A stretch of DNA of 64,000 nucleotides from Cyclonatronum proteinivorum. GTDB lineage: Bacteria > Bacteroidota > Rhodothermia > Balneolales > Cyclonatronaceae. The stretch is taken from NCBI RefSeq assembly GCF_003353065.1, contig NZ_CP027806.1, forward strand, positions 1,815,353-1,879,352, given 5' to 3'. A model generated the notes under the pieces. It worked only from the letters and a program-made list of their open reading frames with translations. It was not told the origin of the DNA and searched no databases. Both the position numbers and the translations under genes were made by a program. Of this stretch, positions 1-64,000 are shown one piece after another. Each line of letters begins with the position of its first letter. Positions within the stretch are counted from its first letter, which is position 1.

Positions 1-76
1 GTTTTGTGCTCCGAAATCCGCCACTGCGCCAAGCGCCAAAACGTTTTTTATTCTTAAATCGCCACCTCACACGATT

Positions 77-286
77 TTGGAAACCCAGCAAGTATTAAAA
101 ACCATCCATGAAAAACTTCGTGACGATGGCTTCACTCAGGTGCAAGGATACAACAGATTTGGTTACGTTCGAGAGATCAATTCCTCTGTTATTGTATCCC
201 GTCAAAATGGGCAGGACACACCCATTCCATGTAAGAAAATTGCACTTGCTATAGGGGCTGTAAAAAGATCGGTCGGTTTATGTTAA
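77..286 (+). CDS. hypothetical protein fragment (possible 3' end of an upstream gene)
   Basis: A 69-residue reading frame can start at TTG 77, but the frame is open all the way to the left edge, so it may be the end of a gene that starts outside the window. The product reads like a small alpha/beta piece (VLKTIHEKLRDDGF, then a stretch with FGYVRE and VIVSRQNG) and ends GLC. I do not recognise a family. No ribosome-binding site supports the TTG. Coding status is uncertain. Confidence 0.3.
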   Translation: METQQVLKTIHEKLRDDGFTQVQGYNRFGYVREINSSVIVSRQNGQDTPIPCKKIALAIGAVKRSVGLC

Positions 287-520
287 GGGGCCATCAGGTT
301 TGAGGGCTCATGGTATTACCCATATCAATTCGCCAGTATGGTCATTACTGCACCTTGTTCCCTTGTCAGAGTACTGAGCCAATTTGGTGCTTTAGCACTC
401 CTTGAATATTCCGGCGTAAATTGCCCCGCGTTATTATCACTCCCTCCAATAAGCCTGTAACCCAACTACAGTCTGTTTCCCAAACAGCCGTTTGTATTCC
501 GCAATCCCTTTCCCTACCTT
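287..520. other. intergenic region upstream of arsR
   Basis: About 230 bp without a convincing gene. The minus-strand frame here overlaps the arsR promoter and has no family-like features. The promoter for arsR should lie in the right half, just before the operator at 521-540. Confidence 0.4.
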
Positions 521-540
521 TCATCGTAAACCAACGATAA
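521..540. promoter_or_regulatory. ArsR operator upstream of arsR
   Basis: Inverted repeat ATCGT (523-527) / ACGAT (534-538) with a 6-nt spacer, ending 12 bp before the arsR start. It has the same half-sites, spacing and left flank (TCATCGTAAA-N3-ACGAT) as the longer palindrome at 1095-1120 before arsD. Two copies flanking the genes of one ars cluster fit autorepression by an ArsR/SmtB protein. Confidence 0.7.
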
Positions 541-552
541 AATTTCAGGCAC

Positions 553-876
553 ATGAACCTTCAAAAAATTTCCATTGATGACCGGCAGCTTCAGCGGTCA
601 GCTGAGATAGCTAAGGCGCTGGGGCATCCGGCGCGGATTGCGATTCTGAAGATTCTCGCGGAGCGGACGAGCTGCTTTTGCGGGGATATCACCGAAATCC
701 TGCCGCTGGCGCAATCAACGGTTTCGCAGCATCTGAAGGCGCTGAAAAATGCGGGCCTGATTAAAGGAGAGGTCGAAGGGGTGAAAACCTGCTACTGCCT
801 TAATCCGGATGGCATACGCGAGCTTCAAACGGTGCTGTCTGAACTATCCGCGCAGCTCGTTAGGACCTGCTGTTAG
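553..876 (+). CDS. arsR: ArsR-family metalloregulatory repressor
   Basis: A 107-residue winged-helix repressor of the ArsR/SmtB family, expected to bind the ars operators and release them when arsenite or antimonite binds. The helix-turn-helix spans about residues 45-70 (DITEILPLAQSTVSQHLKAL). A cysteine pair C41-x-C43 sits at the start of the DNA-binding region, as in classical ArsR; further cysteines are C80, C82 and a terminal pair C106-C107 that could supply a third ligand. The ATG at 553 follows an inverted-repeat operator by 12 bp, which suits autoregulation. arsD and arsA follow on the same strand after about 270 bp. Family assignment is firm; the exact metal ligand set is inferred. 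Confidence 0.92.
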   Translation: MNLQKISIDDRQLQRSAEIAKALGHPARIAILKILAERTSCFCGDITEILPLAQSTVSQHLKALKNAGLIKGEVEGVKTCYCLNPDGIRELQTVLSELSAQLVRTCC

Positions 877-888
877 CGCCGACCCCCC

Positions 889-958
889 AAAAGCAAGGGG
901 CCTCGCGTTGATTTGGGGTGGCCGATCTGTCACGAAAGACCGTGATGCTCTCGGAGTT
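889..958 (+). repeat. interspersed repeat, copy 1 (partner inverted at 17836-17907)
   Basis: A 70-bp stretch between arsR and arsD shares a 10-nt left end (AAAAGCAAGG, 889-898), a GATTTGGG segment and an exact 21-nt right end (938-958) with the reverse complement of 17836-17907. The short frame 918-1106 that overlaps it starts at GTG and looks non-coding. The repeat lies inside the ars cluster and separates arsR from arsDA. Confidence 0.6.
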
Positions 959-1094
959 TCACCCAAAAATTAAAAAAGCAGGAAATGCCCCGGCAGCCGG
1001 GCGTCCGCTTACAATCGGTTTTTCCAAAGCTTTGCGTAGCCTAAAGGAAGCCGGATTTGATAAACAGGTTGAACCCGTATTTGGAATCCGGCAT

Positions 1095-1120
1095 AATTCA
1101 TCGTAAATTTACGATGAATT
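1095..1120. promoter_or_regulatory. perfect 26-bp palindromic ArsR operator before arsD
   Basis: A perfect palindrome whose half-site is AATTCATCGTAAA, centred at 1107/1108 and ending 26 bp before the arsD ATG. Its core TCATCGTAAA-N3-ACGAT matches the site before arsR at 521-540. This indicates that arsDA has its own ArsR-controlled promoter in addition to the one before arsR. Confidence 0.75.
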
Positions 1121-1146
1121 GAATTTTCCCCTTAAAAAAAAACAGC

Positions 1147-1722
1147 ATGAAAGCAAGCCTTGAAATTTATGATCCCGCGATGTGCTGCAGTACGGGCGTG
1201 TGCGGCCCTGATGTTGACGATGCCCTGGTGAATTTTGCGCAAGATGTGAAATGGCTCAAAAGCAAAGGCATTGAGGTGAAGCGCTTTAATCTGGGTCAGG
1301 AACCGGAGGCGTTTAAGATGAATGTTGCGGTGCTCACGCGGCTGCAAAAAGCGGGGGCCGATGTGCTTCCGGTGATTCTTGTGAATGATTCGGTCGCTTC
1401 GGAAGGCCGTTACCCCGACCGGCAGGAGCTTTGTGCATGGCTCGGCATCCATGCGGAGACGGGGGACAGGCATGTGCTGGAAACGCCCGCAAACAGCCTG
1501 CTGGAAAAACTCAGGGACAGTGTCGTCGCTGGCGATACCGCTGGAATGCGCGGGTTGTTTGTTGAAGCGCAGTCGCAGGGCATCGCGCTGCAGGCGCTTG
1601 TTGAGGCGATGCAGGCGGGGCTTGATACCCGGCAGGCGGCTACGCAGGAACTCGTTGAGGCGGCCAATGCGCTGCTGGGCGTATCCCAAAGCTGCTGCAC
1701 ACCCGGCGGCGGATGCTGCTGA
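1147..1722 (+). CDS. arsD: ArsD arsenite metallochaperone, C-terminally extended
   Basis: ArsD carries As(III)/Sb(III) to the ArsA ATPase. The N-terminal 100 residues are a thioredoxin-like ArsD domain with the metal site C13, C14 and C19 (MCCSTGVCGP), matching the C12/C13/C18 site of the classical protein. The product is 191 residues against about 120 for plasmid R773 ArsD. The additional part, about residues 105-178, is predicted helical (LLEKLRDSVV, LVEAMQAGL, ELVEAANALLG), and the chain ends with two vicinal cysteine pairs (SCC...GGGCC), which classical ArsD also has. arsA starts 45 bp downstream. The extension might help docking with ArsA or the repressor; that is speculation. Confidence 0.9.
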   Translation: MKASLEIYDPAMCCSTGVCGPDVDDALVNFAQDVKWLKSKGIEVKRFNLGQEPEAFKMNVAVLTRLQKAGADVLPVILVNDSVASEGRYPDRQELCAWLGIHAETGDRHVLETPANSLLEKLRDSVVAGDTAGMRGLFVEAQSQGIALQALVEAMQAGLDTRQAATQELVEAANALLGVSQSCCTPGGGCC

Positions 1723-1767
1723 ACAGCCGCCTTTAGTCATTATAATTTTAAATTTTAGAGATGCACC

Positions 1768-3561
1768 ATGAATTTATCTGACCCGACCCCCTATATTTTT
1801 TTCACCGGCAAAGGCGGGGTAGGCAAAACTTCCCTTGCAAGCGCAACGGCCATCCGGCTTGCCGACAGCGGGAAATCGGTGCTGCTGATTTGCACCGATC
1901 CGGCATCCAACCTGAAGGACGTGCTCGAAACGGAGGTGACCGAAAAGGTGGGTCCGGTAAACGGCGTGCCGGAACTGCATGTGGTGAATATCGACCCGGA
2001 GCAATCAGCCGAAGCGTACCGGCAGCGGGTGGTTTCGCCCCTGCAGGATATTCTGCCGCAGCGGGACCTTGACCGCATCCGGGAAGAGCTTTCCGGGGCC
2101 TGTACGACGGAGATCGCCGCTTTTGATGAGTTCGCGCGGTACATTGCCGGTGACGGGGAGCACAAACCCTATGATGTGATCATTTTTGACACGGCCCCAA
2201 CCGGCCACACGCTGCGCCTGCTTGAGCTGCCGGCGGCCTGGAGTGCCTTTATTGATGAGAATCCGGAGGGCGCTTCCTGTATCGGGCCGTCATCTGCCCT
2301 GAAAACCAATCAGGCGCGGTACCGGAAAGTGGTTGAGCGACTGAAAGATCCGAAAACAACGACCATTTATTTGGTCACCCGTCCGGAAACAACCGCTTTA
2401 CGGGAAGCGGACCGTTCCGGTAAAGAGCTGCTGGAAATGGGCCTTTCGAATCAGGAACTGCTGATAAACGGGCTGTTTGAACCGACCGATGACACCGACC
2501 TTTTTGCTGTGAAACTCGCTGATAAAATGCAGGAGACGATTGCACACATGCCGGAACGGCTCAAAAACCTGACGCATCACAGCTTTCCGCTGCGACCGTG
2601 GAATCTGCTCGGCATTGAAAGGCTGCGGCAGGTTTTCGAGCCGCTGGACAAACAGGAAGCCGAGCGGGTGCGTGAAACCGTGCTTTCGGATGGCCCGGAG
2701 ACCGCATTGCCGGATCTGAATCAACTGACCGAAGACCTGACACAGGACGCTGATCACGGCCTGATTATGACGATGGGCAAGGGCGGCGTCGGGAAAACGG
2801 TGATTGCTGCGGCCCTTGCGCTGCGGCTTGCCGAAAAAGGGTATCCGGTGCACCTCACGACGACCGATCCCGCAGCGCATTTATCGGATTATCTGGAGGG
2901 CATCACCCTGCCGGAAAATCTGGAGCTCAACCGGATTGATCCGCAGGCTGAAAAGCGGGCGTACATCGAAAAAGTGTTGCGGCAGAAAGGCAAGGACAAA
3001 TCCGGGGAGGAACTGCGGCTGCTGAAAGAGGACCTGGAATCGCCCTGCACGGAGGAGGTCGCCGTATTTCATGCGTTTTCGAAGGCGATCCATCAGGCCA
3101 AACGAAAATTTGTGGTCGTTGACACCGCGCCTACCGGTCACACCCTGCTGCTGCTCGACACGACCGGCAGCTATCACCGGGAAGTGATGCGCAACAGCGG
3201 TTTGGATACAGACAAACTCAAGACGCCGCTGCGCTATTTACAGGATCCGGCCTTCACCAAACTGCTGCTGATTACGCTGCCCGAAACAACTCCGGTTTCG
3301 GAAGCTTCCAAACTGCAGGATGACCTCCGGCGATCAGGCATCGAGCCGTATGCGTGGATTGCCAATCAGAGCATGAGCATGCGCATGAGCGCGGCCGCTT
3401 CCGGGCTGTCCGACCCGATCTTGCAACTGCGGGCCGCTGCCGAAAAGCCGCTGCTGAAACGTATCGAACAGAAGGAAGCAAAGCTGCTTTATGGCGTGCC
3501 TTTCATTGTGGATGAACCGGTGATGATGCAGATGGTGACGGTTTCGGAGAAGTTATCTTGA
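1768..3561 (+). CDS. arsA: ArsA arsenite-stimulated ATPase
   Basis: A 597-residue tandem-duplicated ATPase of the ArsA/GET3 family that normally powers an arsenite efflux channel. Each half has a deviant Walker A, GKGGVGKT at 14-21 and 337-344, and the signal-transduction motif DTAPTGHTL at 141 and 452. Metal-site cysteines are visible at C112 (SGACTTE), C171 (GASCIGP) and C427 (SPCTEEV), matching C113, C172 and C422 of the E. coli enzyme. Length is typical. It lies 45 bp after arsD and is surely co-transcribed. No arsB, acr3 or arsC follows: the next gene is on the other strand. The pump must be elsewhere. Confidence 0.95.
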   Translation: MNLSDPTPYIFFTGKGGVGKTSLASATAIRLADSGKSVLLICTDPASNLKDVLETEVTEKVGPVNGVPELHVVNIDPEQSAEAYRQRVVSPLQDILPQRDLDRIREELSGACTTEIAAFDEFARYIAGDGEHKPYDVIIFDTAPTGHTLRLLELPAAWSAFIDENPEGASCIGPSSALKTNQARYRKVVERLKDPKTTTIYLVTRPETTALREADRSGKELLEMGLSNQELLINGLFEPTDDTDLFAVKLADKMQETIAHMPERLKNLTHHSFPLRPWNLLGIERLRQVFEPLDKQEAERVRETVLSDGPETALPDLNQLTEDLTQDADHGLIMTMGKGGVGKTVIAAALALRLAEKGYPVHLTTTDPAAHLSDYLEGITLPENLELNRIDPQAEKRAYIEKVLRQKGKDKSGEELRLLKEDLESPCTEEVAVFHAFSKAIHQAKRKFVVVDTAPTGHTLLLLDTTGSYHREVMRNSGLDTDKLKTPLRYLQDPAFTKLLLITLPETTPVSEASKLQDDLRRSGIEPYAWIANQSMSMRMSAAASGLSDPILQLRAAAEKPLLKRIEQKEAKLLYGVPFIVDEPVMMQMVTVSEKLS

Positions 3562-3669
3562 GGGGGGATTTGCTGCGATTTTTGTGTGGTGGATTTTGAT
3601 TGGGTTTGTCAGCAAATGTTTGCCCTGTTTAAACTGCCCGGACAGGTGTAAAAGCCGCCATCCTGTTCA

Positions 3670-3894
3670 TCAGTCAAGAAGTGCCTGAGCGTTTTTCTTT
3701 ACTTCGCTCCATGCTTTTGCAGTTCGCTCACCTTGCTCGTAGCCCTCAATACGCCGCTTGAGTTCTTTGGACCAGGCTTCTTCCGACGCAAATGCTTCTT
3801 CCTTTTGCAGGCTATCGATCAGCAAATGCGCCAGTTCTGCGCGTTTTTCGCTGGAAAGTTTAAGCGCTTGGTTAATAATATTCTGATCTGTCAT
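3670..3894 (-). CDS. orphan antitoxin of the addiction-module component family (PF09720-like)
   Basis: A 74-residue helical protein (NIINQALKLSSEKRAELAHLLIDSLQKEE, then AWSKELKRRIEGYEQGE) with the pattern of the putative addiction-module component family, which neutralises RelE/ParE-type toxins. A toxin gene normally follows within a few bases on the same strand, but 3562-3669 is too short and the next gene is arsA on the opposite strand. It is therefore an orphan, left after toxin loss or acting in trans. Start is ATG 3894. Confidence 0.7.
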   Translation of the reverse strand: MTDQNIINQALKLSSEKRAELAHLLIDSLQKEEAFASEEAWSKELKRRIEGYEQGERTAKAWSEVKKNAQALLD

Positions 3895-4204
3895 GGTTTT
3901 CAGAATTGATAATTTATTTCCGATAGGAGAAAGATGACTGACTGAAAATGAGGCTTAAGGTCTTGTTTCAAAGAAGATAATATAAGTCCCCATTACAAAG
4001 AAGCAAAGCTCAAACCCACCCTCTTCACCTCTCCGCTTGTGTTCCGTTGTACTCCTCGACCTGTTCGATGAGCGCAAGGGCTTTCATCAGGGGTGTCCAC
4101 TCCCTGCCGCTGAAGAGGAGCTGAAACCATTTCTGATTTCGGTTTTCGTACCTTATGTCGCGGAAAACGCAGCGCATTGCGAAGATTATCTTTACCTGCC
4201 TTCA
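3895..4204. other. intergenic region, no gene recognised
   Basis: About 310 bp between the orphan antitoxin and the exporter. A 70-residue minus-strand frame starts at ATG 4205, overlapping the exporter stop, but its composition (rich in R, P, S, no hydrophobic pattern) does not look like a protein. I see no terminator hairpin here. Confidence 0.4.
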
Positions 4205-6499
4205 TCACACGCCTTTGATGGGAAATTCCCCCCTCAAGGCGCGCATGTTGGGTTTGAACCAGTAGATGAGGGCTGGCAGGAAGAAGAGGTCGGCGATGAT
4301 GGCGGTGAAGATGGTGATGCTTACGAGCTGACCCATGTACATGGTGGAGTCGAATTCGCTGTTGCCGAGGGTGCCGAAGCCTACAAGCAGGATGGCGCTT
4401 GTGAGGATGATGGCGCGTCCGGTTTTTTCGGTCGTGACCCGAACCGCGTCGATGAGGGTGCGACCGCGCCGGCTTTCAATCCGGAAGCGGGCGAGAAAGT
4501 GAATGCTGTCATCCACAGCAATCCCGAATGCGATCGTAAAGATGACGGCGGTGGAGGGCTTAATCTCAATGCCGAAATATCCCATCACCCCGGCAATCAC
4601 GAGCAGCGGCATGATGTTGGGCAGCAGGGAAATGATCACGAGTTTGAAGTTCCGGAACAGCCAGGCCATGATCAGCGATATGAAAACGAAAGCAAGGCCA
4701 ATGCTTGAGGCGAGCGAGCGCACGATATTATCGGTGAGGTCGGCCACGAGAATGGTGGTCCCGGTCATGGTGATACTTTCATTCGGGAAGGTATCCGAAA
4801 TAAAATCGAGCAGCTCGGCCCGGATCTGATTCATGCGCCAGGAACCGGCGTCGTGTGCCTGTGCGGAAACGCGGATTTGGGAGTAGGTAAAATCGGTGAA
4901 CTGATCGAGGGCATCGGCGTCGGTGATTTCCATCAGCAGCAGGTACTGCGCGAGCAGGGTACGCGCGTCGGGCAGCGGGTTGAGGGCCGCTTCTTCAGGC
5001 TGCATGGTGCGGTGTATTTGCTTCATCAGGGTCGTCAGCGACCGGCTGCGTTCGATTTCATCATAGCTGATGAGCTTTTCTTCCAGCAGGGCGACCCGCG
5101 CCAGAAGGTCCGGATCGGTAATGCCGTCATCCTGACCGGTGTCGATGATGATTTCAAGCGGAAACTGCGGACTCAGGCGCTCACCGATCACGTAGCTGTC
5201 TGCAATCAGGGGGGAGTCGCGTCCTACATCATCAAAAACAAAGCCGTTGACCCTAAGCTGACTGATCCCGGTTGCGATGAGCACGGTTGCGAGCAGGGTT
5301 CCGATCACGACCGCTTTGTGATACCGCAAGGAGAAGCGGAAGGTGGCCTGCAGGAAATTGCCGATGGCGTTGTGCACCCGCGCGCCGGGGAGTCCGCCGG
5401 GTGACGTATCCTTAAAATAGGGCATGAGGTTGGGCAGAAGGAATATGGTGATCACATAGGCTACCATAACCCCGATGGCGGTGTAAAGCCCGAAGGTGCG
5501 CATGGGCACAACGTTGCTGGTGAGCAGGGTCGCAAACCCGATCGCGGTTGTTACGCTTGTGAGGAAGGTCGCGCTGCCCAGCACGATGAGGCTTTCACGC
5601 ACCGCCGGCGGTTTTTCAATGCCGGCCATGCGGTTGTCCCTGTATTTGGACAGCATGTGCACCGAATCAGCGACCCCGACGCAGAGCAGAATGGGCGCAA
5701 TGGTGCTCGTCAGAATTTCAAAATATCCGCCTGAGGCCCACAAAATCACGACCGTAAATAAGATGGTGAGCCACACAATCAGGATGGGTATGACAATTCC
5801 CTGAACATTCCGGAAGAGGAACCACAGCAGCAGGATGATGAGCACGGACGATATGCTGATGTAGAAAATGATCTCGCTGTTGAGCACATTCACATACTGA
5901 TTCCGGAAGTAGGGAATGCCCGCGACGTAGTATTCGAGCCCGTTTTGCGCACTCAGGATGTGCATCAAATCCCCGATGATTTGCTCGCGTACCGGGAAAT
6001 TGTTCTGATCTTCATCTATCGCAATATAAATCGCGGTGAAGTCGGCGGCATTGCTGATGAAGAGCCCCTGCACAAACGGATCGGCAGTGATCTCTTCCAT
6101 AAGCGCCTGCCGGTCGGCTATTTCGCCGTTAAGGAAGGGTTCGGCAACGAGCCGCCCGTCAACATTGCGAAGCCGCTGCGCGTCGAGCAGGCTGAGAACG
6201 TCGGTGATGTTATCAATGTCTTCGAGCTCCCGCACGAGCTCCCGCAGCCGGGCGATGAAGGCGTCTTCAAGCACATCCGGGTGTGAAAGCCCGATGGCGA
6301 TTACGTTGTCGTCCCGCCCGTATTCTTCGGAAAATAGCTGATAGGCCTCGATGGTAGGATCGTTCTCGGGGAAGAAGCCTTCGAGGCTGAAGTCGGCTTC
6401 AACATTAAGCACAGGATAGATGGAGGCGATGACCAGAATAACCGCGATGGCCAATACCGGCCTGCGGTTCGAAATGATAAAATCAGCGAGACGTTCCAA
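4205..6499 (-). CDS. RND-superfamily exporter, MMPL/SSD type
   Basis: A 764-residue inner-membrane protein of the RND superfamily, MMPL-like branch, with two repeats. Each repeat is one transmembrane helix, a periplasmic loop and a block of helices: the first begins at residue 14, the long loop covers about 35-205, and helix blocks fall near 210-360 and 595-750. The SSD-type signature GVADSVHMLSKY occurs in repeat 1 and GIAVDDSIHFLARF in repeat 2; acidic residues there are expected to carry protons. Such proteins move lipids, hopanoids or other hydrophobic molecules. The neighbouring DUF1302-like outer-membrane protein (6819-8261) is a frequent partner. The substrate cannot be read from the sequence. 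Confidence 0.85.
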   Translation of the reverse strand: MERLADFIISNRRPVLAIAVILVIASIYPVLNVEADFSLEGFFPENDPTIEAYQLFSEEYGRDDNVIAIGLSHPDVLEDAFIARLRELVRELEDIDNITDVLSLLDAQRLRNVDGRLVAEPFLNGEIADRQALMEEITADPFVQGLFISNAADFTAIYIAIDEDQNNFPVREQIIGDLMHILSAQNGLEYYVAGIPYFRNQYVNVLNSEIIFYISISSVLIILLLWFLFRNVQGIVIPILIVWLTILFTVVILWASGGYFEILTSTIAPILLCVGVADSVHMLSKYRDNRMAGIEKPPAVRESLIVLGSATFLTSVTTAIGFATLLTSNVVPMRTFGLYTAIGVMVAYVITIFLLPNLMPYFKDTSPGGLPGARVHNAIGNFLQATFRFSLRYHKAVVIGTLLATVLIATGISQLRVNGFVFDDVGRDSPLIADSYVIGERLSPQFPLEIIIDTGQDDGITDPDLLARVALLEEKLISYDEIERSRSLTTLMKQIHRTMQPEEAALNPLPDARTLLAQYLLLMEITDADALDQFTDFTYSQIRVSAQAHDAGSWRMNQIRAELLDFISDTFPNESITMTGTTILVADLTDNIVRSLASSIGLAFVFISLIMAWLFRNFKLVIISLLPNIMPLLVIAGVMGYFGIEIKPSTAVIFTIAFGIAVDDSIHFLARFRIESRRGRTLIDAVRVTTEKTGRAIILTSAILLVGFGTLGNSEFDSTMYMGQLVSITIFTAIIADLFFLPALIYWFKPNMRALRGEFPIKGV

Positions 6500-6818
6500 A
6501 AAGGGAAATTCGGGAAAAGGTGTAAGTCATTGGTAGTGAGCAAGCGCAAACAGCTGTAGGTACGGGTGGCATTCCATCAGCCTGCATGATTCGCACGCTC
6601 GTGCACGGTCTGCGGACCTGAGCGTGTAATTTTAGTTGGAAGAAAAATGGCTGTCCCCCCCTGAATGTGTGAAGCAGGCGACTGCGCTATTTTGTGCGCT
6701 ACCTGATTGTTCGGTTTATTATGATGTGTTTGGGAGGAGCGAGGTGGTCTTCCACTGACATGAGCAACATCATCATAAATATGCCGGCGGGATTTTAGTT
6801 CTGAGGCATGCCTGCGGC
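6500..6818. other. intergenic region, nothing recognised
   Basis: About 320 bp between the outer-membrane protein gene and the exporter gene, both on the minus strand. Apart from a weak inverted repeat around 6716-6782, I see no promoter, terminator or gene. The gap argues against tight operon coupling of the two genes. Confidence 0.35.
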
Positions 6819-8261
6819 TTAAAAGAACCAGCTTGCCGAGAGGTAAATCAGGCTGTTGCCGCCGTATTGTCTGAAGCTGAGGTGCGGATAGGCGGGGTCC
6901 GGGCTTTCTCCGCCGAAGAGCTGCGCGCCGCCGGTGAAGTTGAGGCCGTCCCGTACATTCCAGCTGAGCTCCGGATTGATCCAGAAATCGCGGCCGTTAA
7001 ACTGCCAGCGTCCCAGCATGCGGGCGTTGAGCTGATCGCGGAAGAAGCTGCGGTTGCTTGTGAGGGTGAGGCCGTGAAACCAGTTGTCCTGCAGGATCTC
7101 ATACGAAGGGCGGAGAATGACATCCGCTACGTACTGCGCGCTCCAGTTCCAGCCCAAAGCCGAGAACCGCAGGCCGGTCATCCATTTGAGGGCGGGCGTG
7201 TAGGTCAGGAATCCGCTGTCTTCTCCGGCTGCGAGGGTCTGACTGAACCGCTCGAGCAAGGCGAGGATCTCGGATACCGGGAGGTCAGGCGGGGTGTCGG
7301 CTCCGGCCTGAAGCAGCCGCAGGTCCGACATCGTGAGCGGTCCGGGCAGGGTATCGAAAGGGCGTTCCTGAAACCAGGCAAGTTCAAACGGCAGGCTGAA
7401 GCGGTTGGAGGGCCGGTATTCGCCCCAGAAGCCCAGAATCAGGGACGGGCGGTATTGTTCTTCCAGAATCACGCGCTCGGGTATCCGCAGCTCTTCGGTC
7501 AGCGCCGTCGTTTCGAAGCGTTTGAAGTAGGCAGGGGTTCGGGTGCGCCAGTACATCAGGGCGACATCGAGGTCGAGGCTGTTCAGGCCGCGCCAGGCAA
7601 AGCGGGCGGCAAGCTGCGTATCGCGCAGGCGGATGTCACCGGACTCATAGGGCAGAAATGTAGTGGGAAGTGGGAATATATCGGTCGGCACAATGCCCCA
7701 TGGACCGTCGTAAGCAGGCAGTCGTGAGGGTTCAAAGGCGGGGTTAACGATAAGCTGCAATTGATTTCGTCCGAAAAACCGGATGTAGTTCACAGCCGTT
7801 ACGCCTTCCCTTAATTCCCGAAAATCCTGCGTGAGAAACTCGGAGAGATCAAAAGGACTGACCAAATCGAAGATGAAGTCGCCTTCGGTTTGCCCCCACA
7901 CGATAATTTGTTTTCCGATTTTGAGATCGGATGAATCCAGAAAAAGCTCGAGATAAAGTTCACGCACCCGGAAATCAAGGGAGTCGGTGGAAGCGGAGAA
8001 AAGCTGCCGAAGGTCGCCGGTGGCATAAATCCGGCCATCCGGAAAGTCGTGCAGGAAGGTTGAACGGAAGCGGTTTCGGCCTGAAATCAGCGTATGAGGC
8101 GGGGTGGTGGTATAGGCCGTATAGGTGCTGACAAATCCGCTAAAGCTTGACTGCGCGAAGGACGGGGGGCTGAAACAGAGGCAAAACAGCAGCGCAGTGA
8201 CAATGGGAAACAAAAAACGCGCCGGAAAGCGCGTACAGGGAATTGATTTCAGGGAGGGCAT
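6819..8261 (-). CDS. DUF1302-like outer-membrane beta-barrel protein
   Basis: A 480-residue secreted protein with a signal peptide (hydrophobic stretch about 15-35, cleavage after SFAQ). The mature part has amphipathic strand patterns and ends in aromatic residues (YLSASWFF), as expected for an outer-membrane barrel. The block around residues 115-150 (LKIGKQIIVWGQTEGDF, then SPFDLSEF) resembles the conserved GRQ-WG-T motif of DUF1302 proteins, which often accompany MMPL/RND exporters. Together with the exporter at 4205-6499 it may export a hydrophobic compound across the envelope. DUF1302 membership rests on motif resemblance only. Confidence 0.6.
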   Translation of the reverse strand: MPSLKSIPCTRFPARFLFPIVTALLFCLCFSPPSFAQSSFSGFVSTYTAYTTTPPHTLISGRNRFRSTFLHDFPDGRIYATGDLRQLFSASTDSLDFRVRELYLELFLDSSDLKIGKQIIVWGQTEGDFIFDLVSPFDLSEFLTQDFRELREGVTAVNYIRFFGRNQLQLIVNPAFEPSRLPAYDGPWGIVPTDIFPLPTTFLPYESGDIRLRDTQLAARFAWRGLNSLDLDVALMYWRTRTPAYFKRFETTALTEELRIPERVILEEQYRPSLILGFWGEYRPSNRFSLPFELAWFQERPFDTLPGPLTMSDLRLLQAGADTPPDLPVSEILALLERFSQTLAAGEDSGFLTYTPALKWMTGLRFSALGWNWSAQYVADVILRPSYEILQDNWFHGLTLTSNRSFFRDQLNARMLGRWQFNGRDFWINPELSWNVRDGLNFTGGAQLFGGESPDPAYPHLSFRQYGGNSLIYLSASWFF

Positions 8262-8337
8262 TGATGGGGGGCGGAATCAAAATTTGGGTTGTAGTGTGCC
8301 CAAGTGAAAGAGAAGAAAAATTCATATTAAAAGCAAA

Positions 8338-8368
8338 TTGATATTTTCGGGAAAAAATCTTAATTTTG
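8338..8368 (+). promoter_or_regulatory. Bacteroidota-type promoter for the SRPBCC gene
   Basis: TTG at 8338-8340, a 20-nt spacer and TAATTTTG at 8361-8368 match the -33/-7 consensus (TTG, 19-20 nt, TAnnTTTG) used by the primary sigma factor of Bacteroidota. The predicted start near 8375 leaves about a 90-nt leader before the ATG at 8465. Confidence 0.6.
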
Positions 8369-8464
8369 CAATGTTGTAGTAGTAATTTAGCTACCTGCCC
8401 AAGCCGACTGATTTCATCAGTTTTGAATACTAACCCGTAAACTTCACGAAGCACTTTTACCAAT

Positions 8465-8932
8465 ATGGCGCATCAATCTATTGAAGTCAACCTGCCCCTT
8501 GCCAAAGTCTATGAAAGCATGAACTCCCCCGTGGATTTCCCGCTCTTTCTAAGTGGTATAAAGGAAGTCATCAAGATAAATTCACAAACTTACGAGTACA
8601 GAACCACATTTGGCGGTGAAGACTTTAAGTGGACAACCAACATCATCGATGATCTTCGCAACACCCGTTTTGCGTGGATTACGATTAACGGTAACCTGAA
8701 TCAGACAGGTACCATCCGGTTCACCCCTCTCGAAAACGGTACCCGCACCCGCGTTGATTTCAGCCTTGATTATCGTCCCTTCTTCGGTGAAGCGGAAGGT
8801 GAACTCAATGAATTCATCAATGGTCTTGACGAGCTGCTCATGAAAGACATGGAAAACCTGAGAGTCGCGCTCGAGAATGGTACCCTGAAAGAGAAAGAAG
8901 AAACAGCCGATCAGGAAAAAGCCGCTGTTTAA
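8465..8932 (+). CDS. SRPBCC-fold (START/polyketide cyclase-like) protein
   Basis: A 155-residue cytoplasmic protein with the helix-grip pattern: it begins with a short strand (SIEVNLPLAKVYESMNSPVDFPLFL), then repeated strands (YEYRTTFGGEDFKWTTNIIDD, RFAWITINGNLNQTGTIRFTPL, TRTRVDFSLDYRP) and a long C-terminal helix (about 115-140). This is typical of SRPBCC cyclase/dehydrase-like proteins, which bind small hydrophobic ligands. A charged tail (KEKEETADQEK) follows. It has a good upstream promoter and a strong terminator, so it is a monocistronic unit. Ligand unknown. Confidence 0.75.
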   Translation: MAHQSIEVNLPLAKVYESMNSPVDFPLFLSGIKEVIKINSQTYEYRTTFGGEDFKWTTNIIDDLRNTRFAWITINGNLNQTGTIRFTPLENGTRTRVDFSLDYRPFFGEAEGELNEFINGLDELLMKDMENLRVALENGTLKEKEETADQEKAAV

Positions 8933-8970
8933 GCTCTTTTTTTAGTTTATCTCGTTTCCGGACTTAACAA

Positions 8971-9003
8971 AAAAAGCCGTGTACAGTGTACACGGCTTTT
9001 TTT
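8971..9003 (+). terminator. rho-independent terminator after the SRPBCC gene
   Basis: A perfect 9-bp stem GCCGTGTAC (8976-8984) / GTACACGGC (8988-8996) with a 3-nt loop is flanked by five A residues on the left and seven T residues on the right. The symmetric A/T tracts mean it could also end the minus-strand transcript from 9048-9527. Confidence 0.9.
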
Positions 9004-9047
9004 GTTGTGTTTTATAAGGCGAAATACGGTTGTGCTTACTGACGTAC

Positions 9048-9527
9048 TTACTGTCCTCTCAAAAGCTCAACTACACCCAATGTGCCCCGCACTACATAAT
9101 CGAAGGATGACCTTGGCTCATCCATTTGCTGCCTGAGCTGTTCTGCGGGCGGCTGAAGGTGGAAGGTGCTTCTTCGGTAGCTGTGTGATCCTGTTGGTGC
9201 ATGCATGCCCTGACGCCAGTCGGGTGGTAAAATTGATAGGCCGAAAAAGCTTAGCTTTTGCTGTACCCGCACTTGCCGCTGCAAGGCAGACATCTGACCG
9301 GCCCACAAGTCAAGCGGGAGAAAATCCGATGTTTTCTGAAAGACAGGGTTTTCAGCGGGTAAAAATTCCTGCGGTATGGTTGAATGGAGTTCACCGTCAT
9401 GATAGAGCGATACGCCAAGCTGCGTGGGTATAACATAGGATTCGGAAGTGCTCATCTGACCCTGAACAGCGGCTGAAAGCGCGACGCTTATCATCAGCGT
9501 TAGCAAAATATGTCTGGCATAAAGCAT
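9048..9527 (-). CDS. small secreted protein of unknown function
   Basis: A 159-residue product with a clear signal peptide (hydrophobic 8-20, cleavage near AVQGQ). The mature part is short and rich in Q, S, P and aromatic residues with no family I recognise (SESYVIPTQLGVSLYHDGELHS near the start). It faces the SRPBCC gene tail to tail and shares its bidirectional terminator. A real gene is likely because the signal peptide is well formed. Confidence 0.55.
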   Translation of the reverse strand: MLYARHILLTLMISVALSAAVQGQMSTSESYVIPTQLGVSLYHDGELHSTIPQEFLPAENPVFQKTSDFLPLDLWAGQMSALQRQVRVQQKLSFFGLSILPPDWRQGMHAPTGSHSYRRSTFHLQPPAEQLRQQMDEPRSSFDYVVRGTLGVVELLRGQ

Positions 9528-9690
9528 GGGAGTGTATGTTTTATTTATGGTTAGATCAGACTTGTACCATAAACTACAAAAAAAGTTTTGGATTTGTTAG
9601 GGCACATCAGCGCGCAGGGATATGATGGATTGGAAGGACGGATTGCAGGTGTGGAGACCCTGTGTGCATTTCGCGACGGCCTTCATGCTG

Positions 9691-9832
9691 TTAACCCGCA
9701 TTATTCACCAAGAAATTTTCGCTGCCTTTACACCACACTATAATTTGGGCTACCGGTGTTTTTGTAGCTAAGGCAAATTTAAACATACACTTAGCAAATA
9801 AATCCTGTTTAATTGTGAATAATGCGGGTTAA
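9691..9832. mobile_element. 142-bp MITE-like element with 18-bp terminal inverted repeats (copy 1)
   Basis: The element begins TTAACCCGCATTATTCAC (9691-9708) and ends with the exact reverse complement (9815-9832). It holds no ORF. The interior is shared with 27887-28023 and 42203-42365, so this is a family. An obvious target-site duplication is not visible. It sits in the gap between the small secreted protein and the metalloprotease; 9528-9690 to its left holds nothing I recognise. Confidence 0.8.
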
Positions 9833-9940
9833 ACTTACTTTCCAATGTAAAAGCAATGCCTGTATGAGATTCTGAAGTTGGTTTATTGGCGAAAGCTCAA
9901 TTAATTCAGACTTCGTAATCTTTCACTTAAACCTTTATAT

Positions 9941-12316
9941 ATGAAGCAATATCTGTACAGTATGTTGATTGCCGGTGCGCTTGTTCTCGGGGGCTGTGCT
10001 TCCGGTCAGCAGGCGGCGCAGCAGTCCGAAGAGCGTCCGCAGCGGGTGCAGCAGTCAGACTACGAGCGTCTGATGGATGAGCCTGATTTTATGGAGACGG
10101 GTTTGTTTACCGTTGTGATGAATGACGGAAAGCTTTTCTACGAAATCCCGCTTGCCGAGCTTGACCGCGATATGTTACTCGTCAGCCGTATGGCTGAAAC
10201 GCAGGTTGGTCTCGGCTACGGCGGGCAGCGCCTGAACAATCAGGTCGTTCGCTGGGAAAAACATCACGACCGTATCCTGTTCCGCTCTATGATGTACAAC
10301 ATCACCGCGGATTCGAGCGACAATATTTTTCGGGGCGTGCAGGCCTCTTCCTTTGCCCCGATTATCGCTTCCTTCAGCATAGAGACCTGGAACCCGGATT
10401 CCACCGCGGTAGTGGTGGATGTGTCCCGTCTTTTCAATACCGATGTTGCCGAAATGACGCCCCGCCGCAGGTTTCAGGCCCGCCGGCTTGACCCGAACCG
10501 CAGTTTCGTTGACCGCGTGCGCGCCTTCCCCGAGAATATTGAAGTCCGCAGCGTGCTCACCTTTGAGGCCGACCGCGTGCCCAACAGCTGGACCCTCGGC
10601 ACCATTTCTGTGAAGATGAATCACTCCATGATGCGCCTGCCCGAGACCCCGATGATGCCCCGTTTGCACGACGAGCGTGTGGGCTATTTCTCCGTTTCCA
10701 CGGTTGATTTCAGCAGTCCGGAGCACCGTGCGGATCGCCGCCGCATGATCACCCGTTGGCGGCTCGAAAAGCAGGATCCCGACGCAGCGCTTTCTGATCC
10801 CGTAAAACCCATCACCTTCTGGGTTGATCCTGCGACGCCGGAGTGGCTGATTCCCTTCGTGAAGCAGGGAGTGGAAGACTGGCAGCCGGCATTCGAACAG
10901 GCAGGCTTCACCAATGCCATCATTGCGAAAATGGGGCCAACCCCGGAAGAAGATCCCGACTGGAGTCCGGAAGACATCCGCTTCCCAACCGTGCGCTGGT
11001 ATCCGTCGCAAATCATGAATGCTTACGGACCGCACGTTCACGATCCGCGCAGCGGGGAAATCATCACCTCATCTATCGGGATGTATCACAACGTGATGAA
11101 TCTCCTCCGAAACTGGTACTTTGTGCAGGGCGCAGCCGTCGATGAGCGGGCCCGCAACCTCCCGATGGAAGACGACCTCATGGGCCGACTCGTGCAGTAC
11201 GTAGTCGCCCACGAAGTGGGACACACCCTCGGTCTGCCGCACAACATGAAATCCAGCGGTATGGTACCAACCGACAGCCTCCGCAGCCGCACCTTTACCG
11301 AGCAGTTCGGCACAACACCTTCCATAATGGATTACGCCCGCATGAACTATGTGGCGCAGCCCGGCGATGATGCGTACATGTTTCCGATTGTTTCCATCTA
11401 TGATAAATTCTCGATAGAGTGGGGCTACAAGCCTTTCCCGGAAGCCGGCACACCACAGGAAGAGCGTCCGTTTCTCAACGAAATCGCGGCGCGTCAGATG
11501 GATGAGCCCATGCTTCGTTTCGGAAATCTCTCAACCATTGATCCCACGCAGCAGCGCGAAGCCCTCGGGGATAATCATGTGAAAAGCAGCACCTACGGCA
11601 TGGCCAATCTTGAACGGATTATGGGTTTCATCGTGGAATCAGCCGGTCAGGAAGGCCAGGATTACAGCACCCTCGTAGAGCTGTATAACAACGTAGTGCA
11701 GCAGCGTAACCGCTACATCGGGCACGTCGTGACCTGGGTCGGCGGGGTTATCAGCCATCAGAAAGTGTATGGTCAGGAAGGCGTCGTGCATACGCCCGTA
11801 GCCCGCTACCGTCAGGTTGAAGCGATGGACTGGCTGGTTGATGAAGCCTTTTCGACCCCGCACTTCTTGCTGGCGCCGGAAATTCTTCGCTTGTTCGAGC
11901 CGCAGGGCGGACCCGACCGGATCATGCAGGGGCAGCGGATGATGCTGATGCAGCTCCTCAGCGATCAGCGCATACGCCGTATGGCCGAGATTGAAACCAC
12001 ACACGGCTCCGAGATGGAAGTGTACCGGGTCGCGCACATGCTGCGGGATGTGCGTCAGGGCGTCTGGGCTGAGCTTGATACCTCGCGTCCCAACATCGAT
12101 CTGTACCGCCGCAACCTGCAGCGCGCATGGGTTGATGTCCTCAGCACCCGACTCCATAGCGACAACCTTTCCGGAGAAACCCGCGCGCTCTTACGCGGTA
12201 ACCTCCGCATGGTCAACACGCAGATAGGACGTCAGATCGGCAATGCCGCAAACCCCGAAACCCGCATGCACCTCGAAGACATGCGCGATGAAATCAGCGC
12301 TTTGCTCGATGTCTAA
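9941..12316 (+). CDS. zinc-dependent metalloprotease lipoprotein (DUF5117/DUF4953 type)
   Basis: A 791-residue lipoprotein: signal MKQYLYSMLIAGALVLGGC with the lipid-attachment cysteine at C19. The zinc motif HEVGHTLGLPHN begins at H424 (HExxHxxGxxHN, metzincin-like), followed by a Met-turn-like segment (TTPSIMDYARMNY) about 35 residues on, which supports a metzincin protease. The N-terminal half (about 50-240) corresponds to the DUF5117-like part and the C-terminal half to the DUF4953-like part of this large family, common in Bacteroidota. It stands alone with its own terminator. The substrate is unknown; location is inferred to be the periplasmic or outer face of an envelope membrane. Confidence 0.88.
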   Translation: MKQYLYSMLIAGALVLGGCASGQQAAQQSEERPQRVQQSDYERLMDEPDFMETGLFTVVMNDGKLFYEIPLAELDRDMLLVSRMAETQVGLGYGGQRLNNQVVRWEKHHDRILFRSMMYNITADSSDNIFRGVQASSFAPIIASFSIETWNPDSTAVVVDVSRLFNTDVAEMTPRRRFQARRLDPNRSFVDRVRAFPENIEVRSVLTFEADRVPNSWTLGTISVKMNHSMMRLPETPMMPRLHDERVGYFSVSTVDFSSPEHRADRRRMITRWRLEKQDPDAALSDPVKPITFWVDPATPEWLIPFVKQGVEDWQPAFEQAGFTNAIIAKMGPTPEEDPDWSPEDIRFPTVRWYPSQIMNAYGPHVHDPRSGEIITSSIGMYHNVMNLLRNWYFVQGAAVDERARNLPMEDDLMGRLVQYVVAHEVGHTLGLPHNMKSSGMVPTDSLRSRTFTEQFGTTPSIMDYARMNYVAQPGDDAYMFPIVSIYDKFSIEWGYKPFPEAGTPQEERPFLNEIAARQMDEPMLRFGNLSTIDPTQQREALGDNHVKSSTYGMANLERIMGFIVESAGQEGQDYSTLVELYNNVVQQRNRYIGHVVTWVGGVISHQKVYGQEGVVHTPVARYRQVEAMDWLVDEAFSTPHFLLAPEILRLFEPQGGPDRIMQGQRMMLMQLLSDQRIRRMAEIETTHGSEMEVYRVAHMLRDVRQGVWAELDTSRPNIDLYRRNLQRAWVDVLSTRLHSDNLSGETRALLRGNLRMVNTQIGRQIGNAANPETRMHLEDMRDEISALLDV

Positions 12317-12358
12317 GCCGGGTTTCCTTACTGATTAGGGAATCATGTTATGAAAATA

Positions 12359-12393
12359 CAAAGCCCTGTCTGAGTTCTTCAGGCAGGGCTTTG
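12359..12393 (+). terminator. rho-independent terminator after the metalloprotease gene
   Basis: Arms CAAAGCCCTG (12359-12368) and CAGGGCTTTG (12384-12393) pair perfectly; the stem extends inward with one G-T pair to a 5-nt loop. A T-rich stretch follows. Confidence 0.8.
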
Positions 12394-12482
12394 TTGGGTT
12401 TTATATTTTTGCGGAAAGCTTGCGCATATGATATGAAGCGCAGCAAATCTTTCGGGTATTACTTGCCCGCAAAACCGGAATG

Positions 12483-12818
12483 TTATTGTTGAGCAGCCCG
12501 GCGGTTTTCTGCCCGCTCATACACAACCTTTCCAACGCGTTCGATATGTTCGAGAAGATCAGGATTTTGAATGCTCTCAACGGACTGCAAATCAACAAGA
12601 TAGGGGATATCACTTTCCTCGAGATCGGACAAAATATTGCCGACAACATCGCGGCTTACCTGTGATTGGGTGATGACGAGGTCAACATCGCTGCGCTCCG
12701 TTGCGCACCCCTTCGCCCTTGAGCCGTACAGCAAAACCTGATTGACCTCGTGATAGCGACTCAGGATTTCCTTCAGCATTTTCAAATACTTGGGAGGGAT
12801 GCCTGCAACAGTTCTCAC
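12483..12818 (-). CDS. mntA: MNT-type nucleotidyltransferase antitoxin
   Basis: A 111-residue minimal nucleotidyltransferase. The catalytic motif is GSRAKG (32-37) followed by D44-x-D46 (RSDVDLVI), as in MntA, which inactivates its HEPN partner by adding nucleotides. The ATG overlaps the last 4 bases of the HEPN gene (12815-12818), so translation is coupled. In such pairs the HEPN protein is the RNase toxin and MNT the antitoxin. Confidence 0.85.
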   Translation of the reverse strand: MRTVAGIPPKYLKMLKEILSRYHEVNQVLLYGSRAKGCATERSDVDLVITQSQVSRDVVGNILSDLEESDIPYLVDLQSVESIQNPDLLEHIERVGKVVYERAENRRAAQQ

Positions 12819-13225
12819 GGTAAAGCCTCCAAATCGTCTCTCAATTTGCGCAGCAGCGGGAGGTAGGTTTGCTGCACAGCGGGGAGGACGTTTACGAGCA
12901 GGTGTGCGTCGTGGGTATGGCTGAGCAGGTTACGGTCATTGATCATACTGATCCACGGCTCGATCTCATCCAAATACTTCGCCTGCCAGGCTTGTCTCAG
13001 AATTCCCTTTGGTGAAAGTTGTTGAAGCACAATGCCATCGTCTTCCATTTTGTCTTTGAGGGTTTTGACAGCGAAATCTACTGTGAGCTCAAATCCCTTG
13101 TATAAGCCGAGCAGTTCAAGTTCTGATAACTGCGATAAATCAGCTTCCTCAACAAGCTGCAGGGTAGCGCACATCATCTTTTGATAGTCTGCAAAGGGGT
13201 GAGGCTGAAGTGAGTCGTTATGCAT
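12815..13225 (-). CDS. hepT: HEPN-domain toxin of an MNT-HEPN pair (HI0074-like)
   Basis: A 136-residue all-helical protein of the nucleotidyltransferase substrate-binding (HI0074) type. The RNase motif R-x4-H is present as R98-NLLS-H103 near the start of the C-terminal helices. The order HEPN then MNT and the 4-bp overlap are typical. The pair lies at the edge of an accessory region with two ATPase/nuclease modules, which fits an anti-phage or stabilisation role. Confidence 0.82.
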   Translation of the reverse strand: MHNDSLQPHPFADYQKMMCATLQLVEEADLSQLSELELLGLYKGFELTVDFAVKTLKDKMEDDGIVLQQLSPKGILRQAWQAKYLDEIEPWISMINDRNLLSHTHDAHLLVNVLPAVQQTYLPLLRKLRDDLEALP

Positions 13226-13289
13226 TAAGATTATTTTGGTTGTGTGGCACTTACAGCCAAATGATTATGATCGGGTGATAAAACGTTGC

Positions 13290-13387
13290 TATAATTGAGG
13301 TGTAATGCTTGGTAAAGCCTCTTTCCGGAAGGGGAGGTAACCAAGTTTTAAGCTTAAGCCTTTGTGGAAATGCAGAGGCTTTTTTTG
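13290..13387 (+). ncRNA. candidate structured small RNA with its own promoter and terminator
   Basis: TATAAT at 13290-13295 is followed by a compact fold: outer stem CTTGGT (13308-13313) / ACCAAG (13340-13345) enclosing CCTC (13318-13321) / GAGG (13334-13337) capped by a CCGGAA-rich loop. Next comes a terminator hairpin AAGCCTTTG (13356-13364) / CAGAGGCTT (13373-13381) and a T tract. All neighbouring genes are on the other strand, so this terminator belongs to no known gene. It does not match SRP, 6S or tmRNA consensus features. Function unknown. Confidence 0.45.
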
Positions 13388-13450
13388 TGCTGTACTACAA
13401 AATAATCTAATTGGTAGTACTCGTCCAATACTACGCATTTGTTTGTGTTG

Positions 13451-13921
13451 TCAATACGCCCTCCGGTCCTCCTTCAGCCGCCAGGCCTCGAAAAGCTTTG
13501 CTGCGCTTTCCGATTTCAGGTTCACGAAGCGGATGCTGCGGTCTTCCGGATCGAGCGGGATTTCATCATAGATGAACTTGTCATTGAAGCCGATTGCGGC
13601 GGCTTCGTCCCGGGTTGCCGCGTAATAGACCGCACTGATATTCGCCCAATACACCGCGGCAAGACACATGGGGCAGGGTTCGCAGCTGCTGTACAGCACC
13701 GCACCCGGCAGATGAAATTGCCCCATTTCTTTGCACGCCATCCGGATGGCCTTGACCTCGGCATGTGCGGTTGGGTCATTGGTTGAGGTCACCCGGTTAT
13801 GTCCCCGCCCGATGACTTACCCATTGAGCACAACAACCGCCCCAAAAGGCCCGCCCTCATTCGCATTCATGCCGCGCAACCCCTCCGCACAGGCCATCTC
13901 CAGAAAATCCGCATGATTCAT
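13451..13921 (-). pseudogene. guanine deaminase-like gene interrupted by one in-frame stop
   Basis: Reading from ATG 13921 the frame gives 34 residues of a deaminase N-terminus (MNHADFLEMACAEG...GPFGAVVVLNG), then TAA at 13819-13817, then without a frameshift VIGRGHNRV, the zinc site HAE and PCPMC, and the usual C-terminus. With the stop codon counted as a residue the length is 156, matching B. subtilis GuaD. The break sits in a surface turn where E or K is common, so a single base change (GAA or AAA to TAA) explains it. A shorter product from GTG 13792 would lack the first strand and helix. Either a recent pseudogene or a sequencing error. Confidence 0.85.
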
Positions 13922-14021
13922 GTTGAACTCCTATTGGGAAGATCGTGATCAAAAAACCGGGCAAAACCCCGTACGCTTAAAAAGAGATTAGCGAAGTTGG
14001 GGGTTAGTTGCAATGTTGGGG

Positions 14022-14528
14022 TTAGTCGATTTTGATGCGGGCTTCGATGCGCAAAATGTAGCCGGTTTCCCGAAAGAAACGCTCCATGCGCTCGATCTGA
14101 CTCACCCTGAATGCCGGCTGTTCGCTGTTGCAGATATAAGCCCTTTTCTTCTTATAGGTTCCGGCTTCCCCGCATACTTCAAAGTGGGAAATCGTCTCCC
14201 TAAGCTGCGATTCAGCCGTTTTGATCCATTCGCTGCCTTTGTCCCGGCGCTGTTTGAGTTCCGTGAAAATCACTGTTGTGTCATAGCGTAGCATGCCGTC
14301 ACAACGCTTCCCCATTTTTCCGTCTTCACGCCGTAAGTCAAGGCAGTGATCAACGGCCGTGAAGGTCAGCTGACGCCCCTCGGGGTTATGAACCGTTGCA
14401 ATCCAGCGTTCGGGCGAATTGGTATCAGTGTATGCCGGTTCCTGTGCCGGATGTGGTTTGTCGCACAGGCTGAAGAGTTGCGCATCTGTAAAACTGTTGC
14501 AATGTTCCGGAGCGAAGGTTTTTCTCAT
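14022..14528 (-). CDS. PD-(D/E)xK nuclease-like partner of an ABC-type ATPase
   Basis: A 168-residue protein of no family I can name. It shows a restriction-nuclease-like core: D77 (KRCDGMLRYD), then E90-L-K92 (VIFTELKQRR) and a following helix with Q108 (WIKTAESQLRETI), the order D, ExK, Q typical of PD-(D/E)xK enzymes. A strand with KKKRAYICNS follows. Its ATG overlaps the stop of the ATPase gene upstream (ATGA, 14525-14528), so the two are translated together. An ATPase sensor with a nuclease effector is the usual layout of anti-phage modules. The nuclease call is from motif spacing only. Confidence 0.55.
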   Translation of the reverse strand: MRKTFAPEHCNSFTDAQLFSLCDKPHPAQEPAYTDTNSPERWIATVHNPEGRQLTFTAVDHCLDLRREDGKMGKRCDGMLRYDTTVIFTELKQRRDKGSEWIKTAESQLRETISHFEVCGEAGTYKKKRAYICNSEQPAFRVSQIERMERFFRETGYILRIEARIKID

Positions 14529-15763
14529 AGACCTTGTTGTTGTATTTCCAGAAGCTCTGCAAACGATTCATTGCTTTTATCGAGTGATGCGTTCAGCTCA
14601 TGCGCATCCGATGGCAGGCCGTTGTAGGATGGCAGCTTGCGAATCGACCCATTTTGCTCATCGAACTGATAAACCGCAAGGTCATCCCCGGGCGTAGCGG
14701 CTGCATGCGGAACAATCTGATGTACTTTTGCGCCATCCAATCCGGACATATTTTGGTTGTTCAAGTCTGCAGCTTTTGCTGCAAGGGTCAGAAAGTTGAT
14801 CAGGTACGGACTATGCGTTGTCATGATGAGTTTATTGCCGCTATTTAGGTTATTCAACGCCAGCAGGCTGTACAAAAGCTGTTGCTGCGAATCCGGAAAC
14901 AGGTTCTGCTCCGGCTCTTCCACGATATTGATGAAGGCTGTTTTTGTAAATCGTGCCGAAAGCACCGTAAGGGCTGCCTGCCGCTGCTCTTCTGTTAATG
15001 AGGCGTTAGCCCATATTTCCTCAACCCCTTTTTTGAACCGCAGCAGCTCGTCGCTGCTCATGGGTTCCCTTGCGGATGCATTTTGTTTTTTTACCGTTTC
15101 AGCAAGATGCCACGAAACGAGATAGAGCGGAACAAGCGATAAAAACCCACTCGAAGCCTCTGTCAACCCGATTTTGTACCCCGCGCCCTGAAGGTTGAGG
15201 GTGTCGTTAAGCTTATCGAATTCCAGTTGTGTTTGATTAACCGGCAAGGGCAACGACCCGCTTAGATGTTGTTTTGCATTTTCAAAAGCGGTCAGAAATT
15301 CCATGAGCGCATCAGATGATAGCTTGAGCTCTTTGGGAGACTTCACATAAGCGACAAAATTACGCTCGGAAGGCACATACATGATTTGCGGAAGCTGATA
15401 GCTTCTTCGGTCAAGTTCTTCGATCGAGAGTGTCCCGTTCTGATACAAAATCCGACAGGCTTCCCCCTCATATTCAAGGGCACTTCTCTCGCTGCCGTTG
15501 TACTTCAGATAGCTGTCAAGCCGGTGATAGCGCAGCAGCTGATCTTTGAGCCTGCTTTTCTTTTCGAACCACTCTTGGGTATAATCACCCCGCACAAGCG
15601 ACTTCTCAGCCCACATAAAAGCAGAAATAAGCTTGGCAACAGTACTCTTTCCGGAGCCCTGATTGCCAATAAAAACGGTCACTTTTTTAATGTCAAGCCA
15701 GCCCCCCTCATCCGGGAAGCCTTCCTGAATCGGACCAAAATGCTTTATTCTGATTTTGCTCAT
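14525..15763 (-). CDS. ABC/AAA-type ATPase, module A (defence-like)
   Basis: A 412-residue ATPase of the ABC/SMC-like class (AAA_15/AAA_21 type). Walker A is GNQGSGKST (33-41). Near the C-terminus are Walker B FINIVEEPEQNLFP and the H-loop MTTHSPYL. The central part (about 75-240) is an insertion with helices. There is no membrane domain, so it is not a transporter. Its stop overlaps the nuclease-like gene 14022-14528. A second ATPase/nuclease-like pair ends 119 bp upstream. Related ATPases are found in OLD/Gabija- and PARIS-like anti-phage systems; the exact class cannot be fixed here. Confidence 0.8.
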   Translation of the reverse strand: MSKIRIKHFGPIQEGFPDEGGWLDIKKVTVFIGNQGSGKSTVAKLISAFMWAEKSLVRGDYTQEWFEKKSRLKDQLLRYHRLDSYLKYNGSERSALEYEGEACRILYQNGTLSIEELDRRSYQLPQIMYVPSERNFVAYVKSPKELKLSSDALMEFLTAFENAKQHLSGSLPLPVNQTQLEFDKLNDTLNLQGAGYKIGLTEASSGFLSLVPLYLVSWHLAETVKKQNASAREPMSSDELLRFKKGVEEIWANASLTEEQRQAALTVLSARFTKTAFINIVEEPEQNLFPDSQQQLLYSLLALNNLNSGNKLIMTTHSPYLINFLTLAAKAADLNNQNMSGLDGAKVHQIVPHAAATPGDDLAVYQFDEQNGSIRKLPSYNGLPSDAHELNASLDKSNESFAELLEIQQQGL

Positions 15764-15882
15764 TTCTGAAGTCGTTAGGGTTTTAAGATAGATGAGATAC
15801 TAAATTGCCGGTGTGTGAGGATGATTAGAGTGGAATTTAAAGTTTTTTATCACTTTATAAGCTGTTGTATTTAAGGTAAGTA

Positions 15883-16458
15883 TCATCTACCCAAAATTCG
15901 TCGAATCCCACTCACAAAATGACCAAAACTAACAGACTTGTTTCCATCAATTTGAATAATAGAGGCGATTTTTCTGGCACAGCTGATCTTTGAAAATTCT
16001 TTTGTCATCATTTTAAGCTCATCACTGCCGGTCAGTAAATCGGGGTTTCTGAATTTGGCTTTTTTTGAAAGTTTTGCGCTTTTACTTGCAGGATAAAGCT
16101 GTTCAACTGCAGCCAGATCGCCGATATACCAATTCTCAAGTTCCCTGCACGCAATACGAATCAGGTGCGGAAGGCGAGGGGCGTTTTCAGAAATAATTTT
16201 CTGAATGCGGGCTTTTACCTCAAGGCAGTCAGCGGAATCCTGGTCATGGATTACAATCAAAAATACCTCTAAAGGGTAGTACTGATAAGCCCGAAGCCTG
16301 TTAGGCAGCATCTTCATCAGGTGCTGTTTGCCTTCATGGGCATGAATGAAACAATTGAATCCCAAGCTGAAACCATCGGGCAGAATGCGCGGCAAAAATC
16401 CTTTCAGGAATTCCTCCATCGACCGTTCTTCAACCAATATCTCAACCCGTCTATCCAT
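15883..16458 (-). CDS. DUF4276 (Toprim-like) effector of ATPase module B
   Basis: A 191-residue DUF4276 protein. I take ATG 16458 as the start, because sequence upstream of it in this frame is the shadow of the ATPase gene. Toprim-like acidic residues are seen in the first strand and helix (EILVEERSMEEF, E10/E11), and D72-x-D74 (VIHDQDSAD). The family signature R-I-A-x2-E-L-E-x-W (101-110, RIACRELENW) is clear. It overlaps the ATPase gene by 8 bp. ATPase plus Toprim-like protein resembles the PARIS and OLD logic, where the ATPase senses phage and the Toprim protein cuts nucleic acid. Confidence 0.75.
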   Translation of the reverse strand: MDRRVEILVEERSMEEFLKGFLPRILPDGFSLGFNCFIHAHEGKQHLMKMLPNRLRAYQYYPLEVFLIVIHDQDSADCLEVKARIQKIISENAPRLPHLIRIACRELENWYIGDLAAVEQLYPASKSAKLSKKAKFRNPDLLTGSDELKMMTKEFSKISCARKIASIIQIDGNKSVSFGHFVSGIRRILGR

Positions 16459-17638
16459 TGGGGTGACTTCCTTCAAACATGTTCGATTTCCACAGGTAGC
16501 CGAGCGGGTTTCCGGCTTTGACCTGTGCGGAAATAAACGGGTCGTCTGATGCCCGCCTGATTTGCGTGTAGCCTTCCCGCTTGTCCAGCCAAAAAACCTC
16601 GTCGGCTTCAGCCGCATTCAGGAAATCCGGACTGTGAGAGGTCACAAAAACCTGTCCGCCCTTGTTTGCATACATGCGGAATTCTTCCAGAAGCTCAGGC
16701 AGCAGGGTTGGGTAAAGCTGATTTTCGGGTTCCTCGATACAAAGCAGCGGGTGCGGCTGCGGATCATGCAGCATCAGCAGATATGCAAACATTTTGATGG
16801 TGCCATCCGAAACAAATCGCGCTACAAACGGGTCCTTGAAATTGCCGTCCTGAAACCGCAGCACAATGCGTCCGTCCTCAGTCAGCTTCGCCTCAACTTT
16901 CTGCACGCCGGGCACGCGTTGCGCCATCTTCTCCAGCAGCGCATCAAATACCTCCCGGTGATTTTCAAACATGAACTGTGCTACGAGTGCCAGATTATCG
17001 CCCCGAGGCGAAAGGTGTTCCGCGTAGCCGGCCTCCCTTACGGGGCGTGCTTCCGAAATGTGGAAATCCGAAACGTGCCAGTTTTCAATAAACGAGCGGA
17101 ACGCACTTGCCGCCTTGAACCGGTCGAACTGCCCCAGACCCTTAATCGCCAGAATATCCGGACTTCCCAGCTTTTGTTCTTCCCGCTCCAGTTCTTCATC
17201 GCTTTTGTCGAAATCTTCCTCGTTTGTGATTGCCGTGCCTGAGCCTCTCGCAAAATCCAGAAAATGATAAGGCGAGCCGTAACGCCCCCGCTTGTATTTC
17301 AGAATTTCGCGGGCCACAACCGGACGCCCCGCTTCTTCACTGATCTCCAGCAGGTAGGTCACAAGCCGCTCCCGACCGCTGATTTCCAGCCGGAATTGCA
17401 GCTCAATCTCAACGTTCCCCTCACTGTCTCTGCTTTTCACTTCCCGAAATCCGCCCCTTCCCGCGAGCGCGCTGCGCACATTACCACTTAGGGCTTCCGA
17501 AAGAAAGGCAAACACCTCAAATAAAGTCGATTTCCCGCTCCCGTTGGCACCTACAAAAATAGCGAGCTTTGGCAGATCCCGGATTTCCAGATTTTGGAAA
17601 ACCTTGAAGTTTTTCAGGCGGATGGTCTCAATTTTCAT
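16451..17638 (-). CDS. AAA_21-type ATPase, module B (defence-like)
   Basis: A 395-residue RecF/SMC-like ATPase. The N-terminus IRLKNFKVFQNLEI is typical of the class. Walker A is GANGSGKST (29-37), Walker B LLCIEEPENQLYP and the H-loop VTSHSPDF lie near residues 295-340. It has no membrane segments. Its last codons overlap the DUF4276 gene, so the two form one unit. It could also be co-transcribed with module A downstream. It is the first gene of the four-gene minus-strand block, and the repeat-rich stretch 17639-18312 lies upstream of it. Confidence 0.82.
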   Translation of the reverse strand: MKIETIRLKNFKVFQNLEIRDLPKLAIFVGANGSGKSTLFEVFAFLSEALSGNVRSALAGRGGFREVKSRDSEGNVEIELQFRLEISGRERLVTYLLEISEEAGRPVVAREILKYKRGRYGSPYHFLDFARGSGTAITNEEDFDKSDEELEREEQKLGSPDILAIKGLGQFDRFKAASAFRSFIENWHVSDFHISEARPVREAGYAEHLSPRGDNLALVAQFMFENHREVFDALLEKMAQRVPGVQKVEAKLTEDGRIVLRFQDGNFKDPFVARFVSDGTIKMFAYLLMLHDPQPHPLLCIEEPENQLYPTLLPELLEEFRMYANKGGQVFVTSHSPDFLNAAEADEVFWLDKREGYTQIRRASDDPFISAQVKAGNPLGYLWKSNMFEGSHPNG

Positions 17639-17835
17639 CGGAAGGGTGGCTTGGAAATGAGCAAACTAAATAACTTTCACACGACCCTCCAAATTACGAC
17701 CCCCGGCCGACTTAACAAACCCCGCGCAGTCCTGAATCAGCGGCACGCCGGCCCGCGATGCGAAAACCCAACCCATACATCCCAAGCCTGACGACCGGCA
17801 TCCTGATTGTCCCGGCCTTTGTTTTTTGGGGGGGG

Positions 17836-17907
17836 AACTCCGAGAGCATCACGGTCAGCCGTGCTGATTCCACACCTCCCAAATCGGTCTCATGAGTCCT
17901 TGCTTTT
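17836..17907 (-). repeat. interspersed repeat, copy 2 (inverted relative to 889-958)
   Basis: The reverse complement of this stretch starts AAAAGCAAGG (17898-17907) and ends with a 21-nt sequence (17836-17856) identical to 938-958. The middle part is diverged but shares GATTTGGG. It is 16.9 kb from copy 1, so the pair brackets the region from arsD to the defence-like block. Confidence 0.6.
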
Positions 17908-17988
17908 TGATGTTGGTGCTCCGGGGCGTTACCTGCCTTCCTGACACGAGGGTGGTTTTGTTGTTTGGTGTTTCAGTCGACTTCCTAA

Positions 17989-18301
17989 TCATCCTGTTTA
18001 TCCTGAAATCCTAAAAATCCTGTTCAAAAACGAAGCAGCATTCAATCCCCGCCAACCCGTAACATCCGCGTTCCATCAGCGCTTTACCCTTAGCGTCCTT
18101 TGTGCCTCCTTTGCGTCTTCGCGTTCAAACTATCTGATGCTGTAATCAAGCAAGGTGTTTAACCGCAAAGTGCGCGAAGGATATCGCTAAGGGCACGAGG
18201 GATTTTAGTCCGGGCAACAGAGAGCCGGAGAAAACTCATCCTGTTTATCCTGAAATCCGCAAATCCTGCCCAATCCGAAAAATCCGCGTTCCATCAGCGC
18301 T
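17989..18301 (+). repeat. two interleaved direct repeats
   Basis: TCATCCTGTTTATCCTGAAA plus TCC occurs at 17989-18011 and 18236-18258. ATCCGCGTTCCATCAGCGCT occurs at 18064-18083 and 18282-18301. The order is the same in both pairs but the spacing differs (75 and 46 nt), suggesting duplication of one unit followed by a deletion. Confidence 0.8.
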
Positions 18302-18312
18302 GTGCGGAAAAC

Positions 18313-19746
18313 TCAGATATCCATCATCCCGCTGAGGAGCAGCAGTTCGATTTCGCGGAGGCGGAGGGCCTGTCGGATTCGGGTTTGCTGCAGGCGGGCT
18401 TCGAGCAGGGTGAGCTGCGCGTCGCGGAGCTCAATGGCGGTGACGCGGCCCTGTCGCGCGGCTTCTTGGGCTTCCTGAAACTGCAGCTCAGCGGCGCTGA
18501 CCGTTTGTTCGGACAGGCGGAGTGCGCGCTGTTGGGTCTGCAGGGCCGACCAGCTGTTGAGCACATCGGTCTCGACTGAGCGCAGTACCTGAATCCGGTT
18601 TTCTTCGCGGCTGCGGCGTTCGATGGCGGCGTTTTCGATAGTACGGCGCGTCGTGAAGCCGTTGAAGAGCACGTAGCGCAGGTTTACGGAGGCGCTAAAG
18701 CCGTTTTGTTCAAGTGTATGCAGCTGATTGGCGTCGTTTTCCTGATTGAGGTAGCCGTAGCGACCCTGCAGGCTGAGTTCGGGAAAGCGTCCGGTGCCGG
18801 CAAGCTGACGCTGTACTTCGGCGAGGCTGAGCTCGCTTTGGCTGAGCATTACCCGCACGTTGCGCTCGAGCGCGCTTTGGAGCAGGGTGTCGAGTATGAG
18901 ACCGGCGTCGGGTTCATAGCCGGTGTGCAGGGCCGGAGTTTGGTCGTCCCGGCTGATTTCCATGCCGAGCAGCAGCTGCAGGGCACGCCAGGCTTCGGTG
19001 AGCGCGTTCCGGGCTTCTTCTACGCGGATCTGATCGTTGCCGGTATTGACTTCGGCATTCAGTACATCAAGCTGACGCGCATTGCCGAACTGCCGGGCGT
19101 CGCGGGTGAAGTCGAGCCGCAGCTCGGAGCTGCGCAGGTTTTCGCGCTCAATCTCGAGCTGCTCTTTGGCTTCAAGCACCTGAAAGTAACGCTGTGCGAC
19201 TTCGAACAGGGTTTGCTCAATGGTGATCCGGGTGCTGAGCTCCGCGAGGCTTCCGAGCTGTTGAAGCTGCCGAAAGCGGTAGCGTCCGCTGAAGCCGTCG
19301 AAGAGGGTGTAGCGCAGGTTGACGCCCGCTTCAAAGGTGCGGCTTTCAGCGCCGTTTACGGTGATGGCGGTGTTGCCCGCTGCGGGATCGTCGAAGTTGG
19401 CAAGCTCGAGATCGGTGTTGTTCCGGCTTAGCTCGGCGCTGCCGCTGAGCTCAATGACCGGCAGCTGACCCGCATTGCCCCGGCTGATGTCGTTCCGGGC
19501 CTGTTCTTCGGTCAGGCGTTCGATCCGGATGGCGTGATTGTGCTGCAGCGCCCGTTCGAAAGCTTGCTCCAGCGTCATGGGGGCGGACTGCGATGTATCC
19601 GCCGTCGCTTCGGTACCACTCCATCCGGAGCCGGTAGCTGCCGGGGCTGCAAGTGCGGGCTGTGAAGCCATCACCCGAAACACCAGAAAAAAACAAGCGG
19701 CAAACAGGCCAAAGCGCATGGTAAGTACGGGGGAAAAGCGGCTCAT
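18313..19746 (-). CDS. TolC-family outer-membrane efflux protein
   Basis: A 477-residue outer-membrane channel with a signal peptide (hydrophobic about 10-30, cleavage near ALAAPA). It carries the two TolC repeats: each has a long helix pair (about 55-115 and 270-320; 160-215 and 385-470) and strand pairs with the RYTLFDGFSGRYR and RYVLFNGFTTRR motifs. It completes a tripartite pump with the RND permease (4-bp overlap at 19743-19746) and the adaptor. It is the last gene of the operon. Confidence 0.92.
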   Translation of the reverse strand: MSRFSPVLTMRFGLFAACFFLVFRVMASQPALAAPAATGSGWSGTEATADTSQSAPMTLEQAFERALQHNHAIRIERLTEEQARNDISRGNAGQLPVIELSGSAELSRNNTDLELANFDDPAAGNTAITVNGAESRTFEAGVNLRYTLFDGFSGRYRFRQLQQLGSLAELSTRITIEQTLFEVAQRYFQVLEAKEQLEIERENLRSSELRLDFTRDARQFGNARQLDVLNAEVNTGNDQIRVEEARNALTEAWRALQLLLGMEISRDDQTPALHTGYEPDAGLILDTLLQSALERNVRVMLSQSELSLAEVQRQLAGTGRFPELSLQGRYGYLNQENDANQLHTLEQNGFSASVNLRYVLFNGFTTRRTIENAAIERRSREENRIQVLRSVETDVLNSWSALQTQQRALRLSEQTVSAAELQFQEAQEAARQGRVTAIELRDAQLTLLEARLQQTRIRQALRLREIELLLLSGMMDI

Positions 19747-22700
19747 CGGACTTCTGATTTTAGGGTGTCAATGTTTTTGAGTTCAATGCGTGCGGTTTCA
19801 ACTTCTTCCTTGCTGACAAGGCGGCGGCGGAAAGGATAGAGGCCAAAACGCTTCACGTGATTGGCGAGCACCATGAGGCAGGGTGCGAGGGCAAGGGTGA
19901 GAAAGGTGCCGAACAGCAGTCCGTAGAAGACGGTCACCGCCGTTGGTTTGAGGAACTGCGCGCCGATTGAGGTGCCGAGCAGCAGGGGGGTGAGGCCCGC
20001 TGCCGTTGTGATGGCCGTGAGCATGATGGGCTTGAAGCGGGAGAGCGCCGCGCGGTAAAGGGAGGACACAAATCCGCGACCGGCTTTGAGGTTTTCGTTG
20101 AAGCTCGACAGCAGCACGAACATGTTGTTGAGCAGAATCCCGATCAGGGCGATCATCCCCAGAAAAGAAAAAATGCTGAGGGGTATGCCGGAAACGACGT
20201 GTCCCCATGCGACCCCGATGATGATGAAGGGGAGAATGGCAATGGTGACGACGGTTTGGCTGATGGAGCGGCCGTTCAGCAGAATCATGAAGAGCATGAT
20301 GAGCAGAATGATGGGGCCGGCTTTGGCCGCAGAATCGGTTGTGTCGGCAGACTGACGGGCCTGTCCTTCGAAGGTGAATTCAACGAAGGGATATTGCTCC
20401 TGAATTTCGGGCAGAATCCGGCTGCGGATCATGCCGAGCACGGCGGGCACGGGGATGTCGAGGGAGGCGACATCGGCTTCGACGCTGATTTCGCGCCGGG
20501 CGTCGCGCCGGTTGATGAGTACAACCGTTTCGCGCTCTTCAATTTCTGCGAGGTCGCGCAGGAAGAAGGTGCCGCCATCAGGGCCGAGAATCCGCATACC
20601 TTCGAGGTTTGCCGGTGCCGAACGGGTTGCTTCATCGTAGCGCACCCATACCTTGACTTCTTCATCGCCGCGCTGCAGGCTCTGCGCTTCTATCCCGAAA
20701 AAGGCTTCGCGCACCTGCGTTGTGATGTCCTGCAGGGTGAAGCCGAGCAGCTCGGCAAGCGGTTTGAGGCGGAGGTTAAATTCCCGCTGCCCGATCTGAT
20801 CATTATCCACGACGTCGATGATGGTGTCTTCCGCGTCGAGGCGTGATACGAGCAGTTCTTTGACTTCGCGCAGCTCTTCGAGGTCGTCGAAGCGGTGAAT
20901 CATCGAGATGGAAATGGGCTGACCAAAAGCGGCGCCAGCCCCAAAGGAGAGGTTTTCGGCTTCGGGCACATCGCCGACTTCATCGCGGATTTCGCCGGCA
21001 ATGAAGAAGGCGAGCACGTCACGTTCTTCCGGCTTGGTGAGGGTTACCTGAATGCGTCCGGTGTTGGGCTGCGGACCCACAATTCGCTGTACGTAGCGGA
21101 TAGGGGAGGTGCCGCCGGCCTGATCGGTGAGGCGCTCATCGACCCGCGCAATGGCTTCTTCAATTTCGATGAGGATTTCTTCGGTCACCAGATCGCTCGC
21201 CCCGGCCGGCAGACGGAGGCTGACCGAAAGCTCATCGAACTCGATGTTAGGAAAGAAGGTGCCGGTGATGGTACCGCTGCGGAATCCGCCAATGGTGACG
21301 ATAAAAAGACCGACAACCGTGAGAATCACCACAAACGGAAAGCGCAGTCCGAACCGCAGGGAAGGCGCATAAAATTTGGTGAGGATGGCTTTGAACATGC
21401 GGTCGAAGCCTTTTTCAAAGCGGTTGGGCACGTTGGCCTTGCGCAGCGATTTGGAATTAGCAATGAGCGCCGGTAACAGAAAGAAGCCGACCAAAAGCGC
21501 AACAATGTTGGACGCAATCACCACGAAGGAGATGTCAGAGAAAAACTCGCCGAGGCGCCCGTCAATGAAGAAAAACAGTGAGAAGGCGGCTACGGTTGTG
21601 GTGAAGGAGAGCATGAGCGGCGCAACGAGCTCCATAGTGCCGTCGATGGCCGCGTTGATGGCGTCTTTGCCGCGCTCGAAGTGCTGATAGATGTTTTCAG
21701 AGACCACAACGCCGTAATCGACCAGAATCCCTAACACCAGAATCACCCCGAACATGGAGAGCTGATTCACGGTAACGCCCCAAATACCGGCAAAGATAAT
21801 CATCCCCAAAAGGGCAACCGGAATTTGCAGGGAAACCCAGAGCGCGAGCCGGAAATTGAGGAAGATTCCCAGTACGATCACCACGAGCAGGGCACCCTGC
21901 CAGGCATTATCCGCCAGAATCTGAATGCGTTCTTCGAGGGCGTCGGCACGGTCGTTGATGATGGTTGCACGAACGTCTTCGCGGTTTTCATTAAAGTCTG
22001 CCAGGTAGGTTCGGAGAAATTCAACGGTTTCGAGAATATCTTCATCGCTTGTGTTGTCAACCCGTATGCTTACGGCGGGCATGCCGTTAAGAAAGCGGCG
22101 GGTTGGCGACTCTTCAAACCGATTCTCAACGGTCGCGATGTCGCCCAGCAGGACCTGCGCGCCATCAGGGGTAGCGCGAATCACCAGGTTTCGCATGTCC
22201 TGCGCAAAGAAAACGCGGGAATCGGCGATGAGCTGAATTTCTTCGCGACCGGTCCGGATGGTGCCCCCGAACAGCTCGATGTTGCCCTGTGCAATGGCGC
22301 GGCTCACTTCCCCAAGCGTAAGGCCGAAAGCACGCAGCGTTTCTTCGCGGACCGTCACTTCAATTTCTTCGTCGGGGTATCCTTCCAGCGTCACTTTTGA
22401 AATGCCCGGCTGATTCAGCAGATCGCTTTCAATCTCCCGTGCGAGATCCTTGATGACTTCAAGCGGCTGACTTCCGCTAAGTGCAATGGTCATGGCGTCA
22501 GTGAGCACTTCCACCTTATAAACGACCGGGTCTTCCATAGTGGTAGGAAAGGTCGTGATCTGATCGACGGCGTTCTGAATATCGAGCAATACATTGTCGG
22601 CATTAACGCGCTCCTGCAACTCTACTTCAATGCTCGCAAAGCTGTTTTGGGAAACCGATGTGAAGCGCTCAATGCCGCTCACGCCCCGCAGGTTGTCTTC

Positions 22701-22904
22701 GATTTTGGCCACGGCAGCTTCTTCAATTTCAGAAGGCGAAGCCCCAACCCAGGTGATATCGATGTTGATGAAGCTGACATCTTCGGCAGGGAAGAAGGAG
22801 TAGCGCAGGTTCGAAAAGAAGAGCGCCCCCATGATGACAATCAGCACAAGGGTGAAATTCACCACCGATTTGTAGCTGATGAAGTAGGAAATAAGTTCTC
22901 TCAT
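19743..22904 (-). CDS. RND efflux pump permease (AcrB/HAE-type)
   Basis: A 1053-residue inner-membrane RND transporter with two repeats of a helix, a periplasmic porter part and a helix bundle. The TM4 motif reads GILVDYGVVVSENIY: D396 matches AcrB D407, but the second acid (D408) is Tyr397. In TM10 the usual lysine (AcrB K940) is replaced in GILLNNMFVLL by Asn (N926-N927 region). The proton relay is thus atypical for a drug pump and closer to RND subgroups with Asn at this position. The adaptor gene lies 60 bp upstream and the TolC gene overlaps it. Confidence 0.92.
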   Translation of the reverse strand: MRELISYFISYKSVVNFTLVLIVIMGALFFSNLRYSFFPAEDVSFINIDITWVGASPSEIEEAAVAKIEDNLRGVSGIERFTSVSQNSFASIEVELQERVNADNVLLDIQNAVDQITTFPTTMEDPVVYKVEVLTDAMTIALSGSQPLEVIKDLAREIESDLLNQPGISKVTLEGYPDEEIEVTVREETLRAFGLTLGEVSRAIAQGNIELFGGTIRTGREEIQLIADSRVFFAQDMRNLVIRATPDGAQVLLGDIATVENRFEESPTRRFLNGMPAVSIRVDNTSDEDILETVEFLRTYLADFNENREDVRATIINDRADALEERIQILADNAWQGALLVVIVLGIFLNFRLALWVSLQIPVALLGMIIFAGIWGVTVNQLSMFGVILVLGILVDYGVVVSENIYQHFERGKDAINAAIDGTMELVAPLMLSFTTTVAAFSLFFFIDGRLGEFFSDISFVVIASNIVALLVGFFLLPALIANSKSLRKANVPNRFEKGFDRMFKAILTKFYAPSLRFGLRFPFVVILTVVGLFIVTIGGFRSGTITGTFFPNIEFDELSVSLRLPAGASDLVTEEILIEIEEAIARVDERLTDQAGGTSPIRYVQRIVGPQPNTGRIQVTLTKPEERDVLAFFIAGEIRDEVGDVPEAENLSFGAGAAFGQPISISMIHRFDDLEELREVKELLVSRLDAEDTIIDVVDNDQIGQREFNLRLKPLAELLGFTLQDITTQVREAFFGIEAQSLQRGDEEVKVWVRYDEATRSAPANLEGMRILGPDGGTFFLRDLAEIEERETVVLINRRDARREISVEADVASLDIPVPAVLGMIRSRILPEIQEQYPFVEFTFEGQARQSADTTDSAAKAGPIILLIMLFMILLNGRSISQTVVTIAILPFIIIGVAWGHVVSGIPLSIFSFLGMIALIGILLNNMFVLLSSFNENLKAGRGFVSSLYRAALSRFKPIMLTAITTAAGLTPLLLGTSIGAQFLKPTAVTVFYGLLFGTFLTLALAPCLMVLANHVKRFGLYPFRRRLVSKEEVETARIELKNIDTLKSEVR

Positions 22905-22964
22905 GAAAATATGGCCGGTTGCAGGTTGTTGAAATCGTTGGGATTAGGGGGATGTGTTTCCGGC

Positions 22965-24089
22965 TTAGTCAGCCGCCTGTACACGGGCCCCGGCAAGACG
23001 GGTTGTGCCCGCCCGCAGTTCAATAACCTGATCGTCGGCGCTCAGCCCGCGCACAAGCACGGTGTCTGTATTGAAGAAAACCGGCTCGACGCTACGATGT
23101 GTCGCAATGTCATCTTCAATGACCATTACGGTATTGGTTCGGGTAAGCAGGTGCCGTGGGATTTCAGCTACATCATCGAGTACGCGCCCTTGTATGCGAC
23201 CGTCAAGGTACAGCCCTTCGCGCAGGGCAGGGGAGCGGACCTCCACAAATACGGGGAAGGCCTGCGTTGAGGCGTCAACGGAGCGCCCAATGCGGGTGAT
23301 GCGGCCTTCAAGCGGTTCGGGGAAGGCGGGTGACCGGAGACTGACAGTGCTGCCGGTTTCCACGAAATCAAGTTCGCTCAGGCTTACAAAAGTCTCGAGT
23401 TCGTAAGTGTCGCCGAAAAACTCGCCCAGTTTGGTGCCCGGCGTGATGAGCGTGCCGGGAAAGGCGTCCGCCATGCGCAGCTCGCCACTGAAAGGCGCAG
23501 TTAGGGTGAATTTGCTCAGACGCTTCTCTGCCGCCCGTATGGCGAAGAATTGACCAAAAATATCGTTTCCGGAAAAGAAGAAGTGCTCGGTACGGTCGCT
23601 GATTTCGGGCAATTCCGGCAGGTTTTCCCCCGGCGTGATAGACTCGGTGTAGGCTGCCCAGGTTTCAAAACGATCGGGGAAATCGAGACGAATGGTCGGC
23701 AGGAGTGCGGCGAGAGCTGACTGAAAGCGACTTTGCTGTGCGGAGACTTCGAGACGATCCTCGGTATCGTCAAGGCTCAGCAGCACCTCCCCGGCACGGA
23801 AGCGGTTACCCGTGCGAAAAGGACGCGCGCCACTTTGCAGCACACCCTGCACTTCAGAAAACAGCTCAATCCGCTGCACCGAACGCACCCGGCCCGTAAT
23901 GCGGATTTCAGTCGGGAACTCGCCCGACTCGAATTGCAGCACCGGAACTTCCTGCACCCTGTCCTGCGGCGGGAGATCACCGGCTTCGGGACGATCAGGC
24001 AGCAGGGCCAGTAAAATGACGGTGATAATGAGAATTCCTGCCGCCGTGCCATAGGCGGCATAACGCTGACGCTGTTTCTGTTTGCTCAT
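22965..24089 (-). CDS. RND periplasmic adaptor (HlyD/MFP family)
   Basis: I take ATG 24089 (MSKQKQRQRYAAYG...) as the start; a longer frame begins at 24140 but adds only polar residues before the membrane anchor. One N-terminal helix (about 10-32) anchors the protein. The lipoyl/barrel-sandwich part is recognisable by VQRIELFSEVQGVLQSG and the mirrored FTLTAPFSGELRMADAFPGTLI; a beta-barrel and membrane-proximal part follow. The helical hairpin is short. First gene of the three-gene efflux operon. Confidence 0.9.
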   Translation of the reverse strand: MSKQKQRQRYAAYGTAAGILIITVILLALLPDRPEAGDLPPQDRVQEVPVLQFESGEFPTEIRITGRVRSVQRIELFSEVQGVLQSGARPFRTGNRFRAGEVLLSLDDTEDRLEVSAQQSRFQSALAALLPTIRLDFPDRFETWAAYTESITPGENLPELPEISDRTEHFFFSGNDIFGQFFAIRAAEKRLSKFTLTAPFSGELRMADAFPGTLITPGTKLGEFFGDTYELETFVSLSELDFVETGSTVSLRSPAFPEPLEGRITRIGRSVDASTQAFPVFVEVRSPALREGLYLDGRIQGRVLDDVAEIPRHLLTRTNTVMVIEDDIATHRSVEPVFFNTDTVLVRGLSADDQVIELRAGTTRLAGARVQAAD

Positions 24090-24276
24090 GTTATTGGGCT
24101 GAAATGAATTAGGGGAGAACGGGCACATAAACAGAGCCATCGGGGATATCGTTTGATACGATCTTCCCTATTTCACAACCCTCCAAAGCCGATTCAACGC
24201 CCCGCCGTAACAGTCAGCTTGTCAGATACCGCAGGTAATTTCAATCAACCACATTCAGGCATCAACAACCCAACAA

Positions 24277-24388
24277 CTCTGCACTCTGCACTCTGCACTC
24301 TGTACTCTGTACTCTGTACTCTGTACTCTGTACTCTGTACTCTGTACTCTGTACTCTGTACTCTGTACTCTGTACTCTGTACTCTGCA
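24277..24388 (+). repeat. heptanucleotide tandem array (16 units of CTCTGTA/CTCTGCA)
   Basis: Three CTCTGCA units (24277-24297), twelve identical CTCTGTA units (24298-24381) and one CTCTGCA (24382-24388). It lies between the start of the efflux operon and the end of the sensor gene, in no gene. Reading frames across it are artefacts of the repeat. The uniform middle block points to recent slippage. Confidence 0.95.
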
Positions 24389-24625
24389 CTCTCCAAGAAT
24401 TAATAAAGGTGTCATCTCGAACAGCGGGACATGCCACTGCACTCCTCAAAGCTTTGAAGCAAAGCTAAACCGGGAAACCCATCGAAGTATCATGTGAGAG
24501 ATCCCCTTCGCATGATCTGCCCGGATACCCCTCAAAGCATCCGGAAGATCCACAAAACTCACCGCCACAAAAATGTTTCATCTCAACTAAAACGTCAACC
24601 GTATTTAGGCATCAACAATCAACAA

Positions 24626-24674
24626 CTCTGCACTCTGCATTCTGAACTCTGCATTCTGAACTCTGCACTCTGAA
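24626..24674 (+). repeat. second, degenerate heptanucleotide array
   Basis: Seven units alternating CTCTGCA with TTCTGAA/CTCTGAA. The left flank (GGCATCAACAA...CAACAA) also precedes the first array, so the flank and repeat were duplicated together and then diverged. It ends 8 bp before the stop codon of the sensor gene. Confidence 0.85.
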
Positions 24675-24681
24675 AGCTGCC

Positions 24682-27600
24682 TCATCCGGACTTTAAAGAA
24701 TCATCAGAAGCGTCTTCTGCAAATTCGCTTTCGTTGGATTTGCGCACGAGATCTTTCACGATTTCATCGAGCTCTCGGGTTGTTTCCTTCAGCATATCAA
24801 GCAGCTCAGCCTGTTGGCTCAGGGTTTCTTCGGGGTAATTTTGGATGAGATCAACGACACCCAGAATGTTGGCTACCGGTCTGCGCACGACATGCGACTG
24901 ATGCCAGGCAATATCGCGCAGGGTTTTATTTTGTTTGAGGATGACATCCTGCCGCATTTTGAGCTCGGTCACATCCTGTAAAATCAGGATGGAAAGCTTT
25001 TTGTCTCCGGCGATGAAATGATTCAGACTTAGAAAAACGGAAAGCTCCCCGCCGCTTTTTGTTTTAACTGTGATGAAACCGGGTACTTTTTTTGCGCGGC
25101 TTGACGCGCGAAGGTAGGACCATAAACGGCGTGCCCTTGCTTTGCTGTCCGCATCAGGCAGTAGTTTTGTAACATCGGTATGCAGTATTTCTTCTTCGGT
25201 GTACCCGATAACGCGTTCAAATTCTTCATTCACAAACTCAATTTCCAGGTCCTCTCCGATAATGACAAGCGGGTGCGGCACGGATTCAATGGTACGCTGC
25301 AGTTTGTGCTCACTCTCTTTTAGGAGACGTTCCTGTTTCTTCCGGTCGGTGTAGTCGATACCTACACACTGCACTTCGCCGGGTTTCCCGTTGGGTTTAA
25401 AGATGATTGAAAAGTCCCATAAGGTATAGGCGTAAGAGCCGTCTTCAAGTGGTTTTCGCATGTCAACCTGAATCACTTTACCAGGGTTTTGCATCAGCTC
25501 TGCAATGGTTTCAACAACCTTCGGCTGATCTTCTGAATGAATGGAACTCATGCAATTGATACCGGAATAAGGTATCGGGCCACCCTCATCTTTCTTATAC
25601 AAAAACCCAAAGGTTTCCAGAAATTTGGGGTTTGCGTAGGTGTAATTTCCCGCAAGATCGGTACGGATAACATAGCAGGTTTGCAGTTCCAGCAGGCTTC
25701 GGGTGCGCAGTTCTTTAAGTCGCAGCTGTTCGGTCCGATACCGGTGTATAAAGGCTAACGCGCCTAAAAATAAAAATCCGCAGAGGAGGTAGAACCAGAT
25801 TGTTTCATAAAAGAAAGGGGGAACGACAACCGGCATGCTTGCAAAAACAGGTGTGCCGTCAGGACCCGTTACACGGACGCGCAACAGGTACTCTCCGGGA
25901 GGTACATTTGTAAATACCGCTGTTCGACCGGAAACGGGGCGGCGCCAGGTTCTTTGAAGCCCTTCAAGCTGATAAGAAAACGTAATCATGTCGGGGTTAC
26001 GAAAATTCGGCAGCGTAAAGCTCACCCTGAAATCCCGTTCACCCAGCGGGAGGGCAATGCTTTCAAACAATCCGGCCTGCAGGCTTTGGTCATTAAAAGA
26101 AACCCGGTCGATAACCGGCTGACTCAGGTTATCGGCACCAATGTTCAGAAACTCATCGGGATTAATAATCACGAGCCCTACCTGATTGGGAAAAACGATC
26201 AGGCCATTATCGAGCAGGGTGCCCGAGTTGCTGACGCCTCCGTTACCTTCATTATTGCGAAGCCCTTGCTCGTCTGTAAGTTTAAGGATGAGCAGCTGAC
26301 TCGTCTCCCGGTTCGCAAAGGCATTAAGGTTTTGTTCTGAAAATCGCATAATGCCGCCGTTGGAATTGACCCACAAGTAGCCGTGCGGATCAGCGATAAT
26401 GCGGTGCAGCCCGTGATTGAGCAGCCCGTCGGAAGTGCCAACGCTAATGGTTTCAACGATCTCACCTTCCGGATTAAAGACAATCCGGTTCAGACCCCTG
26501 TCTTGTGTAGCAAGCCAGATCGTGTCGTTTGAAGTGCTGTGTATATCACGTACAAAATTACTCGCGATACCATCATCGGTTACATATCGCTTGTAGCTCC
26601 AGTCTGATGTGTTGACCCTGAACAGACCGTTGCCGTTGGTCCCAATGAGGAGACTGCCATCAGGCAGGCTCAGGAATGCACGCGCACGATTGATTTGCTG
26701 TCCTGTTTTATCTTCAATACGAAAAACAGCCCCATCTTTGCGGACAATCAGCCCGTCTGTTGAACCGACAAATAAAATATGATCAGACGTTTTGTACATG
26801 CCGGTTACGATCGTCTGCGGAAGGAATTCCAGGCTATCTAACCAGTCAGCTTGAACCCATCTATTGCTTTTTAATTCAAAGAGCGGAAAAGACTCGGTTG
26901 AAGCGTAAACGGTCTGATCGACCGGGTTTACAAAAAGGTATTGGGCGTCATGATTTGCTTCATCGAAAAAAAAAAGATTTTCTACTGCTGACGTTTCGAG
27001 GTCAATATTAAGCGTGAAACGGGGAAAGCCCTGCACCAGCAATTCCTGCGGGCTTTTTTGCACGATGGAGTAGGTGTTTCTGAACCGGAAGTCATCGCTG
27101 CCGTTAAAATTGCGCACCTTACTTTCCTTAATCTGAAACATGCCGTTGTTACGGGTGAAAATCCAGATGGTGCCTTCATGATCTTCAAATCCCCCGCGAA
27201 GCTCCTGGTTTTCAATCACGAACTGCCCGTTAATGGAAACCGAAACGGAATCAAAATACACCGTATTTCCGCTTACCCGCAGGTCGAAATCCTGCATAAA
27301 GGGCAGGATTGCTCCTTTTTTAGTACCAAGCCGGTCTATCTGATGTGCTATTTCATCACTGCCTGAGAAGTGCGGCAGATCAGTCAGGCTGGTCTGATCA
27401 TGATTGGTGAAAGTGAAGCCATCAAATGCGCTTACATTTCCGTAAGGGCTTGCTACCCAAATTATCCCGTCGGAATCTATGCCAATGCTGCGCAGGCGGT
27501 TTGTTGACAGGCCGGGTGCATTCAGCATGTTCATGGTTGTAAACTCATACCCGTCGTACCGCACCAACCCATCATAAGTTGTGATATACAAGAAGCCGTC

Positions 27601-27744
27601 TTTGGCCTGTACCATTCGTTGAACAGCATTGAGCGGCAGTCCGTCAGCTATGGTGTACTGTTTTACTACGTATTCAGGAGCGGCGTCTGTAGCAAAAGGG
27701 TTGTTCTGCAGGAATAAGGCAAGGATTAAAATCCCAATAAGCAT
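24682..27744 (-). CDS. propeller-type sensor (Reg_prop, Y_Y_Y, two PAS, HisKA-like; no ATPase domain)
   Basis: A 1020-residue membrane sensor. After a signal/anchor helix, about residues 25-570 form two-component-regulator propeller repeats (DGLPLNAVQRMVQAKDGFLYITTYDGLVRYDG), followed by a Y_Y_Y domain (about 575-645), one transmembrane helix (about 651-671) and two PAS domains (about 690-925). The C-terminus has a histidine-box-like helix (IAWHQSHVVRRPVANILGVVD, near 948) and ends at 1020 without an ATP-binding HATPase domain. It is therefore not a complete kinase; it may signal through a partner kinase. A truncated paralogue lies immediately upstream (28001-29482). Confidence 0.85.
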   Translation of the reverse strand: MLIGILILALFLQNNPFATDAAPEYVVKQYTIADGLPLNAVQRMVQAKDGFLYITTYDGLVRYDGYEFTTMNMLNAPGLSTNRLRSIGIDSDGIIWVASPYGNVSAFDGFTFTNHDQTSLTDLPHFSGSDEIAHQIDRLGTKKGAILPFMQDFDLRVSGNTVYFDSVSVSINGQFVIENQELRGGFEDHEGTIWIFTRNNGMFQIKESKVRNFNGSDDFRFRNTYSIVQKSPQELLVQGFPRFTLNIDLETSAVENLFFFDEANHDAQYLFVNPVDQTVYASTESFPLFELKSNRWVQADWLDSLEFLPQTIVTGMYKTSDHILFVGSTDGLIVRKDGAVFRIEDKTGQQINRARAFLSLPDGSLLIGTNGNGLFRVNTSDWSYKRYVTDDGIASNFVRDIHSTSNDTIWLATQDRGLNRIVFNPEGEIVETISVGTSDGLLNHGLHRIIADPHGYLWVNSNGGIMRFSEQNLNAFANRETSQLLILKLTDEQGLRNNEGNGGVSNSGTLLDNGLIVFPNQVGLVIINPDEFLNIGADNLSQPVIDRVSFNDQSLQAGLFESIALPLGERDFRVSFTLPNFRNPDMITFSYQLEGLQRTWRRPVSGRTAVFTNVPPGEYLLRVRVTGPDGTPVFASMPVVVPPFFYETIWFYLLCGFLFLGALAFIHRYRTEQLRLKELRTRSLLELQTCYVIRTDLAGNYTYANPKFLETFGFLYKKDEGGPIPYSGINCMSSIHSEDQPKVVETIAELMQNPGKVIQVDMRKPLEDGSYAYTLWDFSIIFKPNGKPGEVQCVGIDYTDRKKQERLLKESEHKLQRTIESVPHPLVIIGEDLEIEFVNEEFERVIGYTEEEILHTDVTKLLPDADSKARARRLWSYLRASSRAKKVPGFITVKTKSGGELSVFLSLNHFIAGDKKLSILILQDVTELKMRQDVILKQNKTLRDIAWHQSHVVRRPVANILGVVDLIQNYPEETLSQQAELLDMLKETTRELDEIVKDLVRKSNESEFAEDASDDSLKSG

Positions 27745-27886
27745 AAAAGCAAAAAAAGGTCGGAATTAAAAAATAAGCTTTAGCTTAAATCCGGTTAATG
27801 TCAAAAGGAAAAATATAAGAAGGTTAGGCTTAAGTAAAATACATAATAAGCGGTGTTTTTTTTGGCCTCATTTATCGCAGAAACAA

Positions 27887-28023
27887 GCTTCAACGCCGCC
27901 AGCGGGGAAATTTCGCAGCCTTTGCACCACACTCAAATTTGGGCTACCAGTGTATTTAGCTAAGTCAAATTTAAACAAATATTTAGCAAATAAACCCCGT
28001 TTAATTGTGAATAATGCGGGTTA
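27887..28023. repeat. MITE-like repeat, copy 2, at the cut end of the sensor paralogue
   Basis: The right end GTGAATAATGCGGGTTA matches copy 1. The interior has an inverted repeat AAATTTG (27935-27941) / CAAATTT (27966-27972). The left end is not the terminal repeat of copy 1 but a GCTTCAACGCCGCCAGCGGG sequence shared with copy 3. Its last bases encode the final residues (TRIIHN, stop) of the truncated sensor. Confidence 0.8.
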
Positions 28024-29482
28024 GCAGCTGCCGCGTAAGACCACTTGCGTAGGCGTTGAGGTTTTCCTCCTCAAATAGCATAATGCCGCCGTTTGAATTG
28101 ACCCACAGGTACCCGTATGCATCTGCAATAATGCGATGCAGCCCGTGATTAAGCAGTCCGTTGGCTGGTAAGATTTGGGCGCTGTCAGAAATGAATCCAT
28201 CATCATCCAAAATGATGCGGTTCAGGCCCCGGTCTTGCGTTGCAAGCCAAAGCGTATCCGGATGGCTAAAATGAATGTCGCGGATAAAATCACTGGATAA
28301 ACCATTAGCTGTTGTGAACTGCCGCCAGCTCCAGTCAGCCGGATTTAATTGGTAGATGCCGAATCCGTTGGTACCCATCCAAAGCAAGCCGTCTTCTGTT
28401 TCCCTGATGGTCCGCACCCAGCGAAAATTATGGCCTGTCTTATCTTTGACCCACTCGGATGTGCCGTTTTGGTCGACAATAAGTCCGTGCGCAGTCCCTA
28501 TAAACAAATCACCGTTTTGGGTGCGGTGCGTCGCATGAATGCCGGGTCTTTCCGGCTCCGCACGACCGAAAAGGGAGCTGAACCATGAAATTTCGGGCCA
28601 CTCACCATCCGTAAACTTTCTTAACCCTACTGCCTCGCTGTAGGCATAAACCGAACCATCAAGGGGATCGGCAAACATATACTGAAAACTACGGTTTTCG
28701 CCATTGATGATATTAAAGTTGTTTATCGTACCTGTATTACCGTCGTAGCGGATCGCAAAGTTCATGAATCCTTTGATCCATAGTTCCTGCGGGTTCGGTT
28801 CGAATACGGAATAGGTGTTTTCAAACGATATACCGTTGCGATCAGAGAAATTCCGCACCCGGCTTTCTCTGATCTGAAACAGACCATTATTTCGGGTATA
28901 CACCCATACCGTGCCTTCCTCATCCTCAAATCCGCCTCGTAATTCTTGATTGCCGAGTACGATCTGATTATTGATGGTTACGGCAGTCGAATCAATCCGA
29001 ATGGGTGTACCATCTGCCAGCTCATGGTTTGTTAAAAATGGTATCGCACCCCCGAGAGCACTTCCAAGCCTTCCGACCTGATTTGCGATGTCATCAAACC
29101 CTTCCAAAAAAGGGAGCTCCCGAAGATCCGTCTGATCATGATTGGTAAAAGAAACCCCGTCGAATGCACTCAGGTTGCCGTAAGGACTTGCGAGCCATAG
29201 CTTTCCGTGCTCATCAAATCCCAGACTCAGAAGCCGGTTTGTGGAAAGACCATAGGTATTGATTCGGTTGAAGACCTTGAACGCATAGCCATCGAAGCGC
29301 ACAAGTCCGTCATAGGTTGCCATGTACAGGAAACCGTCCCGCCCCTGCACAATTTGCTGAACCGCATTGAGCGGCAAGCCATCATTAATGGTGTATTGCC
29401 TTACAATATGCTCGTACGGGGCCTCCGGATCTGTCGGACTAAACTGAAATAATAATAAAAGGAGCAGAATGCCCGGATGCAT
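28001..29482 (-). pseudogene. propeller sensor paralogue truncated by the repeat
   Basis: 493 residues closely parallel to the first half of the 1020-residue sensor, with the same propeller motifs (DGLPLNAVQQIVQGRDGFLYMATYDGLVRFDG; ASPYGNLSAFDG; RDIHFSHPDTLWLATQDRGLNRI). Similarity stops at the segment that follows SNGGIMLFEEENLNAYA, and the last residues come from the repeat. The rest of the propeller, Y_Y_Y, membrane helix and PAS domains are missing. The remnant keeps a signal peptide, so a soluble periplasmic fragment could still be made, but it cannot signal across the membrane. Confidence 0.85.
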
Positions 29483-29662
29483 GATTCAAATGACAATATT
29501 ACAGAAAAGGTGCGGAATAATCTTTTAGACAGGCAAAGTCGAAAATTACCAAAAGGATACAACAGTTGAAATGGGTATCCTCGTCTAAACCTGCACAACC
29601 TCACAGCAAGTGTTGCAACATCTATTCTGCACGCATGTATTCTGCACGCATGCTGAAAGGGC

Positions 29663-30049
29663 CTATTCCTCCCGCATAAGATAGCGTAAAGCTGATAAAT
29701 TAATCAGAATAAAAAGGGGTATAAGTATGAGAAAGCGGGGTTTACGTACCTTGTGCCACTTTACCAGCATGCCGGTCCCGATTCCAATACTGCCACCGGC
29801 AGCGGCCACCGTAAGCAGCTGCGCTTCGCTGATCCGCCACTCCTTTGCAACCGCCTGACGCTTGTCAAACTCCATCAGAGAATAGCCGTGAAAGTTTAGC
29901 AGTATGAAACAAAAAGCAAGGATAAGACGCTTGTAAACTATAATGAAATCAGGGGTTGAAAGATTATTTGGATTACGACAAACGGTCTTTGTACCGCTCG
30001 AGCTTGCTTCGCAGGGTGCCTCTCGGTAATTCGAGCAAAGCAGCGGCAC
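29663..30049 (-). CDS. DUF1294 small membrane protein
   Basis: The C-terminal 85 residues fit DUF1294: MEFDKRQAVAKEWRISEAQLLTVAAAGGSIGIGTGM, then WHKVRKPRF and a second membrane helix. The first helix is IVYKRLILAFCFILLNFHG. The only ATG before the first helix is 30049, 77 nt inside the preceding regulator gene; the real start could be a rare codon close to 29973. Function unknown. It is the last gene of the regulator operon. Confidence 0.65.
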   Translation of the reverse strand: MPLLCSNYREAPCEASSSGTKTVCRNPNNLSTPDFIIVYKRLILAFCFILLNFHGYSLMEFDKRQAVAKEWRISEAQLLTVAAAGGSIGIGTGMLVKWHKVRKPRFLILIPLFILINLSALRYLMREE

Positions 30050-31334
30050 GGCTGATATTATGCTCTGTTTTCCGGAGTGCCCACTGCAAAATCTCGTATT
30101 CTTTTTCCGTCATAAAGGTCTCATATGAAGGATAGGTGCTGAGCTGAGAAGGCGTATCGGGTACACTTGAATCGGTGAGGCTGTTGTGCTGATCTGTGTC
30201 TTTGAGGCGCGACACAATGCCAAGGTCTTCGGTAGCAATAATGCGCTCGATGATGTTTTCAAGCTGCCGCACGTTCCCCGGCCAGTTAAAGGCGCAGAGG
30301 GTTTCGAAAAAATCCACCGGCAGTTCACGCATCAGCGCTTCGGCACCTCTTTTCTGAAAAAAGTGCTGGGCCAGTTCGGGGATGTCTTCCCTGCGGTCCC
30401 GCAGGGGCGGCAGGGTGAGCGGAATGATGTGCAGGCGGTAGTAAAGGTCTTCCCGAAACTTTTTCTCCCGCACCATCTGCTGCAGCTCAACTTTGGTCGC
30501 ACCGATAATGCGCACATCAAGCTGAATGCTTTCCGTGCCGCCTACCCGGTAAAACTGCCTTTCCTGCAGGATGCGCAGCAGCTTTACCTGAAGATGGAGG
30601 GGGAAGTCATCAATATCATCAATAAAAAGCGTGCCCCCGTGCGCACGCTCGAAGTAGCCCGTGTGCCGGCTAACTGCTCCGGAAAAGGCGCCTTCCTCAT
30701 GGCCGAAGAGTTCGCTTTCCAGCAGGCTTTCGGGTATAGCCGCGCAGTTCACGGCAACAAAAGGTTTGTCGCTTCGGCTGCTGTAGCGGTGCAGAGCCCT
30801 TGCCGTAACTTCCTTCCCCGTGCCGCTTTCTCCCTGAATCAGCACCGTATAGTCGTGAACGGCTACATTCCGGATGGTCTCGGTGAGCTTTCGCATTACG
30901 GCAGAACTGCCGATCATGGCCTTGTTTTCAATGTCATCCAGGCGTTTCCGCAGGACTTCGTTTTCAGAGCGGACCTGCCGGAACCCGTCGATATTCCGGA
31001 TCAGAATCAGAAACTTTTCGGGGGTCAGCGGTTTGGTCACATAGTCGTAAGCGCCGTTTTTGAGCGCCTGAACCGCAGTTTCTACGCTTGCATACGCGGT
31101 AATGACAATCACCTCGCTATCGGGATTGCTCTTTTTGGCTTCATCGAGTACCTGCATGCCGTCCCGCCTTGGCAGGCGAAGATCCGTGATGACCACATCG
31201 TACCTTTTCTGCTTCAGCAGCCTGATACCGGCTTCGCCTTCTGCGGCAGTATCGGTGCTGTGCCCTTCTTTGCGGAGCAGATCCGACAGGGTTTTTCGGG
31301 TGATGTTTTCGTCTTCAACAATCAGAATATTCAT
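29973..31334 (-). CDS. NtrC-family sigma54 response regulator
   Basis: A 453-residue activator: receiver domain (phospho-site D51 in VVITDLRLPRRDG), AAA+ domain with Walker A GESGTGKE near 165-172, the sigma54-contact motif as GAFSGA, and a Fis-type helix-turn-helix at the C-terminus (NISRAAALLELPRGTLRSKLERY). The Walker B segment reads GGTLFIDDIDDFPL, with Asp in place of the usual Glu. The gene overlaps the kinase gene by 4 bp. A good sigma54 promoter lies before the divergent phosphate genes at 34034-34049, which makes those genes its likely targets. Confidence 0.92.
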   Translation of the reverse strand: MNILIVEDENITRKTLSDLLRKEGHSTDTAAEGEAGIRLLKQKRYDVVITDLRLPRRDGMQVLDEAKKSNPDSEVIVITAYASVETAVQALKNGAYDYVTKPLTPEKFLILIRNIDGFRQVRSENEVLRKRLDDIENKAMIGSSAVMRKLTETIRNVAVHDYTVLIQGESGTGKEVTARALHRYSSRSDKPFVAVNCAAIPESLLESELFGHEEGAFSGAVSRHTGYFERAHGGTLFIDDIDDFPLHLQVKLLRILQERQFYRVGGTESIQLDVRIIGATKVELQQMVREKKFREDLYYRLHIIPLTLPPLRDRREDIPELAQHFFQKRGAEALMRELPVDFFETLCAFNWPGNVRQLENIIERIIATEDLGIVSRLKDTDQHNSLTDSSVPDTPSQLSTYPSYETFMTEKEYEILQWALRKTEHNISRAAALLELPRGTLRSKLERYKDRLS

Positions 31335-32842
31335 TTTTCTGCAAGAGGGAGGGTGATGGTAAAGCGGGTAAAGGCGCCTGCCTTGCTTTCCGCACGGATT
31401 TCACCGCCGTGTGCACTCATAATGCCATGCGTTACGGAAAGCCCCAGCCCGGTACCTTTGCCGGTATCTTTGGTGGAGTAAAAGGGTTCAAAAATAAGAT
31501 CAAGCTGTTCTTCGGAAATGCCGCAGCCGTTATCCCATACACTGATCTGAAAGGTTTGGGCATCCTGCAGACGGGTTTCAATGCGGATTTCGCCGCCTTC
31601 GGATACCGCGTCGAGGCTGTTCAGCATCAGGTTCATAAGCACTTCCTGCATCTGACCCGGATCTGCATTGAGCTCCGGCAGCGGGTCGTGATGGATGACC
31701 TGGGTTTCGATCTGCTTCTCCCGCAGGCGGTATTTCAGCAGGTCAAGCACGATTTGGATGTGACGGTCGAGCTGCAGCGGCTCATCCGTTTTTGCCCGCT
31801 GTCTTGCATAACCCAGCAGCTTTGAGACGACGGATTCAATCTGACCAAGCCCTTCGTTGATAAGGTCCAGATATTCGCGGGTTTGGTCTTCGTTTCGGAT
31901 ATCCTGCTGAATGCCGTACACGCAAAAGCGTAATCCGTTCAGCGGATTGTTCACCTCATGCGCTACCCCGGAAGCCAGCCGACCTATGGAGGCAAGCTTC
32001 TCGGCGTGAAAAACCTGTTTCTGCGCCTGTTCGAGCTGTTGCCGGGATTCCCGCAGCCGCTGCTTCAGTTTTTCGAAATGTTCAATCAGATATCCGATTT
32101 CGTCGCTCCGGGGCTTGAGCTGTGTGGGTGTGGTTTGGTCGAGGTCGATTTTATCCACCTCCGCAACAAGGTCACGCAGGGATGCCAGAATCCGGCTGAT
32201 GAGTATGTGCAGTATGCCGAGCGTGATGATGATGGCTAAAAGCGTGAGGATAAGCAGCAGGAAGAAAGAGTTGCTGATCTGTGTCCGTGCTGCAGAACTG
32301 TCGAAGCCGATGAGCACGCTCCCCCAGCGTTTTTGGCCAATCTGAAGAGGCTGAAACGCTTCCAGAATCCAGCTGTCGTCGCTGCGGTAAATGCGCGTAT
32401 GCGTATCACCGGAGGGCAAAATCCCGAGGACATCTGCGTCGGTTAGCTGCTGCCCGTATTCCGCGAGAGCACTGTGTGCAATCACAACATGATGGTTGTT
32501 GAGGATGCTGATATAGCGTACGCCCTCCACATTCTCCATGAACTGCTGAATGTGTGTTTCCAGAAGCTCCCCGCCCTGTTCCCGGTTTTCGGCATTGATC
32601 AGAATTTCGGTGACCGGAATGGCGAAGGACCGGACAAAGGAGCGGGCGCTTTCCTGCTGCTGATCTAAAATCAGAACCCGCCACTGCAGCAGCGCACCGG
32701 TCGAGATCAGTACCATCAGCAGGGATATGACCAAACCAGTGACAGCGATAATCCGGAAGCGGATGCTTGAGTGAAACCAGTTGGGGCTCTTTTGTGCCTT
32801 GGGTGCGGCTTCGCCCGCAGCTGCGTGCCTGATGCTACTCAT
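31331..32842 (-). CDS. sensor histidine kinase of the PhnD-like/NtrC system
   Basis: A 503-residue kinase with two transmembrane helices (about 29-52 and 192-214) around a periplasmic domain of about 140 residues, a HAMP-like linker, then HisKA with H in GVAHEVNNPLNGL and HATPase boxes (NLMLNSLDAV, DNGCGIS, GKGTGLGLSV). NtrB-like C-terminus. It overlaps both neighbours (8 bp with the binding protein, 4 bp with the regulator), so the three act as a unit: binding protein, kinase, activator. Confidence 0.92.
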   Translation of the reverse strand: MSSIRHAAAGEAAPKAQKSPNWFHSSIRFRIIAVTGLVISLLMVLISTGALLQWRVLILDQQQESARSFVRSFAIPVTEILINAENREQGGELLETHIQQFMENVEGVRYISILNNHHVVIAHSALAEYGQQLTDADVLGILPSGDTHTRIYRSDDSWILEAFQPLQIGQKRWGSVLIGFDSSAARTQISNSFFLLLILTLLAIIITLGILHILISRILASLRDLVAEVDKIDLDQTTPTQLKPRSDEIGYLIEHFEKLKQRLRESRQQLEQAQKQVFHAEKLASIGRLASGVAHEVNNPLNGLRFCVYGIQQDIRNEDQTREYLDLINEGLGQIESVVSKLLGYARQRAKTDEPLQLDRHIQIVLDLLKYRLREKQIETQVIHHDPLPELNADPGQMQEVLMNLMLNSLDAVSEGGEIRIETRLQDAQTFQISVWDNGCGISEEQLDLIFEPFYSTKDTGKGTGLGLSVTHGIMSAHGGEIRAESKAGAFTRFTITLPLAEK

Positions 32843-33758
32843 GGGCGGTGTGGGTCAGGAGGTGATCATAATCGCCGGCAAGTGCTGAGCTGAAACCATA
32901 GCGGAACTCGGGGTCCCAGCTGTTGAGCAGGGCGCGGTGTTCCGGCACTTCGGGGCTGAGGGGCAGCAGCAGCCGGCTGAACAGGGCAATCAGTTCATCC
33001 TCCCTTGACCCCGCCGCAACAACAAGCGGCGATCCCGGTACGGGGGCTGATTTTGCAATGACGCGAATTCCCCGACCTTCAAACTCCTGTGCGACGCGGT
33101 CTTTCACTGCGCCAGCATCAAAATTGTTGCGCATCACTTCGTAAATCACGGTATGATGGTGCTGCAGGAATCCGATCCTGGCACGGGTTTCGGCAGTAAG
33201 AACGGGACCGTTGCGGCTTTCGCTCAGCAGCCAGTTTCCTGAAAAAGAATCTTCAGAGGGCAACGCAAGCCTGTGGTTGTGCAGATCAGAAAGCGATGCG
33301 ATTCCGGAGCCTTCCTTCACGACAACCACTGACCGGAAAAAGGGCTCACCATCGGCGTTGAGTGGTTTGAGAACGGGTACAAGCGGGTACAAATCCCGGG
33401 TGTCGGCATAGATGAAAGAGCCGAGGAAGGCCGCATCAACTTCCCCGCTGACCAGCTGCAGAACCGTTGCCCGGTAGGAGCGGCTGGTTACAAGTTCAAA
33501 ATAGTAGTCCGAGGCTGAGGTGAGATAATCCATCAGCGGCTGATAGCCCCGGTACAGGACGTTGGAGGGGAAGCGGGAAACTACCCCAACCCGGATGGTA
33601 TCGGCCGGTGCAGGGCTAAGTCCGGCGGCTGATACTGGTTCCGAAACCGTCGGATAGGGTGTACTGATATCCAGAATACGGGCATGCAGCATGCTGCTCA
33701 GCCAGGCAAGTGCCAAAACGACGAGGCTTGTGTATAGTAGTAACCGAAGCTTGGTCAT
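32835..33758 (-). CDS. PhnD-like periplasmic binding protein, sensory
   Basis: A 307-residue protein from ATG 33758 (MTKLRLLLYTSLVVLALAW). The in-frame 33818 start adds residues with no signal features. One N-terminal helix anchors or exports it. The rest is a type-2 periplasmic binding fold of the PhnD family (phosphate/phosphite/phosphonate): TIRVGVVSRFPSNVLYRGYQPLMDYL, VDAAFLGSFIYAD, LADLHNHRLALPSEDSFSG-like segment, DAGAVKDRVAQEF. No ABC transporter genes are nearby. Its position in front of the kinase gene suggests that it is the ligand-sensing partner. Confidence 0.8.
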   Translation of the reverse strand: MTKLRLLLYTSLVVLALAWLSSMLHARILDISTPYPTVSEPVSAAGLSPAPADTIRVGVVSRFPSNVLYRGYQPLMDYLTSASDYYFELVTSRSYRATVLQLVSGEVDAAFLGSFIYADTRDLYPLVPVLKPLNADGEPFFRSVVVVKEGSGIASLSDLHNHRLALPSEDSFSGNWLLSESRNGPVLTAETRARIGFLQHHHTVIYEVMRNNFDAGAVKDRVAQEFEGRGIRVIAKSAPVPGSPLVVAAGSREDELIALFSRLLLPLSPEVPEHRALLNSWDPEFRYGFSSALAGDYDHLLTHTAHE

Positions 33759-33889
33759 CGGAGGGTAGCTGAAAAAAATAAATAAAGAAAAAGGGGAGCG
33801 ACTTTGCCGCCATAGCAAAATTCATACCCTGTGGTTAGAATTTAAGGTAAGCGATTTTCAGGCTGATAAACAAGGGTTTGGTTGTCTGG

Positions 33890-33949
33890 GTGGCGAAATA
33901 TCAACAGTAGTGGCGAAATGTCGCCGGTTGAGTGGCCGGTTTTCGCCAC
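33890..33949 (+). promoter_or_regulatory. probable enhancer sites for the NtrC-type activator
   Basis: GTGGCGAAAT occurs at 33890-33899 and 33910-33919, exactly 20 bp apart, and an inverted copy TTTTCGCCAC at 33940-33949. The second forms a near palindrome with TCGCC (GGCGA-AATG-TCGCC). Two helical turns between copies and a position 85-145 bp upstream of the sigma54 promoter are typical for bacterial enhancer-binding proteins. Confidence 0.7.
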
Positions 33950-34033
33950 TTCCGGTAATGAGGAATTTCGTATCTCGATGAAAACAGCCTTTATGAGGGC
34001 TTTGAACAGGGTTGGGCATGTACGGCCTGATTT

Positions 34034-34049
34034 TGGCACATATATTGAA
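34034..34049 (+). promoter_or_regulatory. sigma54 -24/-12 promoter of the phosphate genes
   Basis: TGGCAC (34034-34039), 5 nt, TTGAA (34045-34049) against consensus TGGCAC-N5-TTGCA: one mismatch in the -12 element. Transcription would begin near 34060, 46 nt before the first gene. The neighbouring activator has the GAFSGA sigma54-contact motif. Confidence 0.75.
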
Positions 34050-34058
34050 TATCCAACA

Positions 34059-34079
34059 ATGCTATTAGATTAATAGCAT
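34059..34079 (+). promoter_or_regulatory. 9-bp inverted repeat at the predicted transcription start
   Basis: ATGCTATTA (34059-34067), 3 nt, TAATAGCAT (34071-34079): perfect arms right at the predicted start of the sigma54 transcript. It could be an operator for another regulator or a 5' hairpin that stabilises the mRNA. I cannot tell which. Confidence 0.5.
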
Positions 34080-34105
34080 TTCAACATCCACAAAACCTCA
34101 AAAAA

Positions 34106-34747
34106 ATGAGCAAACAAGAATTGAAAATCGGTGAACAGTCAAAACCGAGATTTGAATTCAGAACCTTCGGTCAGGATTTCGAAAGCGCCCGTTTCAGAAT
34201 GGCCCGCTTGTCTGTACCGGTACCCGAAAAGGTGTGGGAGCGCCATTCCGCCGAAGTTTACATCCTGTCGCGCACCAATGATATCAACAACACCAAAATC
34301 CGCGACGGCAAAATGGATATCAAAACCTACGTGCAAACTGTTGACGGCCTTGAGCAGTGGAATCCGCTGATGAAGGGTGAGTTTCCGATGAAACGCGAAG
34401 TGCTCGAGCAGGAAGTCATCCCCGCGTTTCAGGTGGAGATGCAACTGCCCGATCAGGCAGAGTTCACCCTTGAAGCCTTTCTTGAGCTGGTAAATGCGCA
34501 TCCGGAGCTGCAGGCCGTGGATGTGGTGAAGCAGCGTTTTGGCTATATGGTGAACAACACCATTTGTGAGTTCGGCTATGTGCTGATTAACGGAGCCAAA
34601 GTTTGCACCATCAATTCCGAATCAACGGAAGTTGAGGATATCAAAAAGACCCTTGCCTATACCGGCCTTGAGGGGGTTGAAAACATAAACTATTTGCAGG
34701 CCATCAAAAGGGTGACCGGCATGATCCGTAAACCGCTCGCCAACTAA
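34106..34747 (+). CDS. CYTH-like protein of the phosphate island
   Basis: A 213-residue soluble protein. The segment AEVYILSRTNDINNTKIRDGKMDIKTY and the later KQRFGYMVNNTICEFGYVLINGA resemble the strands of CYTH/triphosphate-tunnel proteins (charged residues alternating along strands), and the next gene is a clear CYTH enzyme. I did not find a clean ExExK, so it may bind rather than cleave (poly)phosphate. It is the first gene after the sigma54 promoter, 20 bp before the next. Function inferred from context. Confidence 0.5.
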   Translation: MSKQELKIGEQSKPRFEFRTFGQDFESARFRMARLSVPVPEKVWERHSAEVYILSRTNDINNTKIRDGKMDIKTYVQTVDGLEQWNPLMKGEFPMKREVLEQEVIPAFQVEMQLPDQAEFTLEAFLELVNAHPELQAVDVVKQRFGYMVNNTICEFGYVLINGAKVCTINSESTEVEDIKKTLAYTGLEGVENINYLQAIKRVTGMIRKPLAN

Positions 34748-34767
34748 AGGAAAGGAAAGGAGACTTC

Positions 34768-35235
34768 ATGGCTAAAGAAATTGAACGCAAATTTTTGGTG
34801 AAAGGCGATTTCAAAGATGCGGCATCGAAGCAGATGCGCATTACGCAGGGCTATCTCTCATCGGTTCCCGAGCGAACGGTTCGGGTACGCATCAAAGGGG
34901 ATAAAGGCTTTATCACCATCAAAGGTATTGGCAGCAGCAGCGGGGCAAGCCGCTATGAGTGGGAGAAGGAAATCCCGGTTAGAGAAGTAAACGAGCTGCT
35001 GGAAATCTGTGAACCCGGGGTGATTGATAAGACCCGCTATCAGGTGCCCTTTAGCGGACTCACCTTTGAAGTTGATGAGTTTTATGGTGATAATGAAGGC
35101 CTTACTGTGGCCGAAGTTGAGCTTTCGTCGGAAGATCAGGCATTTGAGAAGCCCGAATGGCTGGGTGAAGAAGTTACCGGAGATGTGAAATACTACAACT
35201 CCATGCTCATGAAAAACCCCTACAAAAACTGGTGA
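34768..35235 (+). CDS. CYTH-domain triphosphate tunnel enzyme
   Basis: A 155-residue CYTH protein with the signature EIERKFLV at residues 4-11 (ExExK), followed by the tunnel strands RTVRVRIKGDKGFITIKG, YEWEKEIP, DKTRYQVPF, FEVDEFYG and TVAEVELSSE. Small stand-alone CYTH proteins are usually inorganic triphosphatases or act on short polyphosphate. A Shine-Dalgarno sequence AAGGAG lies just before the ATG. It sits between another CYTH-like gene and anion/phosphate transporters, so a role in handling polyphosphate products is likely. Confidence 0.88.
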   Translation: MAKEIERKFLVKGDFKDAASKQMRITQGYLSSVPERTVRVRIKGDKGFITIKGIGSSSGASRYEWEKEIPVREVNELLEICEPGVIDKTRYQVPFSGLTFEVDEFYGDNEGLTVAEVELSSEDQAFEKPEWLGEEVTGDVKYYNSMLMKNPYKNW

Positions 35236-35275
35236 CCGGTACGGACATACCGTGCTGACCTAAAAGCCAAAGATA

Positions 35276-36910
35276 ATGACGGACACAAGTAAGCAAACGA
35301 TTAAGGACGCGAACGGTAAGGAATATGATCCGCTCGATATGCGTAATTATTCCATTGAAAAACTTCCAAACCGCCAGAAAAGCAAGATAGAAACCCTGAT
35401 GGCCGCTTTCGGGGCTCCGATAGCCGTGCTTGCTTTCATAGGTCTGGCGTTTTTTACCAACCTTCCCTTTCTACAGCATATAGATGCTTCTTCGCTGCAA
35501 TCTGCGCAGGCCCTGCAAATGTTCAATGATTTGGGTGCAGAGCAGTTTGTCCGCAACAATCATTATATGCTTGCCATATTTGTGGCTGCCATTATTCTTT
35601 GGCTTACCGCGGCGATTCCGAACTATCAGGTATCGCTGATTCTGATCATTTCCCTGGTGTTAACCGGGGTGCTGCCTGAACGGGTTGCCTATGCACAGCT
35701 TGGGCACCCGGTCATGTGGCTCAACATCATGTCGTTTGTGCTGGCGAGTATGCTCGTTGCTACCGGGGTAGCCAAGCGGTTTGCCCTTTGGTTTATTCTC
35801 AAATTTGGCAAAAATGCCGGTACCATATTCATCAGCTTCATTGCGATTAATACCCTGCTTTCGGCCTTTATTTCGGCCACAACGGCCAAGGCGGCTATCC
35901 TGCTGCCAATATTTATGGTCATTGCAGCGGTTTACGGGGCTGATGGCGGAGATAAGAAAACCAACTTCGGACGCAGCATTGTGCTTCAGAACCTGCTGAA
36001 CATCAATCTGGGTGCAGGTGCTTTTGTTACAGGCTCTGGCGCGAACCTGCTTGCCGCAGCACTGATCAGCGGCGCGATTGAAGGCAACGTCTATTTTGCG
36101 GACTGGATGTTTGCCATGTTTCCGACCATGGTCGGGATGATGTTCATCGGCTACTTTGTGGCCATGCGGATCTTCTTCCCCCTCGAGAAAAAAGAGCAAA
36201 GACCGCAAATCAAAGGCGGGATGCGCCGCCTCGAAGAAGAGTACAAAAAGCTCGGTCCCATCAACTATCAGGAAATTAAGACCATCGTCATTTTCGTACT
36301 CATCCTTGCGCTGTGGTCAACTGATCGTATACATGGCGTGAGTGCAACCGCCATCGCTTTTGTGGGTGCGATTATCGCCCTGCTGCCCCGTTACGGCATC
36401 GTGACCTGGAACGATGTGGACATTCCCTGGCACCTGATGCTCTTCTCAGCCGGTGCTTATACCCTCGGTGCAGGATTTAATTATACCGACCTGCCGTCAC
36501 TCACGGTCAATGCCTTTTTCGACAGCATCGGCATCGGAAATGAAACTGACTTCTGGATGCTCTACCTGCTGCTCACCGGCGTGATGTGTTTCAGTGCGCT
36601 CATCTTTCAGTCCAAAACCATGCGCACGATGATCTTTATCCCGATAGCCATCGGGGTGGCACAGCGCTTCGATTTCAGTGTTGTGAGCCTGGCCCTGCCT
36701 ACGGCCTTTATGATTGAGTATGTCTGGGTGCTTTACTTCAACAGCAAGCCGGCTGCCCTGCTATATGAAACCGACCGCTACGACCTCAAAGACGCCTTCA
36801 AGTTTGGCATCACCATGATGATAATCGGTTACCTGCTCAACATCGTGCTCGGTGAAACCTGGTTCCGCTTCCTTGGCATCACACCCGACGGTGTATTCGG
36901 AATTTTCTGA
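35276..36910 (+). CDS. SLC13/DASS-family anion transporter
   Basis: A 544-residue membrane protein of the divalent-anion:sodium symporter family with about 11-13 helices. Recognisable parts are the long soluble N-terminus (1-40), the helix hairpins SATTAKAAILLPIF and FVTGSGANLLAAAL, and the C-terminal repeat ending in FNSKPAALLYETDRY. Family members carry dicarboxylates, sulphate or phosphate; the location between CYTH proteins and PiT favours phosphate or a related anion. Confidence 0.82.
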   Translation: MTDTSKQTIKDANGKEYDPLDMRNYSIEKLPNRQKSKIETLMAAFGAPIAVLAFIGLAFFTNLPFLQHIDASSLQSAQALQMFNDLGAEQFVRNNHYMLAIFVAAIILWLTAAIPNYQVSLILIISLVLTGVLPERVAYAQLGHPVMWLNIMSFVLASMLVATGVAKRFALWFILKFGKNAGTIFISFIAINTLLSAFISATTAKAAILLPIFMVIAAVYGADGGDKKTNFGRSIVLQNLLNINLGAGAFVTGSGANLLAAALISGAIEGNVYFADWMFAMFPTMVGMMFIGYFVAMRIFFPLEKKEQRPQIKGGMRRLEEEYKKLGPINYQEIKTIVIFVLILALWSTDRIHGVSATAIAFVGAIIALLPRYGIVTWNDVDIPWHLMLFSAGAYTLGAGFNYTDLPSLTVNAFFDSIGIGNETDFWMLYLLLTGVMCFSALIFQSKTMRTMIFIPIAIGVAQRFDFSVVSLALPTAFMIEYVWVLYFNSKPAALLYETDRYDLKDAFKFGITMMIIGYLLNIVLGETWFRFLGITPDGVFGIF

Positions 36911-36940
36911 AAAACTATTCATCCAAAATAACACGCTAAA

Positions 36941-37588
36941 ATGATACAACTCTTTGGGAGTCACAAACAGATAGAAGCTGAAATTGACGAATTCCTCGAT
37001 CAGATCATCGGCGGGGGCCTGCTGTTTAAGAAAGGCATCAAATTTTACCTCGACGGACGTGAAGAAGAATTCGAACAGCGCCTTAATGAGCTCATCCTGC
37101 TTGAAAAACGTGCCGATGACCTCCGGCGCGACATCGAAACCAAGCTTTACACCAAAACCCTCATCCCGGAATTCCGGGGGGATGTACTTGGCCTGCTCGA
37201 ACACTCGGATGCTGTTCTCAATCAGATTGCGGATACGCTGCTGGAATTTTCCGTGGAGCGGCCTGAAACCCTGGACGATCTGCGCGACCTCAAGCATGAG
37301 CTCGCCAAAAATGCCATCAAAGCATCAGAGTTCATGGTCAAAGCCATCCGCTGCTATTTCCGGGATCTGAGCGCGGTTCGCGACAATATTAAACAGGTAC
37401 ACTTTTCGCGGGAAGAAACCAACCGGCTAAGCGAAAAATACAAGCGGGAAATCTTTGGGCGCGGTGAACTGCGGCTGAGCCACAAAATGCACCTTCGCTA
37501 TTTCGCGCGCAGCATTGAAAACATAGCTGATGATGCCGAAGACCTTTGCGACCGTCTGGCTATTGCAGCCATCAAAAGATACATTTAA
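36941..37588 (+). CDS. DUF47 PhoU-like protein
   Basis: A 215-residue all-helical protein of the DUF47/TIGR00153 family. E/D-rich helix motifs such as LEKRADDLRRDIETKLY and ARSIENIADDAEDLCDRL are the metal-binding signatures shared with PhoU. These proteins usually sit directly before a PiT transporter gene, as here (12 bp), and are thought to regulate it. Confidence 0.9.
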   Translation: MIQLFGSHKQIEAEIDEFLDQIIGGGLLFKKGIKFYLDGREEEFEQRLNELILLEKRADDLRRDIETKLYTKTLIPEFRGDVLGLLEHSDAVLNQIADTLLEFSVERPETLDDLRDLKHELAKNAIKASEFMVKAIRCYFRDLSAVRDNIKQVHFSREETNRLSEKYKREIFGRGELRLSHKMHLRYFARSIENIADDAEDLCDRLAIAAIKRYI

Positions 37589-37600
37589 GGGACACCTGTC

Positions 37601-38803
37601 ATGGAATGGATTTATTTACTTAGCGGGCTGTTTTTGGGATGGTCGCTGGGCGCCAACGACGCAGCCAATATTTTTGGCACCGCCGTCGGCTCCCGTATGG
37701 TTACCTTCCGGACTGCTGCGCTGGTATCTACGCTGTTTGTTATTCTCGGAGCGGTCATCAGCGGGGGCGGAACAACAGAAACCCTGGGACAGCTTGGGGC
37801 GGTGAACGCGCTTGCGGGCTCATTCACCGTTGCCCTCACGGCCGGGCTGAGCGTGGCCATTATGACCAACATGAAGCTGCCGGTATCCACATCTCAGGCC
37901 GTAGTAGGCGCTATTCTGGGCTGGAACTTCTTCACCGGGTCCCCAACCGATTACGGCAAGCTGCTTGAAATTGTCGGCACCTGGTTTTTTTCGCCTGTTC
38001 TTGCGGGAGCCTTTGCCGTCGGGCTGTACCTGCTTGCCAAACGCTGGCTCGGCAATGCCCGCATTCACATGCTGCAAATGGACGCATGGACGCGCCTCGG
38101 TCTCATTGTGGTTGGTGCCTTCGGCGCTTACAGTCTGGGCGCAAACAACATTGCCAACGTGATGGGCATGTTCGTTTTTGCCGCGCCTTTCGACACGATC
38201 ACGGTATACGGCTTTTTTGATTTTTCCGGCACGCAACAGCTGTTCCTGCTTGGTTCAGCTGCCATAGGGGTAGGCGTGTTCACCTATTCGTATCGCGTTA
38301 TGACGACGGTTGGAAATGACATTTTCAGGCTGACACCAATGCTGGCGCTCATTGTTGTACTGGCCAAATCGCTGGTGCTCTTTGTTTTTGCCTCGCAGGG
38401 GCTGGAGCGGATATTGCTGAGTCTTGGCCTTCCCGCGCTGCCGCTGGTACCTGTTTCAAGTTCACAGGCTATTATTGGAGCCATCATTGGCGTAGCCATG
38501 GTGAAAAGCCGTTCTAACATAAACTTCGCGGTTGTAGGCCGTATCGCTACAGGATGGGTCATCACTCCTGTAATCGCAGCGGCAATGTGCTATGTTGCCC
38601 TCTTTTTTGCGCAAAATGTCTTTGAACAACAGGTGGTTGACCGGAGTGCACAGACCGCTTCCGGCCTGCCGGCTACCCCTTTGCAAACCGAAGTAGTTCC
38701 CTTTAAAAATACTGTGCAGCTGAAGCCCGTGGACTGTGATTTGGCAGGTCCGTTAATTTTGGAAACGGCAGCGCCGGCTGTGCTTTATCCTTCAATTCAT
38801 TAG
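37601..38803 (+). CDS. pit: PiT-family low-affinity phosphate transporter
   Basis: A 400-residue membrane protein with the two PiT signatures GANDAANIFGTAVGSR (near 19) and GANNIANVMGMFV (near 180) and the PVSTSQAVVGAILG / PVSSSQAIIGAIIG pairs of the inverted repeats. Imports phosphate with protons or sodium. The C-terminal 50 residues beyond the last helix are a polar tail. Preceded by its DUF47 partner. Confidence 0.95.
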   Translation: MEWIYLLSGLFLGWSLGANDAANIFGTAVGSRMVTFRTAALVSTLFVILGAVISGGGTTETLGQLGAVNALAGSFTVALTAGLSVAIMTNMKLPVSTSQAVVGAILGWNFFTGSPTDYGKLLEIVGTWFFSPVLAGAFAVGLYLLAKRWLGNARIHMLQMDAWTRLGLIVVGAFGAYSLGANNIANVMGMFVFAAPFDTITVYGFFDFSGTQQLFLLGSAAIGVGVFTYSYRVMTTVGNDIFRLTPMLALIVVLAKSLVLFVFASQGLERILLSLGLPALPLVPVSSSQAIIGAIIGVAMVKSRSNINFAVVGRIATGWVITPVIAAAMCYVALFFAQNVFEQQVVDRSAQTASGLPATPLQTEVVPFKNTVQLKPVDCDLAGPLILETAAPAVLYPSIH

Positions 38804-38822
38804 TTACAAAAGGTACATACCT

Positions 38823-40109
38823 ATGAAAATCCAGAAAGTATTATTGCTCTTGCCGGCCCTGATATTAGGGTTTGCAGCGATCTTTAGCGGGCTTCATGCG
38901 CGTCAGGTCGACACTACAAAAATTCATTCGGCCATTATGAATCCCGGAGAAGTAAGAGAAGGCATTCTGGTCTATGAAGATCCTTCCAGCGACTGGTACA
39001 TCTGGTCAGATCACCGCATTTACTGGGATGCTGCGGTGTATATGGGTGACAATTCGAATCAGGAAACCCTGCCAATGACCAACGGAGCCATGCTTCGCCG
39101 CGGCATTATTCAGTTCAAGGCTACCATGTACCGCGACTGGGAAGCTTACATCGATTTGAATGCTTCACAGGGAGATGCACTCACGCCGCGCGATATGTGG
39201 GTTGCGCGCCATTTTCGCGGGGATTTTCACAACTTCTTTATTCAGGCCGGTAACTTTAAGGAAGCAACCGGAATTGAGCGTCTCACAAGTTCCCGACTCA
39301 TCACCTTTATGGAGCGCGGCGGAGATGGCATTTTTGAAGACGGACGCCGTAAAGGACTTGCACTTACCTATTTCAACCCGCATATATGGGCACAGGCCGG
39401 AACCTGGGGGCAGGAAATTGATCAGCGTCGCTTCACACAGGATAACGAAGCCTGGGGTTTCAACGGGCGCGTAGCATATACTCCGATTCGTCAGGATCGT
39501 CGCATCGTGCATATCGGCGCATGGGCTTCCGTAAGGCCGCCTGATGCCGATAACAACAGCCGCGTACGTCTTCGCGGCCGCCCCGAAAGCCGCATCGCAA
39601 GCAACGATTCCCAGCGCTTCCTGAATACCGGTCAGATTTCGGACGTCAATAATTACACCCGCTACGGCCTTGAGCTCGGTACCGTACTCGGGCCGCTTCA
39701 GGTGCAGGGCGAATACAAAACCTTTAATGTGAACCGGAAAAACGACCTGCCCAACCCATCCTTCTGGAGCGGTTATGTGAAGGCTTCCTATTTCATTACA
39801 GGTGAATCGCGTGGCTATTTTGCAGATGAAGGCGAATTCGGGAATTTTGACCACCCCCGTAATTCATGGGGGGCAGTACAGCTTGCCCTGAGGTACAGCC
39901 GCACCAATCTCAACGACGAAAGTGCCGGCATTATGGGCGGCGATCAGGAAATTATAACATTGGGGCTCAATTACTTCGCGACCCGCTACATACGGTTTTA
40001 CTTTAACTACGCTTTCGTACGCTCTGATGAAAATGCAAACGGCGCCGGCAGCCTGATCCCCTTTAATTACACATACTTCCAAACCCGAATGATGGTTCGA
40101 CTGCCCTGA
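38823..40109 (+). CDS. phosphate-selective porin (OprO/OprP family)
   Basis: A 428-residue outer-membrane porin. Signal peptide about 1-27 (ending HARQV). The mature part shows the OprO/P pattern: KATMYRDWEAYIDLNAS, WVARHFRGDFHNFFIQAGNFKEATGIERLTSSRLITFMERG, then regular amphipathic strands and a terminal strand FQTRMMVRLP. It starts 20 bp after pit and would bring phosphate or other anions across the outer membrane for the PiT and SLC13 transporters. Confidence 0.88.
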   Translation: MKIQKVLLLLPALILGFAAIFSGLHARQVDTTKIHSAIMNPGEVREGILVYEDPSSDWYIWSDHRIYWDAAVYMGDNSNQETLPMTNGAMLRRGIIQFKATMYRDWEAYIDLNASQGDALTPRDMWVARHFRGDFHNFFIQAGNFKEATGIERLTSSRLITFMERGGDGIFEDGRRKGLALTYFNPHIWAQAGTWGQEIDQRRFTQDNEAWGFNGRVAYTPIRQDRRIVHIGAWASVRPPDADNNSRVRLRGRPESRIASNDSQRFLNTGQISDVNNYTRYGLELGTVLGPLQVQGEYKTFNVNRKNDLPNPSFWSGYVKASYFITGESRGYFADEGEFGNFDHPRNSWGAVQLALRYSRTNLNDESAGIMGGDQEIITLGLNYFATRYIRFYFNYAFVRSDENANGAGSLIPFNYTYFQTRMMVRLP

Positions 40110-40165
40110 TCCTTATATTGGCGCGACCATTGACCTGAGTATCATTCATTCAAAATTTTGTACTT

Positions 40166-42028
40166 ATGAAATCCTTCAAATATGTAAGCCCGCTGCTGAT
40201 ACTGCTGCTTTTGCTCTCCTGCGTAGATACCAGCACAAACGTAACAGAACCCGATCCGGAGCCCGATCCCGATCCGCTTCCCGGCACCGAAGCCCTGGTT
40301 TACTTTTGGTTTTTTGGGGGGGATATCCCCAACAATGTCGAACTTGAACGCATCGACGCAAGCTTTCCCGCCGGAAATGAAGCCTTTCTGACCTTTACTT
40401 CCGCGCTCGACGGCTACCCGGAAACCGACCGCAAAGGCTCCATGGAACGCAGAAATGCTCCTACTGACCTGAATTACCGTCCGCAGGGTAACGGCGGGCG
40501 GGAGTATCAGGAAGGAGAAATGCGTGCCGTTCAGATCCGGGCGCCCTTTACCGGACCCAACGGGGAGAATACCATGATTTTCCATGCACCCGCTACCGGG
40601 TTTAAAGATCTGATATTTTCTTTTGCAGCTATGGATGAAGGTGCGGCTGAAGCTTTGGTTTTCGATTACAGCATTACCGGAACAGAAAACTGGACCAATG
40701 CCGGTCTTTCACAGCCTGTACAGACACTTGAAACAGACGCGTACCGCTTGTTCATTCTCGATTTGTCTGAAATTGAAGAAGCCAACGATAACCCGAATCT
40801 CAAAATAAGAGTCAGGTTCGACGGTCCGAATCTTGAAGACGACAACGGTACACGGGTAACTTTCAACAACATAGCCCTCGACGGGGTGTCTCTGAGTGAT
40901 TCACAGCCGACTGCACTGCGTATTACCGACATCAATAACGGGGAAGCAGTATTTGCCGGAGAGCCGTTTAGCATGCTCGTGCAAACCGTTGGAGAAGACG
41001 GCCGACCGGTTGAAGTTGACGCTGAAACAACTGTTTTTCTCACGCTTGCAACAGGAAGCGGCAGCCTTTCCGGCACCCTTGAAGGCGTTGTACCTGTCGA
41101 TGAAAGCACCGTGCGCATAGACGGCCTGCGCTATGACACGGCGGAAGACGGGGTCAGTATTGAAGCTGCATCAGGTGGTCTTGCCTCTGCGGTCTCCGGG
41201 ACGTTTGAGGTAGAAGGTCAAACCTTTTCCGTAAACTTATCGGTAAATCCGGTTGGTGCAGGCACGGTTGATGGGGCCGGCTCCTATGCAGCAGGTGAGC
41301 AGGTAACGATAAAAGCTATACCCAGTGCCGGCTTTGCTTTCCTGATCTGGACAGAGGGCGATGACGGCGATGTGTTCAGTACCGAGGCCGAACATACCTT
41401 CGAAATGCCGGAAAGGGATCTTGCTATCACCGCCAGCTTTATCGGGGAGGCCGAAGCCGAGACGATTGTACGCTGGACTTTTGATGATACGCTTGAACCC
41501 GCTGAAGGCAACGGAACAGCACAGCTTGCGGGAGGTACGGAAACCCATTCTCTCACCCTGGGTAGCGGCTGGCGCATAACGAATTTCCCGGAACAATTCA
41601 CGGCTTCGGCGACCGCAGGTGCGGAGTTTATGGCCTCTACCGCCGGATACGATGCTATACAGGTCAGCTTCGGGCAGCGGGCATCCGGCACCATGAGCCG
41701 CTGGGCTGAGTTTCAGTACACAACCGACGGCGGCACTTCCTGGCAGCGTTTCGGAGACAACGGCGGTGTTCTCTCCCCGCACGACACCGTTGCCGATAAT
41801 CTGCTTGATTTTGAAGCCATTCCGGAAGCCGCAGATAACCCGGGCTTTGGGCTGCGTATCGTTTCGGTTTTCTCGCCGGTTGCGTTTAATCCGGAAGAGC
41901 CGGATGAGGAATTTGCAGCCAATACCGCGTATCACCGTGCACGTACGGAGGGAACCGGCGGCGGTGCCTACTCAGGAGGCGGCAACTGGCGTCTGCTCGA
42001 TGTAACCATCACCGGCAAGCCCCGCTAA
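40166..42028 (+). CDS. multidomain surface lipoprotein with an InlB-type bacterial repeat
   Basis: A 620-residue lipoprotein: signal MKSFKYVSPLLILLLLLSC with C19, then a DPDPE linker. A beta-rich domain (about 45-250) is followed by an Ig-like domain (about 255-350), a bacterial repeat domain near 355-425 (NPVGAGTVDGAGSYAAGEQVTIKA, FLIWTEG) and a C-terminal jelly-roll-like domain (about 435-620). I see no catalytic motif. It follows the porin by 56 bp and may be part of the same transcript, perhaps binding a phosphorylated polymer outside the cell; that is a guess. Confidence 0.65.
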   Translation: MKSFKYVSPLLILLLLLSCVDTSTNVTEPDPEPDPDPLPGTEALVYFWFFGGDIPNNVELERIDASFPAGNEAFLTFTSALDGYPETDRKGSMERRNAPTDLNYRPQGNGGREYQEGEMRAVQIRAPFTGPNGENTMIFHAPATGFKDLIFSFAAMDEGAAEALVFDYSITGTENWTNAGLSQPVQTLETDAYRLFILDLSEIEEANDNPNLKIRVRFDGPNLEDDNGTRVTFNNIALDGVSLSDSQPTALRITDINNGEAVFAGEPFSMLVQTVGEDGRPVEVDAETTVFLTLATGSGSLSGTLEGVVPVDESTVRIDGLRYDTAEDGVSIEAASGGLASAVSGTFEVEGQTFSVNLSVNPVGAGTVDGAGSYAAGEQVTIKAIPSAGFAFLIWTEGDDGDVFSTEAEHTFEMPERDLAITASFIGEAEAETIVRWTFDDTLEPAEGNGTAQLAGGTETHSLTLGSGWRITNFPEQFTASATAGAEFMASTAGYDAIQVSFGQRASGTMSRWAEFQYTTDGGTSWQRFGDNGGVLSPHDTVADNLLDFEAIPEAADNPGFGLRIVSVFSPVAFNPEEPDEEFAANTAYHRARTEGTGGGAYSGGGNWRLLDVTITGKPR

Positions 42029-42089
42029 GCATTGCTGCAAAAAATTGCACCTGAACTTGCAGACTGCAAGTAGAATGGAATCAGAACAT

Positions 42090-42163
42090 AAGGAGCACTT
42101 CATGCCCGCAAACGCTGACGGAGCATCTTAGGATGTGGCAATGCGCGGCTGAATGTGCTCCTT
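42090..42163 (+). other. long inverted repeat after the lipoprotein gene
   Basis: AAGGAGCAC (42090-42098) pairs with GTGCTCCTT (42155-42163), with further pairing inside (ATCTTAGGAT around 42125). It lies 60 bp after the stop codon, so it may end or protect the phosphate-gene transcript, though no clean T tract follows. Confidence 0.5.
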
Positions 42164-42202
42164 TGCTGGTTTAGGTCAGTTACGCTGGCACATGGATTTT
42201 CC

Positions 42203-42365
42203 GCTTCAACGCCGCCAGCGGGGAAATTTCACTTCTTGGGAATCGCTTCGCTCGGTGCGCAGCCTTTTCACCACACCCAAATTTGGGCTACAAGTGTTTT
42301 TCGTTAAGTCCAATTTAAACTAATATTTAGCAAATTAATCCTGTTTAATTGTGAATAATGCGGGA
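42203..42365. repeat. MITE-like repeat, copy 3
   Basis: Shares the GCTTCAACGCCGCCAGCGGG left end with copy 2 and the GTGAATAATGCGGG right end with copies 1 and 2. It carries 28 additional bases (about 42231-42258) relative to copy 2. Orientation is the same in all three copies. The remainder of 42029-42516 holds nothing else I recognise apart from the hairpin at 42090. Confidence 0.8.
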
Positions 42366-42516
42366 TAAGTAGCGGACAAGCTGAAAAAAAAGGGGACTAA
42401 AAAACAGCAGTGCAGATTGCGTTGCGAAGCTTAAGCGGCAGGCCAATGACTGATGCTTCTCTATCCCTGGTACGGATGCTTAAGGTGAAATTTCATCCCA
42501 AAACAAATTCACAGCC

Positions 42517-43578
42517 ATGAAATTGATAGTCAAAAACGCAGCACTTCCTTTGATTTTTTTGCTGGTGCTCTTTTGCTTTGCGGATGAAGCTGCTGCGATG
42601 CCGTCGGAATCAGATGGTCCCGGAGAAGAGCCCCTGGCAGAAGAGCTCAGGGCAAGGTTTAAGGGAGAATCTTTCAGTTTGGGTATTCTGTTGCAAACGC
42701 AGGGCTTTTTCTCGTTTCGCGACAACGATTTTATCGGGGGGAGGAGCTGGGATCTGGGGTCAACGCGCATTGACTTCCGCGGCACGGTTGACCGTAATTT
42801 CACCTACAGGGTGCGTGTGTATTACCTGAGTCAGCAGCAAAGCATTGATGCGCGGGTCGGATACTGGTTTAATGCAGATACGGAGATCGTTGCAGGTGCC
42901 TTCAAACCTTTTCTGAGCCGTGAGCTTGACCCAAGCCCCGGGCGCACAGATTTTGTAAGAAGGGCCCGCTTTGTGGGCGCAATGATGAACAGCCTGGAAG
43001 TCGGAACGAGCCTTTTGGGTAAAACCGGACCCCTAAACTACCGGTTTGGAATTTACAATGGTACCGGGGTGCAGGGTATGCGGGGTAACACCGATAACCG
43101 CTTTCTCTACACCGGCAGAGTCTTTGGCAGCGTGCCGGTTAACGGTCATTCGCTTATAATGGGCCTCAGTGCTGCGTTAAATCAGTCGCCGGATGCGAGG
43201 GTTGGCAACTCAGGCCTTACAAGCAAAGGCGACCGCTATTTTTACGGGGGCTATCTCGATTATCGGGCGGACACTTTTTTTGTGTCAACGGAATGGGTCC
43301 AAACTTTTTTTGACGCTGTGGAATACGGCAATAACAGGGAAACAATCACGGGATTTCATGCAACGGCAGGGTTCAGGGTCGGACCCCGGCACGAACTGCT
43401 TGCCCGCTATGATTATCTTGATTTCAGGCTGATTCCTGATGCCCGTGACCGCTTCCTTGCCGGTCTGAACTACTATCCGAGCAGCCTGATAACCTTTCGC
43501 CTGAATGCCATCGTTGAACCGGACCGCAGGGCCGGAACACAAACCGGTGTTGCCGCGGTCTTTCAATATATGTTTTAG
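42517..43578 (+). CDS. second phosphate-selective porin-like protein
   Basis: A 353-residue outer-membrane protein with a signal peptide (about 1-27, ending AAAMP). It shows the OprO/P-type blocks STRIDFRGTVDRNFTYRVRVYY, ADTEIVAGAFKPFLSRELDPS and RFVGAMMNSLEVG, then strands ending VAAVFQYMF with the terminal aromatic residue needed for barrel assembly. It is separated from the phosphate genes by the repeat and has its own leader. Substrate could be phosphate or another anion. Confidence 0.8.
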   Translation: MKLIVKNAALPLIFLLVLFCFADEAAAMPSESDGPGEEPLAEELRARFKGESFSLGILLQTQGFFSFRDNDFIGGRSWDLGSTRIDFRGTVDRNFTYRVRVYYLSQQQSIDARVGYWFNADTEIVAGAFKPFLSRELDPSPGRTDFVRRARFVGAMMNSLEVGTSLLGKTGPLNYRFGIYNGTGVQGMRGNTDNRFLYTGRVFGSVPVNGHSLIMGLSAALNQSPDARVGNSGLTSKGDRYFYGGYLDYRADTFFVSTEWVQTFFDAVEYGNNRETITGFHATAGFRVGPRHELLARYDYLDFRLIPDARDRFLAGLNYYPSSLITFRLNAIVEPDRRAGTQTGVAAVFQYMF

Positions 43579-44035
43579 GCAGCTTGGTCTTTTGATACAC
43601 TACTATTAAATAATGCCTGCAAAATTCATGCAAAAACGTTGCAGTCAGTTGCAGGGCGGTATGTCCTTAGTTTACTGAAATCCAAAGACGCGGGTTTTCG
43701 CAGGTAACACCCTATAAATCAGCTATACACAGGGCATGTTTTACAAAAAGGCATAAGCGGGTGAGAAAATGCGATTTATGTTCTGTTGGAAGCACTTTTA
43801 TAGCTTGTAAGCGCTTTAAAAGCGCTTTTTTTAGGCTTGTATATATGATGTATAACTTGTTTATACCTGATCTCAGCCTTACTATGCGTGCGATCCACCC
43901 CATGAGTAAAAGTATCCCTTGTATAAATACCGCAAATTATTTGATCGGCTAAGAAAATTTGTGGATTCCGCAAGTTTGCTTCTAAAAATTGCGTGGTGGA
44001 CATCCAATAAAATCCTGATGTCAAAACCAACGAAC
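43579..44035 (+). promoter_or_regulatory. leader region of the beta-1,3-glucan locus with a palindromic site
   Basis: About 450 bp. AAGCGCTT, itself a palindrome, occurs at 43809-43816 and again 3 nt later, followed by a T run. This is either a terminator or, read as TGTAAGCGCTT, a LacI/cre-type operator. An AT-rich stretch (TTGTATATATGATGTATAACTTG) follows near 43837 and may hold the promoter. The in-frame ATG at 43919 lies before the real signal peptide and is not taken as the start. Confidence 0.4.
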
Positions 44036-47000
44036 ATGATCAGAACGAAACAGTTTATGATCCTCCTCAGCTTACTGCTAATGGCCTCGGTCAGCAGTTC
44101 GCTTGCGCAGGATCGCGTGCATGTACAGGAGGACGCTGACGGCTGGCGCCTTCTTGTTGACGGTGAACCTCTCATGGTAAATGGTATGAACTGGGATTAT
44201 TTCCCAATTGGTACCAATTACGAATATGATTTCTGGGGTCAGTCCGACCGCTTTATTAGAGATGCCTTAGATTATGAAATGCGCCTGCTCCAAAATATGG
44301 GCGTAAACTCAATTCGGGTTTACACTGGTATTACGCCTGAGTGGGTAACCTATATATATGATAACTACGGCATCTATACTATGCTTAACCACTCATTTGG
44401 CCGCTACGGCGTAATGCTTGAAGATGGCTGGATGGCAAATACCGAATATTCTGATCCCAGGGTGCAGGAACTGCTCCTTCGCGAGGTTACAGAAATGGTT
44501 CAGGAATTCCGCGGAACCCGCGGTCTCCTGTTGTACCTGCTCGGTAACGAAAACAATTACGGCCTTTTCTGGGGCGGTGCTGAAACAGAGGATATACCGG
44601 TTGTTGACAGGCAGTCAACGGTTCGTGCCCGTGCCATGTATGAATTGTTTAATGACGCAGCACTCGCAATGAAGGAATACGACACGGATCGTCCGATTGC
44701 CATGGCAAACGGTGATTTGTTGTTTATGGATCTTGTCGTTGAGTTTATGCCGGATATGGACATCTTTGGTGCCAATGTGTACCGCGGTGAAACTTTCACA
44801 GATTTGTACGATCGGGTAGCTGCCGAATACGGCAAGCCGGTACTCCTTACCGAGTTCGGTTCGGATGCTTTTAATGCCAGAACCAATCAGGAAGATCAGC
44901 TGATGCAGGCTCACTTCAAGCGCCTGAACTGGCTTGATATTTACCAGCACGCTGCAGGCATGGGTCGTGCACAAAACTCTATCGGTGGATATACTTTCCA
45001 GTGGAGTGATGGCTGGTGGAAATACGGTCAGACTGTTGATCTTGATGTACATAACACCAACGCTTCCTGGGCAAATGGTGGTTATTGGTGGGATTATGTG
45101 GAAGGTGAAAACAACATGAACGAAGAGTGGTTTGGTATCATGGCCAAAGGCCCGACGGATGCTATGGGACACTTCCGCCTCTTCCCACGTGCTGCTTACT
45201 ACGTTCTTCAGGAAGCCCACAAAATAGATGTTTATGCCCCCGGCATGAGCGCGGCAAGACTCGCTGAGATCTTCGAAGATATCAATATTATGGACGCCTA
45301 CCTGCGTGCACGTGGTGATACGGCAGCGCTGGAAGTAGATCGTCTGACCGGTATTCGTCTGAGTCGCTTCACAGCTGATTTCAAAACCTTCAACACAGGC
45401 GGAGATAAAATTACCACGCCGGAATCAGCCGACCCGAATGTGCGTCAGTTCCCTAATGAACAGGGTTTCGACCACATGCAGTCTTTCTATGTAGGTGTTG
45501 AAGCGCGCCCATCCAACGATGTACGTGCAGAAGTACAGTTCAACGTACTTGCGAATGTTGCCCAAAACCCGATTGATGAAATCTTCTACGAAAACCGCGG
45601 ACGTCAGCTTGAAGTCCTAACGCCTGAAGGCATTGCGACCCTGGAAGATGTTAACCGCGTGAAGGTTTACAATGCAAGCTTCGACTGGAATCACCGCTAT
45701 TTTGATCTCGAAGGTTTCTACCGCACCGGTCGCTACCATTGGGGCTATGAAGGCGATTTCTTCGGCCTGTACCCTGAAGCCAACTATGGCGATCAGATCG
45801 ATATCTACAACGGTATTGCGCCCTTTGGTTTTGAAATGGCAGGTCGCCGCGAATTTGACGGTTTCAAATTTGCTTTTGGTCCGCAGCTGTGGTGGGGTGC
45901 TAACCCGGCCTTCTTGCTGAAATACCGGCACCGTACAGGTCCCTGGGATATGGCAGCCATTTACCATGAAGACATTGCCACACAGGGCATGACAGAAAGC
46001 TCTTTTGCCGTACCGCAGCCCAAGACCCGTCGTGTAACCTTTGCAGCGACCCGTGATTTTGGTCCGCTGGAAGTACAGGGTGGTGTAATCTGGGCAGGTC
46101 AGCCGCTGAACGATCGTGAATTCCAGATCTACCGCAATGGTGAAATTTTCGTTGATCAGATCAATCCGGAAGACAACTGGGGCGGTAAGCTCAAGCTGAC
46201 CTATCAGGGCGGTAACTTCAACTGGTACGCGCAGTCTGCAGTTATGGGACTTGTAGCGCAGGGTGGTTACGATCAGACCATGACCTTTACAGGCTGGCAC
46301 CTGAAAGACAGCGGAAGCGGCAATCAGTACAACTTCCTCACCGGTTTTGCCTATCAGCTCGGTGATTTCCAGATCGCGCCCAACTTCCTGTGGCAGCAGC
46401 CGATCGAAGGCCCCATTCCTGCAGATGTAGCTGCACCGGGCCGTCCGAGAAACATTCTCGATGATCCGTTCTCTGTTCGTGCAAACCGCGAGACCGTAGC
46501 CGGTGAGCTTCTGATTACCTACGATCCGACGCCCGCTACCTACATGTTCGACTGGAACAACGACTACCGCGAAGATGCCCCGTTTGCAGCAAGTGTTGGT
46601 TTCATTTACCGTCACCATCCTACCACACAGGATGCGGCCATTGGTATCCTTCCTGACGGACGTACCGCGTTTGCCTTCCCCGGTGCACCACCTGCAAGAG
46701 ACCTTTGGGAAGCACATGCCCGTATCGTATCCCGTGTAAGCCCTGATCTGGGAATCATTGCACGTCTGTACGGTGGTGAAGCAGAAGCCAACGGAAGTGA
46801 CGACCGCCTGATCGAGCGTTTTGGTGGTGATCTTCGCGTGATTTACCGCAACATCATGCTCAACTCATTTGTGCGCGTAAATGACTGGGGTCCGTTTGAC
46901 TACCATCGTGACTTCAACCTTACCTTCCCGCTTCAGCTGATGGCCGACGTTTCGATGTCGCTTGGTGAGCAGGATTGGTTTGACATGCCGCGCACCCGCA

Positions 47001-47164
47001 TAGGTGTACGTGGTACCTATCGTACGCTTGATGAGTTCTCTCCACGCTATGCTCCTGCATTCATGGAAGACCCGAGCGGACAGATTGTACCAAACCCGGT
47101 TGCCCCAGGTTTTGGAAATGGTAATGAGTGGGAATTCAGAACCTACATCCAAATCAATATCTAA
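44036..47164 (+). CDS. secreted glycosidase fused to an outer-membrane beta-barrel
   Basis: A 1042-residue protein from ATG 44036, which begins a clear signal peptide (MIRTKQFMILLSLLLMASVSSSLAQ). Residues about 25-400 form a clan-A TIM barrel close to GH2/GH5 types: VNGMNWDY, VNSIRVYTG, acid/base E172 in LLGNENNYG and nucleophile E273 in VLLTEFGSDAF. From about residue 470 to the end (some 570 residues) the sequence changes to repeated amphipathic strands rich in Y, W, F and G (RYHWGYEGDFFGLYPEANYG, FKFAFGPQLWWGANPAF) and ends RTYIQINI, like an outer-membrane barrel. First gene of the glucan locus; the arrangement would feed its own product into its own pore. I know no named family with this fusion. 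Confidence 0.75.
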   Translation: MIRTKQFMILLSLLLMASVSSSLAQDRVHVQEDADGWRLLVDGEPLMVNGMNWDYFPIGTNYEYDFWGQSDRFIRDALDYEMRLLQNMGVNSIRVYTGITPEWVTYIYDNYGIYTMLNHSFGRYGVMLEDGWMANTEYSDPRVQELLLREVTEMVQEFRGTRGLLLYLLGNENNYGLFWGGAETEDIPVVDRQSTVRARAMYELFNDAALAMKEYDTDRPIAMANGDLLFMDLVVEFMPDMDIFGANVYRGETFTDLYDRVAAEYGKPVLLTEFGSDAFNARTNQEDQLMQAHFKRLNWLDIYQHAAGMGRAQNSIGGYTFQWSDGWWKYGQTVDLDVHNTNASWANGGYWWDYVEGENNMNEEWFGIMAKGPTDAMGHFRLFPRAAYYVLQEAHKIDVYAPGMSAARLAEIFEDINIMDAYLRARGDTAALEVDRLTGIRLSRFTADFKTFNTGGDKITTPESADPNVRQFPNEQGFDHMQSFYVGVEARPSNDVRAEVQFNVLANVAQNPIDEIFYENRGRQLEVLTPEGIATLEDVNRVKVYNASFDWNHRYFDLEGFYRTGRYHWGYEGDFFGLYPEANYGDQIDIYNGIAPFGFEMAGRREFDGFKFAFGPQLWWGANPAFLLKYRHRTGPWDMAAIYHEDIATQGMTESSFAVPQPKTRRVTFAATRDFGPLEVQGGVIWAGQPLNDREFQIYRNGEIFVDQINPEDNWGGKLKLTYQGGNFNWYAQSAVMGLVAQGGYDQTMTFTGWHLKDSGSGNQYNFLTGFAYQLGDFQIAPNFLWQQPIEGPIPADVAAPGRPRNILDDPFSVRANRETVAGELLITYDPTPATYMFDWNNDYREDAPFAASVGFIYRHHPTTQDAAIGILPDGRTAFAFPGAPPARDLWEAHARIVSRVSPDLGIIARLYGGEAEANGSDDRLIERFGGDLRVIYRNIMLNSFVRVNDWGPFDYHRDFNLTFPLQLMADVSMSLGEQDWFDMPRTRIGVRGTYRTLDEFSPRYAPAFMEDPSGQIVPNPVAPGFGNGNEWEFRTYIQINI

Positions 47165-47175
47165 GAAATTATTTA

Positions 47176-48621
47176 ATGGTTATGACCATGATGAAACAAG
47201 TAATAACACATTCCAAATATGCGCTTCTTGCAGCTTTGCTGTTGATGCTGGGCTTCAGCGCATGTGAACGATCCGTTGACGGACTTCCGGAGGCAGAGTT
47301 TAGCTCCAACCCGGAAGTATTTATTGACGGATTCAGCCCGGGACTGGAATATTTTCCTTTTGAAGGTTCTGTGCTAAATGCTTTCACAGTAGATACAGAG
47401 ACCTTCTTCGGAAACAGAGGCGCGTCTATGCGTTTTGATGTTCCTAATGTCGGCGATCCTGCCGGTGCGTTTGCCGGTGCTATTTTCCGTGATGATTTTG
47501 GCGGAAGAAACCTGACCTCCTATAATGCGCTCACCTTTTATGCGAAAGCAACAAGAGGCGGAACCATTAACGAAATTGGTTTCGGTCAGGATTTCCTCGG
47601 CAATGAATTCGAAGCTACCCAAAACAACCTGCAGCTTACCACCAACTGGCGGAAATACACCATCCCCATTCCTGATCCTTCAGTGCTTACCCAAAGCCGC
47701 GGCTTATTCTGGTACGCAGAGGGTCCTGAAAACGGTGAAGGGTATTCTTTCTGGATTGACGAGCTGAGATATGAGTTTGTAGAGGATATTGCTCAGCCCC
47801 GTCCTGCCATTCAGCAGGGTACGGATGCCTCTCAGATTCTGTTCATCGGTTCCGGTGCGCAGGTGACAGGGCTTACCTACACAGCAAATCTCGGTGACGG
47901 ACAGGATGTGACGGTCAGCGCAGCACCTGCGTATTTTGACTTTGCCAGCAGCAACACCAGTGTTGCAACGGTAAATGACGCTGGTCGCGTAACGGTAGTA
48001 GGCGAAGGGGAGGCGGTAATTACAGCCTCTCTCGCTGGTGTTGATGCTGCCGGTTCCCTGCGTGTTGAGTCCTTGGGTGAGTTCATTGCAGCACCAACCC
48101 CTGAGGAGCTCCCCGAAAATGTTATTTCAATTTTCAGTGATGTTCCCGGCTTCGACGATGTGCCGGTTGACTTCTACAATGGCTTTTACGAGCCATTCCA
48201 GACCACGACTTCAAATGACTTTGAAGTTGACGGCGACCGCGTACTGGCTTACGAAAACTTCAACTTCGTTGGAATTGAGTTCAATCAGAACGTCCCAACG
48301 ATTGATGCTTCAGAGATGACACACCTCTCACTGCATATCTTCCTGCCGGATACGGTTCCGCCTAACTCAGCTTTCAGGGCGCGTATCGTTAACAATCTTG
48401 GTGGTGCAGGCGGACCTGAGTCCTCGGCTTCGGCAACCGTCAGTAACAACACCGGACTTGTTTCAGGAGAATGGGTAAGAGTACTTGTACCGCTTACCGG
48501 CATGCCTGACAGATCGAACCTTGGACAGATCGTATTTGACTCAGATCAGGGCCCTGGCTTACAAGGGTCAACCATTTGGGTAGATAACATCTATCTGTTC
48601 AATGCGAATGCTGCAAACTAA
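47176..48621 (+). CDS. surface glycan-binding lipoprotein with CBM-like and BIG2 domains
   Basis: A 481-residue lipoprotein; start ATG 47176, 11 bp after the previous stop (other in-frame ATGs at 47182 and 47188). Lipobox LLMLGFSAC. Three parts: a jelly-roll CBM-like domain (about 30-210, with FYAKATRGGTINEIGFG and WIDELRYEF), a BIG2 Ig-like domain (about 225-300, ASSNTSVATVNDAGRVTVVGEGEAVITAS) and a second CBM-like domain (about 315-480, ending STIWVDNIYLFN). No catalytic residues. It most likely holds beta-glucan at the cell surface, taking the place of SusD/SusE-type binding proteins. Confidence 0.75.
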   Translation: MVMTMMKQVITHSKYALLAALLLMLGFSACERSVDGLPEAEFSSNPEVFIDGFSPGLEYFPFEGSVLNAFTVDTETFFGNRGASMRFDVPNVGDPAGAFAGAIFRDDFGGRNLTSYNALTFYAKATRGGTINEIGFGQDFLGNEFEATQNNLQLTTNWRKYTIPIPDPSVLTQSRGLFWYAEGPENGEGYSFWIDELRYEFVEDIAQPRPAIQQGTDASQILFIGSGAQVTGLTYTANLGDGQDVTVSAAPAYFDFASSNTSVATVNDAGRVTVVGEGEAVITASLAGVDAAGSLRVESLGEFIAAPTPEELPENVISIFSDVPGFDDVPVDFYNGFYEPFQTTTSNDFEVDGDRVLAYENFNFVGIEFNQNVPTIDASEMTHLSLHIFLPDTVPPNSAFRARIVNNLGGAGGPESSASATVSNNTGLVSGEWVRVLVPLTGMPDRSNLGQIVFDSDQGPGLQGSTIWVDNIYLFNANAAN

Positions 48622-48646
48622 ACCCCTAAAGGCCTTTTAAGACACA

Positions 48647-49474
48647 ATGAAAACTACATTGTTCATTATAGGCGCATTTTGTATTGCTGCCCCCCTCTTT
48701 TGGGGGTGCAGCGATCAAAATGAACCTAAAGACAGGTTTACCAACCTGATTTGGCAGGATGAATTTGACGTTGATGGTGCTCCGAACCCGGAGAACTGGA
48801 TTTTTGATATTGGAACAGGAGCAGATCGCGGTATCCCCGGCTGGGGTAACAACGAGCTCCAATACTATACTGACCGACCTGAAAATGTGAAAGTTGAAGG
48901 CGGCATGCTGCATATTACGGCCAAGCGTGAAGACTTTGAAGGTTCAGCGTTTACTTCAGGCCGCATTCTCACACGCGGACTTTTTGATACAACCTTCGGG
49001 CGTTTTGAAGCAAGCATTAAACTCCCGTTCGGCCAGGGAATCTGGCCTGCATTCTGGCTTCTTGGGGAAGATGCTGACGGCACCATTATCTGGCCTCAGA
49101 TTGGCGAAATTGACATCATGGAATATGTTGGTCAGGAGCCACGGGTAATACACGGTAGTGTTCACGGTCCCGGCTATTCTGCAGGTAACGCTGTAACACA
49201 GACATACAGACTTTCCAGCGGTCGCTTCGATACGGACTTTTATGTTTTTGCCATTGAGTGGGGACCCGATTACATTGACTTTTTTGTCAATGACACCCTC
49301 TACAATACCATTACACCGGCTGATATCGGTGACAATGAGTGGGTTTTTAACGACAATACTTTCTATATCCTTCTAAATGTGGCTGTAGGCGGTACATTTG
49401 TTGGTCCGCCCAATCAAAACACACCGTTTCCGCAAACCATGCTGGTGGACTATGTGAGGGTCTACTCCAAATAA
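48647..49474 (+). CDS. GH16 endo-beta-1,3-glucanase (laminarinase) lipoprotein
   Basis: A 275-residue enzyme. Signal ends with a lipobox (APLFWGC, C21). The GH16 catalytic motif E-I-D-I-M-E is present: nucleophile E154, D156 and acid/base E159 in GEIDIMEYVG. Other GH16_3 features are WGNNELQYYT, GRFEASIKLPFGQGIWPAFWLL and the terminal MLVDYVRVYSK. The extra residue in ExDxxE and the overall sequence are typical of laminarinases. It follows the binding lipoprotein by 25 bp. Confidence 0.95.
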   Translation: MKTTLFIIGAFCIAAPLFWGCSDQNEPKDRFTNLIWQDEFDVDGAPNPENWIFDIGTGADRGIPGWGNNELQYYTDRPENVKVEGGMLHITAKREDFEGSAFTSGRILTRGLFDTTFGRFEASIKLPFGQGIWPAFWLLGEDADGTIIWPQIGEIDIMEYVGQEPRVIHGSVHGPGYSAGNAVTQTYRLSSGRFDTDFYVFAIEWGPDYIDFFVNDTLYNTITPADIGDNEWVFNDNTFYILLNVAVGGTFVGPPNQNTPFPQTMLVDYVRVYSK

Positions 49475-49540
49475 AGGAAAGCTAAACCAAACGCTACGCC
49501 GCAGTCGCTCAACCTATCCAATCATTAAATCAAGCAAACC

Positions 49541-52500
49541 TTGTCAATCACAATAGCGCACATTCAGGAAGAACGCTGGTTCAAAATTGCTGACAGCGAT
49601 AGCCTAAGACCGTTTTTTATGAACATCGTAAGTGATTCCAATCACTGGATGTTTATTTCAAGTAACGGTGGCCTTACTGCAGGCCGGAAAAACAACGAGT
49701 ATTCGCTTTTCCCGTATTACACGGATGATAAAATTACCGAATCAGCTGATATCACAGGCAGCAAAACCATCCTTCAGGTAAAATCAGGCGAAAAGCTGCA
49801 TATATGGGAGCCGTTTTCGGAGCGTCAGGCCGGACTGTGGAAGGTCACGCGTAACCTGTACAAAAGCTTTAGCGGCAACAGAATTCTGTTCGAAGAAATC
49901 AATCATGACCTGAACCTTTGCTTCAGGTATCAGTGGAATTCAAGCAATCTGTATGGCTTTGTCCGCAAAAGCGAGCTCATCAATTTATCCGAAGAAGCCT
50001 GCACAGTTAACATCGTAGATGGTATTCAGAACATTCTGCCGTACGGTGTTGAGCCTGATACGCAAACCAAATCGAGCAATCTTGTTGATGCCTACAAGCG
50101 CAGTGAAATTGTGTCAGGATCAAATGTTGGCATTTTTGCACTAAGTGCTATTATTGTTGATAAGGCAGAGCCCAGCGAAGCGCTGAAAGCGAATGTGGCT
50201 TGGTCACTCGGGTTTGAAAACCCGCTTTGCCTTGCGTCTTCACTGCAGCTTGATACATTCAGAAGCGGCAGACAGCTCAAAGCCGAAGATGACATCAAGG
50301 GCGAGAAAGGCGCTTACTTCCTCAACGGCGAATTCACCCTTGCCCCGGAAGAGCAGAAAAACTGGAAAATCATTGCCAATGTAAATCAGAACTACGCGCA
50401 GGTTGTGGCGCTCAATCAGGCGATTGCTGAAGATGACGCCCTTGAGTCCAAAATCGAGGAAGACATCAAGCGCGGTACACAACGCCTGCGTGCCCTCGTA
50501 GCGGGTTCTGATGGTTTGAGATTAAGCGAAGACTACCTCAAAGATGCCCGTCACTTTTCCAATGTACTCTTCAACATTATGCGGGGCGGCACCTTCGATC
50601 ACAATTATCAGATCGAGCGCGGAGACCTCAGCCGCTACCTCCAAAATGCCAGCAAAGCCGTCTTCCGTAAGCACGAAGATAAACTTGCAGCCCTCCCTGA
50701 AGTATTCGAAAAGGAAAAGGTCGATACACTCATAGCTGAAAGCAGCGACCCTGATTTGAACCGTTTGCTCTGCGAATACCTGCCGCTCAAATTCAGCCGC
50801 CGTCATGGCGATCCGAGCAGGCCCTGGAACTACTTTTCCATCAACACGCACAGCGAGCTCGACGGATCCAAGATTCTGGACTATCAGGGCAACTGGCGCG
50901 ATATTTTCCAGAACTGGGAAGCCCTTGTTCATGCCTATCCGAATTTCATTGAAGGCATGATTTTCAAGTTTCTGAATACTTCAACCTTCGACGGATACAA
51001 CCCTTACCGGGTGACCAAAGACGGCTTCGACTGGGAAACCATCGAGCCCGACAATCCATGGTCGTATATCGGCTACTGGGGTGATCATCAGATCATTTAT
51101 CTCCTCAAATTTCTGGAGTTTTACAACAGCCGTCAGGAAAACGGATTTGACGGCTTTTTCAATCAGGATACCTTCGTGTATGCGCATGTGCCGTACCGGA
51201 TTAAGTCCTATGAAAACATCGCAGAAGACCCGAAAAATACCATCGATTTTGATGATGATGCTGATTTGGCAATCCGTAAAGCAGTTGTGGAAGAAGGCGC
51301 AGATGGCGCATTGCTTCGCAACAGCAGCGGGGATATTCACCGGGTCAACTTCCTCGAAAAGATTCTGGCTACAACCCTGGCCAAAATTTCCAACCTGATA
51401 CCCGAGGCGGGGATCTGGATGAATACGCAGCGTCCCGAGTGGAATGACGCTAACAACGCACTTGTGGGCAATGGCGTCTCAATGGTTACGCTGTATTACC
51501 TGCGCCGTTTTCTCTATTTCTTTGAAGGCGTGTTTGAAAGCAGCAAAATGCAAGAGGCAGCCGTATCCGAAGAGATGGCTGAGTTCTTCCGTGCTGTAGC
51601 CGAAGTCCTGGATTCAAACAAGGGTATTCTGGACGGCCCGGTCAATGATGCTATCCGCCTTGAAATTACAGAAGCCCTCGGCAAGGCCGGAAGCGCATAC
51701 CGCCTCAAGGTGTACGAGAAGGGATTCAGCGGAAGCAAAGAAACCATCACCCGTGATGAGATTGCTGCATTCACAAAAACGGCGCGTCTTTACATGGAAC
51801 ATGCCATCCGTGCCAACCGCCGCGACGACAAGCTTTATCACGCGTACAATATCATCACCCTTGATGAAAACGGCATTTCAGTAGGTCATCTGGATGAAAT
51901 GCTTGAAGGACAGGTCGCGGTACTCAGCTCAGGCTATCTGAGCCCGGCAGAAAGCGTGGAAGTCCTCGACGCCATGCGTAAAAGTGCGCTCTATCGTGCG
52001 GATCAGAACAGCTACATGCTGTATCCCAACAAGCAGCTGCCGCGCTTCCTGGAGAAAAACATCATCCCGAACGAGCTGATTGAATCTTCCCCGCTACTGC
52101 AGAAACTTCTTGAAGACGGAAATCTGCAGATTGTGAACCGGGATATCCTGGGCGGGGTGCATTTCAATGGCAGTTTCCGCAATGCAGCCGATGTTAAAGA
52201 AGCGCTCGAAAATATGGCAGACGGTCCCTATGCCTCGCTTGTCGCCGCTGACGGCGCAACGGTTTTGCAGGTGTTTGAGCAGGTGTTCAACCACAAAGCC
52301 TTCACGGGCCGCTCAGGTACCTTCTTCGCCTATGAGGGGCTTGGTTCCATCTACTGGCACATGGTATCAAAACTGTACCTTGCAGTAGGCGAGGTTTGTG
52401 AGCAGGCGGCAACAGCTAACGAAAGTGCTGCGCTGCAGGACAGGCTTGCCAAACATTTCTATGAAGTATTTGACGGCATAGGGGTTCATAAAACGCCGAA

Positions 52501-52954
52501 ACTGTACGGCGCTTTCCCAACCGATGCCTACTCTCACACCCCGTGGCACCGCGGTGCACAGCAGCCCGGTATGACAGGTCAGGTAAAAGAAGACCTTCTG
52601 GCGACACTCGGGGAACTTGGCGTGAAAGCAGAGGGAGGCGTGCTGACCTTCCAACCTAAGCTTCTGAGAAAATCTGAGTTTATGAAAGAAGCGCGGCTGT
52701 TTGATTTTGTTGATGTACATGCGCAAAAGCAGCAGCTGGAAGTTCCTGCCGGTGCAATGGTTTTCACCTACTGTCAGGTACCGGTGTGCTACCATCTTGC
52801 AGAGGCAGACAAGGTAGAGGTTAAGCTTGGGGACCGACGGACAGAAGTGTTTGAAGGCCTGGGCATGAATCAGCAAATGAGTCAGCTGGTGTTTAACCGT
52901 ACCGGCGAAGTGAAGCAGATCACGGTTCATCTCCGTGAATCACACCTTAAGTAA
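49541..52954 (+). CDS. probable GH149 beta-1,3-glucan phosphorylase (GH94-like)
   Basis: A 1137-residue cytoplasmic protein starting at TTG 49541 (the first ATG would remove 26 residues). It belongs to the cellobiose-phosphorylase-like superfamily: an N-terminal beta-sandwich (SNGGLTAGRKNNEYSLFPYYTDDKI), a helical linker and an (alpha/alpha)6 barrel with W-N-D at 634-636 (RPEWNDANNALVGNG); D636 matches the general acid of GH94. It is longer than GH94 (about 800) and fits GH149, which phosphorolyses beta-1,3-oligoglucans to glucose 1-phosphate. The neighbouring GH16 and GH17 genes support this. Family call is from length, motif and context. Confidence 0.75.
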   Translation: MSITIAHIQEERWFKIADSDSLRPFFMNIVSDSNHWMFISSNGGLTAGRKNNEYSLFPYYTDDKITESADITGSKTILQVKSGEKLHIWEPFSERQAGLWKVTRNLYKSFSGNRILFEEINHDLNLCFRYQWNSSNLYGFVRKSELINLSEEACTVNIVDGIQNILPYGVEPDTQTKSSNLVDAYKRSEIVSGSNVGIFALSAIIVDKAEPSEALKANVAWSLGFENPLCLASSLQLDTFRSGRQLKAEDDIKGEKGAYFLNGEFTLAPEEQKNWKIIANVNQNYAQVVALNQAIAEDDALESKIEEDIKRGTQRLRALVAGSDGLRLSEDYLKDARHFSNVLFNIMRGGTFDHNYQIERGDLSRYLQNASKAVFRKHEDKLAALPEVFEKEKVDTLIAESSDPDLNRLLCEYLPLKFSRRHGDPSRPWNYFSINTHSELDGSKILDYQGNWRDIFQNWEALVHAYPNFIEGMIFKFLNTSTFDGYNPYRVTKDGFDWETIEPDNPWSYIGYWGDHQIIYLLKFLEFYNSRQENGFDGFFNQDTFVYAHVPYRIKSYENIAEDPKNTIDFDDDADLAIRKAVVEEGADGALLRNSSGDIHRVNFLEKILATTLAKISNLIPEAGIWMNTQRPEWNDANNALVGNGVSMVTLYYLRRFLYFFEGVFESSKMQEAAVSEEMAEFFRAVAEVLDSNKGILDGPVNDAIRLEITEALGKAGSAYRLKVYEKGFSGSKETITRDEIAAFTKTARLYMEHAIRANRRDDKLYHAYNIITLDENGISVGHLDEMLEGQVAVLSSGYLSPAESVEVLDAMRKSALYRADQNSYMLYPNKQLPRFLEKNIIPNELIESSPLLQKLLEDGNLQIVNRDILGGVHFNGSFRNAADVKEALENMADGPYASLVAADGATVLQVFEQVFNHKAFTGRSGTFFAYEGLGSIYWHMVSKLYLAVGEVCEQAATANESAALQDRLAKHFYEVFDGIGVHKTPKLYGAFPTDAYSHTPWHRGAQQPGMTGQVKEDLLATLGELGVKAEGGVLTFQPKLLRKSEFMKEARLFDFVDVHAQKQQLEVPAGAMVFTYCQVPVCYHLAEADKVEVKLGDRRTEVFEGLGMNQQMSQLVFNRTGEVKQITVHLRESHLK

Positions 52955-52974
52955 ATCAATCTAATACATTGCTC

Positions 52975-54267
52975 ATGAAACAACTCCTTATCATCTTATC
53001 TGTAATAACCGCAGTTTTTCTTATGACCGCTTGCGCCTCCGAGCCCGAACATGATTTCTCCGGTATCACCATAACAGCCGCTGATATTCTGGGGAATCCT
53101 GAATATCAGGCTATTTCGTATGGCGGATACCGTGAAACAACCCGGGACATTCAGCCCACCCGGGAACAGCAAATCGAAGATATGCGCATACTCGAAGCGA
53201 TGGGCGTAAAGTTGCTTCGCACTTATAATGTGCATTATGATGAAGCTGCGAACTTGCTTGAAACCATCCGTGTGATGCGTGAAGAAGATCCGGATTTTGA
53301 AATGTACGTGATGCTCGGTGCATGGATTGATGCCAAAAATTCATGGACGGATGAGCCTGAGCGTATTCGCGATCAGGACGCTCCCCGCAATGCCGATGAA
53401 ATTGCACGTGCGGTTGAACTGGCGCAACAGTATCCGGAAATCGTAAAGATCATTGCAGTAGGTAATGAAGCTATGGTGCATTGGGCTACCGAATACTATG
53501 TGGAGCCTAAAATTATCCTAAACTGGGTTAACCATCTTCAGGATCTCAAAGCGCAGGGTGAATTGCCCGAGACCCTTTGGATTACATCCTCAGATGATTT
53601 CGCATCCTGGGGCGGTGGTGGTGAAGAGTACCACAATGAAGACCTGAATGAGCTGATCAGAGCGGTTGACTTCATCTCCATGCACACTTATCCCATGCAC
53701 AACACCCACTACAATCCGCAATTCTGGGGTGTCAGAGATAATGAAATTGGCCTCAGCGACAGTGAGAAAATCCACCTCGCAATGGATCGTGCCATGGCGC
53801 TTGCGATTCAGCATTATGATGACGTCGTAGCCTATATGCACAGCATAGGTGAAGACAAGCCCGTACACATCGGGGAAACCGGCTGGGCAACCATCTCCAA
53901 CGAATACTATGCGGAAGGCGGAGCCAATGCAATCGACGAGTACAAGTCAGCCCGCTTCTATCATGATATGCGCAACTGGAGCAACGAAAACAACATCTCC
54001 GTTTTCTACTTTGAAGCTTTTGACGAACCCTGGAAAGACGCGGGTAATCCGCTTGGATCTGAAAATCACTTCGGTCTCATCAATATTCAGGCAGAAGCAA
54101 AATTCATGCTTTGGGACCTTGTGGATGAAGGGGTATTTGAAGGCCTGACCCGCGACGGACAGCCCATTACCAAAACCTTTGGGGGCGATAAAGACGCCAT
54201 GATGGAAACAGTACTCGTGCCTCCAACAGACCGCGAAATTCAGGCGCGCCTTGCTGAGCGTGAGTAA
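52975..54267 (+). CDS. GH17 beta-1,3-glucanase lipoprotein
   Basis: A 430-residue enzyme from ATG 52975 with lipobox VFLMTAC. GH17 TIM barrel: acid/base E165 in AVGNEA and nucleophile E301 in HIGETGWAT; FYFEAFDEPWKD is the usual C-terminal GH17 motif. It cleaves beta-1,3-glucan chains or oligomers in the periplasm or at the surface. It follows the phosphorylase by 20 bp. Confidence 0.9.
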   Translation: MKQLLIILSVITAVFLMTACASEPEHDFSGITITAADILGNPEYQAISYGGYRETTRDIQPTREQQIEDMRILEAMGVKLLRTYNVHYDEAANLLETIRVMREEDPDFEMYVMLGAWIDAKNSWTDEPERIRDQDAPRNADEIARAVELAQQYPEIVKIIAVGNEAMVHWATEYYVEPKIILNWVNHLQDLKAQGELPETLWITSSDDFASWGGGGEEYHNEDLNELIRAVDFISMHTYPMHNTHYNPQFWGVRDNEIGLSDSEKIHLAMDRAMALAIQHYDDVVAYMHSIGEDKPVHIGETGWATISNEYYAEGGANAIDEYKSARFYHDMRNWSNENNISVFYFEAFDEPWKDAGNPLGSENHFGLINIQAEAKFMLWDLVDEGVFEGLTRDGQPITKTFGGDKDAMMETVLVPPTDREIQARLAERE

Positions 54268-54284
54268 ATAAACCGCAGGACAAA

Positions 54285-54356
54285 GGTGTCTGCATGAGAT
54301 GAAGAAATGGTATCCGGATAAAATTTATGAGGGAATCCGGGTACCATTCAGACACC
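54285..54356 (+). other. strong intercistronic hairpin between GH17 and symporter genes
   Basis: Two nested stems: GGTGTCTG (54285-54292) / CAGACACC (54349-54356) outside and ATGGTATCCGGAT (54307-54319) / ATCCGGGTACCAT (54335-54347) inside. No T tract follows, so it is more likely an RNA processing or stability element, or a REP-like repeat, than a terminator. The whole gap 54268-54457 is otherwise featureless. Confidence 0.7.
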
Positions 54357-54457
54357 CATATAAAGTAAGCCTTCAATTGTAACACATTTCTGCCCGAAGA
54401 GGGGGTTAGGTAGTGCCCTTGCGGAAATGACAGCATCAACACAAAAAAACAAATACA

Positions 54458-55888
54458 ATGTCTGTAACTACGACTCCTGCGAAAGACAGGGTACCTTTTC
54501 TGGAAAAAGCGGCATTTGGCTCCGGACACCTGGTCAATAACCTGCTGCCAGGTGCTTTAGGCGTTTTCTCCTTCTTTCTGCTTACCGCTTTTGGGATGGA
54601 TCCCTTCCTCGCAGGTTTGCTTGGCGGCCTTCCCCGACTGTTTGACGCCATCACCGACCCTATTATGGGGTACATATCTGACAACACCAAATCCCGGTTT
54701 GGCCGTCGCCGCCCCTACATTTTTGTGGGCGCCATTTTAAGTGGCTTGCTGTTTATGCTGTTATGGCAGCTTGACCCCGATGCCTCGCAAATGTACAATT
54801 TCTGGTATTTCCTGATTTTCTCCTTGATTTACCTGATTGGAAATACCATGTTCTCAACCCCTCTGATCGGGTTGGGGTATGAAATGACCTTCGACTACAA
54901 CGAGCGTACCCGTCTGATGGGTTTTTCACAAGTTATTGGTCAGATTGCATGGATGATTGTACCTTGGTTCTGGGTACTTATTGCAAATCCTGATTTATTC
55001 GAAACACAGGCACAGGGGGTTCATCAGCTTGCTGTAATCGTAGGAATTGCGTGTATTGTGCTCGGAATCATGCCTGCATTGTTTTGTAAGGAAGTCGATC
55101 AGACAAACCTTGATAAGCGCGAGAAGATGACCATGGCATCCGTTTTGGAAAATCTGAAGGAGCTGATCAGGAATATGAAGCTAATTGCACAAAACAAGCC
55201 GTTTGCCCGCCTGTGTGGCTCGACCTTTCTGGTGTTTAACGGCTTTCAGATGGTAGCTTCCTTCAGTTACTTTATCATTGTGTTCCACATGTTCAACGGA
55301 GATTATGGCATGGCCGGAACATGGCCGGCATGGTTCTCTACCGTGAGTGCGCTGGCAACTGCATTTTTGATTATCCCGATTATCACCATGCTTGCCAACA
55401 AATACGGTAAGCGTAATGCCTTCATCATTTCAACCATCATTTCGATAGTGGGGTATCTCCTCAAGTGGTGGGGATTCAGCCCGGAAAACCCATGGCTTAT
55501 CTTTATGCCAATTCCCTTCATGGTATTCGGAATCGGCGGATTGTTTACCCTGATGATGAGTATGACCGCTGACGTTTGCGACTATGATGAGCTTCAGCAC
55601 GGAATGCCCCGGAAAGAAGGAAGCTTCGGCGCCATTTACTGGTGGATGGTTAAACTCGGCCAAGGCCTTGCACTCGTATTGGGTGGTCTCGTGCTTAAGG
55701 TTGTAGGTTTCGATCCAGCCCTTTCAGAGCAAACCGCACAAACCATGGTCAACTTAAGACTGGCAGATATTATCATTCCGTCGGTAACCGCAGCACTGGC
55801 CGTATGGGTTATGTGGGGTTATGATCTGAGCGAGGAAAGAGCAAGGGAAATTAAAGATCAGCTCGTTGCCCGCAGGGGTGAATTGTAA
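54458..55888 (+). CDS. GPH-family glycoside:cation symporter
   Basis: A 476-residue transporter with 12 predicted helices of the MelB-like GPH family. The cation-site segment FDAITDPIMGYISDNTKSRFGRRRPYI is characteristic, as is TADVCDYDELQHGMPRKEGSFGAIYWW between helices 10 and 11. In this locus it should import beta-glucan oligosaccharides from the periplasm for the cytoplasmic GH17 enzymes and the phosphorylase. Confidence 0.9.
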   Translation: MSVTTTPAKDRVPFLEKAAFGSGHLVNNLLPGALGVFSFFLLTAFGMDPFLAGLLGGLPRLFDAITDPIMGYISDNTKSRFGRRRPYIFVGAILSGLLFMLLWQLDPDASQMYNFWYFLIFSLIYLIGNTMFSTPLIGLGYEMTFDYNERTRLMGFSQVIGQIAWMIVPWFWVLIANPDLFETQAQGVHQLAVIVGIACIVLGIMPALFCKEVDQTNLDKREKMTMASVLENLKELIRNMKLIAQNKPFARLCGSTFLVFNGFQMVASFSYFIIVFHMFNGDYGMAGTWPAWFSTVSALATAFLIIPIITMLANKYGKRNAFIISTIISIVGYLLKWWGFSPENPWLIFMPIPFMVFGIGGLFTLMMSMTADVCDYDELQHGMPRKEGSFGAIYWWMVKLGQGLALVLGGLVLKVVGFDPALSEQTAQTMVNLRLADIIIPSVTAALAVWVMWGYDLSEERAREIKDQLVARRGEL

Positions 55889-55944
55889 GGCTGACCCGAT
55901 CAATCATTTTATCAATCCATTTAATTAAGAAAAATCAACACTAT

Positions 55945-56856
55945 ATGTCATTCAGAAAAGAAAGATTTCTTAGCTATGCAGGAGTAGGCTCCAACGATAA
56001 AACAAGTTACCTGCAGAACCTCTCCGCTGATGAGCTCGATAGCCTGTTTATGGAGATCATGCAAAACGGGATTCACGGCTTGTGCTTCAGTCTTTATGAA
56101 GATGGTCAGAAGCCGGGAGATCACATCAGTGAAGCCCAAATTCGCCGCCGCATTGAAATAATCAAGCCCTATGCAAAATGGGTACGCTCTTTTTCATGTA
56201 TCGAAGGCAATGAGTTTATCCCTATTGTTGCGAAAGAGCATGGCATGAAAACCCTTGTTGGGGCCTGGCTCGGACACGATGAAGAAAAAAACCGTGAAGA
56301 AATCGACGCCCTTATTAAGCTCGGCAAAGAAGGCAAAGTTGATGTTGCTGCGGTAGGCAATGAAGTTCTGTACCGTAAAGACCTCAACCTCGAAGAACTG
56401 CTTGGTTATATGCGCGAAGTGAAAGAAGCGCTGCCGGATATCCCCGTAGGCTATGTTGACGCCTATTATGAATTCGTACGTCGTCCGGAACTCACAGACA
56501 TGTGTGACCTCATTCTTTGTAATTGCTACCCTTACTGGGAAGGAACCGCTATCGAGCATAGCTTCGGACACATGCGTCACATGTTTGATCTTTGTGTACA
56601 TGCCGGAAATGGCAAGCGCATCTTGATAACAGAGACCGGATGGCCAAGTCAGGGGGAAGGTCTCGGAGGCGCAATGCCATCCAGAGAAAATGCGATGAAG
56701 TATTTCATCAATACACAGCTTTGGGCCAATGATAATGATGTAGAAGTTTTCTACTTCTCATCCTTTGATGAGTCCTGGAAGGTTGGCGCGGAAGGAGAAG
56801 TCGGCGCGTACTGGGGGCTGTGGGACAAGCATGAGAAACTTAAATACGGCGCATGA
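55945..56856 (+). CDS. cytoplasmic GH17 glycosidase (first)
   Basis: A 303-residue GH17 enzyme without a signal peptide. Acid/base E140 in AVGNEV and nucleophile E230 in TETGWPSQG; FYFSSFDESWK near the end. It starts 56 bp after the symporter gene and overlaps the next GH17 gene by 4 bp. Likely trims imported oligosaccharides. Confidence 0.88.
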   Translation: MSFRKERFLSYAGVGSNDKTSYLQNLSADELDSLFMEIMQNGIHGLCFSLYEDGQKPGDHISEAQIRRRIEIIKPYAKWVRSFSCIEGNEFIPIVAKEHGMKTLVGAWLGHDEEKNREEIDALIKLGKEGKVDVAAVGNEVLYRKDLNLEELLGYMREVKEALPDIPVGYVDAYYEFVRRPELTDMCDLILCNCYPYWEGTAIEHSFGHMRHMFDLCVHAGNGKRILITETGWPSQGEGLGGAMPSRENAMKYFINTQLWANDNDVEVFYFSSFDESWKVGAEGEVGAYWGLWDKHEKLKYGA

Positions 56857-57785
56857 GTACCTTTGAAAAACTCAACATGGAACCCGGAAGAGCAGTTTGC
56901 TATTCCGGGTTTCGTGAAGGGCAGCAGCCCGGAGGTCCCTGGCCTACTTACGATCAGATTGTAGAAGATTTGCACCTGATGCACCCGATCTGGAAGCACC
57001 TTAGGCTGTATGATGTTGATAAGCATGCTGAAATTGTGCTGGATGCCATCCAAAAAGAAAAGCTCGGTTTCAAAGTGATGCTGGGTGCTTACATTGAAGC
57101 TGAAATGAACAACTTCAATTGCCCCTGGGGAGGCGGTGTTTTCAGTGAAGAACAGCTGGAAGCCAACGTAGCCCTGAATAAGTCCAAAATGGAAAAGCTG
57201 ATCAGGCTGGCCAATCAGTATCCCAATATCATCAACAGTCTTTCCGTAGGGAATGAAGCCTGCGTGGAGTGGACCGATCATTATGTGCACGAAAACAGCG
57301 TTCTGGCCTATGTGAAACAGGTTCAGGCGGGTGCAAAACAGCCGGTCACGTTTTGCGAAAACTACGTGCCCTGGCATTTCAAACTGCAAAAACTTGCCGA
57401 AGCGGTGGACTTTATCTCCATTCACACCTACCCGGTCTGGGAATACAAACACATTGACGAAGCTATTGGGTACACCAAGGATAATTACTATTCTGTAGCC
57501 CACAAGTATCCCCATAAGCCTGTGGTTATTACGGAAGCCGGATGGGCAACCAACTCCAACGGCAGAGGTATTGACCCGGGCAATGTGAATGAGACCTATC
57601 AAAAAATTTATTTTGAGAAGCTCATGCAATGGTGTGAAGAGGAAGGTATTTTAACCTACTTCTTTGAAGCCTTCGATGAATCCTGGAAAGGCTCCCCTGA
57701 ACCTCTCGAACCGGAAAAGCACTGGGGGCTCTTTTTTATTGACAGAACGCCCAAAATGGTGCTACAGGAGGCACAAAGAAGTTAG
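56853..57785 (+). CDS. cytoplasmic GH17 glycosidase (second)
   Basis: A 310-residue GH17 enzyme, no signal peptide. Acid/base E135 in SVGNEA, nucleophile E228 in ITEAGWAT, FEAFDESWKGS at the C-terminus. It is closer to the lipoprotein GH17 (52975-54267) than to its immediate neighbour in motif wording, so the three are not a simple tandem copy. Its ATG overlaps the previous stop (ATGA), giving coupled translation and suggesting that the two enzymes work in a fixed ratio. Confidence 0.88.
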   Translation: MSTFEKLNMEPGRAVCYSGFREGQQPGGPWPTYDQIVEDLHLMHPIWKHLRLYDVDKHAEIVLDAIQKEKLGFKVMLGAYIEAEMNNFNCPWGGGVFSEEQLEANVALNKSKMEKLIRLANQYPNIINSLSVGNEACVEWTDHYVHENSVLAYVKQVQAGAKQPVTFCENYVPWHFKLQKLAEAVDFISIHTYPVWEYKHIDEAIGYTKDNYYSVAHKYPHKPVVITEAGWATNSNGRGIDPGNVNETYQKIYFEKLMQWCEEEGILTYFFEAFDESWKGSPEPLEPEKHWGLFFIDRTPKMVLQEAQRS

Positions 57786-57855
57786 CGAACAAGAAGGCTG
57801 AACGCTTGAAATCCACTTTCTAACCCATTAACCGCGATACCCGCACGCTATCAGT

Positions 57856-60549
57856 TTGAAGCTCATTTTTCTCATTCTGCTTTTACTGGCAGGTGTCTGC
57901 GGTTCCGTGGCACAGCCTTTACCGGAAAAGGGTGTGCCACGCATGGCTGCATACAGTCCGTCAGATTACCTTAACCCAGGCAAAATCTGGGATATCGCCA
58001 CAGCTCCCGGAGGAGTCGTGTTCATGGCAGCGGATCGCGGACTTTTGGAATACGACGGCAGTCAGTGGCGTCGCTTCAGGGGAAGTGACGGTTTCCTGCG
58101 TTCGGTACTGGTTAAATCCGACAGCCTCATTTATACCGGCTCAGATCTGGATTTTGGCCGGTGGGTTAGAAGCGGTGATGGAAACTGGGAGTATACTTCC
58201 CTGTATCCGTTTCGCGACGAGCTTGCCGGTCTTGCGGAGGAGTTCTGGGGCGTGTATGAGCACAATGGCTTCCTATACTTTGTTTCCGCCAGCAATCTCT
58301 ATGTGTACCGGAATCAGAACCTGACCAAGATTGTTGCACCGGATCGCTTCAGCGGCAGTTTCTTTTTTGAGGAAGCCCTGTGGCTTGTAGATGAAACGCA
58401 GGGGTTGATTCGGGTTACGGAATTTGCCCTGCAGCAGCTTGCACCCTTTCCGGAATCAGGGCCACAGGAGATTATCGGGATGTTTCGGGATAACAACAAT
58501 CTACGCCTGGTAACCCGTGAATCCGGACTCCTCAGCTATCGCGACCGGACCATTGAACCTCTTAATTCGCCGCTGGCAGCTGAATTATCTGAAGCGGGGG
58601 TGTTTAGCTATGAAGCGATTTCGGATTCTGTTCATGCATTCGGTACCATTCAGAACGGGCTCATCATTGCGGATGCGGGCGGACGCGTACTTCATCGTAT
58701 CAACCGGAATAAAGGCTTGTTGAACAATACGGTTCTGAGCCTTCACTACAGCAGGTATGGGAAACTGTGGGCCGGACTCGATTTCGGGCTGAATACTTTT
58801 GACCTCCGCAGTAACTATTCTTTCTTTTATGATCTGCAGGGCGCTTTTGGCACCGGGTACGCAGCGCTTTTGCACGACGAAACCTTTTATTTAGGCACAA
58901 ATACCGGATTTTATCGCACCACCTGGGATAACCTCAGCGGCAGTCAGCTTTCGCCAGGGTTTCAACCCGTACCCGGGCTCAGTGGTCAGGTATGGTCCAT
59001 TCATCAGATTGGCGGCGATATTCTGATAGCCCATGACCGCGGGCTTTTCCTTTACCGTGATGACACAGCTGTTCGCCTGAATGCCGGCAGGGGAGTCTGG
59101 ACACTTGTACCGTTCAGGTCAAAACTACTTGCAGGCACCTACAACGGCATATCGGTTTTCAGTCGGGAAGCAGAGACGTGGACTTTTACCAAACAGCTTG
59201 AGCATATTTTTGGCTCGGTCATTCAGCTTGTCCCTGAAAGTGATGAGTGGCTCTGGGTGAATATTCCGAATTTTGGCATGGTACGCACCCGCCTCAATGA
59301 TGAGCTTTTACCTGTTGACCGCTTGCTGTATCCCATTGCTGATTTCGAAGGAGATGATGCCAAAATAGTTGTCGAGGGCGAAGATTTGTTCGTGCTGACA
59401 AGCCGCTTTAGGTACCGGTATGATTTCGACACGGAACAGTTTGAAGTAGCTGTTCCGGAGTATCATTTGCATTTACCTTGTGAAGTGGTCCCCGGCGTAT
59501 TTGCCCCGCTGATGCTGAACGATCAATGGCAGTTTTATCCGGTCTCAAACGGTTTCATGATAGAGGATCTCAGTCGCGAAATGGATCCGGCTCAATTCAA
59601 TACAAATTTTGAACTGCGGCAATCACAGATTTTTAGCTATCAGGAAGAGCGTTTTTGGGAACCGGACGATAGAATTCCAAGCGGCCTGAACAATGTGCGG
59701 TTCAGGGTACTCATCCCCAATGAAAGTGCCATGCGGTATCAGTACCGGCTGCATACAACGCAGGAGTGGAGTGTTCCGCAGGCTTCAGATACCATTGAAC
59801 TCGTGGGATTAACCCGTGGGCGCCATGAGCTTGAGATCAGGGCGGTAATGGGCGGGGAAATATTTGCTGAGAAAAACTTTACGCTGCATGTAGCGCCTCC
59901 CTGGTACCTCAGCTGGTATATGCTACTCCTCTTAGTGCTCCTTTTTATTGCTGCCTGGATTATTGCCCGGCGCTGGCACCGTGAAATCCTCATAGATCAG
60001 AAAAGGGAAATGTTGCGGCGTCAGCAGCAGGAAATGAAAAAGCAGGCTGCGCATCAGCGTCAGGCAATGCTCGAAAAGGAACAGCTTCGACTTAGGGGAG
60101 AACTTGAAAAACTGGAGCGCAACCTGAAAAGTAAAACCCTTGAGCTCGCCAACAGAGCTAAAAAAGGGCAGGATAAAAACCGGATACTACAGGATATCAA
60201 AGAAAAAATAGATGCGCTTGAGGCTACTTCGCAGGTTTCGAAACGCCGTATCGTCGAAATAGACAAAATGCTGGATTCCTGTATAGATCTTGATGACAAT
60301 ACCTTCGAGATACAAATGAACGAGCTGCACCAGGAATTTTTCCGGAAGATGAAAGAACGTTTTCCGGATTTATCAGGAAACGACCTGCGCCTTTGTGCTT
60401 ATGTGAAGCTTGGTTTCAGCGCAAAGGAAATTGCCGACATGCTGCAAATTCAGCCATCGAGTGTCTACATCAGCAGGTCAAGGCTTCGGAAAAAGCTCAA
60501 TCTTGATACCGAGGAAGATCTCTATGGTTTCCTGAACGGCATTGAATAG
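57856..60549 (+). CDS. membrane-anchored one-component regulator (Reg_prop, Y_Y_Y, LuxR-type HTH)
   Basis: An 897-residue protein starting at TTG 57856 with a signal peptide (MKLIFLILLLLAGVCGSVAQ). Periplasmic propeller repeats (about 40-600) and a Y_Y_Y domain precede a single membrane helix (about 684-708). The cytoplasmic part is a long coiled coil (about 710-800) and a C-terminal GerE/LuxR-type helix-turn-helix (LSGNDLRLCAYVKLGFSAKEIADMLQIQPSSVYISRSRLRKKL). There is no kinase or receiver. It most likely senses glucan oligosaccharides outside and binds DNA while anchored in the membrane, controlling this locus. Confidence 0.85.
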   Translation: MKLIFLILLLLAGVCGSVAQPLPEKGVPRMAAYSPSDYLNPGKIWDIATAPGGVVFMAADRGLLEYDGSQWRRFRGSDGFLRSVLVKSDSLIYTGSDLDFGRWVRSGDGNWEYTSLYPFRDELAGLAEEFWGVYEHNGFLYFVSASNLYVYRNQNLTKIVAPDRFSGSFFFEEALWLVDETQGLIRVTEFALQQLAPFPESGPQEIIGMFRDNNNLRLVTRESGLLSYRDRTIEPLNSPLAAELSEAGVFSYEAISDSVHAFGTIQNGLIIADAGGRVLHRINRNKGLLNNTVLSLHYSRYGKLWAGLDFGLNTFDLRSNYSFFYDLQGAFGTGYAALLHDETFYLGTNTGFYRTTWDNLSGSQLSPGFQPVPGLSGQVWSIHQIGGDILIAHDRGLFLYRDDTAVRLNAGRGVWTLVPFRSKLLAGTYNGISVFSREAETWTFTKQLEHIFGSVIQLVPESDEWLWVNIPNFGMVRTRLNDELLPVDRLLYPIADFEGDDAKIVVEGEDLFVLTSRFRYRYDFDTEQFEVAVPEYHLHLPCEVVPGVFAPLMLNDQWQFYPVSNGFMIEDLSREMDPAQFNTNFELRQSQIFSYQEERFWEPDDRIPSGLNNVRFRVLIPNESAMRYQYRLHTTQEWSVPQASDTIELVGLTRGRHELEIRAVMGGEIFAEKNFTLHVAPPWYLSWYMLLLLVLLFIAAWIIARRWHREILIDQKREMLRRQQQEMKKQAAHQRQAMLEKEQLRLRGELEKLERNLKSKTLELANRAKKGQDKNRILQDIKEKIDALEATSQVSKRRIVEIDKMLDSCIDLDDNTFEIQMNELHQEFFRKMKERFPDLSGNDLRLCAYVKLGFSAKEIADMLQIQPSSVYISRSRLRKKLNLDTEEDLYGFLNGIE

Positions 60550-60649
60550 CGCTGAACAATTATGCGTCACTACATACCAACATGCAACAAACGGGCAGTG
60601 CGGTACACGGCTGGCTGCGCTTTCAAATAAACGGGAGGAATGAAAACAC

Positions 60650-62221
60650 ATGAATAGTCAAAATGCAGTAGTTACCCGCATTGCTATGATCGTAGCGCTG
60701 GGTGGGTTTCTGATGGGATTCGACGCCTCGGTTATTTCCGGGGTTGTGGGTTTCATCGAACCGGAATTCGGTTTGTCAAAAATTCAGCTGGGCTGGGCTG
60801 TAGGCTCGCTGACCCTCACCGCAACCCTTGCAATGCTTGTAGCGGGTCCGCTGAGTGACCGCTACGGCAGGCGAATGGTGCTCAAAGCTGCGGCAATTTT
60901 GTTTGCGGTTTCCGCCATAGGTTCTGCGCTTGCACCGGATTTCCTGACCCTCGTTATCGCACGCATGATTGGCGGTTTCGGCGTAGGTGCTTCCCTCATC
61001 ATCGCCCCTATGTATATTGCAGAAATTGCCCCGCCCAAAATGCGTGGCAGGCTCGTGAGCTTTAATCAGCTCAATATCGTCATCGGGATTTCGACCGCAT
61101 TTTTCACTAACTACCTCATCCTGCAGTGGGCGCAGTCTGATGCCGGCTGGGCGCAGGCGCTGATGTTCAGTGAATACACCTGGCGATGGATGCTCGGCCT
61201 CGAAACCCTTCCCGCAATTCTCTATTTCTTCGGGCTCTACTTCGTACCCAAGAGTCCGCGCTGGCAGATCATGACCGGAAATGTTGCGGAAGCCCGCACG
61301 ACGCTCAACACCATCTACGGTGAAGCAGAAACAGACCGTCAGATCGAAGATGTTTTGAAGAGCCTCAATGCGGATAAGGACAAAGAAAAAGTTTCGATGA
61401 AGGAAGTATTTCATCCTTCGCTTCGGCTGGTTTTGATTATCGGCGTCACCCTCGCCATTTTGCAGCAGATCACGGGTATAAACGCCGTCTTCTTTTATGC
61501 CCCGATGATCTTTGAGCAGTCCGGTATCGGCACCGATGCGGCATTCATGCAGGCAATTCTCGTGGGACTTACCAACCTCGTCTTTACCGTCGCTGCCATG
61601 CTCCTCATTGACCGCATCGGCCGAAAACCGCTACTGGTTATAGGCATGAGCGGCATTACGGTGATGATGCTCCTCCTGGCCTGGGGCTTTCACTCGGCAA
61701 CCTATGAACTCACCGGGCAGGACATTGCCGCTATGGAAGTGCCCGCAGAAGTACAAATGCAGGCGGCGGGACTGGCCGGGCTTTCCTTTCAAAACGATGT
61801 GCAGTTCAAAAACGCGGTAGCAAATGCCATCGGAGACGATGCTGCCCTTGAATATCAGTCGGCGTTTCTGACGGCCGCCATTGATATCAATCCTGCCCTG
61901 ATCCTGTTTGGCATACTGGGCTTTGTAGCCTCCTTTGCCATCTCCATCGGACCCGTGATGTGGGTGATGTTTTCGGAGTTGTTTCCGCTTCGGGTGCGCG
62001 GCCTTGCGGTCTCGTTTGCCGGCTTTATCAACTCCGGGGTGAGCTTCTCCGTGCAGCTGGTTTTCCCCTGGGAGCTTGCGGTGCTGGGCAGCAGCATCAC
62101 CTTCCTGATTTACGGCCTCTTTGCCGCCGCAGGCCTCATCTTCATCTGGCGCATTGTGCCCGAAACCAAAAATAAATCGCTCGAAGAACTCGAGCAGCAA
62201 CTCGTGAGGAATCCATCATGA
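60650..62221 (+). CDS. sugar-porter family MFS transporter
   Basis: A 523-residue, 12-helix transporter with sugar-porter signatures: GFDASVISGV, DRYGRRMVLK, PKSPRW (PESPRW variant), QQITGINAVFFYAP, RIGRKPLL and PETKNKSLEELE. A long extracellular loop (about 360-405) is inserted in the C-terminal half. A Shine-Dalgarno GGGAGGA precedes the ATG by about 10 nt. It would import glucose or a short glucoside made by the downstream GH3 enzyme, whose ATG overlaps its stop (62218-62221). Confidence 0.92.
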   Translation: MNSQNAVVTRIAMIVALGGFLMGFDASVISGVVGFIEPEFGLSKIQLGWAVGSLTLTATLAMLVAGPLSDRYGRRMVLKAAAILFAVSAIGSALAPDFLTLVIARMIGGFGVGASLIIAPMYIAEIAPPKMRGRLVSFNQLNIVIGISTAFFTNYLILQWAQSDAGWAQALMFSEYTWRWMLGLETLPAILYFFGLYFVPKSPRWQIMTGNVAEARTTLNTIYGEAETDRQIEDVLKSLNADKDKEKVSMKEVFHPSLRLVLIIGVTLAILQQITGINAVFFYAPMIFEQSGIGTDAAFMQAILVGLTNLVFTVAAMLLIDRIGRKPLLVIGMSGITVMMLLLAWGFHSATYELTGQDIAAMEVPAEVQMQAAGLAGLSFQNDVQFKNAVANAIGDDAALEYQSAFLTAAIDINPALILFGILGFVASFAISIGPVMWVMFSELFPLRVRGLAVSFAGFINSGVSFSVQLVFPWELAVLGSSITFLIYGLFAAAGLIFIWRIVPETKNKSLEELEQQLVRNPS

Positions 62222-64000
62222 AACAAACCATCCCCATCATTCTAAGTATCCTCTTTCTACTCATGGCAACACCTGAGTCCCTGATTGCGCAGCAGGAGCG
62301 TCCGCTTTATCTCGACCCGAATGCTTCGGTAGAGGACCGTGTGGAAGACCTGCTCGCCCGCATGACCCTCGAAGAAAAAATCGGGCAGATGAGTCAGCTC
62401 GATATCTCACAAATCAACACAACCGGACTTCAAGCTGATGTTTTTCTCGATCCGGAAAAAGCCCGCGACATGGTCGTTAACAACCATGTTGGCTCGTTCC
62501 TAAACGGGGAGGCCGTTCCACCGCAGCAGTGGTATGAATTTATGGCGGAGCTCACCCGCATTGCGGTTGAGGAAACCCGTCTCGGCATCCCCATCATTTA
62601 CGGGATTGATCACGTGCACGGGGCAAGCTATATGGCGGAAACTACCATCTTCCCGCAGCCGATCAACCTCGGTGCGACCTTCAACACAGAGCACGGCTAC
62701 AACATGGGCTGGGTGACAGCGCTGGAAATGGCCGATGTTGGCCATCACTGGAATTTCGCGCCAACCCTTGATGTGGGCCGGAATCAGATTTGGGGCCGCC
62801 TTTATGAAACCTTCGGAGAAGATCCGTTGCTAACATCCCGCATGGGGGTCGCCTATCTCGACGGCTTCCACAACAATGAAGAAATTGCGCCTTACCGGCT
62901 GGCTTCCAATGCCAAGCATTTTCTGGCCTACTCGGATCCTGTGTCAGGCTGGGATAAATCCCCGGCAAGCCTGAGCATGCAGGAAATTTATGAAATGCAC
63001 CTGCCGCCGTTCCGGGCTGCCATTGAAGCCGGCGTGATGACCATCATGGCCAACAGCTCGGAAGTAAACGGCGAACCCGTGCACGCTTCCGCTCTATTCC
63101 TCACCGAAATGCTGCGAAAGCAGCTCGGTTTCGACGGCGTAGTGCTCACTGACTGGGATGAAGTCGGCAAACTCGCCGGTTTTCACCGCATGGTTCCCGA
63201 TTATAAAGAGGGCACCTACCGGGCTGTGACGGCCGGTATCGATGTGAGTATGACACCCCTCAGCCTGAATTTTAATGAGGCCCTTTTGGAACTCGTGCAG
63301 GAAGGCCGTATTTCTGAGGAAAGAGTGGATGAATCTGTCCGCCGTGTGCTGCGCCTGAAGTTTGAGATCGGCCTCTTTGAAAACCCGTTTCCGCGCAATG
63401 ACCGGCTCGACCGCATTGGCAGCGAAGAAAGCCGGATGAAATCCCTGCAGGCTGCCCGCGAATCCCTCGTGCTTCTCAAAAATGAAGACGACGTCCTTCC
63501 GCTGCAAAATCCAGGCAGAATCGTAGTTGCGGGGCCTTCTGCCAACAGCAAACGTAACCTTTCCGGCGGCTGGACCCTGGCATGGCAGGGCGGACGTGAA
63601 GAGCAGTACCCCGATCGCATGCTCACCGTGTACACCGGCCTGCAGCAGGCTTTCCCCGAAGCGCAGATCGATTTGCTTGAAACACTGCCTGAAAGCCGTG
63701 AAGCCCTTATGGATTTCCTTGCCGGTGCCGAAACTATCATCTATGCCGGCGGTGAAGAACCCTATGCTGAATTCCTGGGCAACATCCTCGACCTGAATCT
63801 CGAAGCTTCGCAAAAAGAGGATATCCGCCGCCTGTCTGAATCCGGTATCCCGCTTGTGACCGTGCTCATTCAGGGCCGTCCCCGCCTGATCACGGACGTA
63901 CTCGATCACATGGACGCACTCGTGCATGCAGGCCTGCCCGGTTTTGAAGGAGGGGAAGCCATAGCCGATGTTCTGAGTGGCAACGTTAATCCGAGCGGTC
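62218..64000 (+). CDS. GH3 beta-glucosidase, 3' end outside the window
   Basis: The first 594 codons of a GH3 enzyme; the frame is open to the right edge. Signal peptide about 1-24 (ending SLIAQQ). The N-terminal (beta/alpha)8 domain contains LARMTLEEKIGQMSQ, GIPIIYGIDHVHGA, FAPTLDVGRNQIWGR, KHFLAY and the nucleophile D312 in VVLTDWDEV. The second domain begins near 410 (ESLVLLKNEDDVLPL). It is secreted to the periplasm or surface and releases glucose from beta-glucan oligomers for the sugar porter. Confidence 0.92.
   Translation, partial: MKQTIPIILSILFLLMATPESLIAQQERPLYLDPNASVEDRVEDLLARMTLEEKIGQMSQLDISQINTTGLQADVFLDPEKARDMVVNNHVGSFLNGEAVPPQQWYEFMAELTRIAVEETRLGIPIIYGIDHVHGASYMAETTIFPQPINLGATFNTEHGYNMGWVTALEMADVGHHWNFAPTLDVGRNQIWGRLYETFGEDPLLTSRMGVAYLDGFHNNEEIAPYRLASNAKHFLAYSDPVSGWDKSPASLSMQEIYEMHLPPFRAAIEAGVMTIMANSSEVNGEPVHASALFLTEMLRKQLGFDGVVLTDWDEVGKLAGFHRMVPDYKEGTYRAVTAGIDVSMTPLSLNFNEALLELVQEGRISEERVDESVRRVLRLKFEIGLFENPFPRNDRLDRIGSEESRMKSLQAARESLVLLKNEDDVLPLQNPGRIVVAGPSANSKRNLSGGWTLAWQGGREEQYPDRMLTVYTGLQQAFPEAQIDLLETLPESREALMDFLAGAETIIYAGGEEPYAEFLGNILDLNLEASQKEDIRRLSESGIPLVTVLIQGRPRLITDVLDHMDALVHAGLPGFEGGEAIADVLSGNVNPSG

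Follow-up and report, generated by a model that had tools for sequence, protein, structure and literature searches.

A repeat family of Cyclonatronum proteinivorum is a MITE, IS1380-type by its ends and target, with a conserved strand-polarised hairpin

Bacterial MITEs (gene-less transposons) with stem-loop transcripts are well described. The Correia/NEMIS repeats of Neisseria are MITEs of ~100-200 bp that have terminal inverted repeats (TIRs), target duplications and transcripts with a long stem-loop, and cleavage of this stem-loop by RNase III has been proposed to regulate adjacent mRNAs (PMC2229807). The BOX, RUP and SPRITE repeats of pneumococcus are many-copy structured repeats thought to be MITEs, with BOX being modular (PMC3049150), while the CIR repeat of Caulobacter and Brucella has a phylogenetically conserved RNA fold (PMC2229807). 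The type II MITEs of Anabaena sp. 90 form stems and have no matching insertion sequence in their own genome (PMC3542288). The IS1380 family is absent from the main text of one review (PMC10969869), and our search of the open-access literature returned no description of the element reported here or of any IS1380-type MITE.

By description, and as far as the cited parts of these papers go, the nearest comparisons for the element are BOX, NEMIS and CIR. Like Correia/NEMIS, with which it was compared by description rather than by alignment, it is a short MITE with TIRs and target duplications; however, the Correia/NEMIS stems are formed by the two ends pairing with each other, whereas the element has an independent internal hairpin with conserved unequal loops and order-wide compensatory changes, and it starts with CCCG where Correia/NEMIS starts with TA (PMC2229807). 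The many-copy structured character is shared with BOX, RUP and SPRITE, again by description, but BOX varies in module number (PMC3049150) and the element has a nearly fixed length across an order. CIR is likewise a bacterial repeat with a conserved RNA fold, made however of two arms and a GANTC motif (PMC2229807) in place of a single hairpin with other motifs. As with the type II MITEs of Anabaena sp. 90 (PMC3542288), stems form and the host genome showed no matching insertion sequence, but other species proved to have insertion sequences that match the element. REP/BIME sequences with RAYT are short palindromes lacking TIRs and target duplications, so that the element, which has a TIR and YTAR duplications, falls outside this class. 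Finally, the IS1380-family insertion sequences (PF13701) with CC[CT]G-type ends share with it the terminal repeats (up to 14/14 bases) and the 4-bp YTAR duplication, but theirs are ~1.2-1.8 kb long with a transposase gene, and the hairpin was found in 0 of the 100 loci searched. The element is a MITE, IS1380-type by its ends and target, with an unusual conserved and strand-polarised hairpin. We give a probability of about 0.7 to the reading that it is a gene-less MITE of ~226 bp whose hairpin is kept as a single strand and which is mobilised in trans by an IS1380-family transposase; the repeats described below would then be remnants of a transposon of nearly fixed length.

The window that we analysed is a stretch of 64,000 nucleotides, bases 1815353-1879352 of the 4,294,247-base single-contig genome of Cyclonatronum proteinivorum (G000). 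It contains three copies, whose features are as follows in window coordinates.

9691..9694, no strand: target duplication TTAA, left flank of copy 1 (direct reading)
9695..9708, plus strand: left TIR of copy 1, CCCGCATTATTCAC
9695..9828, plus strand: copy 1, a 134-bp internal-deletion derivative without the hairpin, reference positions 1-26 being fused to the right half at GAAATTT repeats
9815..9828, plus strand: right TIR of copy 1, GTGAATAATGCGGG
9829..9832, no strand: target duplication TTAA, right flank of copy 1
27886..28020, plus strand: copy 2, left-truncated, starting in the 3′ arm of the hairpin, with the right half and the right TIR (28007-28020) kept and then TTAG
42191..42364, plus strand: copy 3, left-truncated in the hairpin, with the 28-bp insert (GGGAATCGCTTCGCTCGGTGCG...) and the right TIR (42351-42364) kept and then ATAA

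Direct reading confirmed the three related repeats that the original prediction had placed in the window, with a likeness far above chance. With up to 3 mismatches allowed, a 21-mer of the right end matches the whole genome 95 times forward and 83 times in reverse, some of the 3-mismatch matches being left ends read backwards, against 0 and 0 for the reversed control pattern. The perfect terminal repeat reported for copy 1 is indeed perfect, but its length of 18 bp is made of a 14-bp TIR (CCCGCATTATTCAC) and the TTAA target duplication, which as a palindrome was counted in; the interval 9691-9832 is accordingly copy 1 (9695-9828) with TTAA on each side. Flanks of other copies read CTAA, TTAG, CTAG and the like instead of TTAA. 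The common orientation of the copies holds for these three and is lost genome-wide, where left-end matches are 52 forward and 45 reverse. The AAATTTG/CAAATTT pairing described for the interior is present in the right half, yet it is minor beside the long hairpin that copy 1 is missing.

Genome-wide, the element mostly takes a 226-bp form or a 254-bp form, the latter longer by a 28-bp insert, which is a small hairpin of its own. In ~413 kb (10% of the 4.29-Mb genome) fetched around right- and left-end matches, we found 117 match clusters, full or partial, where the original prediction had asked for further copies; these ~413 kb miss at least one other copy (676550, L157). Counts of loops, duplications and gene orientation were made on 105 of the 117 clusters, leaving aside 12 short or one-ended ones, two of which (830438 and 3834438) are nevertheless 74-bp copies with both ends. 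Among the 86 two-ended copies of the 105, 43 measure 225-229 bp and 22 measure 252-256 bp. The layout is a 14-bp terminal repeat, an imperfect hairpin of ~103 nt that takes up the left half, an AT-rich right half whose length is conserved and whose sequence varies freely, and the second terminal repeat. There is no transposase gene in the element, 226 bp being too short for a PF13701 transposase. The 77 full-length copies have a median identity to the consensus of 92.9% and a median best pairwise identity of 93.8%; judged by this divergence, the family is old and not a fresh burst.

The ends and their flanks carry the marks of transposition. Both 14-bp ends are exact in 60 of the 86 two-ended copies, and 61 of the 86 have identical 4-bp flanks, compared with 0.5% of random places 226 bp apart. 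Perfect duplications occur in 47/60 copies with both ends intact, against 10/16 and 4/10 in the other end states, and 52 of the 61 are YTAR, for which the background is 0.75%. Among relatives, where 35 loci were read (L354 in the wrong orientation for this count, and correctly oriented in alignments A2 and A3), 24 of the 33 two-ended copies have a perfect 4-bp duplication. Consensus ends and target duplications, two of the checks proposed in the original prediction, were thus both found. The transposase would duplicate a 4-bp YTAR target at insertion.

Next we examined how far the element extends beyond this genome. In a nucleotide search, G003, G006, G008 and G009 gave 20-80 matches apiece, most of them covering the left ~147 bases, and 33 of the 35 loci read in relatives are complete elements of 225-228 bp (254 in G002). 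Between species consensuses the left 126 columns are 63-94% identical and the right half 39-75%, while the total length hardly changes. Among 195 related genomes, G000 included, 38 are matched by a covariance model of the left 127 nt, as are 15 of 394 genomes in a sample of the phylum, all of them Balneolales; both surveys used stricter filters, with at most 17 (195 relatives) and 8 (394 genomes) matches listed per genome. Outside G000, 48 of 58 two-ended copies are 225-230 bp, a count from which the duplicate locus L366 was dropped and in which only lengths within the search range could appear, right ends having been sought 150-330 bp, up to 2500 bp or up to 400 bp from the left end according to the locus set.

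We considered an ancestral single-copy RNA gene as a candidate origin and rejected it: among nine low-copy loci (L386-L394) of seven genomes with one or few copies, eight have a right end with the inverted repeat, the weak match L390 being without a recognisable right end, and no host RNA gene was found. As to carriers, one copy compared with PLSDB gave no plasmid match, and one pattern compared with viral contigs gave 0 exact matches. In a tree of 29 left ends, the elements of G000, G001, G002 and G003, which belong to one genus, fall in different parts, and the well-supported branches (8 of 26 inner branches) force at least 4 changes for family f1. Part of this scatter could come from horizontal movement, from old sub-lineages or from misassigned contigs.

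The left half of the element holds a conserved fold. The hairpin of ~103 nt occupies positions 18-120 of the G000 consensus, and the same long hairpin was obtained in 5/5 sequences folded from five genomes, with z-scores of -6.9 to -7.5. Of the 39 pairs that RNAalifold gave on 29 order-wide sequences (alignment A4), 25 have double changes that compensate each other. Paired cells amount to 95.1% (shuffled 80.2%) and the covariation score to 0.452, against 0.177 in shuffled and no more than 0.093 in slid versions, and none of five structure measures was reached in 500 shuffles; these controls leave common ancestry uncorrected, and the 29 sequences on which the structure was tested are also those from which it was drawn up. 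Order-wide, the letters of the internal loops CAAGGCG / AACGC and CGGAA / TGAG rank among the most constant, while the flanking stems change. The suggestion that this might be a structured element is therefore borne out, more strongly than it was put, by a hairpin covarying across an order. Seven loci, each from a different genome, were compared with the Rfam covariance models at E up to 1, and nothing matched at the element. Elsewhere, positions 53-390 of L311 (minus strand), near one copy of the MITE, have a sub-threshold match to the cspA thermoregulator RF01766 (57.1 bits, gathering 78, E 2.6e-12).

Furthermore, the wobble pairs are polarised. The 29 sequences hold 73 G·U cells against 7 A·C; counted per pair, the ratio is 17 against 2 (one-sided sign test, 0.0004), and wobble states private to one genome point weakly in the same direction (12 vs 5). 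Seven species consensuses show, in the hairpin columns only, 227 Watson-Crick pairs, 13 G·U, 2 A·C and 3 other. Stem changes within the G000 copies are 58 G·U and 42 A·C, or 28 and 41 once two lineage-shared pairs are removed. With a bias order-wide and none in single G000 copies, the fold therefore seems to be kept on one strand in spreading lineages rather than in every resident copy. The orientation of 104 copies relative to neighbouring open frames, called by a simple longest-frame rule, is random (28, 28, 26 and 22), so that no fixed cis-regulatory role is apparent. A recurrent inversion switch of the loop was also rejected, the loop having the usual orientation in 77 copies and being inverted in 1, and unrecognised in the other 27 of 105. 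This sole copy with its loop inverted between the arms, among the 78 with a recognised loop, is G000:C1:969750-969975 (L005, L311).

That changes in one arm are matched in the other suggests that the element benefits from the fold as such, and the polarity indicates that selection probably acts on it in single-stranded form, most likely as RNA. We accordingly propose, from covariation and wobble polarity, that spreading lineages may retain the hairpin as a left-to-right single strand that would most likely be RNA. What this strand does is a matter of speculation: a folded transcript might aid the persistence of the element, for example if its processing softened the harm of insertions in transcribed spacers, a thought that we place beside the RNase III proposal for NEMIS (PMC2229807), or else its near-invariant internal loops might bind a host factor. 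Of such speculative roles, one that helps the element itself to persist would fit best. A bolder picture, which we hold tentatively, is that of a selfish non-coding RNA travelling as a DNA transposon: the real 'gene' of the element would be the ~103-nt structured RNA with its two conserved internal-loop motifs, aiding its own spread or survival and moving among the lineages of one order, with IS1380 transposases borrowed and the terminal repeats adapted to whichever subgroup is available (ATTATTCAC, ATTTCTCAC and ATATCTCAC types).

The main rival to the RNA reading is a role of the hairpin as DNA, where a cruciform, or single-stranded DNA at the replication fork, would recruit or position the transposase or a host factor and so raise transposition with no RNA involved. 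We regard this as unlikely though a serious contender. Selection apparently acts on spreading lineages while inserted copies decay, and gene orientation is random, both of which fit a role in movement; furthermore, the narrow 225-230 bp of copies outside G000, despite a freely varying right half, is as would be expected for a DNA complex of fixed geometry. A cruciform, however, uses both strands equally, and the wobble count of 73:7 favours one, an objection that single-stranded DNA folded from one strand escapes. Hairpin-less derivatives with intact target duplications also exist, which speaks against a need for the hairpin in movement, though it was possibly deleted after insertion.

A hairpin with no function at all is improbable. 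Palindromes are corrected by arm-to-arm template switching, and such switching during replication could produce compensatory changes without selection by correcting one arm from the other; the inverted loop of copy 969750 is as expected from an exchange between arms. Yet such correction should erase unequal loops, and the loops of the element (CAAGGCG opposite AACGC, GGAA opposite TGA) are among the least variable letters order-wide. Arm correction, moreover, yields no strand bias and leaves the constant length of the unpaired right half unexplained. 

The other part of our preferred reading concerns the transposase. An IS1380-family transposase acting in trans would recognise ends such as CC[CT]G.ATT[AT][TC]TCA[CT]. 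In the same order, L204 reads CTAG, CCTGCATTTCTCAC...GTGAGAAATGCAGG, CTAG around a 512-residue open frame of the IS1380 family, and its CCTGCATTTCTCAC is common to the MITE L375. Two further IS1380-family elements of this order, L205 and L206, carry CCCGGATTATTCAT, which is found at the left end of the MITE L377, at the ends of L206 and L240 and at the left end of L205. The terminal repeat of the element has three inner types, ATTTCTCAC and ATATCTCAC (listed for L367, L375, L386 and L392, and for L368 and L372, respectively) and ATTATTCAC in the G000 copies; ATTTCTCAC, and ATTATTCAT close to ATTATTCAC, occur also in IS1380 elements of the order. Scanning species genomes with an alignment of these transposases gave 80 loci, non-independent since several copies each come from Methylobacter, Phaeodactylibacter and Microvirga genomes. 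Their ends were found by scoring identical flanks and not the YTAR motif, 27 of the 80 having no pair above threshold, and 36 have CC-starting ends with a perfect YTAR duplication; 12 of these 36 have one end that agrees with the TIR of the element in 12 or more of 14 bases. For L273, from a Leptolyngbyaceae genome, the left end agrees in 14/14. Some of the best end matches are imperfect in other respects, L206 and L240 being just ~1.2 kb and without matching flanks.

A transposase with matching terminal repeats, as the original prediction had sought, was thus found in IS1380 elements of other species and in none of G000. A search with the matching subgroup (alignment A1) returned nothing in G000 and, among ten other genomes of the family, several of them incomplete, a single distant match in G008. 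As resident sources we rejected the six IS1380-like copies of G000 (PF13701), which have other ends (CCTNAATCCGTGA), and four PF13546/PF01609 groups with the unrelated ends CTCAACTTTCGCAC, CTGGAGTTTGGCT, ACCTGAGTTCGA and CACAGCTGTCC; a fifth such group (L178-L180) showed no clear ends on comparison, and the single L186 was left out of the end comparison. Nor was the hairpin found inside insertion sequences in 100 of the 114 loci of the IS1380 search (all but L221, L222 and L299-L310), where seven weak matches appeared, one of E 0.01 beside the L208 gene and six of E 0.05-0.2 at or near the ends of insertion sequences. The element encodes no PF13701 transposase, the mark of IS1380 membership, and hence is IS1380-type solely by its ends and target: on these features it is a non-autonomous, IS1380-type MITE, with no partner found in G000. 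The family therefore looks stranded in that genome, where copies would be decaying.

Movement by another transposase that targets YTAR, of the IS5 or IS701 type, is more improbable still than a hairpin without function. Transposases of both types do target YTAR, which by itself is not specific to IS1380, and the search of G000 covered PF13701, PF13546 and PF01609; against this, the four PF13546/PF01609 groups of G000 with readable ends differ from the element, and IS1380 elements match it in ends and target alike.

The question of the left ends can be addressed with the full-length element at hand. The original prediction distinguished two kinds of left end, and copies 2 and 3 do both start near the same sequence, but this supposed second end is the interior of the full element, on the 3′ side of the hairpin. 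Among 15 right-end-only copies (16 before 3285554, which keeps its left end, was excluded), 14 break in the hairpin, at differing places within reference positions 56-98, one of them at an inserted insertion sequence (385404); their 150-bp upstream flanks share just two matches, of 13 and 11 bases. In copy 1 position 26 is joined to the right half with the hairpin deleted, and copy 1424000 has a similar deletion. Read from these alignments, the left-end differences of the window are truncations and deletions associated with the hairpin. That the element has two alternative left ends, or moves without a transposase, is very improbable indeed, since the supposed start sequence lies inside full-length copies (77 aligned), the 5′ breakpoints differ, the flanks are unrelated and the two-ended copies have target duplications. 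We also looked for an autonomous element among left-end-only copies, and the ten examined gave no convincing right end within 1.5 kb.

The phrase "MITE with modular ends" therefore stands in its first half, the element being present in many copies, coding for nothing, having TIRs and 4-bp target duplications and sharing its ends with insertion sequences elsewhere, and falls in its second; movement "by another route" finds no support, the terminal repeats and target duplications being consistent with ordinary DDE transposition. The one internal modularity that we observed is the 28-bp hairpin insert at a single fixed place. Many G000 copies carry this insert just past the outer stem, as do copies in G002 and G001 (cited for L316, L365, L396, L397 and copy 3 of the window), and L365 (G051) has a similar sequence, reversed, near the right end, as if it were an independent module.

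Two other kinds of rearrangement were observed. Deletion derivatives of ~74 and 145-146 bp (G000:C1:323001, 830438, 2884252, 3227984, 3834438 and L157) have the left TIR fused directly to the interior, apparently joined at repeated TTCAC, and several retain target duplications. At five G000 loci (L169-L173, near 326 kb, 384 kb, 487 kb, 1.60 Mb and 3.70 Mb) a CTGGAGTTTGGCT-ended insertion sequence (PF13546/PF01609) sits in or beside small stem-loops, with a flanking duplication of 19 bp that covers the whole stem-loop in L173 and of merely 4 and 6 bp in L174 and L198. The flanks in L169 and L171 are the two halves of one MITE hairpin, matching in rare arm variants, which suggests an insertion into the loop of a MITE and a later exchange between both copies.

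Stem-forming MITEs are common, and whether their folds matter or merely follow from inverted repeats is usually unclear. Here the fold combines order-wide compensatory changes, near-invariant loops and a one-strand polarity with a bias that is missing in the G000 residents, which makes a function as RNA directly testable. Furthermore, the link between this repeat family and IS1380 transposases with a YTAR target makes a concrete transposition assay possible.

Follow-up and report, generated by a model that had tools for sequence, protein, structure and literature searches.

The window analyzed here, that is, the whole stretch of 64,000 nucleotides from Cyclonatronum proteinivorum, covers positions 1815353-1879352 of a single contig of 4,294,247 bases. 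Positions 44036-64500 of this numbering, the last of which lie just past the window, make up a beta-1,3-glucan locus of 11 genes, with GH16, GH149, three GH17-like and GH3 enzymes, a GPH symporter, a sugar porter and a regulator preceded by two genes to which most of this work is devoted:

44036..47164, + strand: fusion protein, 1042 aa, with a signal peptide, a clan GH-A glucanase domain (~28-437) and a predicted outer-membrane beta-barrel (~440-1041); weak PF02836 match
47191..48621, + strand: CBM/Big_2 lipoprotein, 476 aa, candidate partner of the barrel at the cell surface; lipobox, Big_2 and CBM_11 in homologues
48647..49474, + strand: GH16 laminarinase-type lipoprotein (PF00722, E 3.2e-22); homologues acid-rich after the Cys
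49541..52954, + strand: GH149 beta-1,3-glucan phosphorylase, no signal peptide seen (NF058639, 1710 bits against a curated cut-off of 1150)
52969..54267, + strand: GH17-like lipoprotein, 432 aa (PF00332, E 2e-4, below cut-off)
54458..55888, + strand: GPH-type symporter, inner membrane (PF13347, E 3.3e-63)
55945..56856, + strand: GH17 enzyme, no signal peptide seen (PF00332, E 2.6e-11)
56853..57785, + strand: GH17-like enzyme, no signal peptide seen (PF02836, E 4.7e-7; PF00332, E 3.8e-6, just below cut-off)
57856..60549, + strand: membrane regulator with a sensor region (match to 3v9f, E 1.3e-5) and a LuxR-type HTH (GerE, E 2.7e-4, below cut-off)
60650..62221, + strand: MFS sugar porter, inner membrane (PF00083, E 1.5e-104; TIGR00879)
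62218..64000, continuing to ~64500, + strand: GH3 of the exo-beta-glucosidase type with a signal peptide (PF00933, PF01915)

Because all these genes lie on the + strand, with intergenic gaps of -4 to 190 bp, a single operon is plausible. The genes and families agree with the beta-1,3-glucan gene set given for 44 to 64 kb in the preliminary description, which, however, placed the start of the locus too early, at 43579. The first gene of the locus is the fusion; the 353-aa Porin_O_P gene that precedes it (42517-43578) lies, together with another one (38823-40109), in a phosphate-transport stretch, and other genes take its place in the related genome G007. The part of the fusion ORF upstream of the ATG at 44036 is not conserved, so this ATG, followed by the signal peptide, is the likely start. 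The relatives of the GH17-like lipoprotein and those of the third GH17-like protein share ~30% identity, hydropathy indicates one transmembrane segment in the regulator, near residue 685, and the complete GH3 enzyme comprises 760 aa (L043:1071-3353).

The susC-susD pair, the defining mark of a SusC/SusD polysaccharide utilization locus, is absent from this locus, as originally reported. In searches of the whole genome, the plug domain (PF07715) was found at 26 places, none within the window; PF07980 gave 7 matches in 6 ORFs, the nearest by position at 1172543-1172806; PF14322 gave 6 matches, the nearest by position, at 1191864-1192415, being below its cut-off; and PF12771 gave none. The SusD match nearest to the locus is more than 600 kb distant. 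Reading the genome beyond 64 kb likewise revealed no pair just outside the window, and a pair immediately beyond its end was rejected because the nearest plug domain (1907706-1907999, - strand) lies 28 kb past the window with no SusD match nearby.

In the product of the first gene, a clan GH-A domain close to GH158 and a predicted outer-membrane barrel are joined in one polypeptide. The only Pfam name for this domain is a generic GH2 TIM-barrel model (PF02836, weak), and phmmer returned nothing, whereas a profile of the domain matched the GH158 structure 6pal (E 1.4e-6), as did its AF2 model in Foldseek (E 4e-13); structure comparison resulted in a near tie between GH157 and GH158 (Z 27.2 against 27.7). 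The domain contains the invariant residues N210-E211 and E312 (numbering of the 1081-aa ORF), and both catalytic glutamates are retained among homologues and align with those of 6pal. The hallmark of GH158, namely, a clan GH-A TIM barrel with an Asn-Glu acid/base and a Glu nucleophile, is thus found here, with the residue roles taken from the work on the Bacteroides uniformis enzyme BuGH158 (6pal), with which the catalytic residues are shared (PMC7157763). The C-terminal Ig-like domain of BuGH158 is not evident in the modeled secondary structure, in which residues 328-363 are of low confidence. A chance fusion or an assembly artifact was rejected because fusions of this kind (~1050 aa) are found repeatedly across many families, their barrels sharing 53-88% identity with that of the window.

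The predicted barrel consists of 22-26 strands over ~600 residues and was modeled separately with a pTM of 0.75; the pTM of the full-length fusion is 0.51, so the arrangement of the two domains relative to each other is uncertain. Long loops (median 19 residues) alternate with turns (median 2; p 3e-4), and strand hydropathy alternates to a degree reached in 1 of 1000 shuffles. Conservation is highest in the long loops (0.80), followed by strands (0.75) and turns (0.69). The structure alignments comprised 67 sequences, including that from the window. Foldseek matched the barrel to BtuB, AlgE and chitoporin; the best whole-length structural match is the FimD usher (Z 14.4), with the same strand order, and pilus ushers ranked first with VIA-align. 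No relative in Pfam or the PDB was found by sequence: Pfam matches were at chance level, and the PDB search yielded two chance-level matches (E 0.53 and 1.3). The fusion gene has no PF07715 match, its N-terminus being taken by the GH domain; an unannotated TonB receptor was rejected as an identity for the barrel, which has neither a plug nor a Pfam or PDB sequence relative. In the model, both barrel termini are located on the side of the tight turns, the periplasmic face of outer-membrane barrels, so that the glucanase is probably on the periplasmic side.

The gene directly 3' of the fusion encodes a lipoprotein whose lipobox is followed by C-E-R-S-V-D. Its homologues contain Big_2 in 14 of 15 cases and CBM_11 in 5 of 15, and it did not match the SusD families. 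Acidic residues following the lipobox cysteine are a lipoprotein export signal; at least two were found in 61 of 73 CBM lipoproteins, 57 of 70 GH16 proteins and 2 of 8 stand-alone GHs, that is, relatives of the GH domain that lack the barrel.

The combination of the fused barrel and this lipoprotein is widespread in Bacteroidota. A scan of genome contigs identified at least 550 relatives. Among 394 sampled genomes of the phylum, 34 encode the barrel, which is intact in 32, and the full-length lipoprotein is present in exactly these 32 and in no others; G133, outside the 32, matches part of the lipoprotein (E 3.8e-38) and has no barrel, and in G238 and G123, where the barrel is broken or a remnant, there is no lipoprotein match. 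In 80 of 80 loci in one set and in 29 of 30 in a second, the lipoprotein gene is the next one after the barrel gene; these counts are not additive because the sets overlap (e.g., G003 and L116, G035 and L144). For the 80 loci, 76 fusions were read, excluding L129, L134, L135 and L173 (barrel ORF <900 aa, contig ends). The exception to the tandem order is G151, with a full-length lipoprotein copy ~10 kb upstream. The preliminary description, which put the fused barrel-glycosidase and the CBM/Big_2 lipoprotein in the place of SusC and SusD, singled out the right two genes. In four genomes that are 99-100% complete (G060, G075, G151 and G262), the fusion is present, and neither of the two SusD families searched, PF07980 and PF14322, has a single match.

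Both locus designs occur within the same genus. G004 and G001 share the arrangement SusC-SusD-GH16-GH-GH149, with an unfused GH lacking the barrel. Stand-alone GHs of this kind carry a lipobox in 8 of 11 cases, and none of 12 stand-alone genes has the lipoprotein gene beside it in view; the stand-alone loci of G123, G371, G339 and G300 show neither the barrel nor SusC/SusD in view. Conversely, SusC/SusD adjoins the fusion on the same strand in five fusion loci in view (four f28 genomes and L180), and a partial SusD is located near L183, all these neighborhood counts being lower bounds because the detector was a profile built from few sequences. An orthologue of the SusD in the orphan pair described below was found in 8 of 18 stand-alone genomes of the order against 4 of 27 fused ones (p 0.04, uncorrected for kinship), which weakly ties barrel loss to having such an orthologue. 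The direction of this change, barrel loss, is inferred from nesting in a quick tree with a midpoint root.

Loci of similar composition have been noticed before. GH149 "CAZyme clusters" without susCD are mentioned in print (PMC5827456, PMC10108472). The "alternative uptake design" proposed for this locus fits the comparative evidence well, except that it is not peculiar to it but conserved across Bacteroidota. These clusters and the "variant 1" laminarin PULs contain the same enzyme set (GH149, GH16_3, GH17 and an MFS transporter), as in the Muricauda cluster with LuxR, GH2, GH16, GH149, GH17, GH30_1 and MFS genes; the available portions of these reports name the first enzyme GH2 or GH0 and mention no barrel (PMC5827456, PMC10108472, PMC6246565, PMC13188888). 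The gene order suggests that this enzyme may be the fusion described here. The 1,3-glucan locus of B. uniformis resembles the present one in combining GH16_3, GH158 and a surface glycan-binding protein, but BuGH158 is a separate lipoprotein with the Ig-like domain, encoded beside SusC/SusD, whereas in the present locus the enzyme is joined to a barrel and SusC/SusD is missing (PMC7157763). A literature search for a fused glucanase-barrel returned no description.

We favor, with moderate confidence, the interpretation of this locus as a laminarin-type (beta-1,3-glucan) utilization operon, as its gene content suggests, in which glucan would cross the outer membrane by an alternative importer made up of the barrel and the lipoprotein, with the glucanase at the periplasmic mouth. 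The GPH symporter and the sugar porter, to which import was initially ascribed, belong to the inner membrane and so cannot replace SusC/SusD, leaving the barrel and lipoprotein as the candidate replacement. The surface lipoprotein and the surface GH16 would bind and shorten the glucan, and chains would then pass the wide barrel, the long loops of which are strongly conserved. By cutting each emerging chain, the fused glucanase would keep it from sliding back out. The GPH symporter, together with GH17-like and GH3 enzymes of the periplasm, would hand oligosaccharides inward, and cytosolic GH149 and GH17 enzymes would complete the breakdown. As in SusC/SusD importers, a large barrel and a surface lipoprotein are encoded by adjacent genes that open a glycan locus; unlike in those importers, there is no plug, the lipoprotein does not match SusD, and an enzyme occupies the barrel N-terminus. 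Chitoporin and AlgE are outer-membrane glycan barrels as well, related to this one by structural matches and by no detected sequence match; they are smaller and lack a fused enzyme. More tentatively, this might be a second SusC/SusD-independent class of polysaccharide importers in Bacteroidota, in which a plugless barrel would bear a glucanase of its own where chains leave it on the periplasmic side, with one CBM lipoprotein as a lid, the pull coming from cutting rather than from TonB energy.

Alternatively, although we consider this rather unlikely, the barrel could be a display anchor through which the glucanase is threaded, as in an autotransporter, to act outside, with oligosaccharides entering via general porins or other transporters. 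Enzyme-bearing autotransporters indeed have the enzyme first, a helix before strand 1 and the C-terminal barrel last, the same order as in the AF2 model of the fusion. The helix region, however, is largely kept in stand-alone GHs and hence is not barrel-specific, and the classical (type V) autotransporter barrel has 12 strands and about 270-300 residues, roughly half the size of the barrel modeled here. Display would also leave the exact pairing with the lipoprotein unexplained. BuGH158 itself, from a SusC/SusD locus, is placed at the cell surface by prediction, although PSORTb could not assign it a localization (PMC7157763).

Import in trans is possible in the window genome (G000) because it contains an orphan SusC-SusD pair (182887-187500), in which case the fusion would be an accessory enzyme. 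This pair is orthologous to the one in the G004 glucan locus, with identities of 78% for SusC and 82% for SusD, and has no CAZyme gene alongside. Nevertheless, it is located 1.67 Mb from the locus, no close orthologue of its SusD is present in 23 of the 27 genomes of the order with an intact fusion, and the four genomes noted above match neither SusD family, making this explanation improbable. Least probable is an ordinary CAZyme cluster for small oligosaccharides crossing by general porins such as the upstream Porin_O_P: type I GH149 clusters are described, in the portion of the source available, as possible scavengers of this kind (PMC5827456), but the Porin_O_P genes belong to the phosphate-transport stretch and do not adjoin the fusion in G007, the presence of GH16 and of the CBM lipoprotein suggests that polymers are used, and the conserved large barrel would be left without a task.

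The barrel and its lipoprotein look like an unrecognized route of algal or fungal glucan uptake. In the marine carbon economy, laminarin is a principal currency, and the prediction of loci in Bacteroidota depends on susCD. If the barrel is a true importer, many glucan users would have been misfiled as carrying mere CAZyme clusters, and SusC/SusD would not be required for selfish uptake. The presence of both locus designs inside one genus offers a natural comparison.

The glucan locus consists of eleven genes, all on the + strand, that extend from 44036 to about 64500 in a genome assembled as a single contig of 4.29 Mb, with intergenic gaps of -4 to 190 bp; on that contig, the window occupies 1815353-1879352.

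Genes of the glucan locus
44036 (locus start), + strand: gene 1, fusion of a clan GH-A glucanase domain and an outer-membrane barrel
+ strand: gene 2, CBM/Big_2 lipoprotein
+ strand: gene 3, GH16
+ strand: gene 4, GH149 (score 1710 bits; cut-off 1150)
+ strand: gene 5, GH17-like lipoprotein
+ strand: gene 6, GPH symporter (476 aa)
+ strand: two more genes for GH17-like proteins, neither with a signal peptide in view
+ strand: membrane regulator with a LuxR-type helix-turn-helix
+ strand: sugar porter
about 64500 (locus end), + strand: last gene, GH3

Judged by sequence, the GH149 identity is certain; the GH17-like proteins resemble one another in sequence comparison, and two of the GH17 assignments score under the Pfam cut-off. 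GPH-type relatives in six retrieved loci (L159, L174, L182, L168, L226 and L234) are 777-796 aa long compared with 476 aa here and likely correspond to the MFS-GH17 fusion reported for Formosa (PMC6246565). At the downstream edge, the next gene after GH3 encodes an IS200/IS605-family transposase on the opposite strand (L043:3727-4188, in the flanking stretch); about 8 kb past the locus, a second GH3 gene (L043:11224-14597; 58% identical to that of the locus) adjoins a gene resembling a LacI-type regulator. Upstream, positions 35276-43578 hold a stretch of genes for the transport of phosphate or anions (Na/sulfate symporter family, DUF47 PhoU-like, PHO4 permease and two Porin_O_P genes), among them also one for a secreted protein of 620 aa that has an InlB B-repeat-like domain; the stretch is kept beside the locus in the relative G003, not in G007.

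The preliminary description held that the locus lacks SusC/SusD, and whole-genome searches bear this out: the plug domain occurs at 26 places and PF07980 in six ORFs, none of them inside the window, PF14322 added one further weak place, and PF12771 had no match in the genome. Nor does a susC/susD pair lie just outside the window, the nearest plug being 28 kb past its end. In the six stretches inspected, no relatives of the GH149, GH17, GH16 or GH3 of the locus were found beside SusD matches. A real caveat is an orphan SusC-SusD pair at 182887-187500 (L237:4888-9500), with no CAZyme gene adjoining, whose orthologues in relatives from the genus are the glucan pair (SusC 78% and SusD 82% identical to the glucan-locus pair of G004).

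In the 1042-aa fusion protein, residues 28-437 are modelled as a TIM barrel. The profile of this domain matches BuGH158 (6pal, E 1.4e-6) and GH158(Pro) (9oro, 0.0038), and the best structural match of its model is GH158 (Foldseek E 4e-13), although by structural Z GH158 (27.7) is tied with GH157 (27.2). An Asn-Glu and a Glu, invariant across 32 fusions, align with the catalytic residues of BuGH158, given as Asn-Glu and Glu in PMC7157763.

Residues 440-1041 form an outer-membrane barrel (modelled alone, pTM 0.75) whose sequence has no above-chance Pfam match and no PDB relative. The model matches BtuB, MOMP, AlgE and chitoporin in Foldseek, and in VIA-align the FimD usher follows it along its whole length (353 residues, Z 14.4, rmsd 4.6). 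It has 26 strands by a generous count, or 22 if two short hairpins are assigned to loops; the number is even by either count. The strands are joined by a tight turn (median 2) and a long loop (median 19) in regular alternation, which places the N-terminus on the tight-turn side. In known outer-membrane barrels, this side is periplasmic, so that the fused enzyme, in the model, should lie on the periplasmic side. Mean conservation is higher in the long loops (0.80) than in strands (0.75) and turns (0.69), a pattern more in keeping with a pore that handles substrate than with an inert anchor.

The barrel was found in 34 of the 394 sampled genomes of the phylum (20 of 170 genera), in one frame with the glucanase domain (at least 1014 aa) except for fragments and the broken copies of G123 and G238. 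Of the 394 genomes, 32 encode a full-length relative of the partner lipoprotein (E below 1e-60), and these are the identical 32 that have an intact barrel (Fisher p 8e-48, kinship ignored). The lipoprotein gene is directly 3' of the barrel gene in 80/80 named-genome loci and in 29/30 loci of the overlapping phylum sample; none was in view next to 12 stand-alone glucanase genes. Its middle part is Big_2, with a CBM_11 match in 5 of 15 members. An acid-rich stretch after the lipid-bearing Cys is a mark of surface lipoproteins; at least two acids follow the Cys in 61/73 of these lipoproteins, 57/70 GH16 and 5/6 SusD proteins, and such residues are scarce in the GH17-like lipoprotein (3/35). By this rule, the partner and GH16 would be surface lipoproteins.

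The gene order, a point raised in the preliminary description, proved conserved among relatives: fusion, lipoprotein, GH16 and, mostly, then GH149. GH16 comes next in all 65 named loci with 6 kb of downstream sequence, 48 of which also have GH149 within 9.5 kb. The 80 relatives kept, of at least 550 in the named-genome scan, are nearly all from Bacteroidota or Balneolota, with one from KSB1 and one from a Verrucomicrobia MAG (contigs L187 and L194), which reflect either inter-phylum transfer or misbinned contigs.

Among the 29 sampled loci with 5 kb of sequence to either side, 4 have same-strand SusC and SusD genes near the fusion, each of them from family f28; of 51 named loci, 1 has such genes. 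Four of 43 fusion genomes (G060, G075, G151 and G262, draft assemblies 99-100% complete) have zero PF07980 or PF14322 matches genome-wide; in G211, the sole matches to these two families are weak PF14322 ones. The sparse pairs near the fusion and the four genomes free of matches to these two families indicate that the fusion locus does not, in general, depend on SusC/SusD. Some genomes hold both systems; within the order, a glucan-type SusD orthologue is present in 4 of 27 intact-fusion genomes versus 8 of 18 stand-alone genomes (p 0.04, kinship ignored).

The glucanase also occurs as a separate protein, in the row SusC-SusD-GH16-GH-GH149 in G004 and G001, and SusD-GH16-GH-GH149 at a contig end in G002. 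On one contig of G005, it lies apart from a SusC-SusD-GH16-GH149-GH17-GPH row; G311, from another family, has SusC-SusD, then GH16-GH-GH149, and G123, G371, G339 and G300 have GH-GH149, with neither a barrel nor the lipoprotein nor SusC/SusD visible nearby. A tree built from 121 glucanase domains nests the 12 stand-alone rows among fused rows, which amounts to 6 changes, at least 5 of them forced by well supported branches; we read this nesting as repeated loss of the barrel. Stand-alone enzymes are mostly lipoproteins (8 of the 11 read) and fused ones have ordinary signal peptides, so that, as far as the sequences indicate, the difference is a swap of one membrane anchor for another. In G123 and G238, a barrel remnant or broken barrel follows the glucanase gene (L226, L093), apparently a loss in progress; neither genome has a lipoprotein match.

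GH149 clusters without susCD in Bacteroidetes were described by Kuhaudomlarp et al. (PMC5827456), Muricauda clusters of similar content include a 'GH2 beta-glycosidase' (PMC13188888), GH149-GH0-GH16_3 loci, along with one NS4 locus without susCD, are recorded in bloom studies (PMC10108472), and loci without susCD are mentioned in PMC10811738, all according to the available parts of these papers. Those parts, like those of PMC6246565, PMC10877868 and PMC11005184, do not mention a barrel on the enzyme, and our literature search, covering open-access texts and few subscription journals, yielded no description of such a fusion or of susCD-free uptake.

The gene set, the fusion, the fold, the pairing and the distribution were all computed; for uptake, its sidedness and its one-way effect, we infer the following scheme. 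Most likely, the CBM lipoprotein and GH16 would capture the glucan at the surface and make the first cuts, the barrel would serve as the entry route, and the fused glucanase would cut at its periplasmic mouth, thereby making entry one-way. Periplasmic enzymes would trim the products further, GPH would provide the symport step, and phosphorolysis and hydrolysis would follow in the cytosol.

Follow-up and report, generated by a model that had tools for sequence, protein, structure and literature searches.

How might laminarin-type glucan be taken across the outer membrane by a locus in which a glycosidase is joined to what appears to be an outer-membrane beta-barrel, and in which no SusC/SusD pair lies nearby? 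Laminarin is one of Earth's largest carbon flows, and its uptake in Bacteroidota is credited to SusC/SusD. The locus considered here lies in a stretch of 64,000 nucleotides from Cyclonatronum proteinivorum (GCF_003353065.1, NZ_CP027806.1:1815353-1879352; the window). No susC-susD pair was detected by Pfam among the large ORFs examined in this 64-kb window, and in that respect the locus is not a canonical PUL.

A glycoside hydrolase and a predicted barrel in one reading frame

The frame is uninterrupted from the ATG at 44036 to the stop at 47164 (1042 codons); an upstream in-frame TTG would lengthen the protein to 1081 aa, though alignments with homologous proteins begin at about residue 1–10. 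A gene-calling or assembly artefact is ruled out, as the same full-length frame occurs in hundreds of independent genomes. A reading made from the sequence alone had described one 1042-residue chain combining a glycosidase with outer-membrane-like strands, and the frame, the homologs and the structural models bear this out. One annotated copy was seen, and its product name is no more than "glycoside hydrolase family 2 TIM barrel-domain containing protein". The gene and its parts are as follows:

44036–47164, plus strand: gene for the fused glycoside hydrolase-barrel protein, 1042 aa (frame and full-length homologs)
44036–44107, plus strand: Sec (SPI) signal peptide, residues 1–24, ending ...SSLAQ, without a lipobox (sequence, alignment)
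44108–45235, plus strand: clan GH-A TIM-barrel glycoside hydrolase domain, GH158-like, residues 25–400 (Pfam, model, fold and profile matches)
44549–44551, plus strand: E172 in LLGNE, predicted acid/base (invariant in 65 homologs; aligns with BuGH158 E137)
44852–44854, plus strand: E273 in LTEFG, predicted nucleophile (invariant in 65 homologs; aligns with BuGH158 E220)
45236–45346, plus strand: helical linker, residues 401–437, with barrel strand 1 three residues on (DSSP on the model)
45356–47161, plus strand: predicted 24-strand outer-membrane beta-barrel, residues 441–1042 (models, fold matches, alternation, loop conservation)

A lipobox-like motif occurs in only 2 of 76 fused homologs. 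On the enzyme half, the only Pfam match is Glyco_hydro_2_C (2.4e-7); other GH-A profiles also match members of the family, including Glyco_hydro_72 (weakly, 12 of 39 members). The top Foldseek match of the full model is BuGH158, an endo-laminarinase of Bacteroides uniformis (5.1e-12), and a profile of the enzyme domain, compared with PDB sequences rather than CAZy models, matches BuGH158 (9.4e-8) and GH158(Pro) (3.4e-4), both over partial stretches. The clan GH-A signature is present and invariant, with an Asn preceding the acid/base Glu after strand 4 (N171-E172, aligned with BuGH158 N136-E137) and the nucleophile E273 on strand 7, so that the two glutamates singled out as catalytic by the sequence-only reading hold up. 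They align to crystal-chain positions 115 and 198, which are E137 and E220 if the chain is numbered 22 lower, by our own count; in BuGH158, mutation of N136, E137, or E220 abolishes activity (PMC7157763). The C-terminal Ig-like domain of the BuGH158 type is absent, residues 401–437 being helical and followed by the barrel. Judged by sequence and model, the domain is probably best described as GH158-like rather than as a proven GH158 member, with E172 and E273 as its predicted catalytic residues and beta-1,3-glucan as its likely substrate.

For the C-terminal half, a prediction with strand count had been proposed as a check. AlphaFold with 65 sequences gave a whole-chain model of middling confidence (mean pLDDT 78.8, pTM 0.62), and the C-terminal half alone (pLDDT 77.4, pTM 0.73) yielded the same 24 long strands. 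The best 50 PDB fold matches of this half are all outer-membrane barrels, with E-values down to 1.6e-8 and TM-scores of only 0.2–0.4, as would be expected if the strand number differs; the fold matches include AlgE, FepA-type receptors, MOMP, BtuB, and porins. In/out hydrophobicity alternation scored 1.72 across the barrel strands versus 1.08 ± 0.11 after shuffling within strands, with none of 2000 shuffles as high (strands of the enzyme half scored 0.92); this test is independent of model confidence, but the strand limits are taken from the model. The protein thus combines features of outer-membrane barrels: a signal peptide, an even number of amphipathic strands, and short turns alternating with long outer loops. 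C-terminal CBM or soluble beta-sandwich domains, the contrary outcome named in the sequence-only reading, are ruled out by both models and the PDB fold matches. An outer-membrane barrel, presumably closed, is the predicted fold, as far as the models reach; it may form an open, conducting pore, but the pore could be plugged.

No Pfam family matches the barrel in any of 65 members, and to this extent the earlier statement that no named family has this layout stands; a barrel profile searched against PDB sequences gave a chance match only (0.52). Three known classes were rejected. Against a SusC/TonB receptor, Pfam recognises neither a plug nor a barrel in the full protein and in the 65 barrel members, and 24 strands are predicted versus 22; the single stray NCBIfam match of this type scores 0.035. 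A type V autotransporter is contradicted by the lack of a Pfam Autotransporter match in the 65 members and by 24 strands versus 12. For the Omp85/PlpD type, in which a POTRA domain and a 16-strand Omp85 barrel are expected, there is no Pfam match and the strand number is wrong.

The barrel is as conserved as the enzyme (mean column identity 0.77 vs 0.78 in a 65-sequence alignment); only the signal peptide and the linker are variable, and the linker has the lowest conservation of any stretch past the signal peptide. The predicted long outer loops are conserved above the strands (0.79 vs 0.75), most of all at residues 563–596, 618–624, and 951–963 (0.94–0.99). Outer loops of porins are usually variable; such conservation, as seen in the alignment, would suit a fixed ligand or partner.

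The surrounding locus, its distribution, and SusC/SusD

Downstream of the fused gene lie the following genes, most of which recur in relatives; the frequencies refer to the 58 loci of relatives that span 15 kb or more:

47176–48621, plus strand: lipoprotein (LGFSACERSVDG); CBM30-like and Big_2 matches, both weak (directly follows the fused gene in all 58 loci)
48647–49474, plus strand: GH16 lipoprotein, predicted laminarinase (Pfam 3.2e-22; 57 of 58 loci)
49541–52954, plus strand: GH149 beta-1,3-glucan phosphorylase, no signal peptide seen (NCBIfam NF058639, 1710 bits vs a cut-off of 1150; 48 of 58 loci)
52969–54267, plus strand: GH17-like lipoprotein (LMTAC), under the Pfam cut-off (45 of 58 loci)
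54458–55888, plus strand: MFS_2 sugar permease, inner membrane (Pfam 3.3e-63; 45 of 58 loci)
55945–56856, plus strand: GH17, no signal peptide seen, likely cytoplasmic (Pfam 2.6e-11)
56853–57785, plus strand: another GH17-like protein, likely cytoplasmic, again with no signal peptide seen (GH17 score narrowly under the Pfam cut-off)
57856–60549, plus strand: likely regulator of 897 aa, C-terminal LuxR-type (GerE) match under cut-off (relatives in the vicinity of the fused gene at 24 of the 58 loci)

The gene next to the fused gene encodes a lipobox in 65 of 76 cases, mostly CERD or CERS, and its product in the window is a putative glycan-binding, SGBP-B-like lipoprotein. The GH16, GH149, and GH17 neighbours support the earlier suggestion of a glucan substrate, specifically a beta-glucan. 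The two GH17-type genes at 55945–57785 are different and lie in tandem with a 4-base overlap. Just upstream of the fused gene are two Porin_O_P family proteins (38823–40109 and 42517–43578, the nearer one a weak member at 1e-5) and a lipoprotein with an InlB-type repeat domain (40166–42028), a relative of which occurs in only one of the 58 loci.

Other proteins with the same domain pair had been proposed as worth seeking, and relatives are encoded by 577 stretches of public genomes. The best 80 of these match nearly the whole protein at 59–85% identity and come from Balneolota, Flavobacteriaceae, Weeksellaceae, Saprospiraceae, Chitinophagaceae, and Bacteroidales. Of 296 Bacteroidota genomes that are 90% complete or more, 29 contain the barrel and none contains it as a standalone protein: all 26 full-length barrels share a frame with the enzyme (1046–1084 aa), and the remaining three are a fused copy cut at its C-terminal end, a truncated frame (G263), and a fossil (G047). 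Relatives were found in two plasmid records and in no phage records. One of the plasmid-labelled records, NZ_OY725931.1 ("plasmid 29", 45.8 kb), is filed as Bacteroides finegoldii and resembles a chromosomal piece, with valyl-tRNA ligase and rpsA present; it encodes a regulator, the fused gene, a hypothetical protein, GH16, a fimbrillin family protein, another hypothetical protein, and BglX, without SusC/SusD. Since this record holds the fused gene, gut Bacteroides may possess the system. A 60% identical copy on a 5.8-kb contig (JAKLJF010000340.1) filed under a Thermoanaerobaculia (Acidobacteriota) bin is probably a binning error, possibly a transfer.

Balneolales, among other groups, have forms of the enzyme without the barrel, which are ~430–460 aa long and 54–68% identical (73% for the one in G047). 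In an enzyme-domain tree built by a quick method, 11 barrel-less forms from Balneolales group together (support 95) inside a supported set (98) with the window's fused relatives. In G047 a stop codon falls just before the barrel and is followed by a recognisable barrel remnant (1.9e-10), so the barrel was lost in this one case; the 65 residues past the stop (L197:3426–3620, contig 314) match barrel strands 1–2, and GH149 follows directly. Loss is likely, on the tree, for the Balneolales barrel-less group as well, and the forms in G271 and G324, on long branches, could be ancestral.

With SusC and SusD models built from the relatives' best matches (six each), a single fused locus out of 58 (L080; SusC 876 bits) was found to have a SusC-SusD pair within 10 kb; other traces amount to two weak SusC-like matches (L005, L070) and, at the edge of one locus (L012), a piece of SusD. 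In the window's genus, three genomes (G002, G003, G004) have the barrel-less enzyme in the order SusC-SusD-GH16-enzyme-GH149, with the G003 contig starting inside SusC, and in a fourth (G001) the genes SusC-SusD-GH16-GH149 share a contig with the barrel-less enzyme, at a distance of 13 kb. The barrel-less enzyme of G012 is accompanied by SusC/SusD within 15 kb. The barrel-less loci of G021, G026, G271, G324, and G047, half of the ten examinable, have no SusC/SusD in the 11–20 kb examined, which weakens a strict replacement of SusC/SusD by the barrel; an exchange of one for the other is suggestive in about two independent cases, counting relatedness. The window's genome has 26 matches to the SusC model. 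A SusC/SusD pair that lies 1.67 Mb from the window is the ortholog of those in the barrel-less loci and may be left over from a locus of that type. This pair (L198:15872–20000 with L199:1–496) is ~78% identical to the barrel-less-locus pairs and has no GH16, GH149, or enzyme beside it.

Position of the enzyme and proposed function of the fusion

Connections after odd-numbered barrel strands average 22.8 residues and those after even-numbered strands 5.1 (Mann-Whitney p = 1.3e-4). Outer-membrane barrels expose their long loops to the outside and have their short turns in the periplasm, and both ends of this barrel are predicted by the model to lie on the short-turn, periplasmic side. Because of this asymmetry, the N-terminal enzyme, with its linker three residues from strand 1, would be periplasmic unless translocated in the manner of an autotransporter. 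The idea in the sequence-only reading that the enzyme cuts glucan at the surface and passes the product straight in is therefore unsupported, as loop lengths place the enzyme in the periplasm by default. The N-terminal enzyme domain of PlpD was likewise once assumed to be surface-exposed and was found to be exclusively periplasmic (PMC11116518).

The reading we favour, with a probability of roughly 0.55, is that the fused protein imports beta-1,3-glucan across the outer membrane independently of SusCD and has an endoglucanase at its periplasmic mouth. At the surface, the SGBP-B-like lipoprotein and GH16 would catch and shorten laminarin-type glucan, and the pieces would cross through the 24-strand barrel, guided by its conserved long outer loops. 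Held at the periplasmic mouth, the GH158-like domain would cut the incoming pieces further, and cutting at the exit could make entry one-way without TonB energy, as a ratchet. The MFS_2 permease would then carry oligosaccharides to the cytoplasmic GH149 and GH17 enzymes. Crossing through the barrel, the substrate, and the ratchet are what we infer; what is observed is a conserved fusion, an OMP-like strand pattern, and a locus that usually has no SusC/SusD nearby. With the barrel as importer, the parts of the locus form a complete path from surface to cytoplasm. Several observations argue for this reading: the fusion is conserved, with the barrel never alone and as conserved as the enzyme; the locus matches the B. 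uniformis SusCD system except for SusC/SusD; and a SusC-SusD pair accompanies one of 58 fused loci, whereas such pairs lie beside the barrel-less enzymes of the window's genus. The OMP-like pattern, the conserved outer loops, the GH158-like fold with its catalytic pair, the loop asymmetry, and the B. finegoldii locus, in which the gene order is kept and SusC/SusD is likewise missing, point the same way. A broader proposal, that these proteins constitute a SusCD- and TonB-independent importer class spanning Bacteroidota, Balneolota, and gut Bacteroides, in which a glucanase fixed at the exit pulls glucan in by hydrolysis, is tentative and we would not yet bet on it.

The strongest competitor, though improbable on present evidence, is close to the sequence-only reading: the barrel, with BAM, would carry the glucanase to the surface as an autotransporter does, serving as anchor and perhaps as pore. 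Type V systems have the same layout, from a signal peptide through an N-terminal enzyme to a barrel at the C-terminus; the model has a 20-residue helix directly before strand 1; and BuGH158, a relative, works at the cell surface (PMC7157763). However, no Autotransporter or other OMP family matches any of the 65 members, 24 strands are predicted instead of 12, the barrel is bigger than the enzyme with outer loops more strongly constrained than an anchor requires, and the enzyme domain of the analogous PlpD is periplasmic (PMC11116518). The barrel-less homologs bear on both sides: a lipobox-like motif, found by pattern or by eye in at least 8 of 14, is consistent with surface export, and several look like lipoproteins, which could equally mean a surface enzyme, but others, such as those of G012, G021, G043, and G047, have a plain signal peptide.

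Less probable still is a scaffold, in which the barrel would mainly hold the SGBP-B-like lipoprotein and GH16 together in a complex at the surface and glucan would cross by a transporter encoded elsewhere in the genome. The barrel-SGBP-GH16 gene order is almost invariant, the outer loops, conserved as they are, could serve for docking, and the genome (G000) has SusC/SusD pairs elsewhere and the 26 SusC-model matches noted above. Yet 24 strands are large for a mere anchor when a lipid anchor is enough in barrel-less homologs, and the SusCD-less cluster of Cytophaga hutchinsonii needs its outer-membrane proteins for glucan use (PMC12016534). It is very unlikely that the TIM barrel is a transglycosylase acting on cell-made glucan, with the barrel exporting the product as AlgE does alginate: AlgE is among the top fold matches and Glyco_hydro_72 (glucanosyltransferase) matches 12 of 39 members weakly, but no glycosyltransferase or synthase was found among the surrounding genes examined, and GH149, GH16, GH17, and a sugar permease together form a set for breakdown (PMC5827456).

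Comparison with known systems

The laminarin system of B. uniformis comprises SusC, SusD, SGBP-B, GH16, GH158, and GH3 (PMC7157763). It shares with the fused locus a GH158-type enzyme, GH16, an SGBP-B-like lipoprotein, and a downstream glucosidase for laminarin, but has a separate TonB-dependent SusC with SusD and a separate surface GH158 with an Ig-like domain (PMC7157763); the fused locus has no nearby SusC/SusD and an unrelated-looking barrel fused to the enzyme. FbGH17b of Formosa (FORMB_24740), a GH17 fused to a membrane-spanning transport protein, likewise places a laminarin enzyme and a transporter in one chain, and was the only bacterial fusion of a transporter with a CAZyme known to its authors; it belongs to another GH family and is described without an outer-membrane beta-barrel, in contrast to the GH158-like enzyme and predicted outer-membrane barrel here (PMC6246565). 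PlpD of Pseudomonas aeruginosa has the same arrangement of N-terminal enzyme and C-terminal outer-membrane barrel, but its 16-strand barrel is of the Omp85 type, it has a POTRA domain, and its enzyme is lipase-like (PMC11116518).

Two SusCD-less locus types are also similar. The atypical PUL chu_1276–chu_1280 of C. hutchinsonii, whose outer-membrane proteins are required for cellulose use, is a glucan cluster without SusC/SusD that encodes outer-membrane barrel proteins, an SGBP-B-like binding protein, and an endoglucanase; it differs in that enzyme and barrel are described as products of separate genes and the substrate is cellulose, the barrels being compared by description only (PMC12016534). 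GH149 was noted earlier with GH16/GH17 in Bacteroidetes "CAZyme clusters" without susCD-like pairs (PMC5827456), and that account, so far as searched, mentions no fused barrel. Our results suggest that the fused barrel may supply the outer-membrane step of such clusters.

If transport is shown, the fusion would become a new importer class. Should this common fusion bring glucan across the outer membrane unaided by SusC/SusD, a class of glucan users would escape any PUL search that relies on those two genes. The fusion also makes it testable whether enzyme action at a pore exit can replace TonB energy and which side the N-terminal enzyme of an enzyme-barrel chain occupies. A description of a glycoside hydrolase-outer-membrane-barrel fusion was not found in the literature searched, a scope outside which most subscription journals and all preprints fall. 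Within that literature, the combination of a GH158-like enzyme with a barrel outside Pfam is undescribed and may be what is new here; its precedents exist singly, in the enzyme fold (BuGH158), the locus type (SusCD-less clusters), and the enzyme-barrel principle (PlpD).
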